This document shows positions 1 through 54,616 of a DNA stretch of 54,616 bases, one piece after another. How positions within the stretch are numbered: the stretch's first letter is position 1; each line of letters opens with the position of its first letter. A program made the position numbers and the translations under genes. The notes below the pieces were generated by a model. The model was not told the origin of the DNA, did not search any database, and worked only from the letters and a program-made list of their open reading frames with translations. Source of the stretch: an uncultured Clostridia bacterium (GTDB lineage Bacteria; Bacillota; Clostridia; Oscillospirales; Acutalibacteraceae); assembly GCA_944384895.1 (NCBI GenBank), contig CALWVB010000067.1, positions 1 to 54,616 of the forward strand, in the 5' to 3' direction.

Positions 1-1075
1 AATATGGCTTTTGTTTTATAAATCCATCAAGCAATAAATTTAATAGATTTGTTTTACCAAATTCCTTTTTACCATATATTGCGATTACATGTGATTGCTC
101 TAAATCGACTGTTACCGGACAAAAACCTACATAGTCTAGGCCAACGCTTACAGGAAGTTTTAAATCTTTTGGTTCTTCCTTTGGCTGTTGTTTAATTTTC
201 TCATATTCTTCCATTGTTAATTCTTTTGGGAAGGTTTGATATTTTTTAACACATTTAGTATATTTGCTATCATCAAAACCAAATTTCCATTTAAGCTTTC
301 TTTCAAAATCAGATTCTGAATCAGCGTTATTTTGTGCATTTGCTAATTTATAAGGCAAAAAACACTGTACTTCATACGGAAGATTCATTCTAAATGTACC
401 GGTAACGCCATCCGGCTTTACGGTTACGTTTGCAAAGCCATGACCTGGATTATTGCCGATTAATCCAACTTTACCTGTAAAAATTTCTGAATATTTATCC
501 TGTGGCATTTCAAACGCAATCCTTTGTTTAAACCCGCCAAGATAAGAGTTTAACCCTTTTGTTTCAACTGCTGTTACTATGGTTGTTATTCCTCTTGAAA
601 GGCCATCGCGGCATAATTTTGCAAGCTTTTCTTGATAAGCTGAGTATCGTGGCTCGTCCATAAAAGCGTTGAGATTATCAATAATAAATGTTGTATGTAT
701 AGGCTGAGTTTGAGCATCACGATAGTTTTGGCCGTTTAAATCCTTGATGTTATCTTTCAGAATATTATCCATTATCCTGAAAACACGTTTGACATATTCT
801 TCATTTGAATTATCAAAATATGCTGAAACAAGTGGAAAATCTTTATATTCGGCTAATGCTCCGCCAAAATCAAGGATAAAAACCTGTTCCTGTTTTTCAT
901 TGTATTGCTTATGTAAAATATTAATCAATGTTTTAAGAAAGGTTGTTTTTCCACTCATGGCAGAACCAAAAAGAATAATATTTGAATCAAGCAAATCCAC
1001 TATAAAAGGCGGCTGCATCTGAATGATAGGGATATCAAATCTGCCAAGGGTACAAAGCATTTTTTTCAGGCTCAT
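1..1075 (-). CDS. EssC-like T7SS ATPase, C-terminal polypeptide (partial)
   Basis: Partial gene; the 3' end lies beyond the window edge and 358 codons are visible. The product is an FtsK/SpoIIIE-type ATPase corresponding to the second and third ATPase modules of EssC, the membrane motor of type VII secretion. A Walker A-like loop (GSAMSGKTT) is near residue 40, a Walker B-like strand (TTFIIDNLNAF) near residue 128, and a second P-loop (YGKKEFGKTN) begins near residue 335 just before the edge. The ATG overlaps the TGA of the upstream ATPase gene as ATGA, so translation is probably coupled. EssC is normally one chain in Firmicutes; here it is split, as EccCa/EccCb are in actinobacteria. The P-loops lack the second Gly of the GxxGxGKT consensus, so ATP turnover by these modules may be weak. 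Confidence 0.85.
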   Translation of the reverse strand, partial: MSLKKMLCTLGRFDIPIIQMQPPFIVDLLDSNIILFGSAMSGKTTFLKTLINILHKQYNEKQEQVFILDFGGALAEYKDFPLVSAYFDNSNEEYVKRVFRIMDNILKDNIKDLNGQNYRDAQTQPIHTTFIIDNLNAFMDEPRYSAYQEKLAKLCRDGLSRGITTIVTAVETKGLNSYLGGFKQRIAFEMPQDKYSEIFTGKVGLIGNNPGHGFANVTVKPDGVTGTFRMNLPYEVQCFLPYKLANAQNNADSESDFERKLKWKFGFDDSKYTKCVKKYQTFPKELTMEEYEKIKQQPKEEPKDLKLPVSVGLDYVGFCPVTVDLEQSHVIAIYGKKEFGKTNLLNLLLDGFIKQKPY

Positions 1076-4000
1076 ATTAATCCCTCCCACTGAGTTTCAT
1101 CAGCCATTTGAACCGGCAATGGATCTAAGAATATTGGCGTTGGCTTTTCCATATCACGGCTCATCTCTATAATTGTACTTGTAACATATGCAAGCTGAGT
1201 ATCATGTTCATTAACGTTTGCATTCTTTTTCTTTTCCTGTTCATTATCATTTTTAGATAAATAAAAATCTGGATTAAACCGGCCGCAGTTTGGTACCTGA
1301 GTAACAACAACAGGAGGTTCAATATTTAAGTTTTTATTAGCTCCCGTATAAGCAGATTGGAAATATTCAAATCTTGAACCTGTTCCTACAAGCAAATATG
1401 CACGGCCATTGAGCGGCATAGACGGCGCTGCGGCAACAGGACTGTCAATCATTTCTTTTGACGCTTGTTTTGTTGCAACTTTAAGACATATCCTTGCCTT
1501 TGAGTTTACACGGATATCATCTGTGATAGCACCTTCAATATTCTGTGAAACAAGCACAATATGGAACCCTAAAGTTCTACCAACACGCGCGATTGTTGTT
1601 ATTTCAGCAATAAAATCAATATCATTGCTTTCATTTGAAAAACGTTTAAGCTCAGTAAACTCATCAACTACCAATATAAGATGAGATAACGGTTTAAATT
1701 CAGATAAATCCTTATCTAAAACGCTAAGTTGTTTTTCATTTAACTTTTTCTTTAATTTATCAATTTTTTCACTGTTATAAGCATTCTTTTCAAGCTCTTT
1801 AATTTCCCTGATAGTTCTCAACGCCCTGATATAAGCGTCAACATTATCAACGCCTAAGCTTGAAAGCAAAAGTTTACGTTTCTTTATTTCAGCATTTAAT
1901 GATTCAAGGAAACGTTTTAGCATATATGCCGCAGAAGTGCCTTCAGCTTCACCGGCAGTATCCGTTACAGCGCCGACGCAATGAGGCAAATTACCTAAAC
2001 GGTCAGAAAATCCGCCGCCCTTCATATCAACTAGCATTAGATTTAAATCCATTGGCGAAAATTTCATACATAAACCGATAAGATATGTAATAATTGTTTC
2101 AGATTTACCTGAACCTGTAGTGCCTGCAACAAGCATATGAGGCCCGTCCGCCTTTTCATAAAGATCAAGATACATAAGGCCATGTTCATTTTTACCTATA
2201 GGTACGCATAAATTACGGGTAATATCGTTTTTCTTAATATCCTTCCAGTTCTCAAGGATATTTTGACGAACTTTACCCGTTTGAATTTTATCAGAATTAT
2301 ATCCGAATAATTCAAATAACGTAACCATAGACGGGACTTTGCCGTTTTCCGCGATACGGGTATAATAAATAGCGCTTAACTGCTTAAATGCTAATTTAAA
2401 TTTATCATCATATGCTTTGCCGTTAAATATATAATCATTTTCAAAGTGTTTATATTCAATCAATTTATCGGTATCGTTTGCCTTTGCTTTATCGTCTTTA
2501 CCTTCGCTTAATACATTGAGCATTTCACGGCTGAGGATATTATATCTAAGGCTGCTCTTTCTATCATTTGGATTATCTTTATTAATATCCACTATATTTC
2601 CGCAGTATTTCGGCAGTTTATCTTTAATAGACTGAACAAATATAAAGGTAAGGCCATTGGAATTGACATATGGTTCGCCTTCTTTTGGTACCTCAGGAAG
2701 ATATTTTGAAAAACCGGTTTCTTTTATATTATAATCATCAAACACTATACAAACAATCTGAGTTTGTTTATCATTGATATCATTATCATCTTTATCTTCT
2801 TTTTTTGTTTTTGTACGCTCGTTCATTATACTGAGAAGTTGTCCAAAAACTATACCGGAGCTTTCTTTATTAAATACAAACTGAGAAACACCGTCAAATA
2901 ATTCATTTGTATGGGGTAAATATTTATAATTTTGCAAAATTTCATTTTGTTTTGCAATATCATCTTCTTTATTAAAGAAAAATACAAACTGTAAATCTTC
3001 CGGAGAATGATAATATGATAGTTCAAAAACTACATGACGGATAAAATTCTGCGACGTCTGGTCATCATTGGAAATTACACCTAAAGCGCCGCATGATTTT
3101 AAATCAAGCAGCAAAGGCGGTTTTGTTCCATCATCGCTTCTTAAATAATTAAAACCGATTATTTCGTTATTATCCTCAGGATCAACGCCTTTATTAGCAA
3201 AAGTATATGCTAAATCGGTTAATAAAAATCTGTTTTTATATTCAGCAGCCCGTTCCTCGGTTGATAATTTTTTAATACGTTTTGTTTCTTTTTTAGACGG
3301 GATTATTATTTTAATTTTATCGCCGATTTTTTTATAATATATATCATAAAAAATATTATCTTTCTTTTCAGATTTTATTTCAAATAAAGGCTTAACTTCA
3401 TCAGAAGTACCAAGAGAAATTCTCATAAAATCATTATCATTTTGAGAGCGGGAAAATATAGAACTATTAATTTCACTGGTATTAGTAAATAATGTATCCA
3501 TATCAGGATATACGCTGTTAAGATAATTTATATCGCTTTTTTGCCATTCTTTTATTGTAAGAATTTTTTTATTAATATAGTTTTCGTAGTTAGTTTTCCA
3601 CTCCTCTACATCTTTTTTATTTTCTTTTATTTGTTTCATATAATTATATAAAGAAGTGACAAGCGCGACTACACCCATAGCGCCGGACATTAAAAGCATT
3701 GTATTTCCTAATCCGGCGGCGCCTGGCGCAAATAACATTATAAGATAACGCGCTAATAACATACCTCCGGTTGATAAAAGAGTTGGAATAATAACATCCA
3801 AAAGCGACGCCTTATTTTTTTTAGGCAATTCACCCGGCGGTAAAATATCAATAACTGATGGTTCAATAACATTAAGGCGGCGTGTACTGATATTGTATTC
3901 AAGCGAATCGGTAGTTGATAATATATAGCTTTTTTCAGATTTTTTAAATAATGGCTGCGGATTTATAATTGTATTAGTAGTAAACAATAAGCAGCTTGAT

Positions 4001-4317
4001 GTAGCAAAGCCAAGCTCATCAAGTTTTTTATTAAAAATTGACTGCTCATTGCCGTCTTCAGTTTTATATTTTTCAGTAAAATCTATAACATTAAAATCGC
4101 CTTTGGCATTATATAAAACCTGCACTTCTTTACGAGTTTTAAGATAATATTCCAAAAGTGCAAAGTGTTCTTCAAATTTATTGGATTTTTTTAAACCATA
4201 ATATATAGCTTCAATTAATGCTTTTAATGTAATATCTTTTAATACAAGAAATGATATTTCATCATGAATAGTATTGCTTTCGAACTTTGCCGAAACCATT
4301 ATTTCGTTATTTTTCAT
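1072..4317 (-). CDS. essC: EssC-like T7SS membrane ATPase, N-terminal polypeptide
   Basis: 1081-aa FtsK/SpoIIIE family motor for export of WXG100/LXG substrates. Residues 1-115 form a small globular domain with a ubiquitin-like (YukD/EsaB-like) or FHA-like look. The RRLNVIEPSVIDILPPGELP stretch is typical of EssC just before the membrane. Two transmembrane segments lie at about 171-198 and 203-226. A degenerate ATPase-like domain follows, then a canonical module with Walker A GTTGSGKSE near residue 731 and Walker B LILVVDEF near 882. The start overlaps the TGA of the proline-rich gene and the stop overlaps the next ATG, so three genes are chained by 4-base overlaps. Family assignment is firm. 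EsaA and EssB were not seen and may lie outside the window. Confidence 0.93.
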   Translation of the reverse strand: MKNNEIMVSAKFESNTIHDEISFLVLKDITLKALIEAIYYGLKKSNKFEEHFALLEYYLKTRKEVQVLYNAKGDFNVIDFTEKYKTEDGNEQSIFNKKLDELGFATSSCLLFTTNTIINPQPLFKKSEKSYILSTTDSLEYNISTRRLNVIEPSVIDILPPGELPKKNKASLLDVIIPTLLSTGGMLLARYLIMLFAPGAAGLGNTMLLMSGAMGVVALVTSLYNYMKQIKENKKDVEEWKTNYENYINKKILTIKEWQKSDINYLNSVYPDMDTLFTNTSEINSSIFSRSQNDNDFMRISLGTSDEVKPLFEIKSEKKDNIFYDIYYKKIGDKIKIIIPSKKETKRIKKLSTEERAAEYKNRFLLTDLAYTFANKGVDPEDNNEIIGFNYLRSDDGTKPPLLLDLKSCGALGVISNDDQTSQNFIRHVVFELSYYHSPEDLQFVFFFNKEDDIAKQNEILQNYKYLPHTNELFDGVSQFVFNKESSGIVFGQLLSIMNERTKTKKEDKDDNDINDKQTQIVCIVFDDYNIKETGFSKYLPEVPKEGEPYVNSNGLTFIFVQSIKDKLPKYCGNIVDINKDNPNDRKSSLRYNILSREMLNVLSEGKDDKAKANDTDKLIEYKHFENDYIFNGKAYDDKFKLAFKQLSAIYYTRIAENGKVPSMVTLFELFGYNSDKIQTGKVRQNILENWKDIKKNDITRNLCVPIGKNEHGLMYLDLYEKADGPHMLVAGTTGSGKSETIITYLIGLCMKFSPMDLNLMLVDMKGGGFSDRLGNLPHCVGAVTDTAGEAEGTSAAYMLKRFLESLNAEIKKRKLLLSSLGVDNVDAYIRALRTIREIKELEKNAYNSEKIDKLKKKLNEKQLSVLDKDLSEFKPLSHLILVVDEFTELKRFSNESNDIDFIAEITTIARVGRTLGFHIVLVSQNIEGAITDDIRVNSKARICLKVATKQASKEMIDSPVAAAPSMPLNGRAYLLVGTGSRFEYFQSAYTGANKNLNIEPPVVVTQVPNCGRFNPDFYLSKNDNEQEKKKNANVNEHDTQLAYVTSTIIEMSRDMEKPTPIFLDPLPVQMADETQWEGLI

Positions 4318-5660
4318 ATATTAGCACCTTCCGAAGTTTCGGTTTTTTTATTTGCAAAAAATATATCTTTTATCGATTGTATGTTGCTTTTATCAAGTAT
4401 TGCAATATTGTTTATATCTGGCAGCCCGTTAGCTTTGACTGTAATATTTTTATACGGTTTTATTTTATTAATAGAAATGGTTGGATAATCCAGTTTAGGG
4501 ATATTTTTATCCGGTTTATTGAATGCTTTAAAAGACAGATTTGATATAGCAGATTTATCAACTGCCGGTAAAGTTGGTTTTTGGCATTGCACCATATTAA
4601 ATTCTAAACGATGCGCTTCGCAGGCGCCGCCTTTAAAAGGTAAAGATGGTTTTTGACACTGTATCATATTAAATGGCTTAACGACTGCTTGAGGTTTTAA
4701 AACAGTTGGCAGTGCAGTGAAATTATGCTCTGATTTTACAAATGAGTATTCAGGCGCGTTTACTTTTAAAATGCTCGGCAATTGCGTATCTTTAATTTCA
4801 GGTTTATTAAATGATGCCGTTACAGGGGATATATTTGAAATCTCAGGCAGATTTGCTTGAGATATTTTTATCTGTTTAATTAAAGCAGCCTGTTGCGGCA
4901 GGCCTTGCGGTACGACTGTTTTCGGCAAATCTGACAGTGTATGTTCAGGTTTTTCAAATGCTTTAACATCTGAAAATGCTACCGATGATTTTGGTAAAAC
5001 AGGCTGAGATTTTTCAGGAGAAACAAATTTAGTTAATGCGATTTGTGATGTTGCAATGGTTGGATTATTGGCCGTAATGGCGCGGTTATCAATAATAACC
5101 GGTGTAAAATCTAAATTTTCATAATTATGCGGTTTAATTACAGCCGGCAAATCCGGTTTAGCTTGTTGCGGTTTTTTAAATGTTATGCCTAACATATTAA
5201 CTTTTTTACTTTTAAGCAATACAGGAGATTTGGACTCCATTTTTGTAAATATTTTTACACTAGCAGCTGCATTATTAATCTCCGGCAATGCAGGTTTAAC
5301 ATGTTCTATTGCTTTGACATTATCTGTTTTAATATTTGTTATTTTTGAACATTCCGGCAAAACAGCTTTAGCAGGTTTTATAAAGTCAACAACATCATAT
5401 TTTGATTGTACTTTTATTACCTGTTCTGTTATTTTTATATCATATAAAGGAGCTGTAAATATTTTTTCCGGAGGTAAACCAACAGCAGGAATGCGTGTTA
5501 ATGTTGGTTCATAAGGCTTAATCTCGACGTTTTCCAGCTTTTCCAATTGCTCGACAAATTTAACCCGCTCATTATAAATGGCAAGTTGACTTTCATATTG
5601 TATACGTTGTTTATCAGTGAGCAATTTTATTTCATCTTCAGTTAATATCTTAAACGCCAT
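4314..5660 (-). CDS. Proline-rich repeat protein of the T7SS cluster, function unknown
   Basis: About 448 aa from the ATG at 5660 (MAFKILTEDE); an in-frame ATG at 5678 would add six residues. After a short helical N-terminus (about 45 aa), the protein consists of roughly ten degenerate repeats of about 30 aa. Each carries a KPxLP-type motif (for example QKPSLP, QKPTLP, AKPDLP, SQPVLP) spaced by F-x-K/N-K-P or F-N-M-x-Q-C-Q-K-P. There is no signal peptide and no clear transmembrane segment. It sits between the WXG100 genes and essC, and overlaps essC by 4 bases, which argues for a role in the secretion machine: a flexible cytoplasmic scaffold, adaptor or substrate. I do not recognise a family. 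Confidence 0.75.
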   Translation of the reverse strand: MAFKILTEDEIKLLTDKQRIQYESQLAIYNERVKFVEQLEKLENVEIKPYEPTLTRIPAVGLPPEKIFTAPLYDIKITEQVIKVQSKYDVVDFIKPAKAVLPECSKITNIKTDNVKAIEHVKPALPEINNAAASVKIFTKMESKSPVLLKSKKVNMLGITFKKPQQAKPDLPAVIKPHNYENLDFTPVIIDNRAITANNPTIATSQIALTKFVSPEKSQPVLPKSSVAFSDVKAFEKPEHTLSDLPKTVVPQGLPQQAALIKQIKISQANLPEISNISPVTASFNKPEIKDTQLPSILKVNAPEYSFVKSEHNFTALPTVLKPQAVVKPFNMIQCQKPSLPFKGGACEAHRLEFNMVQCQKPTLPAVDKSAISNLSFKAFNKPDKNIPKLDYPTISINKIKPYKNITVKANGLPDINNIAILDKSNIQSIKDIFFANKKTETSEGANI

Positions 5661-5691
5661 ATCAAACCCCGTCCTCATATGTTAATATTCC

Positions 5692-5734
5692 ATAAAATCC
5701 TAACCACGCGCTTTAAACGTGGTTAGGATTTTAT
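5692..5734 (-). terminator. Strong hairpin between WXG100 genes and essC part of the operon
   Basis: A perfect 17-bp stem (arms 5692-5708 and 5718-5734) with a 9-nt loop lies just after the third WXG100 gene. The arm begins and ends with A/T runs, so it can end transcripts in either direction. It probably makes the small abundant substrates more highly expressed than the downstream motor genes by partial termination or 3'-end protection. Confidence 0.8.
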
Positions 5735-5748
5735 ATATTTGATTATGT

Positions 5749-6078
5749 TTATTGTCCGCCGCCGCTGATATTCTGCGCGATTTGCAAATCAACGTCTTCG
5801 AAATTTTTTCTATTTGCTTCAAGAAGTACAGACATACTGTTTATTGCGTTTGGAAGGTCTTCTGTAACATATTTTTGAACATCGGTTGTAAAGAATTTTT
5901 GAAGAGCATCTTTTGTCTCGCCTTCCATTGCAGATATTGCAGTTGTTAATGCATCTATGAACGCATCTCCGGCGTCTTTATATTCTTTAGCTATACCGGT
6001 TAATGCTCCTTGTTCACTGCCGCCAATATTTTCAATAGCAGTTTTTACGCTTTCATTTACAATTTTACAATCAGCCAT
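5749..6078 (-). CDS. WXG100-like T7SS secreted protein 3
   Basis: 109-aa, all-helical small protein with two predicted helices separated near residues 50-56 (AMEGETKDALQKFF). This is the size and layout of WXG100 (EsxA/EsxB) proteins, although W-x-G itself is replaced. There is no signal peptide, as expected for type VII substrates. The Shine-Dalgarno GGGAGG precedes the ATG. It is the last of three tandem small-protein genes and is followed by a strong hairpin. The glycine-rich tail (NISGGGQ) is disordered. Likely forms a helical hairpin dimer exported by the EssC motor encoded downstream. Confidence 0.8.
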   Translation of the reverse strand: MADCKIVNESVKTAIENIGGSEQGALTGIAKEYKDAGDAFIDALTTAISAMEGETKDALQKFFTTDVQKYVTEDLPNAINSMSVLLEANRKNFEDVDLQIAQNISGGGQ

Positions 6079-6096
6079 TATTTTAACCCTCCCTTT

Positions 6097-6420
6097 TTAT
6101 TGTTGGTTTCCATCAGCAAGTTGATCGTCAAGACCGCTTGCACCTGGAATTGCATCTAATATGCCTTGCGCTATTTCGTCAATAGTCTTTAATAAATTTG
6201 CCAGGTTTTCACCATTAGCCGGAACAATATTTTTTGTGTAAAAGGCTTTAAAACCTTCTGCTGCTGCACCGCTGAAGCTTGCAGGAATTAACCCATTGAT
6301 TTCACTATCCAAATTTTCAGCAAGTGTGTTTGTTTTGTTGCGATAATCATTAACTGCGTCTTTTATATCTGTCATCATCTTTTGTGTGATATTGACAGTA
6401 CCTGTGCTACCCATAGCCAT
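6097..6420 (-). CDS. WXG100-like T7SS secreted protein 2
   Basis: 107-aa helical-hairpin protein. The turn FSGAAAEGFKAFY near residues 54-66 is a W-x-G variant with Phe in place of Trp, followed by the usual amphipathic second helix. Preceded by AGGAGG at good spacing from the ATG. It lies 18 bases upstream of the third small gene, in the same transcription unit. It is probably an exported EsxA-family protein, alone or paired with a neighbour. The family call rests on size, turn motif and position next to essC; sequence identity to named members cannot be measured here. Confidence 0.84.
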   Translation of the reverse strand: MAMGSTGTVNITQKMMTDIKDAVNDYRNKTNTLAENLDSEINGLIPASFSGAAAEGFKAFYTKNIVPANGENLANLLKTIDEIAQGILDAIPGASGLDDQLADGNQQ

Positions 6421-6446
6421 AATCTTTTTCCTCCTAATATTTTATT

Positions 6447-6764
6447 TTAAAATTTTATGCTTGAATTTAATTCTTCATACTTAACAAAAACATCTTTATA
6501 ATAACCTGTTCCTATGATTTCAGTTAATGTTGATGAAACATGTTCTATTACAAGCAGTAAATCATCTATCGGTTTAATAAGAACCTTTTTTGCAGTTATT
6601 TCAACCTGTTTGCCTGCGGGAGTATCCAGCGCTGTAGTAAGCTCCTTATACATATCCTCAAGTTTTGTTTTAAGGCTTTCAGTTCTAGTTTTTAAATCTT
6701 TCATATCCCTGGAAGCAGTATCAAAAGCATCGCTGTCAAGAAGTATATCATGGGACAATGTCAA
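6447..6764 (-). CDS. WXG100-like T7SS secreted protein 1
   Basis: 105-aa helical protein with a turn (LDTPAGKQVEI, about residues 46-56) at the place where W-x-G lies in WXG100 proteins. The start is TTG at 6764-6762, chosen because an excellent AGGGGGTGA ribosome site lies 7 bases upstream and no ATG is suitable. That site overlaps the last codons of the upstream TPR gene, so the two are probably co-translated. First of three tandem small T7SS-type genes. Its C-terminal YYKDVFVKYEELNSS keeps helical character. Likely a secreted partner or a substrate-specific chaperone-like subunit. Confidence 0.8.
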   Translation of the reverse strand: MTLSHDILLDSDAFDTASRDMKDLKTRTESLKTKLEDMYKELTTALDTPAGKQVEITAKKVLIKPIDDLLLVIEHVSSTLTEIIGTGYYKDVFVKYEELNSSIKF

Positions 6765-6766
6765 TA

Positions 6767-8281
6767 TTAATCACCCCCTGATTTTGCCTGTGCTATCTTG
6801 CTGAGTAAAGGTTCTTTTATTTCATTATTTAAAAGATTGCATATTTCTTCAGCCTCAGCATAATTTTCAATATCAATATAGCACTGTATACGTAATGTTA
6901 TAGCCATGATATCGGTTGGATCTTTTATCATGGCATTTCTAAAGAACTTAATAATTTCCTGGTATTTTATTTCCCAATCAGGCGCGTTAAGTTCTTTTAA
7001 TGCATTTGCCTCGGTATATTTGCCTATATAAGAGTTATGAATATTTTCACTTGCCTGTAATACTTTTGCATACTCAATAACTTTATTAAAATCTTTTTTA
7101 AGAGTATATGCTCCTATATACAATCTGTTTATTTGATCTGAATTATCTGGGGTCAATTTAAATTCTTCCGATTTATCAAGTTTAAATTCTGAATTAGTTT
7201 CTTGAGGCTGGTCCTCAATTTCCGTAAAGTATTCACGGTTGCCTTCTTCATCCGGTTCAATACTTTCCACTAATTCGTCTAAACCATAATCGCCATATTC
7301 ATCAGCAATACGTTCTCTATCTGCTTCAATCATTTCTTCAATATCAAATTCAGTGAGCGGTATAGGCTCTGATAAATGGCTGTCAATAATCTCAAATCCA
7401 TTATTATATGCATCTATAGGAGCTTGCGCTGCATTAAGACAATCTATAGTCCTATCAGCATTTTCAAGCTGCAGATAAATTTCCGCAGCGTTTATGTAGC
7501 TTTCGATTGTACTTGTAATTGTTGGTTTAACAGTTTTTAAAGCTGTTTGAATAATTTCAAGAGATTTATTAAAATGAGTCTTATCTTTATCCTGCTGATA
7601 TTTTTCAAGTTCTAATGTAACTTTATCAAGATAATAATCAATAGGCAGTACTGCAAATTTAGCAGCTTTTTCAAGTTCTTTTTCAGCTGTATCATAACGT
7701 TTTGCCTGAATTAGCAGTTTAAATGCAAGTTTATAACCCAAATAATCAGATGGCGCGACAAGTTTTATTTGATTGGCAGTTGATAAACCATTGCGAAAAT
7801 CATTTTTTATGCCGTAAATAATAGCTTTACGCTGGAGAATATCAAGATCTACACCAATAAGCTGTTGTGCTTTATTTAAATTAACTAACGCATCATCATA
7901 TCTTCCGATATTAAAACAAATAATACCAAGCAGGTTATAAAGCTGGACAAGATTTTCCGGGATACATCCAAGCTCATCCGCTTTGGCAAGATTTTTAATT
8001 GCATCTGCTAATTTTTCATTTGTAGCATATGCATATCCTAAATCATAATACCGGTTGCCGTTATTAGGATCATATTTTACAGCAAGGCTATAATTTTTTA
8101 TTGCCTCATCATAACGTCCAAGCGATATTAAAGCATTGCCCGCACATTTATAAGCGTCCGGATTATCTTTATTAAGCAGTATTGCTTGATTTGCTAACTT
8201 TAACGCCATATCATTTTGCTGGTTTAAAAAAGCAAGGCGAGAATCAGCCAAAAGCTGTTCTATACCTGGTGAATTAGGCAT
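6767..8281 (-). CDS. TPR-repeat protein of the T7SS cluster
   Basis: 504 aa from the ATG at 8281, chosen because GGAGG lies about 9 bases upstream; an earlier in-frame ATG at 8305 lacks such a site. The N-terminal half has tandem tetratricopeptide repeats (DNPDAYKCAGNALISLGRYD, then PNNGNRYYDLGYAYATNEKL and others) with the canonical Gly/Ala/Tyr positions. A strongly acidic linker lies near residues 310-370, followed by more helical repeats at the C-terminus. No signal peptide or membrane segment, so it is cytoplasmic. TPR proteins bind peptides or partner proteins. Immediate coupling to the WXG100 genes (2 bases apart) suggests a chaperone, assembly or immunity-like adaptor for secretion. 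The precise role is inferred. Confidence 0.85.
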   Translation of the reverse strand: MPNSPGIEQLLADSRLAFLNQQNDMALKLANQAILLNKDNPDAYKCAGNALISLGRYDEAIKNYSLAVKYDPNNGNRYYDLGYAYATNEKLADAIKNLAKADELGCIPENLVQLYNLLGIICFNIGRYDDALVNLNKAQQLIGVDLDILQRKAIIYGIKNDFRNGLSTANQIKLVAPSDYLGYKLAFKLLIQAKRYDTAEKELEKAAKFAVLPIDYYLDKVTLELEKYQQDKDKTHFNKSLEIIQTALKTVKPTITSTIESYINAAEIYLQLENADRTIDCLNAAQAPIDAYNNGFEIIDSHLSEPIPLTEFDIEEMIEADRERIADEYGDYGLDELVESIEPDEEGNREYFTEIEDQPQETNSEFKLDKSEEFKLTPDNSDQINRLYIGAYTLKKDFNKVIEYAKVLQASENIHNSYIGKYTEANALKELNAPDWEIKYQEIIKFFRNAMIKDPTDIMAITLRIQCYIDIENYAEAEEICNLLNNEIKEPLLSKIAQAKSGGD

Positions 8282-8378
8282 TGGTTTATTACCTCCTTCA
8301 TGCATTTATATTCATTTATTTTTAAATTAACTTTATATATTTTTAACTATTACATAAAGCTTTCCGATTAACGCAAAT

Positions 8379-8558
8379 GGGGGGCGCCTGCGTGCCGCCA
8401 TATTTATAAATATGGCGGCTAAATGCAAAATAATTTGGTATAATAAAAGATACTGTTCTTAAGACAGTACCGCATCTTATATTTTCGCCCTGCCAGCTTT
8501 AGTGATTATTATTTTGCAGCAAAGCGCATCTTTTAAGATGCGCTGCGCAGGCGCCCCC
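8379..8558 (-). repeat. Structured intergenic repeat, copy 1
   Basis: 180-bp member of the ten-copy family, in reverse orientation (the CCGCCATAT hairpin comes first on the plus strand). Outer arms GGGGGGCGCCTGCG and CGCAGGCGCCCCC enclose a 10-bp GCCGCCATAT hairpin, the inner arms GCAAAATAAT/ATTATTTTGC and an AGCGCATC hairpin. The inner region additionally has a stem around TACTGTTCTTAAGACAGTA. It lies between two T7SS genes. Confidence 0.95.
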
Positions 8559-8680
8559 TACTTTTTCCGTGAACGATACCGGTTATATTTTCAGTTTATC
8601 CAGGCTTATTTTTTAATTTTAAAATTTAGTTATAATAAGTAGTTTATATATTATAGAGTTAATCAAAATATTCTAGTTAT

Positions 8681-9247
8681 TTATATGACTTCCTGCATTT
8701 TGCGCCTATAATACTCCATATCATAAGAAGCGCTTTGCTGAGTATTACGCCAGCTTTGTAAATTATATTCAGTATTGCGGATTTGATTTTTTATATTCTC
8801 TAAATCAGCATTTGCTCTGCTTAATTGATTTTGCAAATCATGGAGCTCATTGTTTAGATTTGTCTTTTTTGTTTTTAGTGTATTTAAAATGTTATTCAAA
8901 GCTGTTTTTGTTTTTGCTGTTTCATCACTATATACATCTGTGAGATTTTTAGTTTGCACACTGCTGGAATTAATCATACTGCTAAAATTTAAAGCAGCTT
9001 GATCTGTTTTATCAGAAACAGCTGAAATTTTTTCATTTAAAGCCTCTTCACTTTTCAATATATTCGTTATACCATTGAGAGCAGTTTTAGTATCATTAAT
9101 TTTAGTTTTTAATAGATTAATCTTGTTAATTGTATGCTTTTTCTGGGATTGAAGATCATTTATCCTATTTTGACAACTATTAATTTCGGAGCATGCATTA
9201 TAATACCGGTTTTTAGCATTATTATAATAGTATTCATAATCACTCAT
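8681..9247 (-). CDS. Coiled-coil T7SS-associated protein (DUF5082/YwqH-like)
   Basis: 188 aa, almost wholly coiled coil. Heptad-rich helices at about 15-65 and 105-165 flank a Ser/Thr-rich middle (FSSMINSSSVQTKNLTD). No signal peptide or membrane segment. AAGGAGAATACATT precedes the ATG. The first residues (MSDYEYYYNNAKNRYYNACS) and the arrangement resemble the YwqH/DUF5082 helical proteins that accompany LXG toxins in type VII loci; this is a shape-based guess. It is the most upstream gene of the minus-strand cluster and is separated from the TPR gene by a structured repeat, which may decouple the two. Confidence 0.7.
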   Translation of the reverse strand: MSDYEYYYNNAKNRYYNACSEINSCQNRINDLQSQKKHTINKINLLKTKINDTKTALNGITNILKSEEALNEKISAVSDKTDQAALNFSSMINSSSVQTKNLTDVYSDETAKTKTALNNILNTLKTKKTNLNNELHDLQNQLSRANADLENIKNQIRNTEYNLQSWRNTQQSASYDMEYYRRKMQEVI

Positions 9248-10015
9248 AATGTATTCTCCTTGTAAATTTTATGTCAGCTTTTTATTTATTAAGATACTTA
9301 ATTAATATATCCACAATATACTAATAAAAATTTTATGTAATATAAAGATATATTAATATAAATTTACCATAATTATTGCCTTATATTACCATTAGCACTA
9401 TATCACATAAATATATATATTTCAACTATTTTTATAATAATTATAACAATATTATTCTTAAATCAACATAATTTTACCATATCTTAACTATATTATTACT
9501 GAAAATTACGTATAAGCATTATAATAGTCTGGTATTATTAGTGCATATTAACCTAAAAATAATTATACTATAAATTACGATATTAAGAATAGTCGCAAAA
9601 CATGACGGTAAGATATTATGATATTATATAAGTAATGTTACATTTAAAATAAAAAATTGAATAATAAACTTAAAATAAGTCATTAAATTATTACAAATAA
9701 TTTTTATTAAACCAATTGAAAAGTAATTTGAAATCATAATTATAAGGTATAAAAATAGTATGAGTTGTATTTTTTACACCCCATACTATAAACTTAGAAC
9801 CTGTAATAAATAAAGGAATTTATTAATTTAAGAATTTATAATTTTTGTGAGTTTAAGATAATAAATAATCAAAACTTATAGATAAATATTAATATATAAA
9901 ATTAGTAAAATAAGAAAGGTAATTAGTAAGATATATTAAATAGTTATATTGCAAAAATGTGCCAGTTCATGCTATTCTTGTACAAGATATAGTTATATTA
10001 ATGAGGTGACATTTT
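9248..10015. other. AT-rich intergenic region between divergent genes
   Basis: About 770 bases, over 80% A+T by eye, between the divergent coiled-coil and nucleotidyltransferase-like genes. It must hold both promoters but single boxes cannot be told apart in this composition. A dyad with ATAGTATG at 9755-9762 and CATACTAT at 9782-9789 is the only clear symmetry. No gene was found. Confidence 0.5.
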
Positions 10016-11107
10016 TTGATTATAGACTATGATATGATGAGTTTTTTAAATGTTGTTAATGCAGCGTTTAATTTAGATATTAATATTGATTATTCAAAAT
10101 TAAACTATGATAATATATTTGAAAAAGCTAAATATTATCATTTATCAGCATTAGTATACTCACCAATATATAAATATGGCCAACAATATATAGACAGTCA
10201 AAAATTTGAAAATTTTCATAAGTATGTTTTTAATGAATTAAGCCTTTATTATAATACAATATTACGGATTTATAATATATTAGATAAAATATCGGAAAAG
10301 GGTTATAAAATTATTGATATGGCTCTTTTGCAAAAGCATATAAATCAATTTGCTGAAGTATCAGAATATAAATATATAAGCATTGCGGTTGAGGATTATG
10401 ATTTTGATAATATATGTAAATTATTAAAGGATTATAAAAATAAACCTTTAAATAATTATTATAAAGGACGTAAATTCTATATTGATAATTTTAAAATAGT
10501 TTTATTCAAAAAAAGTAATGTAGAAAAATATACAGGCAGACAATTATATACTCAAGCATTAGATAATAATTTATATACATTATCTGCAACTGATTATTTA
10601 ACTGTATTAGTTTTAGATCTTATGTATAAATTAGCAACGGGTTTGAATTCTATTAAATCGCTGTTATATATGAGATGTATAATAGAAAGAGATAGTTCTA
10701 AAATTGATTGGGAATATTTTTGGAAAAATGCTAAAAGACAAGGTTATGAAAAATTATATTTAGCTGTTTTCCTTATATTAAAAAAATATTTTTTATTTAA
10801 TACTGATGATTTTATTTTAAATATTAATATTAATATAAATAATGACATCATAGACGAATTCATGAAATTATTATGCAATATAGATAATGAAGGCAATAAA
10901 GACATAATAAAACATAAAAAAGATATAAGTTTAAATAACAATGATAATATAAATAAAATTTCTAATGAGTCTTTTTTAAAAAATATATTTAAAAGGTTTC
11001 AAAAACATGATACAGTTACATCATCAAATATTCAAGTTATTAAATATGATAATATTAATCAGGATAAACGAAAAGAACTGCTTTTATCTTTAGGAATACA
11101 TATATAA
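10016..11107 (+). CDS. Degenerate nucleotidyltransferase-family-like protein
   Basis: 363 aa with a TTG start at 10016 supported by GAGGTGACATTT upstream. The middle-to-C-terminal part (YLTVLVLDLMYKLATG, SIKSLLYMRCIIERDSSKIDWEYF, RQGYEKLYLAVFLILKKY) matches the layout of the uncharacterised nucleotidyltransferase family PF14907, in which a helical C-terminal half follows a catalytic domain. The usual KG...R...D-x-D catalytic core is not recognisable in residues 90-150, so the protein is probably inactive as a transferase, or the resemblance is only partial. The tail from 275 on is Asn-rich and low in complexity. It stands alone, divergent from the T7SS cluster, and is followed by a terminator. 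Confidence 0.6.
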   Translation: MIIDYDMMSFLNVVNAAFNLDINIDYSKLNYDNIFEKAKYYHLSALVYSPIYKYGQQYIDSQKFENFHKYVFNELSLYYNTILRIYNILDKISEKGYKIIDMALLQKHINQFAEVSEYKYISIAVEDYDFDNICKLLKDYKNKPLNNYYKGRKFYIDNFKIVLFKKSNVEKYTGRQLYTQALDNNLYTLSATDYLTVLVLDLMYKLATGLNSIKSLLYMRCIIERDSSKIDWEYFWKNAKRQGYEKLYLAVFLILKKYFLFNTDDFILNINININNDIIDEFMKLLCNIDNEGNKDIIKHKKDISLNNNDNINKISNESFLKNIFKRFQKHDTVTSSNIQVIKYDNINQDKRKELLLSLGIHI

Positions 11108-11112
11108 TATAA

Positions 11113-11154
11113 GGCTGCATGTTTTGGTCAATATGCAGCTTTATTTATTTTTTT
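11113..11154 (+). terminator. Intrinsic terminator
   Basis: GCTGCAT and ATGCAGC arms with a 12-14-nt loop are followed by a T-rich tail (TTTATTTATTTTTTT). It starts a few bases after the stop of the nucleotidyltransferase-like gene. Confidence 0.8.
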
Positions 11155-11278
11155 AATGGTAAAATATTATTAACTAATAAATTTCGATTTGGTAAAAATA
11201 GTTAAAATAATATAGAAAAATTATATATAAAGAATCAATCTAAATAAGAAACAGAAAACGGGAAAGTACCGCTGAGAA

Positions 11279-11451
11279 GGGGGCGCCTGCGCAGCGCATC
11301 CTTTGGCTGCGCTTTGTGCAAAATAATATTTAAATATTCAGGATGAGTTATAAAAGAAAACTATTATTTACTTAAATACCCAGTATCTTTATATGGAGAA
11401 TTATTTTGCATTTGGCAACCATATGAAATATGGTTGCACGCAGGCGCCCCC
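11279..11451 (+). repeat. Structured intergenic repeat, copy 2
   Basis: 173 bp in forward orientation. AGTACCGCT lies upstream and CAGTAACATAGCCGG downstream, as in other copies. Hairpin D is GCAACCATAT/ATATGGTTGC, a paired variant. Hairpin B carries one mismatch (AGCGCATC against GGCTGCGCT). Confidence 0.95.
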
Positions 11452-11686
11452 TTTTTTACAGTAACATAGCCGGTGAATACTTTCTATAATATTAATGTAT
11501 AGTAATATTTATATTTTGTATGATTTAAGGTAAGTCTTATTAATATAGAAAAATTATATTATGTATTATATAGAGAAGATGGTACAATTCTTTTTCAAAC
11601 CGCACAATATGATTGAATTTTAATTAATATTATTATATAATATTAATAATTAACTAAAATTTGTGTAATTGAATGGAGGATAAAAC

Positions 11687-13579
11687 ATGGAGTTTGTCCC
11701 TTATGATTCACGTGATAAAAAATATAAAAATCCATTTGGAGCAGTAGCGCAGGGAGAAAAAATTCATTTTAAAGTAAAACTTCCTCGTGATATAAAATGC
11801 AATTCATGTAAATTATTTATATGCCGTGATGGGCATTATACAGATGAAAGATATGAAATGTTCTGGTGCGGTGAAAAAAATGGTTATGAATGGTGGGAAT
11901 GCCATTATACTCCGGAAAAACCAGGATTATATTGGTATCGTTTTGATATCAGAGCTTCAGACCGATTTATGACAGTATCTTTAAGGGATAATGGTAAAGG
12001 ATATATTGGGGATGGCCTTAATTGTTGGCAATTAACAGTATATAAAGCAGGGTTTAAAACTCCAAATTGGTTAAGCGGCGGAATTATTTATCAAATATTT
12101 CCAGACCGTTTTAATAATTCTAAAGAAAAGAAAAATAATGTTTCCAATGATAGAATAATGCATAACAATTGGCGGGATGATCCGGTATGGAAACCGGATG
12201 AAGACGGTATAGTACGCAATAATGATTATTTTGGAGGAGATCTTAAGGGTATACAGGATCGTCTTGATTATATTGCTAAATTAGGTGTAACATGCATATA
12301 TCTAAATCCAATATTTGAAGCTCATTCTAATCATAGGTATAATACAGCTGATTATAACAAAATTGATCCTTTATTAGGCGATAAAAAGGATTTTAATATG
12401 CTTTGTAAAAAAGCTGAAGAATATGGTATAAAAATTATATTAGACGGAGTATTCAGCCATACTGGAAGCGATTCTATATATTTTAACCGTGAAGGACGTT
12501 ATCCAACTTTAGGGGCATACAACTCTATGCAATCGCCATATTTTAATTGGTATAAATTTAATAATTGGCCGGATCAATATGAATCATGGTGGGGTTTTGA
12601 TACTTTACCGGATGTTGATGAAAATTGTCCGGAATATCTTGATTTTATAACAGGTAAAGAAGGTATAGCATTAAAATGGTTATCGCGCGGCAGTTCCGGT
12701 TGGCGATTGGATGTAGCGGATGAGCTGCCTAATGGATTTTTAGAAAAATTCAGAAAGGCTGTAAAACAATATGACCCGGATGCTGTTATTATAGGCGAAG
12801 TATGGGAAGATGCAAGCAATAAGATAAGTTATCATCAAAGGCGTAAATTTTTATTAGGCGGCCAATTGGACAGCGTTATGAATTATCCGTTCAGAAGGGC
12901 TATTATTGATTATATAAAAGGCGGCCCGGCGATTAATCTTGTGAATACAGTTATGTCTATATTGGAAAATTATCCCCCGCAATGTACAAGAATATTAATG
13001 AATAGTTTAGGTACCCATGATACCGATAGGATTATAACAGCTATTGCAGGTGAAGATAAAGGTAATAACGGCAGGGAATGGCAAGCTGAAAGAACACTTA
13101 CAAAAAGCCAGTATAAATATGGAGTTAATATGTTAAAATTAGCTTCTATGATACAATATACTTTACCGGGCGTACCTGCGCTTTATTATGGTGATGAAGC
13201 TGGTATGACAGGTTACAGCGACCCGTTTAACAGAAAAACATATCCATGGGGAATGGAAGATAAAGAATTGGTTGAATGGTTTAAAAATTTAGGTAAAGTA
13301 AGAATTAATGCTCCAGAATTTATTGATGGAAAATTTGTCCCTCTTTGTGCGGATAATGGTTTGCTCATTTATATGAGGGTAAAAGGAAAATCAGCATCTA
13401 TGATTATTGTAAACCGTTCAGACAGGGATAGAAAAATAGAATTGCCTTCCGGTTGGATAATAAAAGAAGAAGCGGCAGGTTTCGGATATATATACGAAAA
13501 AAGTATAATATCTTCCAAAAGCTGCATACTGTTAAAGCTTTGTGCCAAAAAAAATAAAAATATTAAAGCTGGTGTTTAA
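11687..13579 (+). CDS. GH13 alpha-amylase family enzyme (neopullulanase/cyclomaltodextrinase type)
   Basis: 630-aa glycoside hydrolase that cleaves alpha-1,4 (and perhaps alpha-1,6) glucan bonds. An N-terminal beta domain of about 120 aa, as in CBM34-bearing neopullulanases, precedes the barrel (GGIIYQIFPDRF). The conserved regions are present: DGVFSH, GWRLDVADE with the nucleophile Asp near 341, IIGEVWED with the acid/base Glu near 371, and GTHDTDR with the third Asp near 444. A C-terminal beta-sandwich ends the chain. There is no signal peptide, so it acts in the cytoplasm on imported maltodextrins, glycogen or cyclodextrins. ATGGAGG-type ribosome site before the ATG. It is a single gene between a structured repeat and an empty region. 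Exact substrate not predictable. Confidence 0.93.
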   Translation: MEFVPYDSRDKKYKNPFGAVAQGEKIHFKVKLPRDIKCNSCKLFICRDGHYTDERYEMFWCGEKNGYEWWECHYTPEKPGLYWYRFDIRASDRFMTVSLRDNGKGYIGDGLNCWQLTVYKAGFKTPNWLSGGIIYQIFPDRFNNSKEKKNNVSNDRIMHNNWRDDPVWKPDEDGIVRNNDYFGGDLKGIQDRLDYIAKLGVTCIYLNPIFEAHSNHRYNTADYNKIDPLLGDKKDFNMLCKKAEEYGIKIILDGVFSHTGSDSIYFNREGRYPTLGAYNSMQSPYFNWYKFNNWPDQYESWWGFDTLPDVDENCPEYLDFITGKEGIALKWLSRGSSGWRLDVADELPNGFLEKFRKAVKQYDPDAVIIGEVWEDASNKISYHQRRKFLLGGQLDSVMNYPFRRAIIDYIKGGPAINLVNTVMSILENYPPQCTRILMNSLGTHDTDRIITAIAGEDKGNNGREWQAERTLTKSQYKYGVNMLKLASMIQYTLPGVPALYYGDEAGMTGYSDPFNRKTYPWGMEDKELVEWFKNLGKVRINAPEFIDGKFVPLCADNGLLIYMRVKGKSASMIIVNRSDRDRKIELPSGWIIKEEAAGFGYIYEKSIISSKSCILLKLCAKKNKNIKAGV

Positions 13580-14090
13580 ATAAGACAAAATATTAAAAAA
13601 TTTTACTAAGGTGGCATGAAAAACTTCGAATAATGTCGAATAATGTGTAAAATCTCTACCTGATAACAAAAATATTTCTCATATCACTTTAATTTTCTCT
13701 CGTTTTGTGGTATTATATTTACGAACCAATACTATATTTTAAATAAGCAATGGCAAAAAAATTATTAATTATTTTTGCATAAAAATACTTATATATTAAT
13801 ATGCACACAACAATTAATATAAATGCTGTTGCTTATGAAACATTAAATTCTCTAGTAATTATGTTTGCATTAAAAGATTGTTAAATAGTATTATACAGGC
13901 CGATATATGTATGTGCTCGGCACATCAAAAGTCAGGTGCGGATGGTTTAATATAAAAGATAACAATCGGCTGAAAAATATATCTGTTCTTAAATGGCACG
14001 AAAGAATAGATATTATTAAAGGTTATAATGCTGTTAAATAAAAGTATTGGCGTGCGGAAATAAGACAATCGCAAAATGTAAGCATGAAAT
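13580..14090. other. Intergenic region without a clear gene
   Basis: About 510 bases. A short direct repeat of CGAATAATGT lies near 13627-13647. A small hairpin ATGTGC-TCG-GCACAT lies near 13912-13927. No open frame with a ribosome site was found. The end probably contains the promoter of the next small gene. Confidence 0.4.
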
Positions 14091-14414
14091 TTGCGAGAGA
14101 GGGATGTGTGTTATGTGTTAAGCAAATATTTTACTCAATATTTGGGCCGGACCGGAACTGTATATCTGTATTATCACGTTACTAAACGCAGCGATGGCTT
14201 GTATGGTGTAATGATTGAAAAGATTACTCATGACGGGATATCAGAAGTTGAAACTTCAAAAGGTATATCCGAAGACAGAAGCATTGTCGATGCAATTGCA
14301 AGAATTTTATGTAGAAATTCTGTAACGCCTTGTGTACTTAATGAAATTGTTAATGATTTGACTTTGCAGCAGATTTCTTATCTTGATTATCAGGAAAATA
14401 AATTTGTAGGATAA
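14091..14414 (+). CDS. Small conserved protein, DUF6514-like
   Basis: Up to 107 aa. The beta-rich first part (GTVYLYYHVTKRSDGLYGVMIEK) and the end (LCRNSVTPCVLNEIVNDL) match what I recall of DUF6514 proteins of Clostridia, which end in a N-x-VTP-x-x-L-x-x-[IV]-[VE]-[DN]-x-L motif. The start is uncertain: TTG at 14091 gives the longest frame, but GTG at 14106 or 14115 sits at better spacing from GAGAGAGG. Cytoplasmic and probably monocistronic, followed by a strong terminator. Role unknown; members are common in spore-forming Clostridia. Confidence 0.65.
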   Translation: MRERDVCYVLSKYFTQYLGRTGTVYLYYHVTKRSDGLYGVMIEKITHDGISEVETSKGISEDRSIVDAIARILCRNSVTPCVLNEIVNDLTLQQISYLDYQENKFVG

Positions 14415-14484
14415 ATCTGTTGTTTATTATAAACGGATAATAGAGAAAAATGTATTAATGATAACAGGTATACGGGAGCCATGG

Positions 14485-14535
14485 AAAAGGACGGGAATGA
14501 TTATTTCTGACATCATTCCCGTCCTTTTCATTTTA
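14485..14535 (+). terminator. Intrinsic terminator
   Basis: A stem of at least 17 bp (AAAAGGACGGGAATGAT paired with ATCATTCCCGTCCTTTT, arms 14485-14501 and about 14511-14528) is followed by CATTTTAAATT. Terminates the small DUF6514-like gene. Confidence 0.88.
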
Positions 14536-14790
14536 AATTAATGTATACTTTAGCAGAAAAACCTTAAAGGAAAAGAAAACATCATTTAGCAAAGATATAT
14601 TAGATTTGCTGGCCATATCAAAAACAAAAGAAGGTTTTTCATGAAAGACATCTATAGATTAACACATTTAAAATGGAGAGGCCGGTATCATATAGCATAG
14701 TCTAATATAGTACAAATCACACAATGAAAAAGGAATAAATAAAAAAATTAAAACGACAAAGTATCGTAGGATGTAAAAGGTACCGTTTAA

Positions 14791-14966
14791 GGGGGGCGCC
14801 CGCGTAGCGCATCAAAGAGATGCGCTTAGGACGCAAAATAATAAATAAAAAAACAAGCAGGGATAAAAAGTGAAACAAGTATTATTTTAAATACACAGCA
14901 TTTTTATAGCCATAATTATTTTGCGTAAAGCAGCCATATGAAATATGGCTGCGCGCGGGCGCCCCC
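14791..14966 (+). repeat. Structured intergenic repeat, copy 3
   Basis: 176 bp, forward orientation. Its outer stem carries a compensated pair: the usual GCGCCTGCG/CGCAGGCGC reads GCGCCCGCG/CGCGGGCGC, so both arms changed. GGTACC lies on both sides of the element. Hairpin D is GCAGCCATAT/ATATGGCTGC. Confidence 0.95.
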
Positions 14967-15666
14967 TTTCAGGGTACCGTAAGCCGGAATGTTATTTTAA
15001 ATATTCGTATATTTTTACTTTTATTTTATTGTACGATTCAGGATAAAGTAGTGTTCGCGCTGAAGTATCAAAGGGAAGAGATGTATGGGTAATAACGAGC
15101 AGACATAGGACAAATATTGAAAAAGTTATGCAAATAAAAAGGAGTAGAAAACATTGAAAAGGAAGTATGCCCGGATCTTATCCGTATGATGGTATCAATT
15201 ATCCAGGGCATTAGTGCAGCGCAGTTTATAAGATCTATGAATCACAAGGGCACATTTATGATTTTTGACAGACAAGCAAATTTAAAATATCGGTATGGAA
15301 ATCGCCGTTTTTTACACAGAGGATTATATGCGGATACAGTGGGAAGGAAATAGTGTAATATATCCGCAATCAATTGTAAAAGGGAAATATGGAGGAGTAA
15401 ATACTGTTGAAAGAATATATTGACCCGTTTACGGGCGATAAGAAAAAAAGGGTATAAAAACGGGCTGCTTTATCAGCGGCCCGTAAAAGAATTGCAGTTG
15501 TAAACCTTATTCAGCGTCTCTTGAGAGACTGCTCATAAAATGCCCTTTCAGGTATTGTGCATACCGCAGCTAAAGCGGCGGGCTATGATTATTTTAAATT
15601 GACAATATAATATAATACAGTTTATAATAATAAAAAATGAGAAAATATTAAGGGGATTGATAAATT
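14967..15666. other. Intergenic region upstream of guaA with short open remnants
   Basis: About 700 bases. One frame stays open from about 15153 to a TAG near 15352 (contains QGISAAQFIRSMNHKG) with a GGAG upstream but no ATG/GTG/TTG start. A 16-codon frame starts at TTG near 15407 (MKEYIDPFTGDKKKRV). It is followed by an ACGGGC/GCCCGT hairpin at 15460-15483 that could act as an attenuator ahead of guaA. I see no riboswitch I can name. Confidence 0.4.
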
Positions 15667-17202
15667 TTGAAAAAAGAAAAAATCCTTGTATTAGATTTTG
15701 GCGGGCAATATAATCAATTAATAGCTAGAAGAGTACGTGAAAGAAATGTATATTCAGAAGTAAAACCTTATACTACAGCTATAGACAAAATAGCACAGGA
15801 AGGATATAAAGGAATAATTTTTACAGGCGGACCGCAAAGCGTATATGCAGATGATGCGCCTAGATGTGATAAAGCTATATTTGAATTGGGGATACCTATA
15901 TTAGGAATATGTTATGGCGCACAGTTTATGACATATACTTTAGGCGGCGAGGTTGTACCGGCAAAAACAAGAGAATATGGCAATACGCCTATCAAATTAG
16001 AAACATCCTGCGATATGTTTGATGGTATAGAGCAGGAAACTACCTGTTGGATGAGCCATACAGATTATATAAAAACACCTCCTGCAGGCTTTGAAATAAC
16101 CGCATATACTGAAGGATGTCCAGTTGCGGCTATACAAAATAAGGATAAAAAATTATATGCAGTGCAATTTCATCCTGAAGTTATGCATACTCCAAAAGGC
16201 GGACAGATGCTCAGCAATTTTATATATAAAATATGCGGTTGTAAAGGCGATTGGAAAATGTCCTCTTTTGTTAATGATACTATTGACAGCCTTAAAGAAA
16301 AAATAGGCGATAAAAAGATATTATGTGCCTTATCCGGCGGTGTTGATTCATCAGTTGCCGCTGTTATGGTAGCTAAAGCAGCTGGGAAAAATTTAACCTG
16401 TATATTTGTTGACCATGGCCTTTTGCGTAAAAATGAAGGCGATGAAGTTGAAAAAGTATTTAGAGAACAATTTGATATTAATCTTATCAGAGTAAATGCA
16501 AAGGATAGATTCCTTAAAAAGCTTAAAGGTATAACTGATCCGGAAAGTAAACGTAAAATAATCGGTGAAGAATTTATCAGAGTATTTGAAGAAGAAGCTG
16601 ATAAAATCGGTGAAGTTGATTATCTTGTACAGGGTACAATATATCCTGATGTTATAGAAAGCGGAGCAGGTGATGCTGCAGTTATAAAAAGCCATCATAA
16701 TGTAGGAGGCTTACCGGATCATGTTAATTTTAAAGAATTAATTGAACCTCTTAGGGATTTATTTAAAGATGAAGTGCGTAAAGCTGGCATAGAATTAGGT
16801 ATACCAGAAAATTTAGTATGGCGTCAACCTTTCCCAGGACCTGGCCTTGGCATACGTATTATTGGCGATATAACAGATGAAAAATTAGAAATATTAAAAG
16901 ACGCCGATGCTATATTCCGTGAAGAAATAGCTAATGCAGGCCTTGACCGTACTATAAATCAATATTTTGCCGTGCTTACTAATATGCGTTCAGTAGGCGT
17001 TATGGGCGATGAACGTACATATGATTATACTATTGCTTTGCGCGGTGTTACTACTACTGATTTTATGACAGCTGATTGGGCTCAGATACCATACGATGTG
17101 CTGTCTAAGGTTTCAAACAGAATCGTTAATGAAGTTAAACATATAAACAGAATTGTCTATGATATAACAAGCAAACCTCCTGCAACGATTGAGTGGGAAT
17201 AG
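15667..17202 (+). CDS. guaA: GMP synthase (glutamine-hydrolysing)
   Basis: 511 aa, normal length. Converts XMP, ATP and glutamine to GMP in purine synthesis, in the cytoplasm. The N-terminal class I amidotransferase domain has GICYGAQFM with the nucleophile Cys near 82 and HPEV with His169/Glu171. The ATP-pyrophosphatase domain has the P-loop SGGVDSS at about 223. The C-terminal dimerisation domain contains [10 protein letters not shown] and ends in PPATIEWE, as usual. The start is TTG with AGGGGATTG upstream. The gene is intact, although its 3' end is joined directly to foreign sequence: a truncated TIR gene overlaps its last 10 bases in another frame. Confidence 0.98.
17191..17201 (+). repeat. 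Candidate attL core at the guaA 3' end
   Basis: GAGTGGGAATA forms the last codons and stop of guaA. A near-identical GAGTGGGAGTA recurs in the same orientation at 18437-18447, about 1.25 kb downstream. The guaA 3' end is an established target of integrating islands, so the pair is a plausible attL/attR. The match is short (10 of 11 bases). Confidence 0.5.
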
Positions 17203-17429
17203 TAGTGATTTCTAAAGATTTTATTAAAAAAGGATGGACTAATTACGAGTTAGATGGCATTATAACAAATGCTATCTCTGGAGAACAAGTTATACTTCCA
17301 ATTTGGCATAATATTACAAAGAAAGAAGTAATTGATTTTAGTCCTTCATTGGCAGATAAATTCGCTCGTAATACTGCGATAAATACCATTGAAGAAATAT
17401 CTACAGAAATTGCGGTGTTAATTCTATAG
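17193..17429 (+). pseudogene. 5'-truncated TIR domain protein
   Basis: 78 codons from a GTG inside the guaA end. They encode only the C-terminal half of a bacterial TIR domain: [20 protein letters not shown], then EQVILPIWHNITKKEV and SPSLADKFARNTA. The Glu in WTNYEL is the position of the catalytic glutamate of NAD-cleaving TIR proteins, but the N-terminal nucleotide-binding half is missing. The cut falls exactly at the guaA stop, which points to loss of the 5' part on integration or deletion. TIR proteins of this type serve in antiphage defence. Probably a non-functional remnant unless a partner supplies the rest. Confidence 0.85.
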
Positions 17430-17497
17430 TAATTTGGAAATTCATATTAGGTTTGCGTGAAAAATTTAAAAGCAAAATTTTGTAAGGAGTTTTTATT

Positions 17498-18259
17498 TTG
17501 GCTAAGAGTGCATTGGAAAAAGCAATAGAAAAACATCAGCAAGAGGCTAAAAAGCTAGCAGATAAACAGCTTAGAGAGCAAAAGAAACAAATGCAGCGTG
17601 AAATGAATCACCAAGCGGCAATTACAATCGTAAATGGGCAGCCAATCATAGGCGGAATGAGAATGATGGATACATCATCGGAGGAAATTCTTAAATGTAT
17701 TTTATCTGCATATGACGGAAATGAGAATCGTGAAGTGCGAGGAAATGATACTATCATTCCTGCTGCATATCTGAGTTCGTTATCTCTTGAATTTGAAAAG
17801 TTGAAAATGTACGGAGTGCTCACATACGCTTGCGTATATATTAGTGCTATTTGGGAAGTTACGCTTGCACCGAAAGGGTTAACATATTTTGAGGATAAAA
17901 TTCAAGCAGAGGAAAAAGAAAAAGCAATGCAGAAATCATCAATAAATATCGGAAGTATCGTTGCGACAGGAAGTAATTTAATATTAGGTGATGTAGTCGA
18001 CTCGGCTTTATCGATTGATAATTCTATGCAACGAATAGAAAGTGAAATTGATAAAAAAGGTGGCGAAGATTCCGAAAGTTTAAAGGAATTGTTAAGTGAA
18101 GTGAAGGAACTCATTGAAAATATACAAGAATCTCGTCATATTCCTAAAAATAAAAGCCTTTTCGAGAAGTTATCAAATCACCTTGAAAAGCACGGATGGT
18201 TTTATGGAGAGGTGGTAGGGTTAATAGGGGCGGCAGCTATGCAAATGCTTCGAGGATAA
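17498..18259 (+). CDS. TIR-associated hypothetical protein, possible defence effector partner
   Basis: 253 aa with a TTG start behind AAGGAG. A Lys/Gln-rich coiled coil (residues 1-40) is followed by a winged-helix-like segment (LEFEKLKMYGVLTYACVY...LAPKGLTYFEDKI, about 95-145), then SINIGSIVATGSNLILGDVVDSA, another coiled coil, and a C-terminal hydrophobic helix (WFYGEVVGLIGAAAMQML, about 233-250) able to insert in a membrane. It directly follows the TIR fragment, so it was probably co-acquired. I do not recognise a named family. Confidence 0.65.
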   Translation: MAKSALEKAIEKHQQEAKKLADKQLREQKKQMQREMNHQAAITIVNGQPIIGGMRMMDTSSEEILKCILSAYDGNENREVRGNDTIIPAAYLSSLSLEFEKLKMYGVLTYACVYISAIWEVTLAPKGLTYFEDKIQAEEKEKAMQKSSINIGSIVATGSNLILGDVVDSALSIDNSMQRIESEIDKKGGEDSESLKELLSEVKELIENIQESRHIPKNKSLFEKLSNHLEKHGWFYGEVVGLIGAAAMQMLRG

Positions 18260-18436
18260 GAATTTCAAAGAACCGTATTGCTATTATCCACAGTTGAACG
18301 GCTGCTGTTATCAATGGCGATAACAAAATGATAACATTAGCTCATATAGGCAGGATAATATGGATATATCAAATAATCAAAAGAACTACAAACACGACAG
18401 AGAATAATCTCTAAACAAAATTGATTAGTATTTGTC

Positions 18437-18447
18437 GAGTGGGAGTA
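18437..18447 (+). repeat. Candidate attR core
   Basis: GAGTGGGAGTA, preceded by TC and followed by A, reads like the end of a guaA gene (I/V-E-W-E-stop) from a donor. It repeats the guaA terminal sequence at 17191-17201 in direct orientation and closes a 1.25-kb unit that contains the TIR remnant and its neighbour. Confidence 0.45.
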
Positions 18448-18450
18448 ACT

Positions 18451-19090
18451 TGTGTTGTTTTTGGGTAAAGGTCAATATCCTGCAAAGGGCAAAAATGACT
18501 ATTCTCCAAAATAAGAATCAGACCTTGAGGAAGAAATTCCTTGAGGTCTTTTTTATCCGCCAATTGCCGCAAAGCCTTGTAAATCAAGTGCTTTTGTATA
18601 AAAAACGGTGATTTTATATTGCTGGAAACCGTATGAAAGCACAATCCGGCTGGGATGCAGAGGATAATTGATTTTACTCCGGATAGGATAATCGTATTGG
18701 CCCCATGACATGTGTTGTTTTTGGGCAGAACCGATTTTTAACCATAGGTAAAATTTGATATTCTCGAATGACCTTAAAGGAGCAATCCTTTGAGGTCATT
18801 TTCTTTGTTCAAAATCGCAGAAAACCTTGAAAATACAAGCGATTTAGTCAATAAAATTCCGATTTCATTGCAATTAAAATTTGTACCACCGGGAAAATAA
18901 AATTTGCCCCTTTGGTTAAAATGAGCTTTGCCCCGGAAATTATGTGTTAATGGGGCAAAGGTCATTATCTTGCAAAGGACAAAAACGACCATTATCCAAA
19001 ATAAAGAATCAGACCTTGAGGAAGAAAATTCCTTGAGGTCTTTTTTATTCGCCAATTGCCGCAAAGCCTTGTAAATCAAGTGCTCACGCT
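18451..19090 (+). repeat. Three degenerate tandem units, each with an intrinsic terminator
   Basis: Units begin near 18451, 18711 and 18943 with TGTGTT and a G/T-rich stretch (TTTTTGGG in the first two). Each then has a terminator: 18521-18555 (GACCTTGAGG/CCTTGAGGTC, T6), 18769-18807 (TGACCTTAAAGGA/TCCTTTGAGGTCA) and 19012-19048 (near-copy of the first). Each ends in a tail related to CGCAAAGCCTTGTAAATCAAG. Units 1 and 3 are over 90% alike; unit 2 is divergent. This looks like the repeatedly duplicated 3' end of a mobile gene. Confidence 0.7.
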
Positions 19091-19228
19091 GCTTTTCCGA
19101 CATGCTCAGTAAAGCAATTGCCAATACTTCCTGCACACAACAATTTTTGTCCCGCAAATCGTAAAGACAGTAGGAATATTTTCAAACAAAGGGATTTGTT
19201 TATGCATAAAGCAGTTTAAGATTGTTTT

Positions 19229-19375
19229 CTATGAGATAATGAGAAATACTTCATGCCGTTGTTTTTTCGCAAGTCTTTGCAGGACCCCAGCGCTGCATGG
19301 TATAGGATTGTTCTGCAAAAGCTGTGAAATGGATGTATATTCGATATGTTCCTGATACTGTTGAGTTGTCCGCAT
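19229..19375 (-). CDS. Small hypothetical ORF in mobile-element remnant
   Basis: 48 codons (MRTTQQYQEHIEYTSISQLL...) with a convincing GGGGGG/AAAGGGG ribosome site 7-8 bases before the ATG. The reading frame ends in TAA. I do not recognise the protein. It lies among decayed mobile DNA, so it may be the truncated start of a larger gene. Confidence 0.35.
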   Translation of the reverse strand: MRTTQQYQEHIEYTSISQLLQNNPIPCSAGVLQRLAKKQRHEVFLIIS

Positions 19376-19486
19376 CTTATTTCCCCCCTTTCTTTTGTAG
19401 CAAGGAGAAAGGGCAGCAACGCCCATATAGAGTAAAACTGCATGGGCATCTAATTTTCAAAACAATTGTGCAAGAACAGGCACGGC

Positions 19487-20055
19487 TTATTTAATAGAAA
19501 ACCTTGTTGTATTGACGCACAAATCATAATTCGCTCTATTATCCTACTCTTTTTCAGATAGAATAAATAATATTTGGATCGGTTTTTATCAATTTTAATA
19601 ATATTTTGCTTGATCTGTTCGTCAGATAATTCTGACTGAATAGAACCTCTTTCTTTGCACCGCTGGGTTTTGCTTTTCATATAGGCATATACAAAAATGC
19701 GATACGGGAAAAAACTTCTCAACACATAATCAGCACACCGTCCAACAATCACACAATGGGATTTTTCTGCCATTTCTTTGATTACGCGGATTTGCTTTTG
19801 AAAGACTGTGTGCGCCTGCTTATAAGCATAATCTTCCAAATGCAGAAAACTCTTTCCAATTGTGATCGGATATAATCTATGGGATAAACGCGCCTATACT
19901 TCTTGTATATATTGTTCTGTAAAAGAGGTGCATTTTACAATCTGTTATAAAATCTTTTTGTCATAGTATTCCATATGTAATGCTTCAGCAAGCCGACGCC
20001 CAAGTTCACGGCCACCGCTTCCAAACTCTCGGCCTATCGTTATAATGCTATTCAT
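19487..20055 (-). pseudogene. Decayed cytidylate kinase-like protein
   Basis: Starts MNSIITIGREFGSGGRELGRR, the P-loop of the cytidylate kinase-like family (PF13189), and continues with VIVGRCADYVLR, RVF/RIFVYAYMKSK and SELSDEQIKQNIIKIDKNRSKYY. Two in-frame stops (TAA and TAG) interrupt it about 23-42 codons after the start. A frameshift after KNRSKYYLFY moves the end into another frame, where ANYDLCVNTTRFSIK completes the family pattern. It lies just after the MATE gene, a pairing common in Clostridia. Recently inactivated. Confidence 0.85.
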
Positions 20056-20072
20056 AGCAATTTGCTCAATTT

Positions 20073-21410
20073 TTAGTAAAGTAATTTGTTCTCACGCTGC
20101 ATCCTTCCGTTTATGATCGTTATACAAATGACGGTAACAATCGTTACAATACATTCTGTGAAAACCATTGCCCACCAAACTCCGTTTAATCCAAGCCAAA
20201 GGGGGAGAAGATACAGCAAAATTGCACTTACCACAACGCCTCTTAATAAGGTGAGCACAGACGAGATACGGGTATGCATGATCGATTGAAAATAAAAGGT
20301 TGCCCAAATATTGATCCCCATGAACAGAAAAGAAATAAAATAAGTTCTAACAATACCCGGTGCAGCCGTTAATACAGCCGGTGTCGTTTTTACAAAAAAC
20401 TGTACGATCTGTGTCGGGAACAAAATACCGCTCAAAGTAAATACAATCCCAATTACAATCACAGTTCCTATGGAAATGCGCCGTATCTGTGAAATACGCT
20501 CTATTTGTCCCGCGCCATAATTATATGTGATGATCGGTTGTATAGCTTGCCCTACACCTGTAAATATATGCTGAAACATACCCGAGCAGGAAAGTACGAC
20601 GCTAAAGACCGCCAAAGGCACTTCGCCGCCGTACCGCATAATTTGGTTGTTTAGAATGCAGGTCAATACAATAAATGCAAACTCAAGAACAGACGCACTA
20701 AAACCAGATGTAACAGATTTCCATAATGCTTTTGATAATTTCCAGGGCTTTACCAACCGCAGCCTGCATTTTTTAGTAAATAAATAGGCGCAGAGAATTA
20801 TAGTTTGGATCACCGTCCCGCCGGCTGTGGCAATCGCAGCTCCAGCCATGCCCATGTTCATGGGGAATACTAGGAACCAATCTCCAAATACATTAAAAAC
20901 GCCTCCTGCTATCACGGCCCACATTGCAAAATTGGGTGCACCGTCGCAGCGCACCATGCAGGTAAGGTATGCTGAAAAAATAAAGAAAGGAAATGTCCCA
21001 ATAATCCAATTTCCATACTCAAGTACAAGCGGCATGAGCGTTACGTTTGCACCAAACAGTGTAAATATTTCTTCCTTAAAAATAGCAGTCAACGGCCATA
21101 CAATAACACTTAAAATAAGTGTTAATAAAAAAGAAGCAGTATAGTATGCATTTGCTTTTTCTTTTTCACCTTCGCCCTGCGCCTTTCCAAAGCGTACAGA
21201 ACCGCCAATACCGCCTAAAAAACCAAATAGGCTAGCGACACCTAATATTGGAAATACAATAGCCCCCGCCGCTGCACCGTTTGGCCCTACGCCCTGCCCA
21301 ATCGCAACTGTGTCAACAAAACTATATATAGTAGTAACCATAGCCGAAAAGAGCGAGGGCCATAAAAATTTTGCATACAGCGTGGTTACTTTGTCTTTCA
21401 GCAAATCCAT
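20073..21410 (-). CDS. MATE family multidrug efflux transporter
   Basis: 445-aa inner-membrane antiporter with about 12 transmembrane helices. The start (KFLWPSLFSAMVTTIYSFVDTVAIGQGVG) has the MATE N-terminal pattern, and a second internal repeat starts near residue 235. Exports cationic drugs with Na+ or H+. ATG preceded by AGGAG. It is transcribed divergently from a MerR-type regulator gene over a promoter with a 19-bp spacer and a palindrome, which fits drug-dependent activation by that regulator. Base composition is richer in GC than the flanking chromosome, in line with acquisition. Confidence 0.93.
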   Translation of the reverse strand: MDLLKDKVTTLYAKFLWPSLFSAMVTTIYSFVDTVAIGQGVGPNGAAAGAIVFPILGVASLFGFLGGIGGSVRFGKAQGEGEKEKANAYYTASFLLTLILSVIVWPLTAIFKEEIFTLFGANVTLMPLVLEYGNWIIGTFPFFIFSAYLTCMVRCDGAPNFAMWAVIAGGVFNVFGDWFLVFPMNMGMAGAAIATAGGTVIQTIILCAYLFTKKCRLRLVKPWKLSKALWKSVTSGFSASVLEFAFIVLTCILNNQIMRYGGEVPLAVFSVVLSCSGMFQHIFTGVGQAIQPIITYNYGAGQIERISQIRRISIGTVIVIGIVFTLSGILFPTQIVQFFVKTTPAVLTAAPGIVRTYFISFLFMGINIWATFYFQSIMHTRISSVLTLLRGVVVSAILLYLLPLWLGLNGVWWAMVFTECIVTIVTVICITIINGRMQRENKLLY

Positions 21411-21460
21411 AAAAACACTCTCCTATCGTTAGATGATTGACATTTTTTTCATGCTGCTAT

Positions 21461-21491
21461 ATTATAAAGTCTAATATAATATGAGAGTCAA
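21461..21491 (-). promoter_or_regulatory. MerR-type promoter of the MATE gene with operator in the spacer
   Basis: On the minus strand TTGACT (21486-21491) and TATAAT (21461-21466) are 19 bp apart, the over-long spacing used by MerR-family activators. A 15-bp near-perfect palindrome, CTCATAT-T-ATATTAG, lies in the spacer. A divergent plus-strand promoter for the regulator gene can use TTGACA at 21437-21442. Confidence 0.8.
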
Positions 21492-21508
21492 TAGAAAGGA
21501 GAAGCGTT

Positions 21509-22306
21509 TTGGATAAAAAAAGTCTGTTCTCAATCGGTAAGCTTTCAAGGCTGACAGGCGTTCACATCCAGTCGCTAAGATATTATGAAGAGCTGGGAAT
21601 ATTAAAGCCCGCATATATCGATCCCAATAGCTTATACAGATACTACACTTTTGCACATATGCGAATTGTTGAGGCAATTCAATACTGCGCTGATTTAGAT
21701 ATTCCTCTTAAACAGTTTAAGGATTTCATTTTGGAAAGAGAAAAGGAGATAGACTATGCAAAGTTAATCTCATATGGAAAGGAAATTACCTATCAAAAAA
21801 TGCAGCGAATTGAAAACCGGCTTCATTTCCTGGAAAATATGCAAGAGGAAATAAATCATGCAGAAACTTGCTATTCAAAACAAATTGTTTCATGTCATAT
21901 GAAAGAAAAAATATGTTGGGTGATGCCATATAACGGGACGCAGTCCAGTCCGGATTTCCATGCAGCATTATACCGTCTGATTTCTGACATTGAAAACAAT
22001 GGTTTCCGAGCGGGATATAATCATGGGCAATTATTGCTATGCATGGGAGATATTCGCAAATCCTATATTTTTATTGATATACGGGAAACAGATAAACCAT
22101 TGGAAAACTACCCGCAAATTGTTCATCTTCCGGCTGGTGAATATTTGTGTATGGTATCAAAGGAAAGTCAGATTGAAAAAGCACCTGAAATCTTCCCGGA
22201 TTTGTTTGCGATGACATACGATAAAATTATTATATCAGTTGAGATGTTCAATGAGAAATTTAACTATTCATCTCCCATATATGAGATCCGTTGTTTGCTC
22301 CCTTAA
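21509..22306 (+). CDS. MerR family transcriptional activator with GyrI-like ligand domain
   Basis: 265 aa with a TTG start behind AAGGAG. Residues 5-75 hold the MerR winged HTH (FSIGKLSRLTGVHIQSLRYY, then ELGILKPAYIDPNSLYRYY). A coiled-coil dimerisation helix (about 80-120) is followed by a C-terminal domain (YNGTQSSPDFHAALYRLISD ... GEYLCMV) like the BmrR/GyrI effector-binding fold that senses bulky drugs. It probably untwists the 19-bp-spaced promoter of the divergent MATE gene when drug is bound. Ends at a terminator. Confidence 0.9.
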   Translation: MDKKSLFSIGKLSRLTGVHIQSLRYYEELGILKPAYIDPNSLYRYYTFAHMRIVEAIQYCADLDIPLKQFKDFILEREKEIDYAKLISYGKEITYQKMQRIENRLHFLENMQEEINHAETCYSKQIVSCHMKEKICWVMPYNGTQSSPDFHAALYRLISDIENNGFRAGYNHGQLLLCMGDIRKSYIFIDIRETDKPLENYPQIVHLPAGEYLCMVSKESQIEKAPEIFPDLFAMTYDKIIISVEMFNEKFNYSSPIYEIRCLLP

Positions 22307-22331
22307 TATACAGCTTCAGCTAAAAGAGTTA

Positions 22332-22366
22332 GGTAGCAGCGTTGAAGTGTTGCTGCCTTATTTTAT
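22332..22366 (+). terminator. Intrinsic terminator after the MerR gene
   Basis: GGTAGCAGC paired with GTTGCTGCC (one G-T wobble), loop of about 8 nt, followed by TTATTTTAT. Confidence 0.8.
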
Positions 22367-22582
22367 AAATATTTTAGAAACGCAATGCAACAAATGCCGC
22401 CTTTAAAACGGGGTATTGAGTAAGAGGAAACAAAGGTTTTGGGATGTTCCCAACAAGCAAAAAAGGGCAAATGGGTACTCATTTACTGTGCTTGATCCCT
22501 ACTAAAAACAAGAAAAGGACGGGAAAGAAATGGGAAATAAGTGGAAAATAAGTGAAAAACAGAACACAACGGTTTACTGATA

Positions 22583-22762
22583 AAAAAAGGCAATCCACTG
22601 AATAAAACCGTATGCTATATCACCGGCGGGGCTACCTTGGAAGTCGAAACTTTATGCGGCGGCTCCGACCGGCTATACGGCAAAATGACGCGCCTTATCA
22701 AATCGGAAACCATCGAAACGCCTGGTGACAAGAAAAATAAAGAGCGTTATAACAGCAAATAG
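22583..22762 (+). pseudogene. Mobile-element gene remnant, unassigned
   Basis: An open stretch without a start (NPLNKTVCYITGGATLEVETL ending ...NKERYNSK, TAG stop) in GC-rich DNA. The composition and neighbours place it in the decayed conjugative/mobilizable element that spans about 22.4-26.7 kb. The rest of 22367-23050 holds only short fragments (for example NTYPDNITAVIYPFI near 22800) that I cannot assign. Confidence 0.45.
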
Positions 22763-23050
22763 CCACCTGTTTGCCGGATGCTCATTACAGGAGGAATGAA
22801 CAATCAATACCTATCCCGACAATATCACCGCCGTTATATACCCGTTTATCATAAAAGGATGCTTTGGACGGAGAGAGCAACAGCATTGCCAACTATGATG
22901 TAATTTATAAAGGGTGGATTACACCAACGAAAATTATATCATGGCTGGCGGGCTCATTTGTGGCGAATAAAAAGACAGTTGTGATGAAGGGGGGATATCC
23001 CTACACCTGAACGCACCTGTCAACCACACATTCACACAAAGGAGGCTGCT

Positions 23051-23470
23051 ATGGAACTGACCTATTCTCAATATGGAGACTACCTGCTCTCCTTAACCTC
23101 TTGCTGGCGGACATGCGGAGTATCACATCGGCAGGTATGGCCGGATGCGCCGCGCCTATCTGAAAAAACACCGCCCGGCCCTTTACAGCCCTCTGTTGCT
23201 CGCAGAAAAGCTGTTGGTCGAGTCGTCCTCCATGCCGGAGGACGTGGAGCTTTACAGCCCTCTGCTGCTCACGGAAAAGCTGTTCCCTCATCTTGCGGAG
23301 ATGGACACCACCTGCCACACGCAGCTTGAAACCATCGAAACTGCCATGATGTAGCAGAAGGGCGTGACGGAGCCCCTGAAAACCGGCAACCAGATAGAGT
23401 GGTACGCCGGATGAACTCCATCCACAACTGGGCGGAAGAAATCACCCTGCATGAGTTGGTATACAGCTGA
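23051..23470 (+). pseudogene. tnpV: TnpV transposon protein, frameshifted
   Basis: Begins MELTYSQYGDYLL, then needs a frame change to read PNLLLADMRS-like sequence, then another to MRRAYLKKHRPALYSPLLLAEKL, and ends with RMNSIHNWAEEITLHELVY. These are the ordered motifs of TnpV from Tn4451-type and related Firmicute elements. A ~60-bp internal duplication is visible (ALYSPLLLAEKL repeated as ELYSPLLLTEKL). A TAG stop follows ETAMM. Not functional. Confidence 0.8.
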
Positions 23471-23477
23471 TAACCAG

Positions 23478-23525
23478 AAACGCCTGCGCAGCAAGTCTAT
23501 GACCGCTGCGCAGGCGTTTCCCTTA
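23478..23525 (+). terminator. Hairpin after tnpV remnant
   Basis: Perfect 15-bp stem (AAACGCCTGCGCAGC at 23478-23492 and its complement at 23505-23519) with a 12-nt loop, followed by CCCTT. Part of the decayed mobile element. Confidence 0.6.
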
Positions 23526-23645
23526 TTTCAACAGATTCCAATATCCTTTCCGGTCGGAGCCGATGCGCTCAATCAGGCCGTTTTCTTTGAGTGTTTTCAG
23601 CCTCAGAGATACAGTTCTTCTGCTTAAAACCAGATTTTCAGCAAG
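23523..23645 (-). pseudogene. Winged-helix C-terminal fragment
   Basis: About 40 codons, LAENLVLSRRTVSLRLKTLK followed by ENGLIERIGSDRKGYW, form a winged-helix DNA-binding module like those that end ATP-binding HTH proteins of the RecG-like/AlbA family. The rest of the gene is missing: the sequence upstream belongs to the serine recombinase remnant on the other strand. A deletion junction lies near 23645. Confidence 0.55.
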
Positions 23646-23659
23646 AAAAGCCCGTTGTG

Positions 23660-24672
23660 TGCGCCGGACGGACACAACCGGCGTCGCCAATCTTTTTACC
23701 GGCCTTGTATTCTGCGCCGACTGTGGGGCGAAGATGTACAACCACCGGGGACGGAACACAAAGCCGGACAGCAGAGAATACAGCAACGACGTCTACAACT
23801 GCTCCACCTACTGTCTGACCCATGAGAGGGAGACACAGCAGTGCTTCTCCCACAGCATCAGCGCTAGGGCGCTGACCGAGCTGATGCTGGAGACCATCCT
23901 CACCACAGCCGGGTATGCCCTGAGCAACCGGAAAAATTTATCCATAAGCTGTGCGGCATCTTGCAGGTCCGGCAGCAGGAGGACGCTAAGGAGCTGACCC
24001 ACAAGGTCGCCAAGGCAAAGAAGCGGATCGCGGAGATGGACGTGCTGATTAAAAAGCTGTATGAAACTTACGCGATAGGCCGGATGGAGGGAAAACGGTT
24101 TGAGTTGCTGTCTGCCGGATATAAAAAGGAGCAGGACAAAATTGCAACAGGTCATTACCGCAGATTAAACGAACCTCGGCCAGTTTCACGAGGACACGGA
24201 CCGCGCCGATAAATTCCTGACCCTGGCAAAGAAATACACCGACTTTTATGAGCTGACCACGCCCATGCTCAACGAGTTTGTGGAAAAAGATTATGGCAGA
24301 CACCACCAGACCGGAGCACCAGGGAGCGCATACAGGGAATTGAGATTTATTTCAAATTCATCGGAAAGTTTGACGTACCCATGCCGGAACTGAGCCCAGA
24401 GGAGCTGGCGGCGGAGAAAGGACGCAGGAAGCGCCGCGTCCGCGTCCACGCAAAGTATCTGCGGCAAAAAGAGCGCAAGCGCAGTTATTGCCAAGGGGCT
24501 GATCGTCCCGGGCGAGCCGTATAAACTGGTGCGCCAGTACTGCGGGGAATCGTTCCAATCCATCCGCCCCAATGCAAAATTTTGCAACTCTGCCTGTTGC
24601 CAGCGGTTCTAACGGCAGAAAAAGTGGACCGGACAGCAGGAGGCGCAAGCGGACCCCCCAGTTTGGTATTGA
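23660..24672 (+). pseudogene. Large serine recombinase (TnpX-like), multiple frameshifts
   Basis: The catalytic N-terminus is gone. What remains starts with GVANLFTGLVFCADCGAKMY, the zinc-ribbon of large serine recombinases, and continues with FSHSISARALTELMLETI. It then shifts frame to the coiled coil QEDAKELTHKVAKAKKRIAE and shifts again to FLTLAKKYTDFYELTTPML. It ends with a basic stretch (EEKGRRKRRVRVHAKYLRQK-like). At least three frame changes and several stops are needed. In Tn4451-like elements this enzyme excises the transposon; this copy cannot. Confidence 0.8.
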
Positions 24673-24709
24673 AACCGATGGAAACTGACAAAATTGTATA
24701 AACGACACG

Positions 24710-24745
24710 GCGGCCTGCCCCTCATGGGGCGGGCCGCTTTTTTTA
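24710..24745 (+). terminator. Intrinsic terminator of the recombinase remnant
   Basis: GCGGCCTGCCCC paired with GGGGCGGGCCGC, tetraloop TCAT, followed by seven T residues. Confidence 0.85.
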
Positions 24746-24845
24746 TGCCCAAATATATAGGATATGAGATTTAAATCTATTTGAAATTGTCACTGTCAAG
24801 TAAGCCGCTGAACACTACAGCTGCAAGATTAGCCAAAAGGATATG

Positions 24846-25342
24846 GCCTGCTGGCGTTTAGCGACGGGGACTTGCAGACCATCTTTGACCGCAGCGATGG
24901 ATTTTACCAGCGGCAGCTTGTACTGACTACTAAGGAAAAGCCCGTCGGACGGGTGGATGCCTCCGAACTTGCCGGGAAGACGGAAGTCAAGGCGGAGGGA
25001 ATCGTGTTCTGGGTACTTGAGGGGTGGCGGCGGATGGCGGCAAACAACTTCAAGTTCACCGAGAGCCAGCGCACCAGAGAGAACCGGGAGACCGTCAAGC
25101 GCGACAACAACAATGACTATGATTTTCTGGAATCGAGGGGCTATATCCGTCTGAAAACCGATGAGTCCATCCGTCCATCAGCCTCAAAGGATTGCTACGA
25201 CATTTACCAGATGCGGCGCGAGGAAAACAATCTGACCGGCCTCAAACGCTGCAGCTTCAGCGACTGGATGGCGGTGGCTTCGGGAAAATACAATCTGGAG
25301 CGCTGTAACACCGGCACCAACGCGGCGGGCTGCAGGGTGTGA
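24846..25342 (+). pseudogene. Phage/plasmid primase C-terminal fragment
   Basis: Open from about 24846, with possible internal starts but no N-terminal helicase/primase part. LLAFSDGDLQTIFDRSDGFY and QRQLVLTTKEKP match the end of the D5-like SF3 helicase region of plasmid and phage primases. The following helical part (FLESRGYIRLKTDESIRPS) fits their C-terminal HTH. The final residues AAGCRV replace the usual G-x-RGF-x-G-I. A replication gene remnant of the integrated mobile element. Confidence 0.7.
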
Positions 25343-25843
25343 GGCTTTATGGTAATCGAGACCATAACCAGGCCGCATATAAATGAGTTTACGAGCGTTT
25401 CGCAGTGCACGTACCGGAGGAATGGCGGGAGTGACAGCCCAGCAGCCGGTACGTATGTACACAGCGTTTGACCGCAATACCGCAATACCTCATATATTGC
25501 GAAATCACCCCCCTCCAGCTCAAAATAATGCGGTGATTTTACCGGTATACTTTGAAGCAGGCGCGAAAGGGCGAAAAAGTTCGCCACAGGCTGCACCAAT
25601 ATCATCGGACAGTGGCTCATGGATATACGCACCCCAGTATACTGGTTGGAAAAGATACAGCGGGAATGGAGAAAAAACACACATTTGCGCAAACTGTAAA
25701 AAAATCCACTGTTGACCTGCGGTACGTGCCGGCCTGTTTCTATGACAAACAAGGAGCTTTACAAACTTTATCACTCCATGGAGCCGGTGCACCGCAAAGT
25801 GTAACCGGTTTTGTTTATGGGCAACAAAAACAGTAGGATTTAT
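25343..25843. other. Scrambled mobile-element remnants
   Basis: About 500 bases of GC-rich DNA with only broken frames. One fragment reads IIGQWLMDIRTPVYWLEKIQ, and in another frame the adjoining stretch reads QTVKKSTVDLRYVPACFY, which suggests one frameshifted gene. I cannot assign it. No promoter or RNA was identified. Confidence 0.4.
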
Positions 25844-26059
25844 ATGAAGTCAACAATCCGAAACGAGATTAAAGCGCAGATTGTCTGCGCAGGGTACACC
25901 ATGTAGGAGGCAGTTGGCCTGCTGCATGACTAACACGGCTGGAGCGACAGCGTTTTCAACCTCTCCAGCAAGTTGCAGCGGAAATGGCTGCAGTATCGGG
26001 AGACCGTGGAGATGGCCGACGCGCTGGGCTACGATATTGTCTGGCAGAAGTGGAGATGA
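25844..26059 (+). pseudogene. Small helix-turn-helix protein of mobile elements with two internal stops
   Basis: 71 codons beginning MKSTIRNEIKAQIVCAGYTM and ending ALGYDIVWQKWR, a small DNA-binding protein common in Tn916/Tn1549-type and mobilizable elements of Firmicutes. TAG and TAA stops sit where Gln codons (CAG, CAA) are expected, so two C-to-T changes explain the loss. Elsewhere in the window TAG and TAA end genes normally, so recoding is not the explanation. Confidence 0.65.
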
Positions 26060-26063
26060 GCGC

Positions 26064-26270
26064 ATGATGGATACAGAAAACAAGCTGTTGCAGGCAAAGC
26101 ATCGGCTGGAGGAAGCCCAGGCACGGGATAGGGTGAAGGAGCGCAGGGTCCGTACCCGGCGGCTGATCCAGGAAGGCGTGATTTTGAAAAAGACGATGCC
26201 GGAGGTACGGAGCATGGAGATGTCCGGCCTGGAAGAATATCTTTTCCGTAAGCGTTACAAACAGGGTTGA
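26064..26270 (+). CDS. DUF3847 mobile-element protein
   Basis: 68 aa (MMDTENKLLQAKHRLEEAQA..., then MPEVRSMEMSGLEEYLFRKR), a helical, highly charged protein of the DUF3847 family. It accompanies relaxase genes in mobilizable transposons and is likely an accessory mobilization factor. GGAGATGAGCGC precedes the ATG; the second ATG at 26067 is an equal alternative. The frame is intact, unlike its neighbours, but the relaxase expected downstream is missing and an oriT-like site follows, so it is probably an orphan. Confidence 0.75.
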   Translation: MMDTENKLLQAKHRLEEAQARDRVKERRVRTRRLIQEGVILKKTMPEVRSMEMSGLEEYLFRKRYKQG

Positions 26271-26322
26271 GAACAGCGGGAGGTCTCCGGGAAAACTGGG
26301 GCCTCTACTTTTTTATCCCAGA

Positions 26323-26359
26323 AGGGCGCACTTACTCACTACTTCGTCGCAAAGTGCGC
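26323..26359 (-). other. RSF1010/R1162-type oriT core with adjacent inverted repeat
   Basis: The minus strand at 26334-26323 reads TAAGTGCGCCCT, identical to the oriT core recognised by the R1162/RSF1010 MobA relaxase group. An 8-bp inverted repeat (GCGCACTT at 26326-26333, AAGTGCGC at 26352-26359) overlaps it. It lies just after DUF3847, where the relaxase gene begins in complete elements. No relaxase frame follows in this window. Confidence 0.65.
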
Positions 26360-27336
<977 letters not shown>

Positions 27337-27350
27337 TAACAAAAATATGG

Positions 27351-27376
27351 CTATCAAAAGGTGTACCTTTTGATAG
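27351..27376 (+). repeat. Recombination site 1 (hix-like), left end of invertible segment
   Basis: 26 bp: half-site CTATCAAAAGGT, core GT (27363-27364), half-site ACCTTTTGATAG, with the symmetry extending outward to 27345-27382. The layout (12+2+12) is that of serine-invertase sites. The outer TATCAAAA is shared with the Salmonella hix consensus. The 38-bp palindrome may also end transcription from the recombinase gene. Confidence 0.75.
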
Positions 27377-27392
27377 CCATATTTCAGTATTC

Positions 27393-27421
27393 ATTTTATA
27401 CTATAGCTCTTGGTTTTTCAA
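27393..27421 (-). promoter_or_regulatory. Promoter inside the invertible segment, pointing away from the operon
   Basis: Minus strand TTGAAA (27416-27421), 17-bp spacer, TAAAAT (27393-27398). In the present orientation it reads toward the recombinase gene. Inversion between the two 26-bp sites would aim it at the surface-protein operon. No equally good plus-strand promoter was seen in the segment: TTGACT at 27439-27444 lacks a matching -10 box. Confidence 0.65.
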
Positions 27422-27487
27422 GTGATTAGGAGCATTTTTTGACTATATTTTCGCCTTGGAAAAGGGAGACGATGGCTTGAGTGAACA

Positions 27488-27513
27488 TTATCAAAAGGTA
27501 CACTTTTTGATAA
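27488..27513 (-). repeat. Recombination site 2 (hix-like), right end of invertible segment
   Basis: 26 bp: half-site TTATCAAAAGGT, core AC (27500-27501), half-site ACTTTTTGATAA. The core is the reverse complement of site 1's GT, so the two sites are in inverted orientation, which gives inversion and not deletion. It lies 20 bases before the first gene of the downstream operon. Confidence 0.75.
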
Positions 27514-27532
27514 GAAAAGGAGCAAATTGAAC

Positions 27533-29209
27533 ATGAAAAAATTAGTATGTATTGCCTGCGCCCTGCTTACAGTACTTTCGCTAACAGAGTGCAACACTTA
27601 CGAACAGAAAGTCACTTCATTAGGAGAAACCAGCGATATTGTTTCCGAAAGCTCTTCGGAGCAGCAGACTTCTGCACAGAACGAATCCAGCAGAGAATTT
27701 ACTACCCTTACTGCTCGTCCGGTTGAAGTAAAATCTGATATGCTGATTCTCCAAGACCCGGAAAATCAGCAATATGGGCTGTATGACTCGACCGGCAAAG
27801 AAATCCTCCCCTGCAAATACGGCGACATGAAGTTCATTACGGTCAACAATTATGCCCCCAAAGTGTATGTTGCCGCACAATCAAAAGGCTCTTATGGGAT
27901 CTATGATTTGAATGGTACGGAGATCGTCGCTCCAACGTATGACGATATTACGGAAGGCACTGCGTATGCGGATGGCATAATTGTAGAAAAATCCGGAACC
28001 TTTGGTATGGTGGATTTACAAGGAAAAGAAATTATACCGGTTAATTATTCCGATGTTGCCAGTTCTCCGAAGGGGATACTGGGTGCTGTTAAAAAAGATG
28101 GAACTGCCTGTACAGTTGATCTTTATGCATCCGACGGTACATCACAAGGTTCTTTCCAGACTGAATTGACAAACACAGGAACAGTCATGGGTGGCAAGGG
28201 TGAAACTGACCTGATGTTTTTCGATGGGGGAAACAAAATCAGCATCAAGTCTGATAATGGAAGTAACACCTATGGGCAAAACTGCACCTTAGATGGCACC
28301 GCAGTTTCCGGAAGAGGGCTTGTAGGTGTAGTTGGCATAGATGGGAATTACTTTGAAAGCTGGAATGGGAGTGTGTTATCATTTACAGACAACGCAGGCA
28401 AGGAAGTCACTTCAATAGAAGTAGGTGAGGGTGCAGACGGGCTTACAATCATGGGAAGCCTGAACATGGATGAAGGAAACAAAAATTTGACTGGTATCGT
28501 AACATGTACACCTATTAACAGTGATTTTCAGCTCGTTGGAGATTCAAACAATTATTTGGTAACACTTGGAACTACCTCATCAATTACTCTTGCTAATGAT
28601 TTTAAAACTGTCGGTCCCTTCTATAATGGCAGTGCTTTTGCGGTCAAAGAAGGAAAAATTTTTGTACTTGATTCGTCCGGAAATGCTACGGAACTGGTAG
28701 CCCCATTCAATGCGCCGAGTGATGCTTATCTTCTTTATGAGGGGTGTGCTGTTTTGAACAACAATGGATATATCTATGTTGTTGATAAGGACGGGAACAC
28801 TATTTTGTCTGAGGATGGGTATACGGCTGTGGATTGGACGTATTACCGGGAGGAGGGACTTATTATTCTGACTGCTTCTGATGGTACAGCGCAGCTTATC
28901 GACGCCTATGGGAATGAAATCATTCCGAAAGGAAATAGCTATCAGCAGAAAGTTCTCTATAATGCACAGGGCGAAGATATTGAAATATATTCCCTGCTCT
29001 GCGACACGACAGCCGGCAAGTATATTTTTGTTGATAACGAAAACCTCCGGGCATTTGAAACTCACAATGAAATGAGCGAGGATTTTGCCCAAAAATTAAC
29101 GGCAGGTCAAGGTTGGGTGCTTTGGGATGATACAGAGCAAAAACTTTTTGCTGTTGTTTCAGATAAAAACGGCTATCAGATTTGTGATGTGGCGGGACTG
29201 TCAAAGTAA
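27533..29209 (+). CDS. Secreted WG-repeat protein, probable lipoprotein
   Basis: 558 aa from the ATG at 27533, preferred over TTG at 27527 because AAGGAG then has normal spacing. A signal peptide (KKLVCIACALLTVLSLTECN) ends in LTEC; Glu before Cys makes the lipobox non-canonical. A Ser/Thr/Gln-rich linker follows. Then come repeats of the WG type: YGLYDSTGKEILPCKYGD, SYGIYDLNGTEIVAPTYDD and TFGMVDLQGKEIIPVNYSD, and further degenerate ones to the end. These form a beta-propeller or solenoid outside the cell. First gene after the invertible segment, so its expression is probably phase-variable. A hairpin follows. Confidence 0.85.
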   Translation: MKKLVCIACALLTVLSLTECNTYEQKVTSLGETSDIVSESSSEQQTSAQNESSREFTTLTARPVEVKSDMLILQDPENQQYGLYDSTGKEILPCKYGDMKFITVNNYAPKVYVAAQSKGSYGIYDLNGTEIVAPTYDDITEGTAYADGIIVEKSGTFGMVDLQGKEIIPVNYSDVASSPKGILGAVKKDGTACTVDLYASDGTSQGSFQTELTNTGTVMGGKGETDLMFFDGGNKISIKSDNGSNTYGQNCTLDGTAVSGRGLVGVVGIDGNYFESWNGSVLSFTDNAGKEVTSIEVGEGADGLTIMGSLNMDEGNKNLTGIVTCTPINSDFQLVGDSNNYLVTLGTTSSITLANDFKTVGPFYNGSAFAVKEGKIFVLDSSGNATELVAPFNAPSDAYLLYEGCAVLNNNGYIYVVDKDGNTILSEDGYTAVDWTYYREEGLIILTASDGTAQLIDAYGNEIIPKGNSYQQKVLYNAQGEDIEIYSLLCDTTAGKYIFVDNENLRAFETHNEMSEDFAQKLTAGQGWVLWDDTEQKLFAVVSDKNGYQICDVAGLSK

Positions 29210-29239
29210 TATCTTGGGCGGTTATTCTGGTTATGTTGT

Positions 29240-29270
29240 GAAGAGGGGATAACGCCCCTCTTCATGTTTT
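29240..29270 (+). terminator. Terminator or attenuator within the surface operon
   Basis: Perfect 9-bp stem GAAGAGGGG/CCCCTCTTC with a 6-nt loop, followed by ATGTTTT. Likely reduces read-through from the WG-repeat gene to the genes downstream. Confidence 0.75.
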
Positions 29271-29318
29271 AACGGCTCTATTTTAGTGGTAGCCAGCCAC
29301 AGTTTATAAGCCTACCGC

Positions 29319-29906
29319 TTGAAAGCAAGGTTCATATATTTGCTGCCGAAAGGCAAAAAGGAATTGAAAAAGCAACGCAAGGCAGATAAGAAAGCGGCGA
29401 AGAAAACCAAGAAGAAGGAAAAATGGGCAAGTATGACTCTTGGACAGAAAGTTCGCAAAATTATTCTGAGACTGTTGCTGTGGTTAATTATTTCAATAAC
29501 TGTTGCGGTTGGTGTGATTGGTGGGCTTTCATATTTGGATGTAATCGATATTCCGCTGGTTACAGCTTATCGAGAAGGAAAACTTTTAGAAATCATAAAT
29601 GAAAGAAATATCGTTATCGAAGAATCCAATATTGAGATGACAAGCGATACAGAAGGGACTGCAACAATAATTGTGCAAATTCCTAATTATGAGTTGCTGT
29701 TTAAGGAAGCAGCTTCAACGGCAAATCCAGAGCAATACTTATTAAAGGCATTGGCTTTGAAGCAATATGAGGTTCAAGAATTTGAGACAACTACAAGTAT
29801 CACTGTAGAAAACGGCAGTACAATAATTCACTCAGATGATGTCGTCCATCAACTCCTTGAAGAAGCCTTGGTTAATGCGATCAATGCGCTATCGGAGGTG
29901 GAATGA
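29319..29906 (+). CDS. Membrane-anchored protein with Lys-rich cytoplasmic tail
   Basis: Up to 195 aa. Residues 10-45 are extremely basic (KGKKELKKQRKADKKAAKKTKKKEK). One transmembrane helix spans about 49-73, and an extracellular domain of about 120 aa follows (SNIEMTSDTEGTATIIVQIPNYELLF...). Start unclear: TTG at 29319 gives the longest frame, TTG at 29340 lies behind AAGG. The stop codon overlaps the next gene's first ATG. No known family recognised. The extracellular part resembles cell-surface helper domains in shape only. Likely an accessory subunit for the large surface protein that follows. Confidence 0.7.
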   Translation: MKARFIYLLPKGKKELKKQRKADKKAAKKTKKKEKWASMTLGQKVRKIILRLLLWLIISITVAVGVIGGLSYLDVIDIPLVTAYREGKLLEIINERNIVIEESNIEMTSDTEGTATIIVQIPNYELLFKEAASTANPEQYLLKALALKQYEVQEFETTTSITVENGSTIIHSDDVVHQLLEEALVNAINALSEVE

Positions 29907-32728
29907 TGAAAAAGATAATCAGTGTCCTACTCATTTTTGTATTATGCTTCTGTAACCTCCCGCTGTCAGCATTTGCACAGAACACACAAACGCAGTACAC
30001 AGATGACGAAAAAGAATTCATTTATCTGAAGTATACAACGAATGAGCATATGTTTGATGCACTTTTTAATGATGATACAGCAGTCGGATATTGGAGTGCG
30101 GTTAACAATTCGGAAGAAAATGATGTGTTAAGTTGGTCAATTGATGCGGCGTCTAAAATAATTGGAGAGTATCCTGATAAACAAAAATATGCAGAAATTT
30201 TAGCAAATCTTATTATGATGCAAAGCGGAGATCTGGCCAAACAGATAGCAACGCAAAGTAAATTTGATGATTTAAAGGATAGTATGGACTATGCTATGGA
30301 CATCGTTGACATTGCCGCATCATTTGTAGGCGGGGCGAGACTTTTAGAAACCATATCACCTATTATAGATGCAGCAAATAAAGGAAAGGAAGTTATAATT
30401 GACAATGTAGAGCAGGCGAAATATTATCAAACAACTATTCAGGATTATTCGCAGTCAAAATTGTTTCTTGAAGCTGTCAATAAATATGCCAAAAACGAGG
30501 AACTGAGAAATGTTGCGGACTCCTTGCTGCAAGCCAATGATACATTGTTAGAAAAACGACTGGGATATTTATCGGATACCACAGTATCGCTGGCCGAATA
30601 TGACGCAGAGTTTTTTGTCGAAAACCTTTCATTTGACCTATTAAAAACAGCGGACATTTATAAGTCTGATGAGACAGTAAAGTGGTTTGTAGATTATGGT
30701 AGCAATTTGGCTGATTCGATTTTATCAATATGGTCGGCCGGTCAATTTGCTTTTCACATGACAATGTTGGCCGGAAATATTGGGTTTGGTACAGCAAATA
30801 CTTTTAATAGGTATCAGGAAATGAAAGTACTTGCAGACATTGCAAGCGCTATTGTGCAAATGAACCATAATGTCCCGACACCTTCAAGTTACGATTCGAC
30901 AGACGCACTAAATACCATACAAACCAAGTGCAATTACTATAAAATGTTGATAACAACTCATGCACGCGGGGAATATTTAGCTTACCAATTGCTTATTAAT
31001 GATGCTGGTTTACTGTCGGACTTTAAGGCCTTATTTGATGCCTTTAAGGAGACGGACGAAACAGCGCAAAGCTGGTACAACGGACAGATTGATATAATGC
31101 TCAAATATTACGACATTCTCAATAATATGTTTGTCGTAAATGAGGATACCACTACGACATCGGATATAAAACAGGCTCCTGCGGATGCCATCGAGTTTAA
31201 TGGTCACTACTACTATGTCTACAACCTGAGCACGGTGACTACATGGGAAGAAGCAAAACAGTATTGCGAATCTCAAGGCGGTTACCTTGCAACGATTACC
31301 AGTCGGGAGGAGGACGAATTTGTTTATTCCTATTTGCGCAACAACTTCGATTATGAAAGCGCCTATTTTGGCTTTACCGATCAAGATGAAGAAGGATCTT
31401 GGGTATGGGACAATGGTGAAGTGAGTTCCTATACAAACTGGCATTCTGGGGAACCAAATAGTGAAAATCCCAATGAAGATTTCGCCATGTACTATTACAA
31501 ATACTCAGACGGATCGTGGAATGACGGCGATTTTTATAATAATACGGTGAACAGCGGAAGAGTTTTCATCTGTGAGTGGGGTGAATATCAACCTGATCTA
31601 AATAATAAACAACAGGAACCGATAAGAACAACTTCAGATGAACGTGATATCGTTCTTGTGCTTGATACTTCCAGCAGTATGTCCGGAACCCCTCTGAAAG
31701 AAACCAAAAAAGCAGCAACCAATTTTGTCAATACCATTCTTGAAGAAGATGCAAGTATCGGTATCGTCACTTATGATGACAGTGCAGAGCAGCTCTCCGA
31801 TTTTTCTGTTGACATAAACCACTTGACAGAAATAGTAGCGGATATTTCCGACGAAGGAATGACAAACATCGAATCTGGTCTGGCAGAGGCAAAGTCTATG
31901 CTGGACAACAGTAACGCTAAGAAAAAGATTATCGTGATTATGAGTGACGGAGAACCAAATGAAGGGAAAAAAGGCGAGGATTTGATTGCCTATGCCGACG
32001 AAATTAAAGGCGACGATGTTCTGATTTATACATTAGGATTTTTTGAGAACATGGGAGGCAACAAATCATCGGCGCAGTATTTGATGGAGAAGTTGGCAAG
32101 CGATGGTTACCATTATGAAGTGGCAAGTGCGGATGATTTAGTATTCTTCTTTGAGGATATGGCAGATCAGATTAACGGTCAAAAGTATATCTATATCCGC
32201 ATCGCCTGCCCAGTTGATGTTTCCATTACATACAATGGTGAAACACTCAGCTCAGCAGCAGAGGATCAGGTACTCCGAACAGACTTCGGCACACTGACCT
32301 TTGAAGAAAGCGAAGATTCATCCTCAGATCAGGAAGATGACCGAATCAAAGTGCTACGGCTGAAAGAAGGCGCGGATTATGATGTTAAAATAGTTGGTAC
32401 AGGCCGTGGAATCATGGATTATACAATCGGTTTTATGGATGAAAACGGAGATTATAGTGATTTCCGTCGATTTGAGGACATTAAAATCACAAAACAAACG
32501 GTAATCGACACAGTAGCTGCGGCCTCGGAGGAAAGTGTACTTAATATTGATGAAGACGGCGACGGCAGCTATGATCTGAAATTATGCGCCGGTGAAAATG
32601 GTTATGGTCAAGAAGTGAAGCAAACGCCGTGGCTCTATATTGCCATTGGTGGGTCAGTGTTTATCTTTGTTATTGCTGTGGTCGTTGTATTGAAAGTCCG
32701 TAAGAAAAAGAGAGGATCGGTGAATTAA
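29906..32728 (+). CDS. Surface protein with C-type lectin-like and von Willebrand factor A domains
   Basis: 940 aa. The second of two adjacent ATGs is chosen for spacing from GGAGG. Signal peptide (KKIISVLLIFVLCFCNLPLSAFAQ), then a helical region of about 390 aa. A C-type lectin-like domain (about 425-560) starts FNGHYYYVYN, has AKQYCESQGGYLATITS and WIWD/WVWDNGE-type motifs, and ends GRVFICEW. Then a VWA domain (about 580-760) with a MIDAS of DTSSS, the TNIE threonine and SDGEPNEG. A C-terminal transmembrane helix and KVRKKKRG anchor it. Suggests a metal-dependent adhesin. Controlled with the WG-repeat gene by the upstream invertible segment. Confidence 0.88.
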   Translation: MKKIISVLLIFVLCFCNLPLSAFAQNTQTQYTDDEKEFIYLKYTTNEHMFDALFNDDTAVGYWSAVNNSEENDVLSWSIDAASKIIGEYPDKQKYAEILANLIMMQSGDLAKQIATQSKFDDLKDSMDYAMDIVDIAASFVGGARLLETISPIIDAANKGKEVIIDNVEQAKYYQTTIQDYSQSKLFLEAVNKYAKNEELRNVADSLLQANDTLLEKRLGYLSDTTVSLAEYDAEFFVENLSFDLLKTADIYKSDETVKWFVDYGSNLADSILSIWSAGQFAFHMTMLAGNIGFGTANTFNRYQEMKVLADIASAIVQMNHNVPTPSSYDSTDALNTIQTKCNYYKMLITTHARGEYLAYQLLINDAGLLSDFKALFDAFKETDETAQSWYNGQIDIMLKYYDILNNMFVVNEDTTTTSDIKQAPADAIEFNGHYYYVYNLSTVTTWEEAKQYCESQGGYLATITSREEDEFVYSYLRNNFDYESAYFGFTDQDEEGSWVWDNGEVSSYTNWHSGEPNSENPNEDFAMYYYKYSDGSWNDGDFYNNTVNSGRVFICEWGEYQPDLNNKQQEPIRTTSDERDIVLVLDTSSSMSGTPLKETKKAATNFVNTILEEDASIGIVTYDDSAEQLSDFSVDINHLTEIVADISDEGMTNIESGLAEAKSMLDNSNAKKKIIVIMSDGEPNEGKKGEDLIAYADEIKGDDVLIYTLGFFENMGGNKSSAQYLMEKLASDGYHYEVASADDLVFFFEDMADQINGQKYIYIRIACPVDVSITYNGETLSSAAEDQVLRTDFGTLTFEESEDSSSDQEDDRIKVLRLKEGADYDVKIVGTGRGIMDYTIGFMDENGDYSDFRRFEDIKITKQTVIDTVAAASEESVLNIDEDGDGSYDLKLCAGENGYGQEVKQTPWLYIAIGGSVFIFVIAVVVVLKVRKKKRGSVN

Positions 32729-32732
32729 TACC

Positions 32733-33368
32733 ATGTCAAAGTATTGCGGAAGCTGTGGAGCCGAACTGGATGATAGCGCAAAAGTATGTGGACAATGCAG
32801 TATGCCTGTGGAAGGTGTACCAACTACAATTTCCAGAGTAAAAATCGTTGACCCAGAGAAACAGAAAAAAGTTAAGAAAACCGTAAAACTGATTATCGGC
32901 TTAATTGTAGTTGTTGTAGTAGCTGTTATCACAGTTAATATCATATCGAACTTTACCGGCTACAATGGCCTTTTGCACAAGGTTATGAATGCTTATGAGG
33001 ATTATGATATTGATACTCTTATTTCCCTGTCAAGCGATATTTATTATTATGTCGATGAGGATTGGGCGGAATATTATTTCGAGAATAATGTGGGTTCAGT
33101 TTTAGATTCCTTTGAATCATCGGTCGGACATAGCTATAATCTCTCATATGAAGTTAATGAAATCTATGCCATTTCTGAACGAAATAAGGACGAGTTGATG
33201 AGTGTGATTGAAAACACATGCCCTGATTTCGATATGAATTTGATAGAAAGAGTTGTAGTTGCAGATTTGACTGTTACTGCAACTCAGGACAAGAAATCCA
33301 CTAGCAGAGATATAGATGTTACCATGATTAAAGAAAATGGAACATGGAAGCTATTGTATATTGACTAG
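32733..33368 (+). CDS. Zinc-ribbon membrane protein with extracellular domain
   Basis: 211 aa. The N-terminal zinc ribbon CGSCGAELDDSAKVCGQC (residues 5-22) faces the cytoplasm. One transmembrane helix (VKLIIGLIVVVVVAVITVNII, about 49-70) precedes an extracellular region with an NTF2-like or DUF4878-like look (LHKVMNAYEDYDIDTLISLSS ... IKENGTWKLLYID). Such proteins are common next to surface-protein genes in Clostridia. It follows the VWA gene by 4 bases, so it is part of the same operon. Role unknown, perhaps envelope sensing or assembly. Confidence 0.8.
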   Translation: MSKYCGSCGAELDDSAKVCGQCSMPVEGVPTTISRVKIVDPEKQKKVKKTVKLIIGLIVVVVVAVITVNIISNFTGYNGLLHKVMNAYEDYDIDTLISLSSDIYYYVDEDWAEYYFENNVGSVLDSFESSVGHSYNLSYEVNEIYAISERNKDELMSVIENTCPDFDMNLIERVVVADLTVTATQDKKSTSRDIDVTMIKENGTWKLLYID

Positions 33369-33409
33369 AAGGTAAAAAGACTGATAATCTTAAAAAATTA
33401 ATAACCTTT

Positions 33410-34606
33410 ATGTTGATAATAGTGACACTTATAGTTTTTTCTGCATGTAATATGAATCATACAGAAGAAAGTAATGCAGGAGCAATCCATGCAGAATCAG
33501 AACAAAAGCAAAGCCATCCAAAGTAAGAAATCATTTCTACAGGAATCTTCGTTGGCACAACGGAGATGAATAATTATATACAATATTCTAGTGCATTCGC
33601 TCAGGATGATTCCTTCATGTATTATGATGATAATTTTTATACCTATGCCTTTGATAAAAAGAATGGTGAAGTTGAAAAAACATTACTTTCTTCTTTAGAA
33701 AATTATAAATCTTTCTATTATAGTGCGATTATTGCTGAGAGAACTGTTTTCAGCCATACCGGAGGAATATGGAAAACTGACAATCCAGGAGAAGGATGGT
33801 GAATATGTAGCAAAATTGCCAGTGAAGATACAAACTTATTCACCTATTCAAATGGACCGGTGTTACCATATGGGGATTATATTTACTATTTATACACTCC
33901 AACGGGTACCGAAGATGAGAGCACTATGATTTTGTGCGGAGCTATACAGGATCTACAGGCTATAGATCAAACCATAACTATTAACAATATTCCATATAAC
34001 TACCTTGAACTCGCAGATGCGGATATCATATTTCAAGAAGACGGATTGGAGTCATTTGGAATTTATAACAATTATGTTGTTGCAATGACCGACAATGCCG
34101 ATATTTGGGTTATTGATGTTGAGAGTGTAAAATACTACTAAATTGTAAATGGGGACGATATACGCAGAACTGCGCCAAGCAAATATTTTGCTGTAGGTGG
34201 GGAGTACATCTATTTTACGAATGATATTGAGGAAAAAGTTGAACGTATTCTGTTTGATAGAACCGGCAGAGAAACCGTATTAGATGGAATGAGCGGTGCA
34301 TGGAGAGACCTATTTAATTGCGCTGATGGGTATCTATATCATATTGATCGTGTAGATGAAACTGACGAATATCATCTTTTTCGAACTGATTTAACCGATC
34401 CTACGGAAAGAATAATACTTTTGACTGGAGATAGTGAAGGGGTTTCTCAGGTATCGGAACTACAATTATATATTATTAATGGTTGGGTGTATTATCAGTC
34501 GGTCGCGTCAGGAGATTGGAGAAGTAAAATAGACGGTTCTGGTGCGCAACTAATTACATATGCCGCTACAGATGAAAATAGCTATGGTGGAATCCCAAAA
34601 TGGTAA
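33410..34606 (+). pseudogene. Lipoprotein with DUF5050-like repeats, frameshifted
   Basis: Opens with a good lipoprotein signal (MLIIVTLIVFSACNMNHTEE), but a TAA ends the frame about 38 codons later. Homologous-looking pieces then follow in other frames: NNYIQYSSAFAQDDSFMYYD (33566 on), GDYIYYLYTPTGTEDESTMI, and DGYLYHIDRVDETDEYHLFR up to WVYYQSVASGDWRSKIDGSG. The last is the signature of DUF5050 beta-propeller repeats. At least three frame breaks. The intact form was a secreted sensor-like lipoprotein of the same operon. Confidence 0.75.
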
Positions 34607-34947
34607 AAGGGAAAAGCATTGCAACAGGCTATGAATACACGGTTGCATTAAAATCGGATGACACAGTAGTAGCTACTGAAGTTAATGAAAATGGTGAGTG
34701 CAATGTGTCTGAATGGGAAAATATAATTTCTGTTTATGCAAGTGAAGGGCGTACTATTGGATTCAAAGCCGATGGCTCTGTATGTGTAGCAGGTTCATTG
34801 TATACAAATGAATCTCTTTCAAAGTTATCAAATACTATTGATATGGATGTAGATTTTGGTGTTATTTTTGGGATAAAAGCGGATGGTCAAGCGGTTGCAG
34901 TTGGTACCAGTTCCACAGATGCAACCAACGTATCAAACGTGCATTGA
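34600..34947 (+). CDS. RCC1-repeat fragment
   Basis: 115 codons with repeats of the RCC1/alpha-tubulin suppressor type: YTVALKSDDTVVATEVNENG, GRTIGFKADGSVCVAGS, VIFGIKADGQAVAVG. There is no signal peptide and the frame overlaps the end of the previous pseudogene, so this is probably the separated C-terminal part of a larger secreted repeat protein. It is followed by about 340 bases (34948-35286) in which I see no intact gene, only a broken open stretch (DSLHVKPVGNKQENKAVL). Confidence 0.55.
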   Translation: MVKGKSIATGYEYTVALKSDDTVVATEVNENGECNVSEWENIISVYASEGRTIGFKADGSVCVAGSLYTNESLSKLSNTIDMDVDFGVIFGIKADGQAVAVGTSSTDATNVSNVH

Positions 34948-35286
34948 AATTTAAGGGTTGTGCAAACGCATGGCCATTTTTGCTTGATAGTCTCCACGTC
35001 AAGCCAGTTGGAAATAAGCAGGAAAACAAAGCTGTGCTGTATGGAATGAGTATAAAGTTCATGTAGTAAATCATTTTTGGCGTTCAGAATCCATTTGAAT
35101 GTTTTATTTGGCTTTGCTTTATCAAAATCTGGCTGTTGTATTCGGACAGATAACGCCGTTATGCTGCCATAGAGAACCAAAATAGTCAAATAATGTCCAA
35201 AACAGCGTCAACCCACACAGATCTAACCTTTTTGATTTTAAAAGAGTTCCCGTGACAATAGTTTGACCAACACTTTAAGATTATTA

Positions 35287-35336
35287 AAAAAATAGCTAAC
35301 TGATTTCTATTGTAGTCAGCTAGCTATTTTTGTTTT
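35287..35336. terminator. Bidirectional terminator
   Basis: A-rich arm with AAATAGCTAACTGA pairs with TCAGCTAGCTATTT around a 12-nt loop, with A7 on the left and T5 on the right. It lies between the rightward pseudogene region and the leftward GNAT gene, whose TAA it touches. Confidence 0.85.
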
Positions 35337-35949
35337 ATACAATAATTTTGCTGTATAAAAAGCATTTGAGATTTACTCGTTTCTTTCCAATATGCAGTAT
35401 AATATCTTTTTCACCTGCACGGTCAAATCCTCTGTGTTCATAAAATTGGTATGTACAGGCGTCATCAGTATATAAATATATTTTTTTATTTTTTTCTCTA
35501 TTTTCAAATTGCTCAAGCAAAAAGCTTCCAATTCCTTTTATTTTAATATCAGGATTGGCTGCTAAAAAAATAATCTCACCATCAGGACTATTTGTTTGAC
35601 AATATTGAGAAAACAATTCCTTATTTGTTTGATCATAAATACCAACGCCTTCTTTTACAAACACGTTTTGTATAATATTAAAAATTCTTACATAAAGTGA
35701 TTTCCAAAATGAATGATATTTTCGTTTTTCATCTTTCATTTCAGCTAATAATACTCCTGCAAAATTATCTTCAATATAAGCTGCAATAATCTGAGTAGCA
35801 CGAGTCATTGATAAATACCAAAAATATCTGCCATATAGATTCAATAATAATTTACTGCTCATATACCAATCAAAATGCATACCTTTTATAGCAAATTCAA
35901 TGGCTTTATTATAATCCTTTTTTCTTAATTCTTTTATTTTAATTTGCAT
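35335..35949 (-). CDS. GNAT family N-acetyltransferase
   Basis: 204 aa. Begins IKIKELRKKDYNKAIEFAIKGM and has the acetyl-CoA-binding strand-loop-helix (IIFLAANPDIKIKGIGSFLLEQFEN, where K-x-K-G-I-G replaces Q/RxxGxG/A), then YLYTDDACTYQFYEHRGFDRAG, the usual last motif. Transfers acetyl to an amine of an unknown small molecule or protein. Unusually long insertion in the middle (about 75-115). GGAG precedes the ATG. Single gene, about 105 bases after the HxlR gene on the same strand, so the two may be co-transcribed. Confidence 0.85.
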   Translation of the reverse strand: MQIKIKELRKKDYNKAIEFAIKGMHFDWYMSSKLLLNLYGRYFWYLSMTRATQIIAAYIEDNFAGVLLAEMKDEKRKYHSFWKSLYVRIFNIIQNVFVKEGVGIYDQTNKELFSQYCQTNSPDGEIIFLAANPDIKIKGIGSFLLEQFENREKNKKIYLYTDDACTYQFYEHRGFDRAGEKDIILHIGKKRVNLKCFLYSKIIV

Positions 35950-36053
35950 GAGTATTTTTCTCCATATAAATAATTTTAAATTGGTTTTTAATTTATTTAT
36001 AAAAAGTATTTATAAGTTAATATATTTTGCTTTTATAAATATTACTTTTTTAA

Positions 36054-36389
36054 TTAATGGGAAGCTTTATAATCTTCACCCCAATGCTGCATAGCGTCAA
36101 GAATTGGTTTTAAACTTTGTCCAAGCTCAGTTAATGAATATTCTACCCTTGGAGGTACTTCTGCATATACTTTTCGATTAACAAGACCGCTTTGCTCCAT
36201 ATCGCGAAGCTGTGCTGTCAATACTTTTTGCGATACGCTGCCAATAGATTTTTTCAGTTCTCCAAAACGTTTTGTTCCAGGCATTAAGTCACGCAAAATT
36301 AATACCTTCCATTTGTCACCTATAAGTGTTAAAGTGGTTTCTACTGGACAAGCTGGTAAATCTTTTATGGTTTTTTGTTGTTCATTCAT
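36054..36389 (-). CDS. HxlR family transcriptional regulator
   Basis: 111 aa, the standard length. CPVETTLTLIGDKWKVLILR, then KRFGELKKSIGSVSQKVLTAQLRDMEQSGLV and PPRVEYSLTELGQSL are the HxlR winged-helix signature. The N-terminal Cys (ACPVE) is the residue that senses oxidants or electrophiles in several members. GGAGG precedes the ATG. It is divergent from the MBL-like/macrodomain/sirtuin genes, with a structured repeat between, and is a natural candidate regulator of them. Confidence 0.93.
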   Translation of the reverse strand: MNEQQKTIKDLPACPVETTLTLIGDKWKVLILRDLMPGTKRFGELKKSIGSVSQKVLTAQLRDMEQSGLVNRKVYAEVPPRVEYSLTELGQSLKPILDAMQHWGEDYKASH

Positions 36390-36526
36390 AAAATTATATC
36401 CTCCAATGCATAAGTTTTATAGTTTACAAGATAAGTAAAATAATTATTTAAAAATAATAGCGCTGAAATTAAAAATAAAGAAAAAACGGAAAACATGAAA
36501 TATAAAAAAGTACCGCTAAGGTAAAC

Positions 36527-36701
36527 GGGGGCGCCTGCGCAGCGCATCTTTTTAGATGCGCTAAAAGCAAAATAATATGTCCTTGATTTAGCCCAAACCG
36601 ATAATAAGAAACAGTTATTATCTTAAATAACAGCATCTTATTATGGCATATTATTTTGCATAAAGCAGCCATATGAAATATGGCTGCACGCAGGCGCCCC
36701 C
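36527..36701 (+). repeat. Structured intergenic repeat, copy 4
   Basis: 175 bp, forward. Flanks AAAGTACCGCT on the left and GGTAACATAACCGG on the right. All four stems are perfect or nearly so. The inner loop has an extra GTTATT/AATAAC stem. It lies between the divergent HxlR and MBL-like genes. Confidence 0.95.
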
Positions 36702-37225
36702 ACTGCTAAGGTAACATAACCGGATAAAATACCTGATTGAGGTATAATAGCTTAAACATCAAATTTCTCTTTTAAGCCAATGCAATGAGATGCAATGACA
36801 GGTGGCGATATAATCGGATATGTATGAATAGAATCATTTTAGGTCATTACAGCAGCAAATATTTTCTGTAATATAATAAATTGTTTATTTTATCGCTTAA
36901 GTTTATTTTAGATACTATAGTTTAAATTATACTATACAGCTATTTTTGATGCAATAAGTAAAATAAGCAATCAAAAATTAATAAATATATTTTTATATTT
37001 AAAAATGCAATAAAATCTATGATAATACACATTTATTTCATATAGTTACTGCCTAATAGTTTCCTTTTAGTAACTACAGCACAATAAAGTGCGTACTTTA
37101 CGAATAAATCTAAGCTGCTTATAATATAGACAAGAGCTAAGGAAACGGCCGTTCCAAAGTAAAAAAACGAAATTATTAATAAACTTATTTGATAATACTA
37201 TATTGACCATAAGGAGGCTATTTTT
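36702..37225. other. Upstream region of the MBL-like gene
   Basis: About 520 AT-rich bases with the conserved right flank of repeat copy 4 at its start. No gene or named regulatory site was recognised; the promoter of the rightward operon must be here. A GGAGG ribosome site lies at the end. Confidence 0.4.
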
Positions 37226-38017
37226 ATGAATAAAAATACATATACAACTGTTAAACTTGAAAAAGGTGAAATGAATATTTATAATTTTAATAATATTAAA
37301 CTGCATGCATATAAGACTAATGATTTTATTGATGATGAAGTTTTTATAATTGAAAAAAACAATAAAGCAGTTATTATTGAATCTCCATGTTTTTATGATA
37401 ACATCAAAGAATTGACTGAATATTTAAAAAATATGCAAATAGCAGGTATTCTTATAGCTTATCATGGAGCTGGAGCAACATTTTTACCGCAAACTGAAAA
37501 ATATGCTACAGTAAATGCCAAAGAATATTCAGAAAATGGCGGCGGTAAAGCATTAATTGATAATTTTACAAATGCATTTGGTGAAATATTTGATAATTCT
37601 ATTCATAAGATTACAAATATAATTGGTGAAGGTAAAACAACCATTGACGGTATTGATTTTATTATAAAACAAACCAATGAAGCTTTTGATATACAAATCC
37701 CTGAAATCAATGCAGTTTATACACATATGTTAGGTCATGACTGCCATTCTATTGTAGCAGGAGCTGGTCATGCAGATGCTATGATAGCTCAGCTTAATGA
37801 ATATATTAATAAAGGTTATGATTTAATATTAACATCTCATTATACACCGGAAGATTCAAAAGATGCTGATACTAAGATTAATTATCTTAATAATTTAAAA
37901 GCTATTGCACAGAAATGTACTAATGCCCAACAGTTTAAAACAGAAATAAAAAAACAATATCCAAATTATAGTGGTGAAAATTATCTTGATATGACAGCAG
38001 GATTTTTCTTTGCTTAA
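37226..38017 (+). CDS. Degenerate metallo-beta-lactamase-fold-like protein
   Basis: 263 aa. The order of strands and helices (FIIEKNNKAVIIESPCFYDN, ILIAYHGAGATFLPQ, NAVYTHMLGHDCHSIVAGAG, YDLILTSHYTPED) follows the MBL fold, with two His-containing loops and LTSHYTP near the end. The HxHxDH motif is replaced by YHGAGA, so normal two-zinc hydrolysis is unlikely. A redox or ligand-binding role is possible. Cytoplasmic, no signal peptide. It is the first gene downstream of the divergent HxlR regulator and ends at a hairpin. Confidence 0.7.
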   Translation: MNKNTYTTVKLEKGEMNIYNFNNIKLHAYKTNDFIDDEVFIIEKNNKAVIIESPCFYDNIKELTEYLKNMQIAGILIAYHGAGATFLPQTEKYATVNAKEYSENGGGKALIDNFTNAFGEIFDNSIHKITNIIGEGKTTIDGIDFIIKQTNEAFDIQIPEINAVYTHMLGHDCHSIVAGAGHADAMIAQLNEYINKGYDLILTSHYTPEDSKDADTKINYLNNLKAIAQKCTNAQQFKTEIKKQYPNYSGENYLDMTAGFFFA

Positions 38018-38028
38018 ATAAAAAATAT

Positions 38029-38060
38029 GCGAGGCTGCCATAATTATAGCAGCCTCGCTT
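38029..38060 (+). terminator. Hairpin between the MBL-like and PNPOx-ferredoxin genes
   Basis: Perfect 10-bp stem GCGAGGCTGC (38029-38038) / GCAGCCTCGC (38049-38058), 10-nt loop, short T tail TTTAACTT. Probably a partial terminator. Confidence 0.7.
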
Positions 38061-38077
38061 TAACTTGGAGATTATAT

Positions 38078-38692
38078 ATGGAATATCTAAATTTTATTGT
38101 TAATGAAATTCATACAATAATTGCAGCTACAATAGATGATGATGGACTTCCTGTAACCTGTGCTATAGATATAATGGATGCGGATGAAAACGGGTTATAT
38201 TTTCTTACAGCTAAAGGCAAAGGTTTTTATAAAAGATTAAAAAAGCGTGAATATATAGCATTAACCGGTATAAAAGGAGAAAATACCATGTCATGTATAG
38301 CTGTATCAATTAGAGGCAAGGTAAAAGAACTGGGTGATAAACTGTTGCCAAAATTATTTGATAAAAATCCATATATGAAAGAAATATATCCCACTGTAAA
38401 TTCGCAAAAAGCGTTGACTGTATTTAAAATTTATGAAGGCAGCGGCGAATGGTTTAATTTATCTAAAAAGCCTATTGAACGATTTTCATTTGTATTTGGC
38501 AATATGCAAATAAAAACAAAAGGTTATTTTATTACAAATGCTTGTATTGGATGCCGGCAATGTCAAACCGTTTGTCCGCAAGACTGTATTGATTTTACTT
38601 TTATACCGGCTATAATCCAAAAAGAACATTGTCTGCATTGCGGTAATTGTATGAGCATTTGTCCATATAATGCGGTAATACAGGAGGGATAA
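38078..38692 (+). CDS. Pyridoxamine 5'-phosphate oxidase-fold protein fused to 2x[4Fe-4S] ferredoxin
   Basis: 204 aa from the ATG at 38078 (TTGGAG seven bases upstream; a longer frame from 38027 has no ribosome site). Residues 1-130 form a flavin-binding split barrel of the PNPOx-like type (IIAATIDDDGLPVTCAIDIM). The C-terminus has two ferredoxin motifs, CIGCRQCQTVCPQDC and CLHCGNCMSICP. This suits electron transfer from ferredoxin-type clusters to FMN. Followed three bases after its stop by the macrodomain gene, so it is in the same operon, and may link redox state to ADP-ribosylation. Confidence 0.88.
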   Translation: MEYLNFIVNEIHTIIAATIDDDGLPVTCAIDIMDADENGLYFLTAKGKGFYKRLKKREYIALTGIKGENTMSCIAVSIRGKVKELGDKLLPKLFDKNPYMKEIYPTVNSQKALTVFKIYEGSGEWFNLSKKPIERFSFVFGNMQIKTKGYFITNACIGCRQCQTVCPQDCIDFTFIPAIIQKEHCLHCGNCMSICPYNAVIQEG

Positions 38693-38695
38693 ATA

Positions 38696-39478
38696 ATGAC
38701 CCGGACAGAAAAACGATTATATTTAATAAAAGAATTATTAAAAGAATCATCAAGATATTCCAATATACAAATACCGGAAAAGGAACAAGAACAAAAGAAT
38801 TTGCTTCGTTCACTTTTTAATGTACGTATGCCAAAATCTATTCATCCTGAATTTTTAAAGATACAGGATGAATATTTACAGGAAGAAATAAAACTCAAAG
38901 GTATTACTGATTTTGCTGATATAAAACCGATACGGCCGGGTATTTATCTTTGGCAGGGCGATATTACTGCATTGCGCTGCGAGGCTATAGTAAACGCTGC
39001 CAACAGTCAAATGCTGGGATGTTTTTATCCCTGCCATAGCTGTATAGATAATGCGATACACACTTATGCAGGTATTGAGCTGCGTCTGAGATGCGCTGAA
39101 ATTATGCATAAACAAGGACATGAAGAATTAACCGGACAGGCAAAAATTACACCGGCATTTAATTTACCTTGCAATTATATTATTCATACAGTAGGACCTA
39201 TTGTCCGTGGACAGCTTACTCAAAAAGATACAGGTCTATTGCAATCATGTTATCGCTCATGTTTGCAGCTTGCAGAGCAAAATAACATAAAAAGCATAGC
39301 ATTTTGTTGTATTTCTACCGGAGAATTTCATTTTCCAAATAAAAATGCAGCGGAAATTGCCATAAAAACAGTTATGGAATATAAAGAAAAAACCAATAGC
39401 AAAATAGAGGTGATATTCAATGTTTTCAAAAAGCTCGATTGGAATATTTACCGGGAATTACTCACAGCAAATAAATAA
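38696..39478 (+). CDS. Zinc-containing macrodomain ADP-ribosyl hydrolase
   Basis: 260 aa. An N-terminal helical part of about 85 aa, then the macrodomain: GDITALRCEAIVNAANSQML, then GCFYPCHSCIDNAIHTYAG with the Cys/His zinc ligands of the Zn-macrodomain class, and the phosphate loop FCCISTGEFHFPN. Removes mono-ADP-ribose from protein targets. It directly precedes a SirTM gene that overlaps its end by 59 bases, the pairing described in Staphylococcus and Streptococcus, where SirTM modifies GcvH-L and the macrodomain reverses it. No gcvH-L or lplA2 gene lies in this window. Confidence 0.92.
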   Translation: MTRTEKRLYLIKELLKESSRYSNIQIPEKEQEQKNLLRSLFNVRMPKSIHPEFLKIQDEYLQEEIKLKGITDFADIKPIRPGIYLWQGDITALRCEAIVNAANSQMLGCFYPCHSCIDNAIHTYAGIELRLRCAEIMHKQGHEELTGQAKITPAFNLPCNYIIHTVGPIVRGQLTQKDTGLLQSCYRSCLQLAEQNNIKSIAFCCISTGEFHFPNKNAAEIAIKTVMEYKEKTNSKIEVIFNVFKKLDWNIYRELLTANK

Positions 39479-40292
39479 ATTAAAAAATGAAATTAAATCT
39501 GCTGATGCTATAATAATCGGTGCTGGTGCAGGAATATCTACCTCTGCTGGTTTAACATATAATGGTGAACGGTTTATAAAATATTTTGCTGATTTTCATG
39601 AAAAATATGGTATAAACGATATGTATTCAGGCGGGTTTTATCCATTTGATACCCTGGAAGAATATTGGGCATGGTGGTCAAGACATATATATATAAACCG
39701 TTATAATGTTAAACCGGGCAAGCCGTATATTGATTTATTAACTTTAATAAAGGATAAAAATTATTTTGTTATAACAACCAATGTAGATCATCAGTTTCAG
39801 CTTACAGGTTTTGATAAAAAACGATTATTTTATACACAAGGAGATTATGGCCTTTGGCAATGTTCAAAAGCATGCCATAATAAGACATATGACAATGAAA
39901 AACAAATACAGCAAATGATAAAATTACAAAAAGATATGAAAATACCAACTGGATTAATACCTAAATGCCCGGTATGCGGTGCGCCTATGGCTATGAATCT
40001 TAGAATAGATAATACATTTGTACAGGATAAAGGTTGGGATATGGCATTTAACAGATATAATGATTTTATAAATCAGCATAAGAAAATGCATATTTTATTT
40101 TTAGAATTGGGCGTTGGTTATAATACCCCGGTAATTATAAAATATCCATTTTGGCAGATGACAGCAGAAAATCCAAATGCAGTATATATAAGTATAAATT
40201 ATGACCAGCCTCTTTGTCCAAAAGAGATTAATCAGCAGACAGTATGTATAAAAGCGGATATTTCTAATGTAATGCAGGATTTGATTAGGTAA
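39420..40292 (+). CDS. SirTM-class sirtuin, protein ADP-ribosyltransferase
   Basis: 290 aa. The start lies inside the macrodomain gene behind GAGGTG, and the frame fits this start. IIGAGAGISTSAGL binds NAD+. TTNVDHQF replaces the usual TQNID, and YTQGDYG replaces the catalytic His-Gly motif, both class M features. The zinc site is CSKAC plus CPVCGAPM. ELGVGYNTPVIIKYPFWQM is characteristic of the class. It transfers ADP-ribose to a protein, not deacetylation. Co-transcribed and translationally coupled with its opposing hydrolase. Confidence 0.92.
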   Translation: MFSKSSIGIFTGNYSQQINKLKNEIKSADAIIIGAGAGISTSAGLTYNGERFIKYFADFHEKYGINDMYSGGFYPFDTLEEYWAWWSRHIYINRYNVKPGKPYIDLLTLIKDKNYFVITTNVDHQFQLTGFDKKRLFYTQGDYGLWQCSKACHNKTYDNEKQIQQMIKLQKDMKIPTGLIPKCPVCGAPMAMNLRIDNTFVQDKGWDMAFNRYNDFINQHKKMHILFLELGVGYNTPVIIKYPFWQMTAENPNAVYISINYDQPLCPKEINQQTVCIKADISNVMQDLIR

Positions 40293-40301
40293 AGATTGAT
40301 A

Positions 40302-40330
40302 TTGACATAATAATTTATTTAATGTATAAT
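40302..40330 (+). promoter_or_regulatory. Consensus sigma-70-type promoter
   Basis: TTGACA (40302-40307), 17-bp spacer, TATAAT (40325-40330): a perfect match to the housekeeping consensus, 10 bases after the SirTM stop. Start of transcription expected near 40337. Confidence 0.88.
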
Positions 40331-40336
40331 CTTAAA

Positions 40337-40432
40337 AAAATTAATATATTCTCTTGCCGCCGGGTAAGATATAATGCGTTGATTTCGTATCGTTAGGCCC
40401 ATGAAGATACGTTAATCAGCGCTTTTTATTTG
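40337..40432 (+). ncRNA. Putative small RNA or transcriptional leader
   Basis: About 95 nt from the consensus promoter to an intrinsic terminator. The first hairpin CTTGCC-GCC-GGGTAAG (about 40352-40367) is followed by a long terminator hairpin (about 40376-40424: GCGTTGATT, GTATC, loop, GATAC, AATCAGCGC) and TTTTTATTT. No open frame lies within. It could be a free sRNA or an attenuator/riboswitch leader for the MATE gene 480 bases downstream, but repeat copy 5 lies between. I do not recognise a known riboswitch class. Confidence 0.6.
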
Positions 40433-40539
40433 GCGCAGCTATTTAAATTTTTAAATATTAATATTATTAAAAGGTAGTAATAGCTTTTATGTAGTATTAA
40501 TAGAAACTATTAAACCTAAAAGGCAGCTTTAATAAGGGA

Positions 40540-40710
40540 GGGGGGCGCCTGCGCAGCGCATCCTTTGGATGCGCTCGAATGCAAAATAATATAAAATCAT
40601 GCAGGCCAAGATTAAAAGAAAAACAAATATTTTTAAAGAACAATAGCTTTATAAGGTAAATTATTTTGCAATAAGCCGCCATATTTTATATGGCGGCACG
40701 CAGGCGCCCC
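40540..40710 (+). repeat. Structured intergenic repeat, copy 5
   Basis: 171 bp, forward. Right outer arm shortened to four C residues. Hairpin D is GCCGCCATAT/ATATGGCGGC. The outer GTACC/GTAAC flanks are not evident in this copy. Confidence 0.93.
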
Positions 40711-40913
40711 TTTTTTAGAGGGATAAAATCAGAAGCTTTTTCTATAAATTATTATAATATTATTTTTGTTTTTTATTATGTATTTTTTGATATAATTTGA
40801 TTTAATTTAAATTTGGTAAAATAAAATTAATAAGATCCGTTTCAATTGGTTTTTATAATACTTAAAACCTGTAATACATTAATATAAGCTTTTATGGAGG
40901 TTAAAAAATAATT

Positions 40914-42254
40914 ATGACTAAATCAAATTGTTTTAAAGATTTTGCCGTATATTCGTCTCTGAATGTATTAGGAATGATAGCGCTTTCTTGCTATATATTG
41001 GCTGATACTTATTTTGTCTCAAAAGGACTTGGTACAAATGGTCTTACAGCATTAAATTTAGCTATCCCTATATACAGCTTTATACATGGAAGCGGTTTAA
41101 TGATTGGAATGGGCGGCGGTACAAAATATTCTATTTATAAAAGCCAAAATGAAATAAAAACAGGTAACCGTACATTTACAAATGCAGTGTATCTTGCTGC
41201 AGCTTTTGCTGTTATATTTGTGTTAATAGGAATTTTCTTCCCAGGTACGATTGTATCGTTATTTGGCGCTAAAGATAGTGTATTTGATTTGTCAAAGACC
41301 TATTTACAGGTTATCTTAATATATGCACCTGCCTTTTTGATGAATAATGTGTTGTTATGTTTTGTCCGTAATGATGGAGCGCCGCAGCTTTCTATGGCAG
41401 CCATGATTGTGGGTAGTTTATCAAATGTTGTATTAGACTGGGTATTTATTTTCCCATGTAATATGGGGATTTTTGGTGCAGCTTTTGCAACAGGTTTAGC
41501 TCCGATTATAAGTATGATTATTTTATCGACACATTTTTTAAGAAAGAAAAATGAATTTCATTTTACTAAATGTAAATTACAAGGGAAATTATCAATTGGT
41601 ATACTTTCCAGTGGTATACCATCTTTGGTTACAGAAGTATCTTCCGGTATTGTTATGATTGTATTTAATTCAATTATAATGGGTATTCAAGGAAATATTG
41701 GAGTAGCGGCATATGGGGTTATAGCAAATCTGTCATTAGTAGTTATGGCAATTTATACAGGTATAGCGCAGGGAATCCAGCCTTTAGTTAGTAGAAACCA
41801 TGGCTTTAAAAAATATGCCAATATACAATCAGTTATGCGGTATGCTTTAATTACTATGTTAATTTTTTCTGCAATAATTTATTCAGTAGTATTCTTTGCA
41901 ACGTCTCAGATTGTAAATATTTTTAATAGCGAACATAATGATATGTTACAAAATATTGCAATACAAGGATTACGGCTTTACTTTATTGCTTGTCCATTTG
42001 CCGGGTTTAATATTATTATATCAGTGTATTTTACTTCAACTGAACATCCAAGACCAGCTCATTTAATTTCAATTTTACGTGGATTTATAATTATTATACC
42101 AATGGCATTTTTACTTTCATTTATCGCAAAGCTATTTGGTGTATGGTGTGCATTCCCAGTGACAGAATTAATAGTAGCGACAATCGGAATGATATTTTAT
42201 ATAATTGCGAAAAATAAGCAAAAAAATATAATAAATAATACTGATATGATTTAA
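40914..42254 (+). CDS. MATE family efflux transporter
   Basis: 446 aa, about 12 membrane helices in two halves (N-terminal CFKDFAVYSSLNVLGMIALS...; second half from about SIGILSSGIPSLVTEVSSGI). DTYFVSKGLGTNGLTALNLA is the family's first-loop motif, and CFVRNDGAPQLSMAAMIVGS its conserved fourth helix. Closest in form to MepA/DinF-like members. Exports a toxic compound in exchange for Na+ or H+. Its low-GC codon use matches the host chromosome, unlike the MATE near 21 kb. GGAGG lies 13 bases before the ATG, which is long but acceptable. Confidence 0.93.
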   Translation: MTKSNCFKDFAVYSSLNVLGMIALSCYILADTYFVSKGLGTNGLTALNLAIPIYSFIHGSGLMIGMGGGTKYSIYKSQNEIKTGNRTFTNAVYLAAAFAVIFVLIGIFFPGTIVSLFGAKDSVFDLSKTYLQVILIYAPAFLMNNVLLCFVRNDGAPQLSMAAMIVGSLSNVVLDWVFIFPCNMGIFGAAFATGLAPIISMIILSTHFLRKKNEFHFTKCKLQGKLSIGILSSGIPSLVTEVSSGIVMIVFNSIIMGIQGNIGVAAYGVIANLSLVVMAIYTGIAQGIQPLVSRNHGFKKYANIQSVMRYALITMLIFSAIIYSVVFFATSQIVNIFNSEHNDMLQNIAIQGLRLYFIACPFAGFNIIISVYFTSTEHPRPAHLISILRGFIIIIPMAFLLSFIAKLFGVWCAFPVTELIVATIGMIFYIIAKNKQKNIINNTDMI

Positions 42255-42421
42255 ATAATATTTTAGATAAAAATATATTATATCTAAAAATCAGATGGGA
42301 AAATAACAACAATATTTATAATTGTATTATTGATGTATTATAATTGGGATATATGAAACATATGTAATTATTCTTATTATACGTACATTTGAAATTATAT
42401 TCGGATACGTTACTCTAAAAA

Positions 42422-42595
42422 GGGAGGCGCCTGCGCGCCGCCATATGAAATATGGCGGCTATATGCAAAATAATATGTTAATAAAAGAAAATGTGTTAAA
42501 GAAAAACACCTGTTTTCTATCAGCAGCCTAGGTTTATTATAGAGTTATTATTTTGCATCCCAGCGCATCAAAAGATGCGCTTCGCAGGCGCCCCC
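42422..42595 (-). repeat. Structured intergenic repeat, copy 6
   Basis: 174 bp, reverse orientation. Closest relative is copy 7. The two also share about 110 bp of left flank (from 42309) including AATATTTATAATTGTATTAT. A GGGAGG change in the outer left arm becomes a G-U pair if the element is read as RNA from its forward strand. Confidence 0.95.
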
Positions 42596-42803
42596 TTGTA
42601 AAGGGTACTTTTTATCGCATGTTTTATCTTCCAGAATATATTAATTTTTTTGTACTTTGAAATTATATTATACTTTTAAAACTCATGACATGATAAAATT
42701 AAACATTAGGAAATATACTAAAAAAGAATGTCTGAAGGCCAGATATATTGAAAATAATAATTATATATAGTATTATTCTTTATATAGAAAGGAGAAATAC
42801 TAT

Positions 42804-43694
42804 ATGGAACTGCGTGTTTTAAAGTATTTTTTAATGGTGGCCAGGGAAGAAAATATTACTAAAGCTGCTAATCTTTTGCATATAACGCAACCAACGCTTT
42901 CCCGTCAACTTATGCAGCTGGAAGATGAATTAGGAGTAAAACTATTTCGTAGAAGTAATCATAGTATTATCCTTACAGATGACGGGATGCTATTAAAACG
43001 CAGGGCAAAAGAAATTGTTGCATTAGCAGATAAAACAGCACAGGAATTTTTACATAAAGAGGAAGAGTTAACAGGAGAAATCTCTATTGGCTGCGGAGAA
43101 ACACGTAATATGACATTTGTTTCAGAACAAATTGCTCTGTTCCGAAAAAAATATCCTTTTGTTCAATTTAATATATATAGCGCTAATGCAGATGATATTA
43201 AAGAACGAATGGAAAAAGGTTTAATAGATATTGGGCTATTGATGGAACCTGTAGATATCAGCAAATATGAATTTGTCCGTATGCCGCAAAAAGAACAATG
43301 GGGTATTATAGTACCCGCAGATAATCCGCTTAATAATAAAAAATTTGTAACTCCTGAGGATTTAGTTAATATTCCTATAATTATGGCAGGTAGAGAAACA
43401 GTAAAAAACGAACTGGCAAATTGGTTTGGCAGTTATTATGAAGAACTTGAAATTGCCGCAACTTATAATCTTATGTTAAATGCAGTTAATATGGTAAAAA
43501 ATAATGTAGGCTGTGCTTTATGTTTTAATCTTGACAGCGGATATGCCGGATTATCATTTATTCCACTTTCTCCTCGATTAGAAAGTGGTGCTGTTCTTGC
43601 TTGGAAAAAGAATCAGGCTTTTTCATTAACTACTAAATATTTTATTAGATCAATTAAGAAATGTATTTTAAACATATATGATAATTCAATATAA
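42804..43694 (+). CDS. LysR family transcriptional regulator
   Basis: 296 aa. N-terminal winged HTH (LRVLKYFLMVAREENITKAA, LHITQPTLSRQLMQLEDELG, KLFRRSNHSIILTDDG) with the typical residues, then a periplasmic-binding-protein-like effector domain (LTGEISIGCGETRNMTFVSEQ). AAGGAG precedes the ATG. It ends at a strong terminator and stands upstream of a redox gene cluster on the same strand, which it may control with the MerR-like gene that follows. Confidence 0.93.
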   Translation: MELRVLKYFLMVAREENITKAANLLHITQPTLSRQLMQLEDELGVKLFRRSNHSIILTDDGMLLKRRAKEIVALADKTAQEFLHKEEELTGEISIGCGETRNMTFVSEQIALFRKKYPFVQFNIYSANADDIKERMEKGLIDIGLLMEPVDISKYEFVRMPQKEQWGIIVPADNPLNNKKFVTPEDLVNIPIIMAGRETVKNELANWFGSYYEELEIAATYNLMLNAVNMVKNNVGCALCFNLDSGYAGLSFIPLSPRLESGAVLAWKKNQAFSLTTKYFIRSIKKCILNIYDNSI

Positions 43695-43724
43695 GTATTA
43701 GACACATCAAAATATAAGTATTAC

Positions 43725-43760
43725 AATGTAGGTGTTTATTAAAAACACCTGCATTTTTTT
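43725..43760 (+). terminator. Intrinsic terminator after the LysR gene
   Basis: AATGTAGGTGTTT pairs with AAACACCTGCATT (one mismatch), loop ATTAA, followed by seven T residues. Confidence 0.88.
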
Positions 43761-44045
43761 ATGTGCCTTTGCCTTACAAAATCCTCAATTTTAACGTTTA
43801 TGGAGATAAAAAATATAAACAGCAGGCTTTATAAAAAGGAAATATTTTTAATAAGACATAAAAAACGGTTAGCAGTATGTGTGATAATGCTTACCTGTTT
43901 ATTGGGAAACAGAGTATTAGGTGTGATAAAAACATAAGGATTCATTTAAGATGGAGACAAACTGATAATAGATATATGGAGACAGCATGTGTATACAGTT
44001 AGTTTATTTGAGGTTATATTTTTGAAGAAAAGCGGAGGTAAAATA

Positions 44046-44393
44046 ATGACTATATATGAAGCCAGCAAACAATATAATATTCCTATAGAAATTCTTAAGG
44101 AATATGAAAGCTGGGGATTATGTTCAGCAGTAAAAAAAGTAATGGGAAATTGGCAATATGATAATACAGATTTAGAGAAATTAAGTCTGATTATGACATT
44201 ACATGATATTGGATTTGATAAAAATGAAATAGAAACATATATGAAACTGCTGGAACAAAAAGATACAGATTTAGAAAGAATGAATATACTTAATAAAAAA
44301 CGTAATGATGCCTTAGATGAAATACATTTTCATGAAAAACAATTGGAACGTTTAGATTATCTGCGGCATAAAATCCGAAACAAAGAAGATTAA
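44046..44393 (+). CDS. MerR family transcriptional regulator
   Basis: 115 aa from the ATG at 44046, chosen for GGAGG five to eight bases upstream; a longer frame from 43989 has no such site. IYEASKQYNIPIEILKEYES starts the HTH. The usual R/KYYE wing is replaced by LKEYESWGLCS. LIMTLHDIGFDKNEIETYMKLLE is the conserved second region. The C-terminal 45 aa form a dimer coiled coil with no ligand domain. Likely controls the flavodoxin/aldo-keto reductase/CMD genes that start 145 bases downstream. Confidence 0.83.
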   Translation: MTIYEASKQYNIPIEILKEYESWGLCSAVKKVMGNWQYDNTDLEKLSLIMTLHDIGFDKNEIETYMKLLEQKDTDLERMNILNKKRNDALDEIHFHEKQLERLDYLRHKIRNKED

Positions 44394-44538
44394 ATATAAA
44401 ATTTTATGCTATAACTATGGGTTATACAAGAATTTTATAAAATATTTAAATATATTAACATATAAACTTTAAAAACCTATCCATTATATTATGTCTGTAT
44501 AAAATATAATATTTAGCATATTAAGAGGGTGTAATAAT

Positions 44539-45072
44539 ATGAAAATTTTAGTGATTGAAAGCAGTCCGCATAAAAATGGATCCTCCAATCTTTTAGCTGA
44601 AAATTTTATCAGAGGAGCTCAAGAAGCAGGTCATCATATAGATATTTTTGATGCAGCGCATGCTGATATACATCCATGTATTGCATGCGAATACTGCGGC
44701 ATGTCAGGACCATGCTGTCAAAATGATGATATGGCAATATTGCGCGAGAAAATCTTACAAACTGATATGATAGTATTTGTTACGCCATTATATTATTTTG
44801 GATTTTCTTCACAGCTTAAAATGGTAATAGACCGTTTTTATAGCTTTAATGGTAAATTATCTGCAAAAGGATTAAAAACAGCTTTAATAGTTGCTGCATG
44901 GGATAGCAACAATTGGACAATGAAAGATATAAAGTCGCATTATCAAACATTATGCCAATATCTTAATTTTAAAGACCAGGGTATGGTTTTAGGAATTGGA
45001 TGTGGAACGGTTTCTATGACTAAAATAAGCAGTTTCCCAAAACAGGCATATAATTTAGGCAAGTCGTTATAA
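44539..45072 (+). CDS. Flavodoxin-fold NAD(P)H-dependent FMN reductase/iron-sulfur flavoprotein-like
   Basis: 177 aa. ILVIESSPHKNGSSNLLAEN is the FMN phosphate loop. A compact Cys cluster (CIACEYCGMSGPCCQNDDM, about 48-66) resembles that of iron-sulfur flavoproteins and multimeric flavodoxin WrbA-like reductases. FVTPLYYFGFSSQLKMVIDRF is the typical isoalloxazine loop. Catalyses two-electron reduction of quinones or similar compounds. First gene of a three-gene unit with an aldo-keto reductase 14 bases downstream. Confidence 0.88.
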   Translation: MKILVIESSPHKNGSSNLLAENFIRGAQEAGHHIDIFDAAHADIHPCIACEYCGMSGPCCQNDDMAILREKILQTDMIVFVTPLYYFGFSSQLKMVIDRFYSFNGKLSAKGLKTALIVAAWDSNNWTMKDIKSHYQTLCQYLNFKDQGMVLGIGCGTVSMTKISSFPKQAYNLGKSL

Positions 45073-45086
45073 TCAGGTGATGGATT

Positions 45087-46124
45087 ATGAAATATATAAA
45101 ATTAGGTAATTCAGATTTAAATGTATCAAGAATATGTATGGGTTGTATGGGATTTGGTGATGCACAACATGGCCAGCATACATGGACAATTAATGAAGAA
45201 CATTCCCGTGAAATTATTAAGCGTGGGTTAGAACTTGGTATTAATTTTTTTGATACAGCTATTGCTTATCAAAGCGGTACAAGCGAACAATATTTAGGCA
45301 GCGCATTACTTGATTATACAAAACGTGATAAAGTTATTATAGCAACAAAATTCTTACCCCGTACACAGGAGGAAATTAATGCCGGGATCAGCGGACAGCA
45401 GCATATTGAACGCATGCTCAATAAAAGCCTGCAAAATTTAGGTATGGATTATGTTGATTTATATATTTATCATATGTGGGATTATCAAACGCCAATTTAT
45501 GATATACTTGACGGACTTAATAATATGGTTAAAGCAGGGAAAACACGCTATATTGGTATTTCCAATTGTTTTGCTTGGCAATTAGCTAAAGCTAATGCGA
45601 TTGCAGAAAAAGAAGGATTTGCTAAATTTATATCTGTTCAAGGGCATTATAATTTGATTTTCCGTGAGGAAGAACGAGAAATGATCCCATTTTGCAAAGA
45701 AGAAAATATTGCATTAACTCCATACAGCGCTCTTGCCGGCGGACGATTATCTAAACATCGCGGAGAAACCTCTAAACGTTTCCAAGAGGATAGTTATGCC
45801 CGTTTTAAATATGATGCTACTGCTGATAAAGACAGCCTTATTATTGACAGAGTAGCTGAACTGGCAGAAAAACATGGAGTATCCATGACAGAAATTTCCC
45901 TAGCTTGGCTTTTAACTAAAGTTGCCTCCCCTATTGTAGGCGCAACTAAATTGCATCATATTGAAGGTGCAGCTAAATCAGTAGATCTGAAATTAAATAG
46001 TGATGAAATCGTATATCTTGAACAATTATATGTTCCGCATAATCTTGTAGGCGTAATGGCACAGAATACAGCAGCTTGTGCAAAAGAAAAACATGTATGG
46101 TCTACAGGAGATCAAATATTATAA
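45087..46124 (+). CDS. Aldo/keto reductase
   Basis: 345 aa TIM-barrel NADPH-dependent oxidoreductase. LGNSDLNVSRICMGCMGFGD starts the chain. The catalytic tetrad is visible: Asp in NFFDTAIAY, Tyr in that same loop, Lys in IIATKF and His in YIYHMW. ISLAWLLTKVASPIVGATKL is the cofactor-binding end. Closest in layout to the YhdN/Tas-type aldo-keto reductases. Reduces aldehydes or ketones, and works here with a flavodoxin-type reductase and a CMD protein in a probable electrophile-detoxification unit. Confidence 0.93.
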   Translation: MKYIKLGNSDLNVSRICMGCMGFGDAQHGQHTWTINEEHSREIIKRGLELGINFFDTAIAYQSGTSEQYLGSALLDYTKRDKVIIATKFLPRTQEEINAGISGQQHIERMLNKSLQNLGMDYVDLYIYHMWDYQTPIYDILDGLNNMVKAGKTRYIGISNCFAWQLAKANAIAEKEGFAKFISVQGHYNLIFREEEREMIPFCKEENIALTPYSALAGGRLSKHRGETSKRFQEDSYARFKYDATADKDSLIIDRVAELAEKHGVSMTEISLAWLLTKVASPIVGATKLHHIEGAAKSVDLKLNSDEIVYLEQLYVPHNLVGVMAQNTAACAKEKHVWSTGDQIL

Positions 46125-46151
46125 TTTTTTATTATAAAAGGAGAAATTGCT

Positions 46152-46841
46152 ATGAATTATCATGAAACTGATCCGGAATTTATGGAACGTTTTGAACATT
46201 TTGCATTTGATGAAGTAATAAATGAAAAAGGCCAACAATTGGAAGATGATACACGGTATATGGCAATACTTTCAGTACTTTTGGGCTGCCAGGGAATAGA
46301 TGAATATAAACAAATATTGCCATATGCATTGGAGGCTGGCGTTACACCAGTTATGGTAAAAGAAATTGTTTATCAAGCAGTTGATTATTTAGGGATAGGA
46401 AGGGTACTTCCATTTTTAAATGCTACTAATGAAATATTTACTGCATGTTCAATAAAATTACCTTTGCAAGGCCAGGCTACTACCAATATGGATAATCGAT
46501 TGGAAAAAGGAATAGCTGCTCAAACAGAGATTTTTGGTGAACATATGAAAGAAGCATGGAAAACCGGACATATTAACCGGTGGTTAGCAGCAAATTGTTT
46601 TGGTGATTATTATACAAGAAATGGTCTTGATTTAAAACAACGTGAAATGATAACATTTTGTTTTTTAGCAGCACAAGGAGGCTGTGAACCCCAGCTTACA
46701 GCTCATGCTAAAGGCAATATGAATTTAGGTAATGATAAAGATTTTTTAATTAAAGTGGTCTCTCAATGTCTACCATATATCGGATATCCGCGCAGTTTAA
46801 ATGCTATTACTTGTATTAATAATGCAGCACAAAGCAATTAA
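46152..46841 (+). CDS. Carboxymuconolactone decarboxylase family protein
   Basis: 229 aa with two CMD units, residues 30-105 (TRYMAILSVLLGCQGIDEYK, EIVYQAVDYLGIGRVLPFLN) and 130-220 (LKQREMITFCFLAAQGGCEP, QLTAHAKGNMNLG). The AhpD-type CxxC pair is absent, so peroxidase activity is less likely than lactone or small-molecule chemistry. AAGGAG precedes the ATG. Last gene of the redox cluster, followed by about 570 bases containing repeat copy 7 and otherwise empty DNA. Confidence 0.88.
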   Translation: MNYHETDPEFMERFEHFAFDEVINEKGQQLEDDTRYMAILSVLLGCQGIDEYKQILPYALEAGVTPVMVKEIVYQAVDYLGIGRVLPFLNATNEIFTACSIKLPLQGQATTNMDNRLEKGIAAQTEIFGEHMKEAWKTGHINRWLAANCFGDYYTRNGLDLKQREMITFCFLAAQGGCEPQLTAHAKGNMNLGNDKDFLIKVVSQCLPYIGYPRSLNAITCINNAAQSN

Positions 46842-47001
46842 GATATAACATTAGTTCATATTATAGAATATCCTAAAGTAAACAGAAAAATATCATTAAC
46901 AATATTTATAATTGTATTATTGATGTAATATATGAACATATGTGATTATACTTGATATTATACGTACAAATGAGATTATATCCGGATACGTTACCCTAAG
47001 A

Positions 47002-47173
47002 GGGGGGCGCCTGCGCGCCGCCATATGAAACATGGCGGCTATATGCAAAATAATATATTAATAAAAGAGAATATGTTAAAAAAGCACCTGTTTTCTATTA
47101 GCAGTCCAGGTTTATTATAAAGCTATTATTTTGCATCCCAGCGCATCAAAAGATGCGCTTCGCAGGCGCCCCC
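47002..47173 (-). repeat. Structured intergenic repeat, copy 7
   Basis: 172 bp, reverse orientation. Inner loop nearly identical to copy 6 (AGCACCTGTTTTCTATTAGC against ACACCTGTTTTCTATCAGC), and its left flank from 46899 also matches that of copy 6. Hairpin D has one change, T to C, that still pairs as G-U on the forward element strand. Confidence 0.95.
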
Positions 47174-47413
47174 TTTAAGCGGTACTTTTCAGCTATGTAT
47201 TTCTAATTTACCTTTTTTATAAAATAAAAAGTAAAAAATTATATAATAAAAAATTTATATAAAATATTAAACAAAATAAACAAATATACATAGTATTAAT
47301 GAAACGCTATTGTATAACAGGAATATTTAAGGTATAATACTTTCTGATATTTTATATGTTAACATAAGACATTATAAATACGAAATAAATTAGAGGGTTA
47401 AAGGAATTTTAAT

Positions 47414-48583
47414 ATGTTAAAAGAAAGGACGCATATTCATTATTTTGATTATCTGAGGGTAGTTGCAGCAATATGTGTTGTTTTTATGCATATAGCTGCT
47501 GAACCATTGCTTATGCCTGTAAATATACAATGGCATTTATTAAATGCATGTACAAGTTTTGCTTTTACAGCAGTACCTTTATTTTTTATGATGTCAGGAT
47601 ATTTATTATTATCAAATAGCAAAACAAGGGATATTTCCATACTTTTGAAAAAACGAATACCACGGCTTTTAATTCCATTTATAGGCTGGAATATAATCGC
47701 AATATTATGGCTTACATATCATTATGATGGATTTTCTATGAATGCATTATTAGATAGGCTTATTGCTTCTTTAAATTCGCCGTCTATGGCGCATTTTTGG
47801 TATATGTATACTATAATCGCTATTTATATGATATCTCCATTGATTTATGGCGCTATACAATCTTTAAGTAAAAAAGGCCATATTTATGTATTAATATTAA
47901 TAGCAATTGTTTCATTAAGAACTATTTTAAAAACTATATTGCCTGAATCAATTGCTCAATTAACCAATATTGATTTTATAAATAAATTGGAATTTTTTGG
48001 CGGACATGTATGCACATTTGTATTAGGATATTATTTAGGTAGTTGTAAACGAAAAATTCCTAACTGGATATTAATATTAGGTTCAGTTATTACTTTGGGT
48101 ATAATAATTTCTGGAACATATTATCTTACTGTTAAATCAGGTCAATATAACCAGGCGTTTCAAAATCATAGTTCTGGTTTTGAGGTTGTTTTAGCTGCAT
48201 TTATATTTTTATTATTTAAACAAAATTTTAATAAATCTAAAAATTGGCTGAAAACAATCATAACTCCGCTTGTATCTTTATCACTTGCAGTTTATATGAT
48301 GCATAATATTTTATATAGTATGTTATATGCTATAGAAATTAAACCACAGTCATTTATAGATGTTGTATTAGTAACTTTATTAGTGCTTATTATATGCATG
48401 GTTGTTTTAAAGACTGTAGCTACTATAAAACCTATTTGTTATTTAGCTACAGGTATGTCGTTTAAAGCAGCATGCAATAGCTGCAATTGGATTTATACAT
48501 ATCGGTGGATAAAAGGATGTTTTACTAAGAAGACCGATAATAATTCTAATGAAAAGAATAATATTTATATTAATAAAGAATAA
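47414..48583 (+). CDS. Acyltransferase 3 family membrane protein
   Basis: 389 aa with about ten transmembrane helices. IHYFDYLRVVAAICVVFMHI carries the conserved Arg (R of YLRVVA) and the catalytic-type His of AT3 proteins. VPLFFMMSGYLLL and HFWYMYTIIAIYMISPLIY are further family motifs. Transfers acetyl, succinyl or other acyl groups to surface sugars, in the OafA/WecH style. Basic Lys/Asn-rich C-terminus. Single gene between repeat copies 7 and 8. The acceptor cannot be predicted. Confidence 0.92.
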   Translation: MLKERTHIHYFDYLRVVAAICVVFMHIAAEPLLMPVNIQWHLLNACTSFAFTAVPLFFMMSGYLLLSNSKTRDISILLKKRIPRLLIPFIGWNIIAILWLTYHYDGFSMNALLDRLIASLNSPSMAHFWYMYTIIAIYMISPLIYGAIQSLSKKGHIYVLILIAIVSLRTILKTILPESIAQLTNIDFINKLEFFGGHVCTFVLGYYLGSCKRKIPNWILILGSVITLGIIISGTYYLTVKSGQYNQAFQNHSSGFEVVLAAFIFLLFKQNFNKSKNWLKTIITPLVSLSLAVYMMHNILYSMLYAIEIKPQSFIDVVLVTLLVLIICMVVLKTVATIKPICYLATGMSFKAACNSCNWIYTYRWIKGCFTKKTDNNSNEKNNIYINKE

Positions 48584-48666
48584 TTGAAAAAACACAAAAT
48601 AAAAAACTTATGTTAAAACATTAATCTCTTAAAAGTAAATAAGGATTAAAACGTTAGCGTTCAAGA

Positions 48667-48843
48667 GGGGGGCACCTGTAGAGTGTATCTTTTGATACAC
48701 TCTTAATGCAAAATAATATAAAAATAATTATATTAAGTTAAAAAAAGAAATAGAGATTTTCTTAATACATAGCAGATGTATATAACAAATTATTTTGCAT
48801 CGTTCAGCCATATATGATATATGGCTGAACGCAGGCGCCCCCC
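48667..48843 (+). repeat. Structured intergenic repeat, copy 8 (divergent)
   Basis: 177 bp, forward. Most divergent copy: hairpin B is AGAGTGTATC/GATACACTCT, where the others have AGCGCATC/GATGCGCT, so several positions changed on both arms. Hairpin D is TTCAGCCATAT/ATATGGCTGAA. The outer left arm reads GGGGGGCACCTG. Confidence 0.92.
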
Positions 48844-48877
48844 TTAAAGGGAACGTAACCGGAAACGCTTTATTATA

Positions 48878-48922
48878 AAAAAATACCATTTGGATAAAAA
48901 ACATCCAATGGTATTTTTTTAT
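48878..48922. terminator. Bidirectional terminator
   Basis: AAAAAAATACCATTTGGAT pairs with ATCCAATGGTATTTTTTT around a short A-rich loop. Ends both the acyltransferase transcript and the leftward TIGR04076 transcript. Confidence 0.88.
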
Positions 48923-48940
48923 AGCTAAATTTATAAATAC

Positions 48941-49285
48941 TTATCTTACAGGGTTATAATCAATTTTTGATTGTTCATCAGTAGCTTCAAGTTTAAATAT
49001 TACAGGACGTAAACCATCATTACAGCTGCATATAGCAACGCCAGGTTTTCTTATCCAATCGCCATAATAAAAGACATCATTGCCAGCGCCATGAGCTAAA
49101 GCAAATACATATTGATAAATAGCTTTCCATGCTTCATCACAAAAACCTTCTGGTTTAGCATAATCAGCAAAAAATGTTTGTCCTTTTAACATCATGGGAC
49201 ATTCAGTTAAACCTTCTGCACCATATTCTTTTGCCAATTCTTTATCAAGTGTGGTTTTTAATACGGTTATTTTTACTTTTTTCAT
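48941..49285 (-). CDS. TIGR04076 family protein
   Basis: 114 aa. Opening VKITVLKTTLDKELAKEYG, then CPMMLKGQTF, GFCDEAWKAIYQYVFALAHGA and the Trp/Cys-rich WIRKPGVAICSCNDGLRPVIF are typical of this uncharacterised family. Several conserved Cys residues (about 30, 48, 87 and 89) suggest metal or redox chemistry. Cytoplasmic. AGGAGCGCTT precedes the ATG. It sits 30 bases after the Pro-rich gene on the same strand, but its content does not obviously link it to the cassette upstream. Confidence 0.85.
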   Translation of the reverse strand: MKKVKITVLKTTLDKELAKEYGAEGLTECPMMLKGQTFFADYAKPEGFCDEAWKAIYQYVFALAHGAGNDVFYYGDWIRKPGVAICSCNDGLRPVIFKLEATDEQSKIDYNPVR

Positions 49286-49314
49286 ATATAAGCGCTCCTT
49301 TTTATTATTTTTTA

Positions 49315-49743
49315 TTATGGTAATTTCTTTTTCTTTATAAGAGTAGGAGATAAATCTGTTTCTTTAGGAGGCTTTGTTGGAGGCATAGCAGGTCCTGCAC
49401 TGGTTGGAGGCAAAGTAAAATATCTTCTATTCCACTGAGATAATCCAGGCCTATTCCTACTTTCACGACGTGCAACAGCTTTACGATTTCTGCCACGAAA
49501 ACTACGTGACATGCTGTTTTGCGCTGTATTTTGTACCACTTTAATTTTATTAGGATTATCAGATATATTATCTTCTTTAATTTTAACAACAGGATTACCG
49601 TTACAATCTTGACCTTTTACAAAAGTAATTATTTCAGAACCAGTATTAGTATTTTTAATCTCTATTTTTGTTCCCTTTTTAGGATCATTGCCCATAGATA
49701 AATATACTTTTTTATTAAATCTATCAGCCATTTTTAACGTCAC
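49315..49743 (-). CDS. Pro/Arg-rich hypothetical protein paired with a SLATT-like gene
   Basis: 142 aa from a GTG that overlaps the TGA of the upstream gene as GTGA; an ATG four codons in is an alternative. N-terminal half beta-rich (ADRFNKKVYLSMGNDPKKGT, EIITFVKGQDCNGNPVVKIK). The rest is basic and Pro-rich (SRSFRGRNRKAVARRESRNR; PPTSAGPAMPPTKPPKETD), probably disordered. I do not recognise a family. Tight coupling to a two-transmembrane protein suggests they act as a pair. Confidence 0.7.
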   Translation of the reverse strand: MTLKMADRFNKKVYLSMGNDPKKGTKIEIKNTNTGSEIITFVKGQDCNGNPVVKIKEDNISDNPNKIKVVQNTAQNSMSRSFRGRNRKAVARRESRNRPGLSQWNRRYFTLPPTSAGPAMPPTKPPKETDLSPTLIKKKKLP

Positions 49744-50246
49744 TCCCTATTGCTTGCATAATTTTTGTTAAAATATTGCTCAGTTTTAATATCTGAATGT
49801 TTTTTTATCCTTTTATTTTCTAATAAGCCTGTTTGTTTTAAATTTTCTTTTGATAATTTATTGTATTTATTCTTTAATTTAAAAAGTTCATCATTAATTT
49901 CATTTTCAGTTAATTGGCCGCTTGCGACTTTAAACCATATGTATTCAGTTTCAAAAAATAAAGCTTCTAAATCATGAATAAATGTACCGCTTATTTCTAT
50001 TCGTTTTTTAAAAGGAAAATATTTATTAATGGCTGAAATAACTTGTGAAACAGCTATAATAAAACCCCAGATAAATTCAAGTTTATCCCATATAACCCAT
50101 GCTGCTATACTGGAAGAAGAAGCTACAGCTGTAATAATATTTATCCTTCTTTCCCATTTGTACGAGATATCGGCATATTCATCCAAATAAAATATCCATG
50201 CTTTTAATTGAACTAGAAAATTCCAGAATTGATTTTGAATATTCAT
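49740..50246 (-). CDS. SLATT-like two-transmembrane effector protein
   Basis: 168 aa. An N-terminal amphipathic helix, two transmembrane helices (RINIITAVASSSSIAAWVIW and LEFIWGFIIAVSQVISAI, about 33-53 and 56-75), then a long cytoplasmic helical region (DLEALFFETEYIWFKVASGQ, LFKLKNKYNKLSKENLKQTG). This is the plan of the SLATT family of predicted pore-forming effectors in nucleotide-sensing conflict systems. No nucleotidyltransferase or sensor lies adjacent. It shares an operon with the Pro/Arg-rich gene. Family membership is inferred from topology and pattern. Confidence 0.65.
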   Translation of the reverse strand: MNIQNQFWNFLVQLKAWIFYLDEYADISYKWERRINIITAVASSSSIAAWVIWDKLEFIWGFIIAVSQVISAINKYFPFKKRIEISGTFIHDLEALFFETEYIWFKVASGQLTENEINDELFKLKNKYNKLSKENLKQTGLLENKRIKKHSDIKTEQYFNKNYASNRE

Positions 50247-50334
50247 ATGCTTATACCTCCCATATTTTGTATATTTTTATTATCTCACGGCTTACTCTTT
50301 ATTGCAATAACAAATAAAAGTTATTAGATGATTA

Positions 50335-50378
50335 ACCCCCCTCATGTATGATAATTTTATTATACATGAAGGGGTCTA
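50335..50378 (-). terminator. Hairpin between XRE and SLATT-like genes
   Basis: CCCCTTCATGTAT pairs with ATACATGAGGGG around an A/T-rich loop, just after the XRE stop; the outer symmetry reaches GATGATTA/TTAATCATC. Weak T tail, so it may be a processing or operator site. Confidence 0.55.
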
Positions 50379-50876
50379 ATCATCTATCCAGCTACTGCTT
50401 GAACGGAATTTCAGCTTTTTATATTCTTCTTTAGCTTTTTCATGTTGTTCCTGTGTTATTTCATGTTCAGAGATACCGCCGCCATATGCTGCAATTTGAA
50501 TCTTATGAATTTTATTATCCATATCATCTTCAGTTTTATCAGTATCTTCAATACCTAATAATTTATCTACAGCTGGCTGCATTTCAGATTGGTCTAAATA
50601 AGCTTCTATAACTTTTCGGATATGAGGAGGTATATATTTTAAATAGTCTATGTCAGAATAAATAGTATTAGGATAAGCTTGCCTTAAAATATCAGTGGGG
50701 TCAGTTTCATAATATTCGCACATTTTTATATATGTTTCCATATCAGGTTCAGATACGCCGTTTTCATAATTGCTTATTGTATTCTTTTTAACTCCAAGTT
50801 TATTAGCAATATCCTCTTGAGTATATCCTTTATTAAGTCTGGCTTGTCTTAATAATGATAACATTGTTTGATTCAC
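50376..50876 (-). CDS. XRE family transcriptional regulator
   Basis: 166 aa from GTG at 50876, eight bases after GAGG; GTG at 50885 overlaps that site, and ATG at 50864 is a further option. LSLLRQARLNKGYTQEDIAN followed by KLGVKKNTISNYENGVSEPD is the Cro/CI-type HTH. The C-terminus is acidic and helical and ends SSSSWIDD, without a protease or dimerisation motif that I recognise. Divergent from a small gene whose promoter has a 17-bp palindrome next to its -10 box, a probable operator for this repressor. Confidence 0.88.
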   Translation of the reverse strand: MNQTMLSLLRQARLNKGYTQEDIANKLGVKKNTISNYENGVSEPDMETYIKMCEYYETDPTDILRQAYPNTIYSDIDYLKYIPPHIRKVIEAYLDQSEMQPAVDKLLGIEDTDKTEDDMDNKIHKIQIAAYGGGISEHEITQEQHEKAKEEYKKLKFRSSSSWIDD

Positions 50877-50955
50877 TCTGACCACCTCTTTATGTCAAAT
50901 AATAACACTGTTTTTTTTATTTGTAAAGAAAGTTCGATTTTTTTGATATATTATA

Positions 50956-51008
50956 TTGACTAATCAAGTTTATCGATATATACTAAAATGAGTTCAAGGG
51001 TCTTGAAC
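50956..51008 (+). promoter_or_regulatory. Promoter with adjacent palindromic operator
   Basis: TTGACT (50956-50961), 17-bp spacer, TATACT (50979-50984). Eight bases further lies GTTCAAGGGTCTTGAAC (50992-51008), a perfect 7-bp inverted repeat around GGT. Its position across the transcription start fits repression, most likely by the divergent XRE protein. Confidence 0.8.
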
Positions 51009-51065
51009 TATTTATAGGATTATTTTATATGTGGTAAATTTTTATTAAGGAGTTGAAATTTTTCT

Positions 51066-51245
51066 ATGGCAAAAACATTAAGAGTCTTACAAAATAAAGG
51101 AAAGACACAAATCTTTTTAGATGGTAAAGAAATAACAGGAGTGGAAAGATATGATGTATACAGGACAAAAAATGATACTAAAGCTAAAATCAGATTGGTT
51201 GTACGCATAGATTCAGATGTTATACTTGATTATAGAAAATCATAA
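51066..51245 (+). CDS. Small phage-like hypothetical protein (59 aa)
   Basis: 59 aa, beginning MAKTLRVLQNKGKTQIFLDG and ending SDVILDYRKS. AAGGAG lies 13 bases before the ATG. Predicted as an all-beta small domain (QIFLDGKEITGVERYDVYR ... KIRLVVRID) of the sort seen in phage and mobile-element proteins. It has its own promoter and operator, and ends at a terminator. Probably the regulated target of the divergent XRE repressor. Family unknown. Confidence 0.75.
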   Translation: MAKTLRVLQNKGKTQIFLDGKEITGVERYDVYRTKNDTKAKIRLVVRIDSDVILDYRKS

Positions 51246-51252
51246 TAAAATT

Positions 51253-51325
51253 CCCCGGTATTTCTAGTATAGCTAAGATTTGTTATCAGTTATACTTTAA
51301 TAAAATACCGGGGATAAATTTTTTG
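51253..51325 (+). terminator. Terminator with long loop
   Basis: CCCCGGTATT (51253-51262) pairs with AATACCGGGG (51304-51313) across a 41-nt loop and is followed by ATAAATTTTTTG. Confidence 0.7.
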
Positions 51326-51354
51326 TATATATAGCGAGTACCATTAGCTTAAAT

Positions 51355-51529
51355 GGGGGGCGCCTGCCAAGCGCATCAAAAGATGCGCTGGAATGCAAAA
51401 TAATAGCTGATAAAATTGGATGGGCGGATAATATAGGCTGGGTCATTGTATTTATGAACAGCAGTTATATAGCTATAATTATTTTGCATAAAACAACCAT
51501 ATAAAATATGGTTGTACGCAGGCGCCCCC
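51355..51529 (+). repeat. Structured intergenic repeat, copy 9
   Basis: 175 bp, forward. Hairpin D is ACAACCATAT/ATATGGTTGT, a further paired variant. GTACC lies 20 bases upstream and GCGTAACCGATGG downstream. One mismatch at the base of the outer stem (CCTGCC). Confidence 0.95.
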
Positions 51530-51800
51530 TTGGCTTTGCGTAACCGATGGTTTTGCTGTAAATATAAAAACAAAATCTATACACCAGAAATAATTTCTGT
51601 CTAAAAATATATAGTTTTGGATAATATCCGCTTAGTAAAAATAAATTTAATAATACAAAATAAGGCAAAGTACATATTATATCCATATAAAAATTAATAT
51701 AAATAAAAAATAGTATATAATATCTAAATAAAGAAATATAAAAACGAATATTCAATCAATTTTTAATTATGTCATAAATTTTAAAAGCATATAGAAAAGC

Positions 51801-51911
51801 AAAAAGCCAGCGCCTGAAAGGCGCGGTGAAATAAGAAATTTTTAAGGGATGGCCGTGCGCTGTCCCTTGCTGCTTTCTTAAAACAACGCGCTTAAAAGAC
51901 ACTGGCTTTTT
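51801..51911. ncRNA. Putative structured RNA, 111 nt, possibly with bidirectional terminator
   Basis: AAAAAGCCAG and CTGGCTTTTT close a multibranched fold. Inside are a GCGCCTGAAAGGCGC hairpin, a nested helix AAGAAA...AAGGGA / TCCCTT...TTTCTT, and an unpaired ACGCGC (51885-51890) that can pair with GCGCG of the first hairpin (51821-51825). No open frame. Both strands end in five T residues, so the direction is undecided. I do not recognise it as a known family. Confidence 0.55.
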
Positions 51912-51928
51912 AACAAAAAAATTATAGT

Positions 51929-51966
51929 AAAAGACTCTGACGTCTATCTAACAGATACCAGAGCTT
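51929..51966 (-). terminator. Terminator of the ABC transporter gene
   Basis: Just after the stop on the minus strand: CTCTG and CAGAG arms extended by partly paired bases, followed by TCTTTTAC. Moderately strong. Confidence 0.6.
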
Positions 51967-51968
51967 AT

Positions 51969-53705
51969 TTATCTATTTGCAAACTGGCTGTTATAAAGTT
52001 TAGCATAAAAGCCGCCTTTTTCTAATAATTCTTTATGCGTGCCCTGTTCAATAATATTACCTTTATTCATGACTAAAATAACATCAGCTTCCTCAATAGT
52101 AGAAAGACGGTGAGCTACTATAAAGCTGGTTCTACCCTGCATAATCTTTGCAAACGCTTTTTGTATCCTTAATTCCGTACGTGTATCAATAGAACTGGTA
52201 GCTTCATCTAAAATAAGCATAGGGGGTTTTGTCAGCATAATTCTGGCAATGGATAAAAGCTGTTTTTGGCCTTGGGATATATTTCCACCATCCTCTGAAA
52301 TAACTGTATCATAACCGTTTGGCAGACGTTTTATAAAGCTATGTGCATGAGCGGATTTTGCTGCGGCAATTATTTCATCATCTGTTGCATCTTCTTTACC
52401 AAATGCAATATTTTCTTTTACTGTACCGGTAAATAACCAAGTATCTTGTAATACCATACCGTAAAGTGAACGCAAACTACTGCGTTTTATATCATTTATT
52501 CCAATACCGCTGACTTTTATTTCACCATCTGTTACATCATAAAACCGCATTAAAAGATTAATAAATGTAGTTTTACCGCAGCCTGTAGGTCCTACAATAG
52601 CAATTTTTTGTCCGGATTTTACCCCAAGGTTTAAATTTTGTATAAGCGGGATTTCTGGATTATAAGAAAAACTGACATTATTTATATCAATTGTACCATC
52701 GCAGGATTTTAAATCCATAGCATATTCATCCGATGATTCATGAGGAGTATCTATAAAAGAAAATACACGTTTTGCACTAGCTAAAGCTGATTGTAATTCT
52801 GTAAATACACTGGATATTTCATTAAACGGTTTTGTATATTGATTTGCATATTGCAAAAACATAGATAATTGACCGACTGTTAATCCATGGTTTATTACAG
52901 ATAATGCGCCGGTTATACCTACAACAGCATAAACAACACCATTTACAAAACGGGTAGTAGGATTAGCTAAAGCAGAAAAAAACTGTGCTTTTACACCTAC
53001 ATCATATAACCGGTCGTTTATTTCTTCAAAATCATTCTGATTATGCTCTTCATAAGAAAATGCTTTTACAATTTTTTGATTACCTACTATTTCTTCAACA
53101 AATCCAGTCATTTCACCGCGTATCTGTGATTGCGCGGTAAATTTTGAATGGATATGTTTTGATATAAATGTTGCGACAAATAAAGAAAGCGGAGTTAATA
53201 ATATTACTACAATAGCAATATTAACATTTACATATAACATAAAAATTATAGTATCAATTATTGTAACAAGGCCGACAAATAATTGAGTAAATCCCTGCAA
53301 TACGCCTTCAGATATCTGGTCAATATCAGTTACAATACGGCTGAGGATATCGCCATGAGCATTACTGTCAATATATTTTAACGGGATACTATTTATTGTA
53401 TAAAAAGCGTCTTTACGTAAATCACGTACAGTTTTAAAGCTTAAAATATTTGTACAAAATGTAAGCAGCCATTGGAATATTGCTGATAATATTATTGTAA
53501 TGGCAAGTATTATTATAATTTTTAATACTTCACCATAATTTACGTTATCAGGTCCAATGATATAATCAATGGCATTACCGATTAATATAGGCGCAAATAT
53601 AGTTAAAGTAACACTGATTAATGCACATAAAACAGCGCCAATTAAAAATCCTCTATATGGCTTTGTATATTTAAACAGCCTTTTTATAATCCCAAATGTA
53701 TTCAT
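51969..53705 (-). CDS. ABC transporter, exporter type (MdlB/LmrA-like half)
   Basis: 578 aa with the N-terminal six-helix exporter domain (YRGFLIGAVLCALISVTLTI through about residue 300) and a C-terminal ATPase: Walker A GPTGCGKTT near 373, signature ISQGQKQ near 477, Walker B MLILDEATSS near 498, His switch IVAHRLST near 532. This is the form of heterodimeric multidrug exporters (YheH/MdlB-like), where a second half-transporter gene usually lies next to it; here none is adjacent downstream and the upstream gene is not in this window. Could work as a homodimer. Ribosome site TAGGAGAT before the ATG. Confidence 0.95.
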   Translation of the reverse strand: MNTFGIIKRLFKYTKPYRGFLIGAVLCALISVTLTIFAPILIGNAIDYIIGPDNVNYGEVLKIIIILAITIILSAIFQWLLTFCTNILSFKTVRDLRKDAFYTINSIPLKYIDSNAHGDILSRIVTDIDQISEGVLQGFTQLFVGLVTIIDTIIFMLYVNVNIAIVVILLTPLSLFVATFISKHIHSKFTAQSQIRGEMTGFVEEIVGNQKIVKAFSYEEHNQNDFEEINDRLYDVGVKAQFFSALANPTTRFVNGVVYAVVGITGALSVINHGLTVGQLSMFLQYANQYTKPFNEISSVFTELQSALASAKRVFSFIDTPHESSDEYAMDLKSCDGTIDINNVSFSYNPEIPLIQNLNLGVKSGQKIAIVGPTGCGKTTFINLLMRFYDVTDGEIKVSGIGINDIKRSSLRSLYGMVLQDTWLFTGTVKENIAFGKEDATDDEIIAAAKSAHAHSFIKRLPNGYDTVISEDGGNISQGQKQLLSIARIMLTKPPMLILDEATSSIDTRTELRIQKAFAKIMQGRTSFIVAHRLSTIEEADVILVMNKGNIIEQGTHKELLEKGGFYAKLYNSQFANR

Positions 53706-53925
53706 AAAATATTTATCTCCTATTAGGAAATTATAAAAATTTTAATTTAAAATTGTTAAGATTCATACTAAACAAAAAATTTATATTTTAAGTATAGTGA
53801 ATATCTCAATTTACTATTTTATTATACGATAGGTTTTGATAATAAATATAAATCACTCAAAACAAAAAATTTATAATAAAACTAAAATAAAAAAGGAAAA
53901 GATAATGTAAAAAGTACCGCTTATA

Positions 53926-54098
53926 GGGGGCGCCTGCGCAGCGCATCCTTTGGATGCGCTTTATGCAAAATAATTTTTATTATACTCAGACCGAGATATA
54001 AAGAGAAACTAGATTTCCTTAAATACTCATTATCTTTATATAGCAAATTATTTTGCATTTGGCAACCATATTTTATATGGTTGCACGCAGGCGCCCCC
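53926..54098 (+). repeat. Structured intergenic repeat, copy 10
   Basis: 173 bp, forward. AAAGTACCGC left flank, ACGGTAACGTAAC right flank. Hairpin D is GCAACCATAT/ATATGGTTGC; hairpin B is AGCGCATC/GATGCGCT with CTTTG loop. Near-consensus copy, 221 bases upstream of the start of the ABC gene. Confidence 0.95.
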
Positions 54099-54320
54099 TT
54101 TTTTACGGTAACGTAACTAGAGATGTTCCTTTATATAATATTGTATATTTTATTTCCAATTTTATATATTGTTTGATTTAAGGTAATATTGCTTTAAATA
54201 TATTATCCATATTATATCTCAATTTACTATACAGCTTTTGCACTTACCGGGCATATACAATAAATATTCTTGTTTAGATAAAAAACATAGGTTGGAACAG
54301 ATATAAAGTAACTACAGGTG

Positions 54321-54353
54321 AGAGTCTTAATAGGAACATTTATCCGTATTGGT
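54321..54353 (+). repeat. 33-bp direct repeat, copy 1
   Basis: Starts AGAGTCTTAATAGGAACA and ends TCCGTATTGGT. Repeated exactly at 54584-54616 at the window edge, period 263 bp. Confidence 0.85.
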
Positions 54354-54583
54354 CAGCATCAATGATGGTGGTTAAGTTGAGAATTAATATTTGATATATA
54401 CCAAAAATTTCCGCGTGGAGATGGGTAATTATTCTGGCGAAACTACCCCACGACATTGCAGCGGCACATTGCCGTTCCCGCGACATTGCAGCGGGTCTCA
54501 CCCGCATGTTGGGCGGCGCGAAATGGCCCGCGGCAAAGCCGCGAAGTCTGCGACGCCTAATATATGGGTAGCGTTTTAGTGAA
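54354..54583. other. GC-rich insert between the direct repeats
   Basis: 230 bases. From about 54410 it becomes GC-rich, with a doubled CGACATTGCAGCGG-like motif (near 54451 and 54481) and hairpins such as GCGGCAAAGCCGC. The open frame across it (containing PRHCSGTLPFPRHCSGSHPH) has no ribosome site and unusual composition, so it is probably not a gene. Confidence 0.5.
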
Positions 54584-54616
54584 AGAGTCTTAATAGGAAC
54601 ATTTATCCGTATTGGT
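54584..54616 (+). repeat. 33-bp direct repeat, copy 2
   Basis: Exact copy of 54321-54353, ending at the last base of the window, so a longer tandem array may continue beyond. Confidence 0.85.

Follow-up and report, generated by a model that had tools for sequence, protein, structure and literature searches.

The window analyzed here, a stretch of 54,616 nt, contains ten copies of a structured, repeated element that has no long open reading frame of its own. The first-pass annotation had reported them at these positions, with the same plan (outer arms, hairpin B, inner arms, and hairpin D) and strands (seven forward; those at 8379, 42422, and 47002 reverse). All 20 exact GCAAAATAAT sites in the window pair up, giving ten inverted pairs with none left over. 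A covariance model (CM) of the copies matched those in the window, copy 1 with 150.6 bits and copy 10 with 169.5 bits. According to the CM and the predicted fold, four-way junction cores lie at 8379..8559 (copy 1, − strand), 11278..11452 (copy 2, +; flank profiles at 11224-11274 on the left and 11452-11533 on the right), 36526..36702 (copy 4, +), 40540..40712 (copy 5, +), 42422..42596 (copy 6, −), 47002..47174 (copy 7, −), 48667..48843 (copy 8, +; hairpin B changed on both sides, GTGTATC/GATACAC), and 51355..51530 (copy 9, +). Copy 10 is a near-full unit (53846..54194, +) with its core at 53925-54099 and flank profiles at 53846-53924 (left) and 54099-54194 (right). Copy 9, at 51355, shares sequence with an ORF of 96 aa that may be spurious. 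By eye, GTACC was found near the left arm in seven of the ten copies, as reported, and GTAAC near the right arm also in seven, not in eight.

Copy 3 is a full unit at 14702..15051 (+), with its core at 14791-14967 (CM score 167.7 bits) and flank profiles at 14702-14789 on the left and 14965-15051 on the right, the right end being uncertain by about 2-3 bp. This copy interrupts a decayed IS200-type tnpA gene, contrary to the earlier statement that all copies lie between genes. The 5′ part of tnpA (MKDIYRLTHLKWRGRYHIA; 14641..14701, +), read by three-frame translation, ends at the element. The 3′ part (15045..15353, +; PF01797, profile positions 8-110, 4 stops) gave a match that overlaps the end of the element by a few bases.

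The ten copies are part of a large family in this 2.17-Mb genome, a draft that is 88% complete. Genome-wide, 267 exact inner-arm inverted pairs were detected, compared to zero for a reversed-pattern control, and the density is one element per about 5.7 kb. No exact inner-arm pairs were found in 146 other genomes of the same order. With up to two mismatches allowed, the arm pattern had 1-5 matches each in 43 of 199 other genomes of the family; judging by their number and the control columns, we read these as chance. At least eight single matches in a collection of genome contigs, which may not include the studied genome, were likewise read as chance, and a GC-rich inverted repeat surrounded the match in none of the four viral stretches matched in the collection scan. 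A CM search covered 120 family genomes, with 23 candidates scored per genome. In a congener, the core was absent from 247 kb (best E 0.25) and the arm pattern was absent genome-wide; the congener DNA examined has 50% G+C, which places it too far away for an empty-site comparison.

Fold and covariation of the core

The 175-bp core is predicted to fold into a four-way junction. Its helices covary strongly: both sides have changed in 22 of 40 pairs, and 97.1% of the alignment cells are paired. G·T pairs occupy 12 of 3785 cells. A·C seemed commoner than G·T (38 vs. 11), but one junction column (26 cells) accounted for the difference; without it, the counts are 12 and 11. Thus, G·T is no commoner than A·C, and the wobble tolerance expected of a structured RNA is missing. 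Covarying helices with almost no G·T pairs point to a core that is constrained as DNA rather than as RNA; it is apparently as DNA that the four-way junction at its center is maintained.

The covariation, together with a T-run after the right outer arm, could also be expected of a structured RNA or cis-regulatory element (riboswitch, attenuator, or terminator) that was spread by duplication. We consider this highly improbable. Among the 70 copies with neighbors on both sides in simple ORF calls (five overlapping a reading frame were left out), the gene orientations relative to the element were even (++ 20, -- 21, +- 15, -+ 14). The comparison with Rfam proposed along with the first-pass annotation yielded no match in the window at the gathering score, in line with its view that no known RNA family has this layout. 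The even gene orientation, the lack of a gathering-score match, and the missing wobble pairs led us to reject a riboswitch or attenuator. A T-box and 5S rRNA were among the Rfam matches in 64 kb that included other element copies, which suggests a member of the Bacillota.

Ends, target site, and the occupied tnpA codon

The repeated unit is about 350 bp long, and the length of ~175 bp given earlier applies to the core only. In the best copy pairs, similarity begins roughly 130 bp ahead of the inner arms and breaks off some 140 bp behind them, and the unit ends ~90-100 bp outside the outer arms. We recognized both ends by profile in 36 of the 131 oriented copies present in 859 kb. The ends are inverted arms around a TT core (TGATT-N15-TT-N15-AATCA): AATCA is found at +15 in 27 of 36 copies, and TGATT, TAATT, or TTATT on the other side in 32 of 36. 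Where no main-class core was nearby, the end profiles matched only at contig ends, in a decayed copy, in two short-class copies, and weakly over 26 nt at one place. An autonomous partner with the same ends was not seen in the DNA examined.

Target statistics were based on 32 of the 36 two-ended copies, leaving out those in the tnpA genes then known. The target is palindromic and two-sided (TATnG-NN-TT-NN-CnATA), and its orientation to the TT is fixed. On the left, T was found at −4 and −3 (30 and 31 of 32 copies), T at −9 (23), A at −10 (20), and G at −7 (11); on the right, T1 (31), C4 (14; p 1.7e-5), A6 (27; p 2.6e-8), T7 (23), and A8 (20) are conserved. The smallest p-value among 72 control positions was 0.013. 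A central dinucleotide with inverted half-sites is therefore conserved both at the target and at the ends.

Fixed-offset and longest-match tests revealed nothing clear beyond the TT, in keeping with the earlier remark that no target duplication is evident. Four of 20 tests for duplication beyond the TT gave p-values of 0.03-0.06, with the right end misplaced in about five rows. Of the 15 copies with two bases other than TT before CTAAG, four have those bases again on the right (1.5 expected, p 0.04). A 10-bp repeat at one locus (L110), considered as a target duplication, was within what cross-pairs give.

Inverted ends, a palindromic target, and a weak excess of shared bases beside the TT (p 0.03-0.07) would suit a classical miniature inverted-repeat transposable element (MITE), moved by a DDE transposase with a target duplication of TT or longer (TTTNN). 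This origin is unlikely. TT precedes CTAAG in 17 of 32 copies but follows the right-hand TTT in only five, so on the left these bases belong to the element in most copies. The constant orientation of the TT (30-31 of 32) is unexpected for symmetric strand transfer, and similar ends elsewhere carry a large serine recombinase (LSR; see below). No DDE gene with these ends was seen in the DNA examined with the end profiles.

The tnpA codon interrupted by the copy at 14791 is occupied in eight of the 12 tnpA loci of the genome. Two host genes, on contigs C12 and C39, differ by about 1.0 change per site, whereas their elements are separated by about 0.2 (tree branch sums); the elements are thus younger than the split of their hosts. 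The single codon was entered on more than one occasion; state changes on such trees may be gains or losses.

The 12 loci bring to mind mobilization by IS200 TnpA (Y1, HUH) as folded single-stranded DNA, as with REP/REPIN or IS200-derived palindromic elements, and the T-rich left target and a core that folds as a single strand would fit. This too is very unlikely: insertion splits the supposed mobilizer, the core hairpins lie ~95 bp from the ends, and the hairpins flanking tnpA differ by eye from B and D. Furthermore, the left-only, asymmetric target expected of an IS200/IS605-type palindromic element was not found, and the conserved right flank (C4, A6, T7, A8) is unexpected for a single-strand insertion read from the left. 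The exact position within tnpA might instead indicate a self-splicing intron-like resident, especially as both tnpA parts are intact on C39 and the 3′ part on C5 and C114, while the three uninterrupted copies are broken. This reading is extremely improbable, as most copies lie outside genes in either orientation, variants lack a conserved unpaired stretch (by eye), and Rfam gave no group I or II intron match, whether in the window at the gathering score or, with a limit of E 5, in 64 kb containing other copies.

Related ends and a putative serine recombinase mobilizer

Among 397 other genomes of the family, we found the tnpA 5′ part joined to a similar left-end motif in three (G242, G338, and G358), which represent three other genera. 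LSR reading frames lie behind that end in G242 and G338 (93% identity over 147 aa); the G358 stretch is too short to show one. The G242 protein has Resolvase, Recombinase, and Zn-ribbon domains. Its catalytic domain is covered only from profile position 56 onward and the G338 gene is fragmented, so possibly neither LSR is active. At fixed registers, chosen after the likeness had been noticed, the consensus ends of the studied genome resemble those of G242 at 18 of 28 positions on the left (shuffle p 1.2e-4) and 14 of 22 on the right (p 9e-4). Within the studied genome, the tnpA copy on C98 (L122:1186) also contains an end that agrees with the G242 element's end at 19 of 23 bases; nothing else in 873 kb matched, and 20 shuffled patterns gave no match. 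Of six tnpA loci examined in other genomes, all with a match that starts at profile position 9-10, four (three in G232, one in G242) have the larger element's end and two (G168 and G308) lack it. The tnpA at L175, taken as a comparison, is uninterrupted. A search for the four-way core in those larger elements that were examined came up empty, its best hit (E 0.22) lying outside the element. From the similar ends at the same codon in other genera, with an LSR behind two of them, we infer a probable tie between these ends and LSR elements.

PF07508 was detected at five places in the studied genome, none linked to an element. LSR genes occur near elements on C87, C140, C112, and C58; at the density of elements found, we took such closeness as no evidence. 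The G242 LSR had only a partial match of 27% in this genome. One of the genome's own LSRs (L131:779-2353) has a DUF4368 domain. The best candidate for the putative mobilizer is a 525-aa LSR with DUF4368 on C87.

Given the ends and targets described above, the copies are probably miniature mobile elements of ~350 bp that are non-autonomous and depend in trans on a multi-targeting LSR for their movement. The element would be excised as a circle, the inverted arms meeting at a joint that would read ATATAGCT-TT-TTCTAAG; exchange at the central TT would be catalyzed by an LSR of the same genome, such as the C87 candidate; and re-insertion would take place at pseudo-sites, with most copies that hit genes then lost. 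The weak sign that the target duplication extends beyond TT (p 0.04) counts against an LSR. Conservative integrase recombination by itself does not explain hundreds of copies. As a guess, the core would most likely help the element to multiply or to be excised, acting perhaps as an extruded junction or as a single strand that folds. More tentatively, the elements might be parasites of large serine integrases whose cargo, a four-way junction constrained as DNA while its helix sequences turn over, lets them multiply to hundreds of copies via that junction, extruded or single-stranded.

The first-pass reading as a structured intergenic element is thus partly supported; it had claimed no mechanism, and to it we add a mobile unit about twice as long, a defined target site, and ends that resemble those of serine recombinase elements. 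As a rule, high-copy mini-elements of bacteria are attributed to DDE or HUH transposases. If serine-integrase ends are used here, the family would be a natural catalogue of hundreds of pseudo-attB sites of a multi-targeting integrase and could help in understanding and engineering these enzymes. A further, testable question is why a short mobile unit retains a near-perfect four-way junction of DNA even though many of its bases are replaced over time.

Comparison with known systems

In searches by title and abstract, whose partial coverage makes this a weak statement, we found no literature that connects LSRs to IS200 tnpA or to miniature elements. REP/REPIN, ERIC, BOX, and bcr repeats also form many intergenic palindromic copies; they differ from the element described here, which has a four-way plan and defined, site-specific ends. 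IStrons share a T-rich left target, a structured insert, and the existence of ORF-less forms, but the element has no group I intron match, a two-sided target, and no IS ORF (PMC4227781). Like MITEs of insertion sequences, it is short, gene-less, and high in copy number, with ends like those of a larger element; unlike them, the similar ends belong to an integrase element rather than an IS, only TT is clearly present at both junctions, and there is a four-way core (PMC3852290). In serine integrase sites, the inner half-site is common to attP and attB, and attP has an outer zinc-domain motif at 16-24 from the center (Rutherford et al. 2013, PMC3783163); the putative sites here follow the same scheme, with an outer motif near position 16 in each arm. 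A further likeness is to multi-targeting LSRs (Durrant et al. 2022, PMC10083194), a class in which each enzyme uses many sites and DUF4368 is common, as in the LSR at L131. Cp36 from Clostridium perfringens belongs to it, and one member has a TT core dinucleotide with T/A-rich flanks, as seen here. The main text of that paper does not mention IS200, IS605, or tnpA. In the systems it describes, the integrase gene travels within the element, whereas here a gene-less unit of 350 bp bears the ends.

Distribution and structure of the core

All ten copies of the element placed in the window by the first-pass annotation were borne out when the sequence was re-examined. In the genome under study (a draft, 88% complete, with the element at the end of several contigs; 2,166,773 bases, 143 contigs), the exact inner-arm pair occurred 267 times versus zero for a reversed-pattern control. 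The pair was absent from all 146 further genomes sampled from the same order. Other genomes were sampled in part, and the covariance-model search of 120 family genomes was shallow, scoring 23 candidates in each. In total, 859,398 bases of the genome, window included, were scanned in detail. The covariance model detected 102 distinct loci (E ≤ 1e-5; hand count, strands merged) in the first 585,648 bases and 50 loci in the next 273,750. The density of about one core per 5.7 kb in the scanned DNA is biased upward by the choice of stretches: they came from contigs with known copies or simply followed the contig order, and some of the second batch was picked for strong matches.

Within the window, 21.6 kb (14968-36525) contained no core; this stretch, perhaps a later acquisition, included a small serine recombinase (26722-27336) and WG-repeat and VWA/C-type lectin genes. 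Two direct repeats were also present: one of 59 bp (18534-18592 and 19026-19084; 98% identical, 492 bp apart) and a perfect one of 33 bp (54321-54353 and 54584-54616), whose second copy is flush with the contig end.

Each window copy was predicted to fold as a four-way junction whose helices are separated by few unpaired bases. The outer stem is closed and encloses, in order, hairpin B, an inner stem capped by a ~70-nt loop, and hairpin D. The main size class of the first batch contained 86 copies (171–181 nt arm to arm). The four helices were retained, with differing sequences, in a second class (11 copies, 123–152 nt) and a third (three copies, ~84 nt). Members of the latter, in the fetched stretches L016:15299-15382, L096:4963-5047 and L109:16194-16275 (82–85 nt), possessed four near-perfect helices and almost nothing besides. 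Long cores of 246–251 nt were found at L013:3164-3414, L013:11965-12213 and L112:388-633, both L013 cores having ~75 nt extra inside the hairpin D loop with the stem kept. Copies at L104 (~3720-3760) and L014:13315-13362 retained just the outer palindrome and look as though a deletion between the arms had removed the core. A 37-nt piece of the window (4606-4642) resembled one arm of hairpin B together with the outer arm and flank (84 and 89% identical to two copies); it falls within a minus-strand reading frame of 454 aa (4314-5678), between two imperfect gene repeats.

For 42 chosen copies, 11 of them from the second size class, RNAalifold yielded three helices with 30 pairs, and hairpin D was added to the consensus structure by eye, giving 40 pairs in all. 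In a test biased in favour of this structure, which was derived from the very sequences tested, pairing was found in 97.1% of 1608 cells and dropped to 34–55% in slid controls, while two-sided changes occurred at 22 of the 40 pairs (shuffle mean 7.4). Among 95 distinct loci (best strand each, from 150 aligned covariance-model matches), 3704 cells were Watson–Crick, 12 were G·T and 69 were other mismatches. Single-side A·C exceeded G·T (38 versus 11) due solely to one junction column; once it was left out, the counts were 12 and 11. Wobble pairs are tolerated by an RNA helix on its own strand. The core helices tolerated wobble on neither strand, and we therefore read them as being under a DNA-level constraint or a DNA-level correction of their arms.

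Ends and target of the mobile unit

Alignments of close copy pairs ran well beyond the outer arms and halted at constant places. Multiple alignment defined the left end as TTTTCTAAGATAATTTAAATCACTCAAAAC and the right end as TTTGATTTAGGATAATATAGCTTT. The ~175-bp element described at first pass thus holds as the core and falls short of the full repeated unit, whose flanks align past the outer arms to these ends. Both ends were recognisable by profile in 36 of 131 oriented copies in the 859 kb, with a unit length of 322–378 bp; the others, with flanks diverged or cut by contig ends, were left out of the site analysis. The ends lie next to TT (...ATATAGCT/TT and TT/TTCTAAG..., the slash marking the boundary), each junction being half target and half element, joined at TT.

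The target was assessed on the 32 copies outside the genes of the IS200-type transposase, tnpA, then known, one of which (L112:14358) may, judged by eye, be in a decayed tnpA. The flanking motif was palindromic, TATnG-NN-TT-NN-CnATA, with p-values down to 3e-12 at TT and 3e-8 at A6 (lowest of 72 control positions, 0.013), and orientation to TT was constant in 30–31 copies. Serine recombinases use a two-sided target with a fixed non-palindromic dinucleotide, which the two-sided target and constant TT orientation match. No clear target duplication beyond TT was detected in the flanks of the end-defined copies, but weak signals (p 0.03–0.06) appeared in four of 20 tests, and both bases were repeated on the right in four of 15 copies with a non-TT before CTAAG (expected 1.5, p 0.04) and in seven of all 32 (expected 4.1, p 0.07).

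Based on simple ORF calls, and with five copies overlapping a reading frame omitted, the genes neighbouring 70 copies were tandem in 41 cases (20 and 21 by strand), convergent in 15 and divergent in 14, a distribution close to that of long gaps overall (93, 27 and 34, respectively). The copies are indifferent to gene orientation.

Entry into tnpA

The 15 PF01797 rows in the genome represented 12 tnpA loci. At eight of these (contigs C5, C39, C9, C12, C67, C114, C98 and C123), the element, judged at the 3′ side at least, occupied the codon between HIVF and APKYRR. The loci on C22, C63 and C46 lacked the element and were broken otherwise, and that on C64 was a 3′ piece. Element and tnpA shared their orientation at seven of the eight loci; on C114 (L121), the site was the same and the core was inverted, as though recombination of its arms had flipped it. 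On C39, tnpA was intact either side of the element, and its 3′ part was intact on C5 and C114, where in both cases the locus runs off the contig. Three more 5′ junctions of tnpA with the element were found on C99, C7 and C88; some may be the counterparts of the C5 and C114 halves. The tnpA entries include copy 3 of the window, and an element copy was also present in a decayed tnpA that gave no Pfam row (L022). The copies at window position 14833 and L022:770 aligned over ~797 bp at 80%, far past the element; as the latter is likewise in a decayed tnpA, duplication may have taken in the whole block.

Trees were built from the 3′ parts of 11 tnpA copies and from 39 elements, with bootstrap unsettled. 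On them, the tnpA residence of seven elements took five changes, gains or losses, at least four of them by well-supported branches; shuffled labels gave 6.5 on average, with 47 of 500 shuffles as low as observed. Stronger evidence than this count came from C12 and C39, whose hosts are ~1.0 change per site apart and whose elements ~0.2 (branch sums). With element depth so far below host depth, entry at this codon thus occurred more than once.

Related elements and candidate recombinases

A tnpA survey of 200 family genomes (E ≤ 1e-20) yielded six loci outside the genome under study with matches starting at profile position 9–10, taken as the signature of an interrupted tnpA. Immediately before four of them (three in genome G232, one in G242) lay a larger element of another kind, which ended in TGATTGAGAATACT or a close variant; this end was not seen at the other two. 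The G242 element is ~11.2 kb long, and its opposite end abuts the 5′ part of tnpA. Among 398 family genomes, that under study included, the junction of this 5′ part with the left-end motif was found in our genome (six), G242, G338 and G358 (reversed control, one). A match in G272 with one mismatch was rejected, as the sequence was not tnpA. Recombinase reading frames lie behind the left end in G242 and G338 (93% identity over 147 aa), the G338 gene being in pieces; the corresponding G358 stretch was too short to show one. Domains recognised in the G242 protein are Resolvase (matched from profile position 56 onward), Recombinase and a zinc ribbon.

In fixed register, our consensus left end matched both G242 and G338 at 18 of 28 positions and G358 at 16 of 28; the right end matched G242 at 14 of 22 and two G232 copies at 15 and 14 of 22. 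TGATT and AATCA are each 15 bp away from TT, one on either side, in the ends of our genome and G242 alike. At a decayed tnpA on C98 (L122:1186), the four-way element was accompanied by a second end that faces the tnpA 3′ part and matches the G242 element end at 19 of 23 bases (sole match in 873 kb; none in 20 shuffled patterns). Such larger elements thus seem to have been in this genome. The four-way core was not found in their examined part, and hence there is no sign that it derives from that family.

The genome itself has large serine recombinase (LSR) domains at five places, one protein (L131:779-2353) carrying DUF4368. The tie of these LSRs to the element did not go beyond proximity, and the best counterpart of the G242 enzyme was a 27% partial match. 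Alongside the ends, target, orientation, repeated entry at one codon and similar ends on integrase elements established here, we propose that an LSR would excise the unit as a circle and reinsert it at TT sites, with surviving copies mostly between genes; the core, at a guess, might aid copy gain or excision.

The multi-targeting LSRs described by Durrant et al. (PMC10083194) commonly possess DUF4368, and one has a TT core with T/A-rich flanks. According to Rutherford et al. (PMC3783163), the zinc-domain motif of attP occupies positions 16–24, and the element's arms, 15 bp from TT, are at the spot of that motif.
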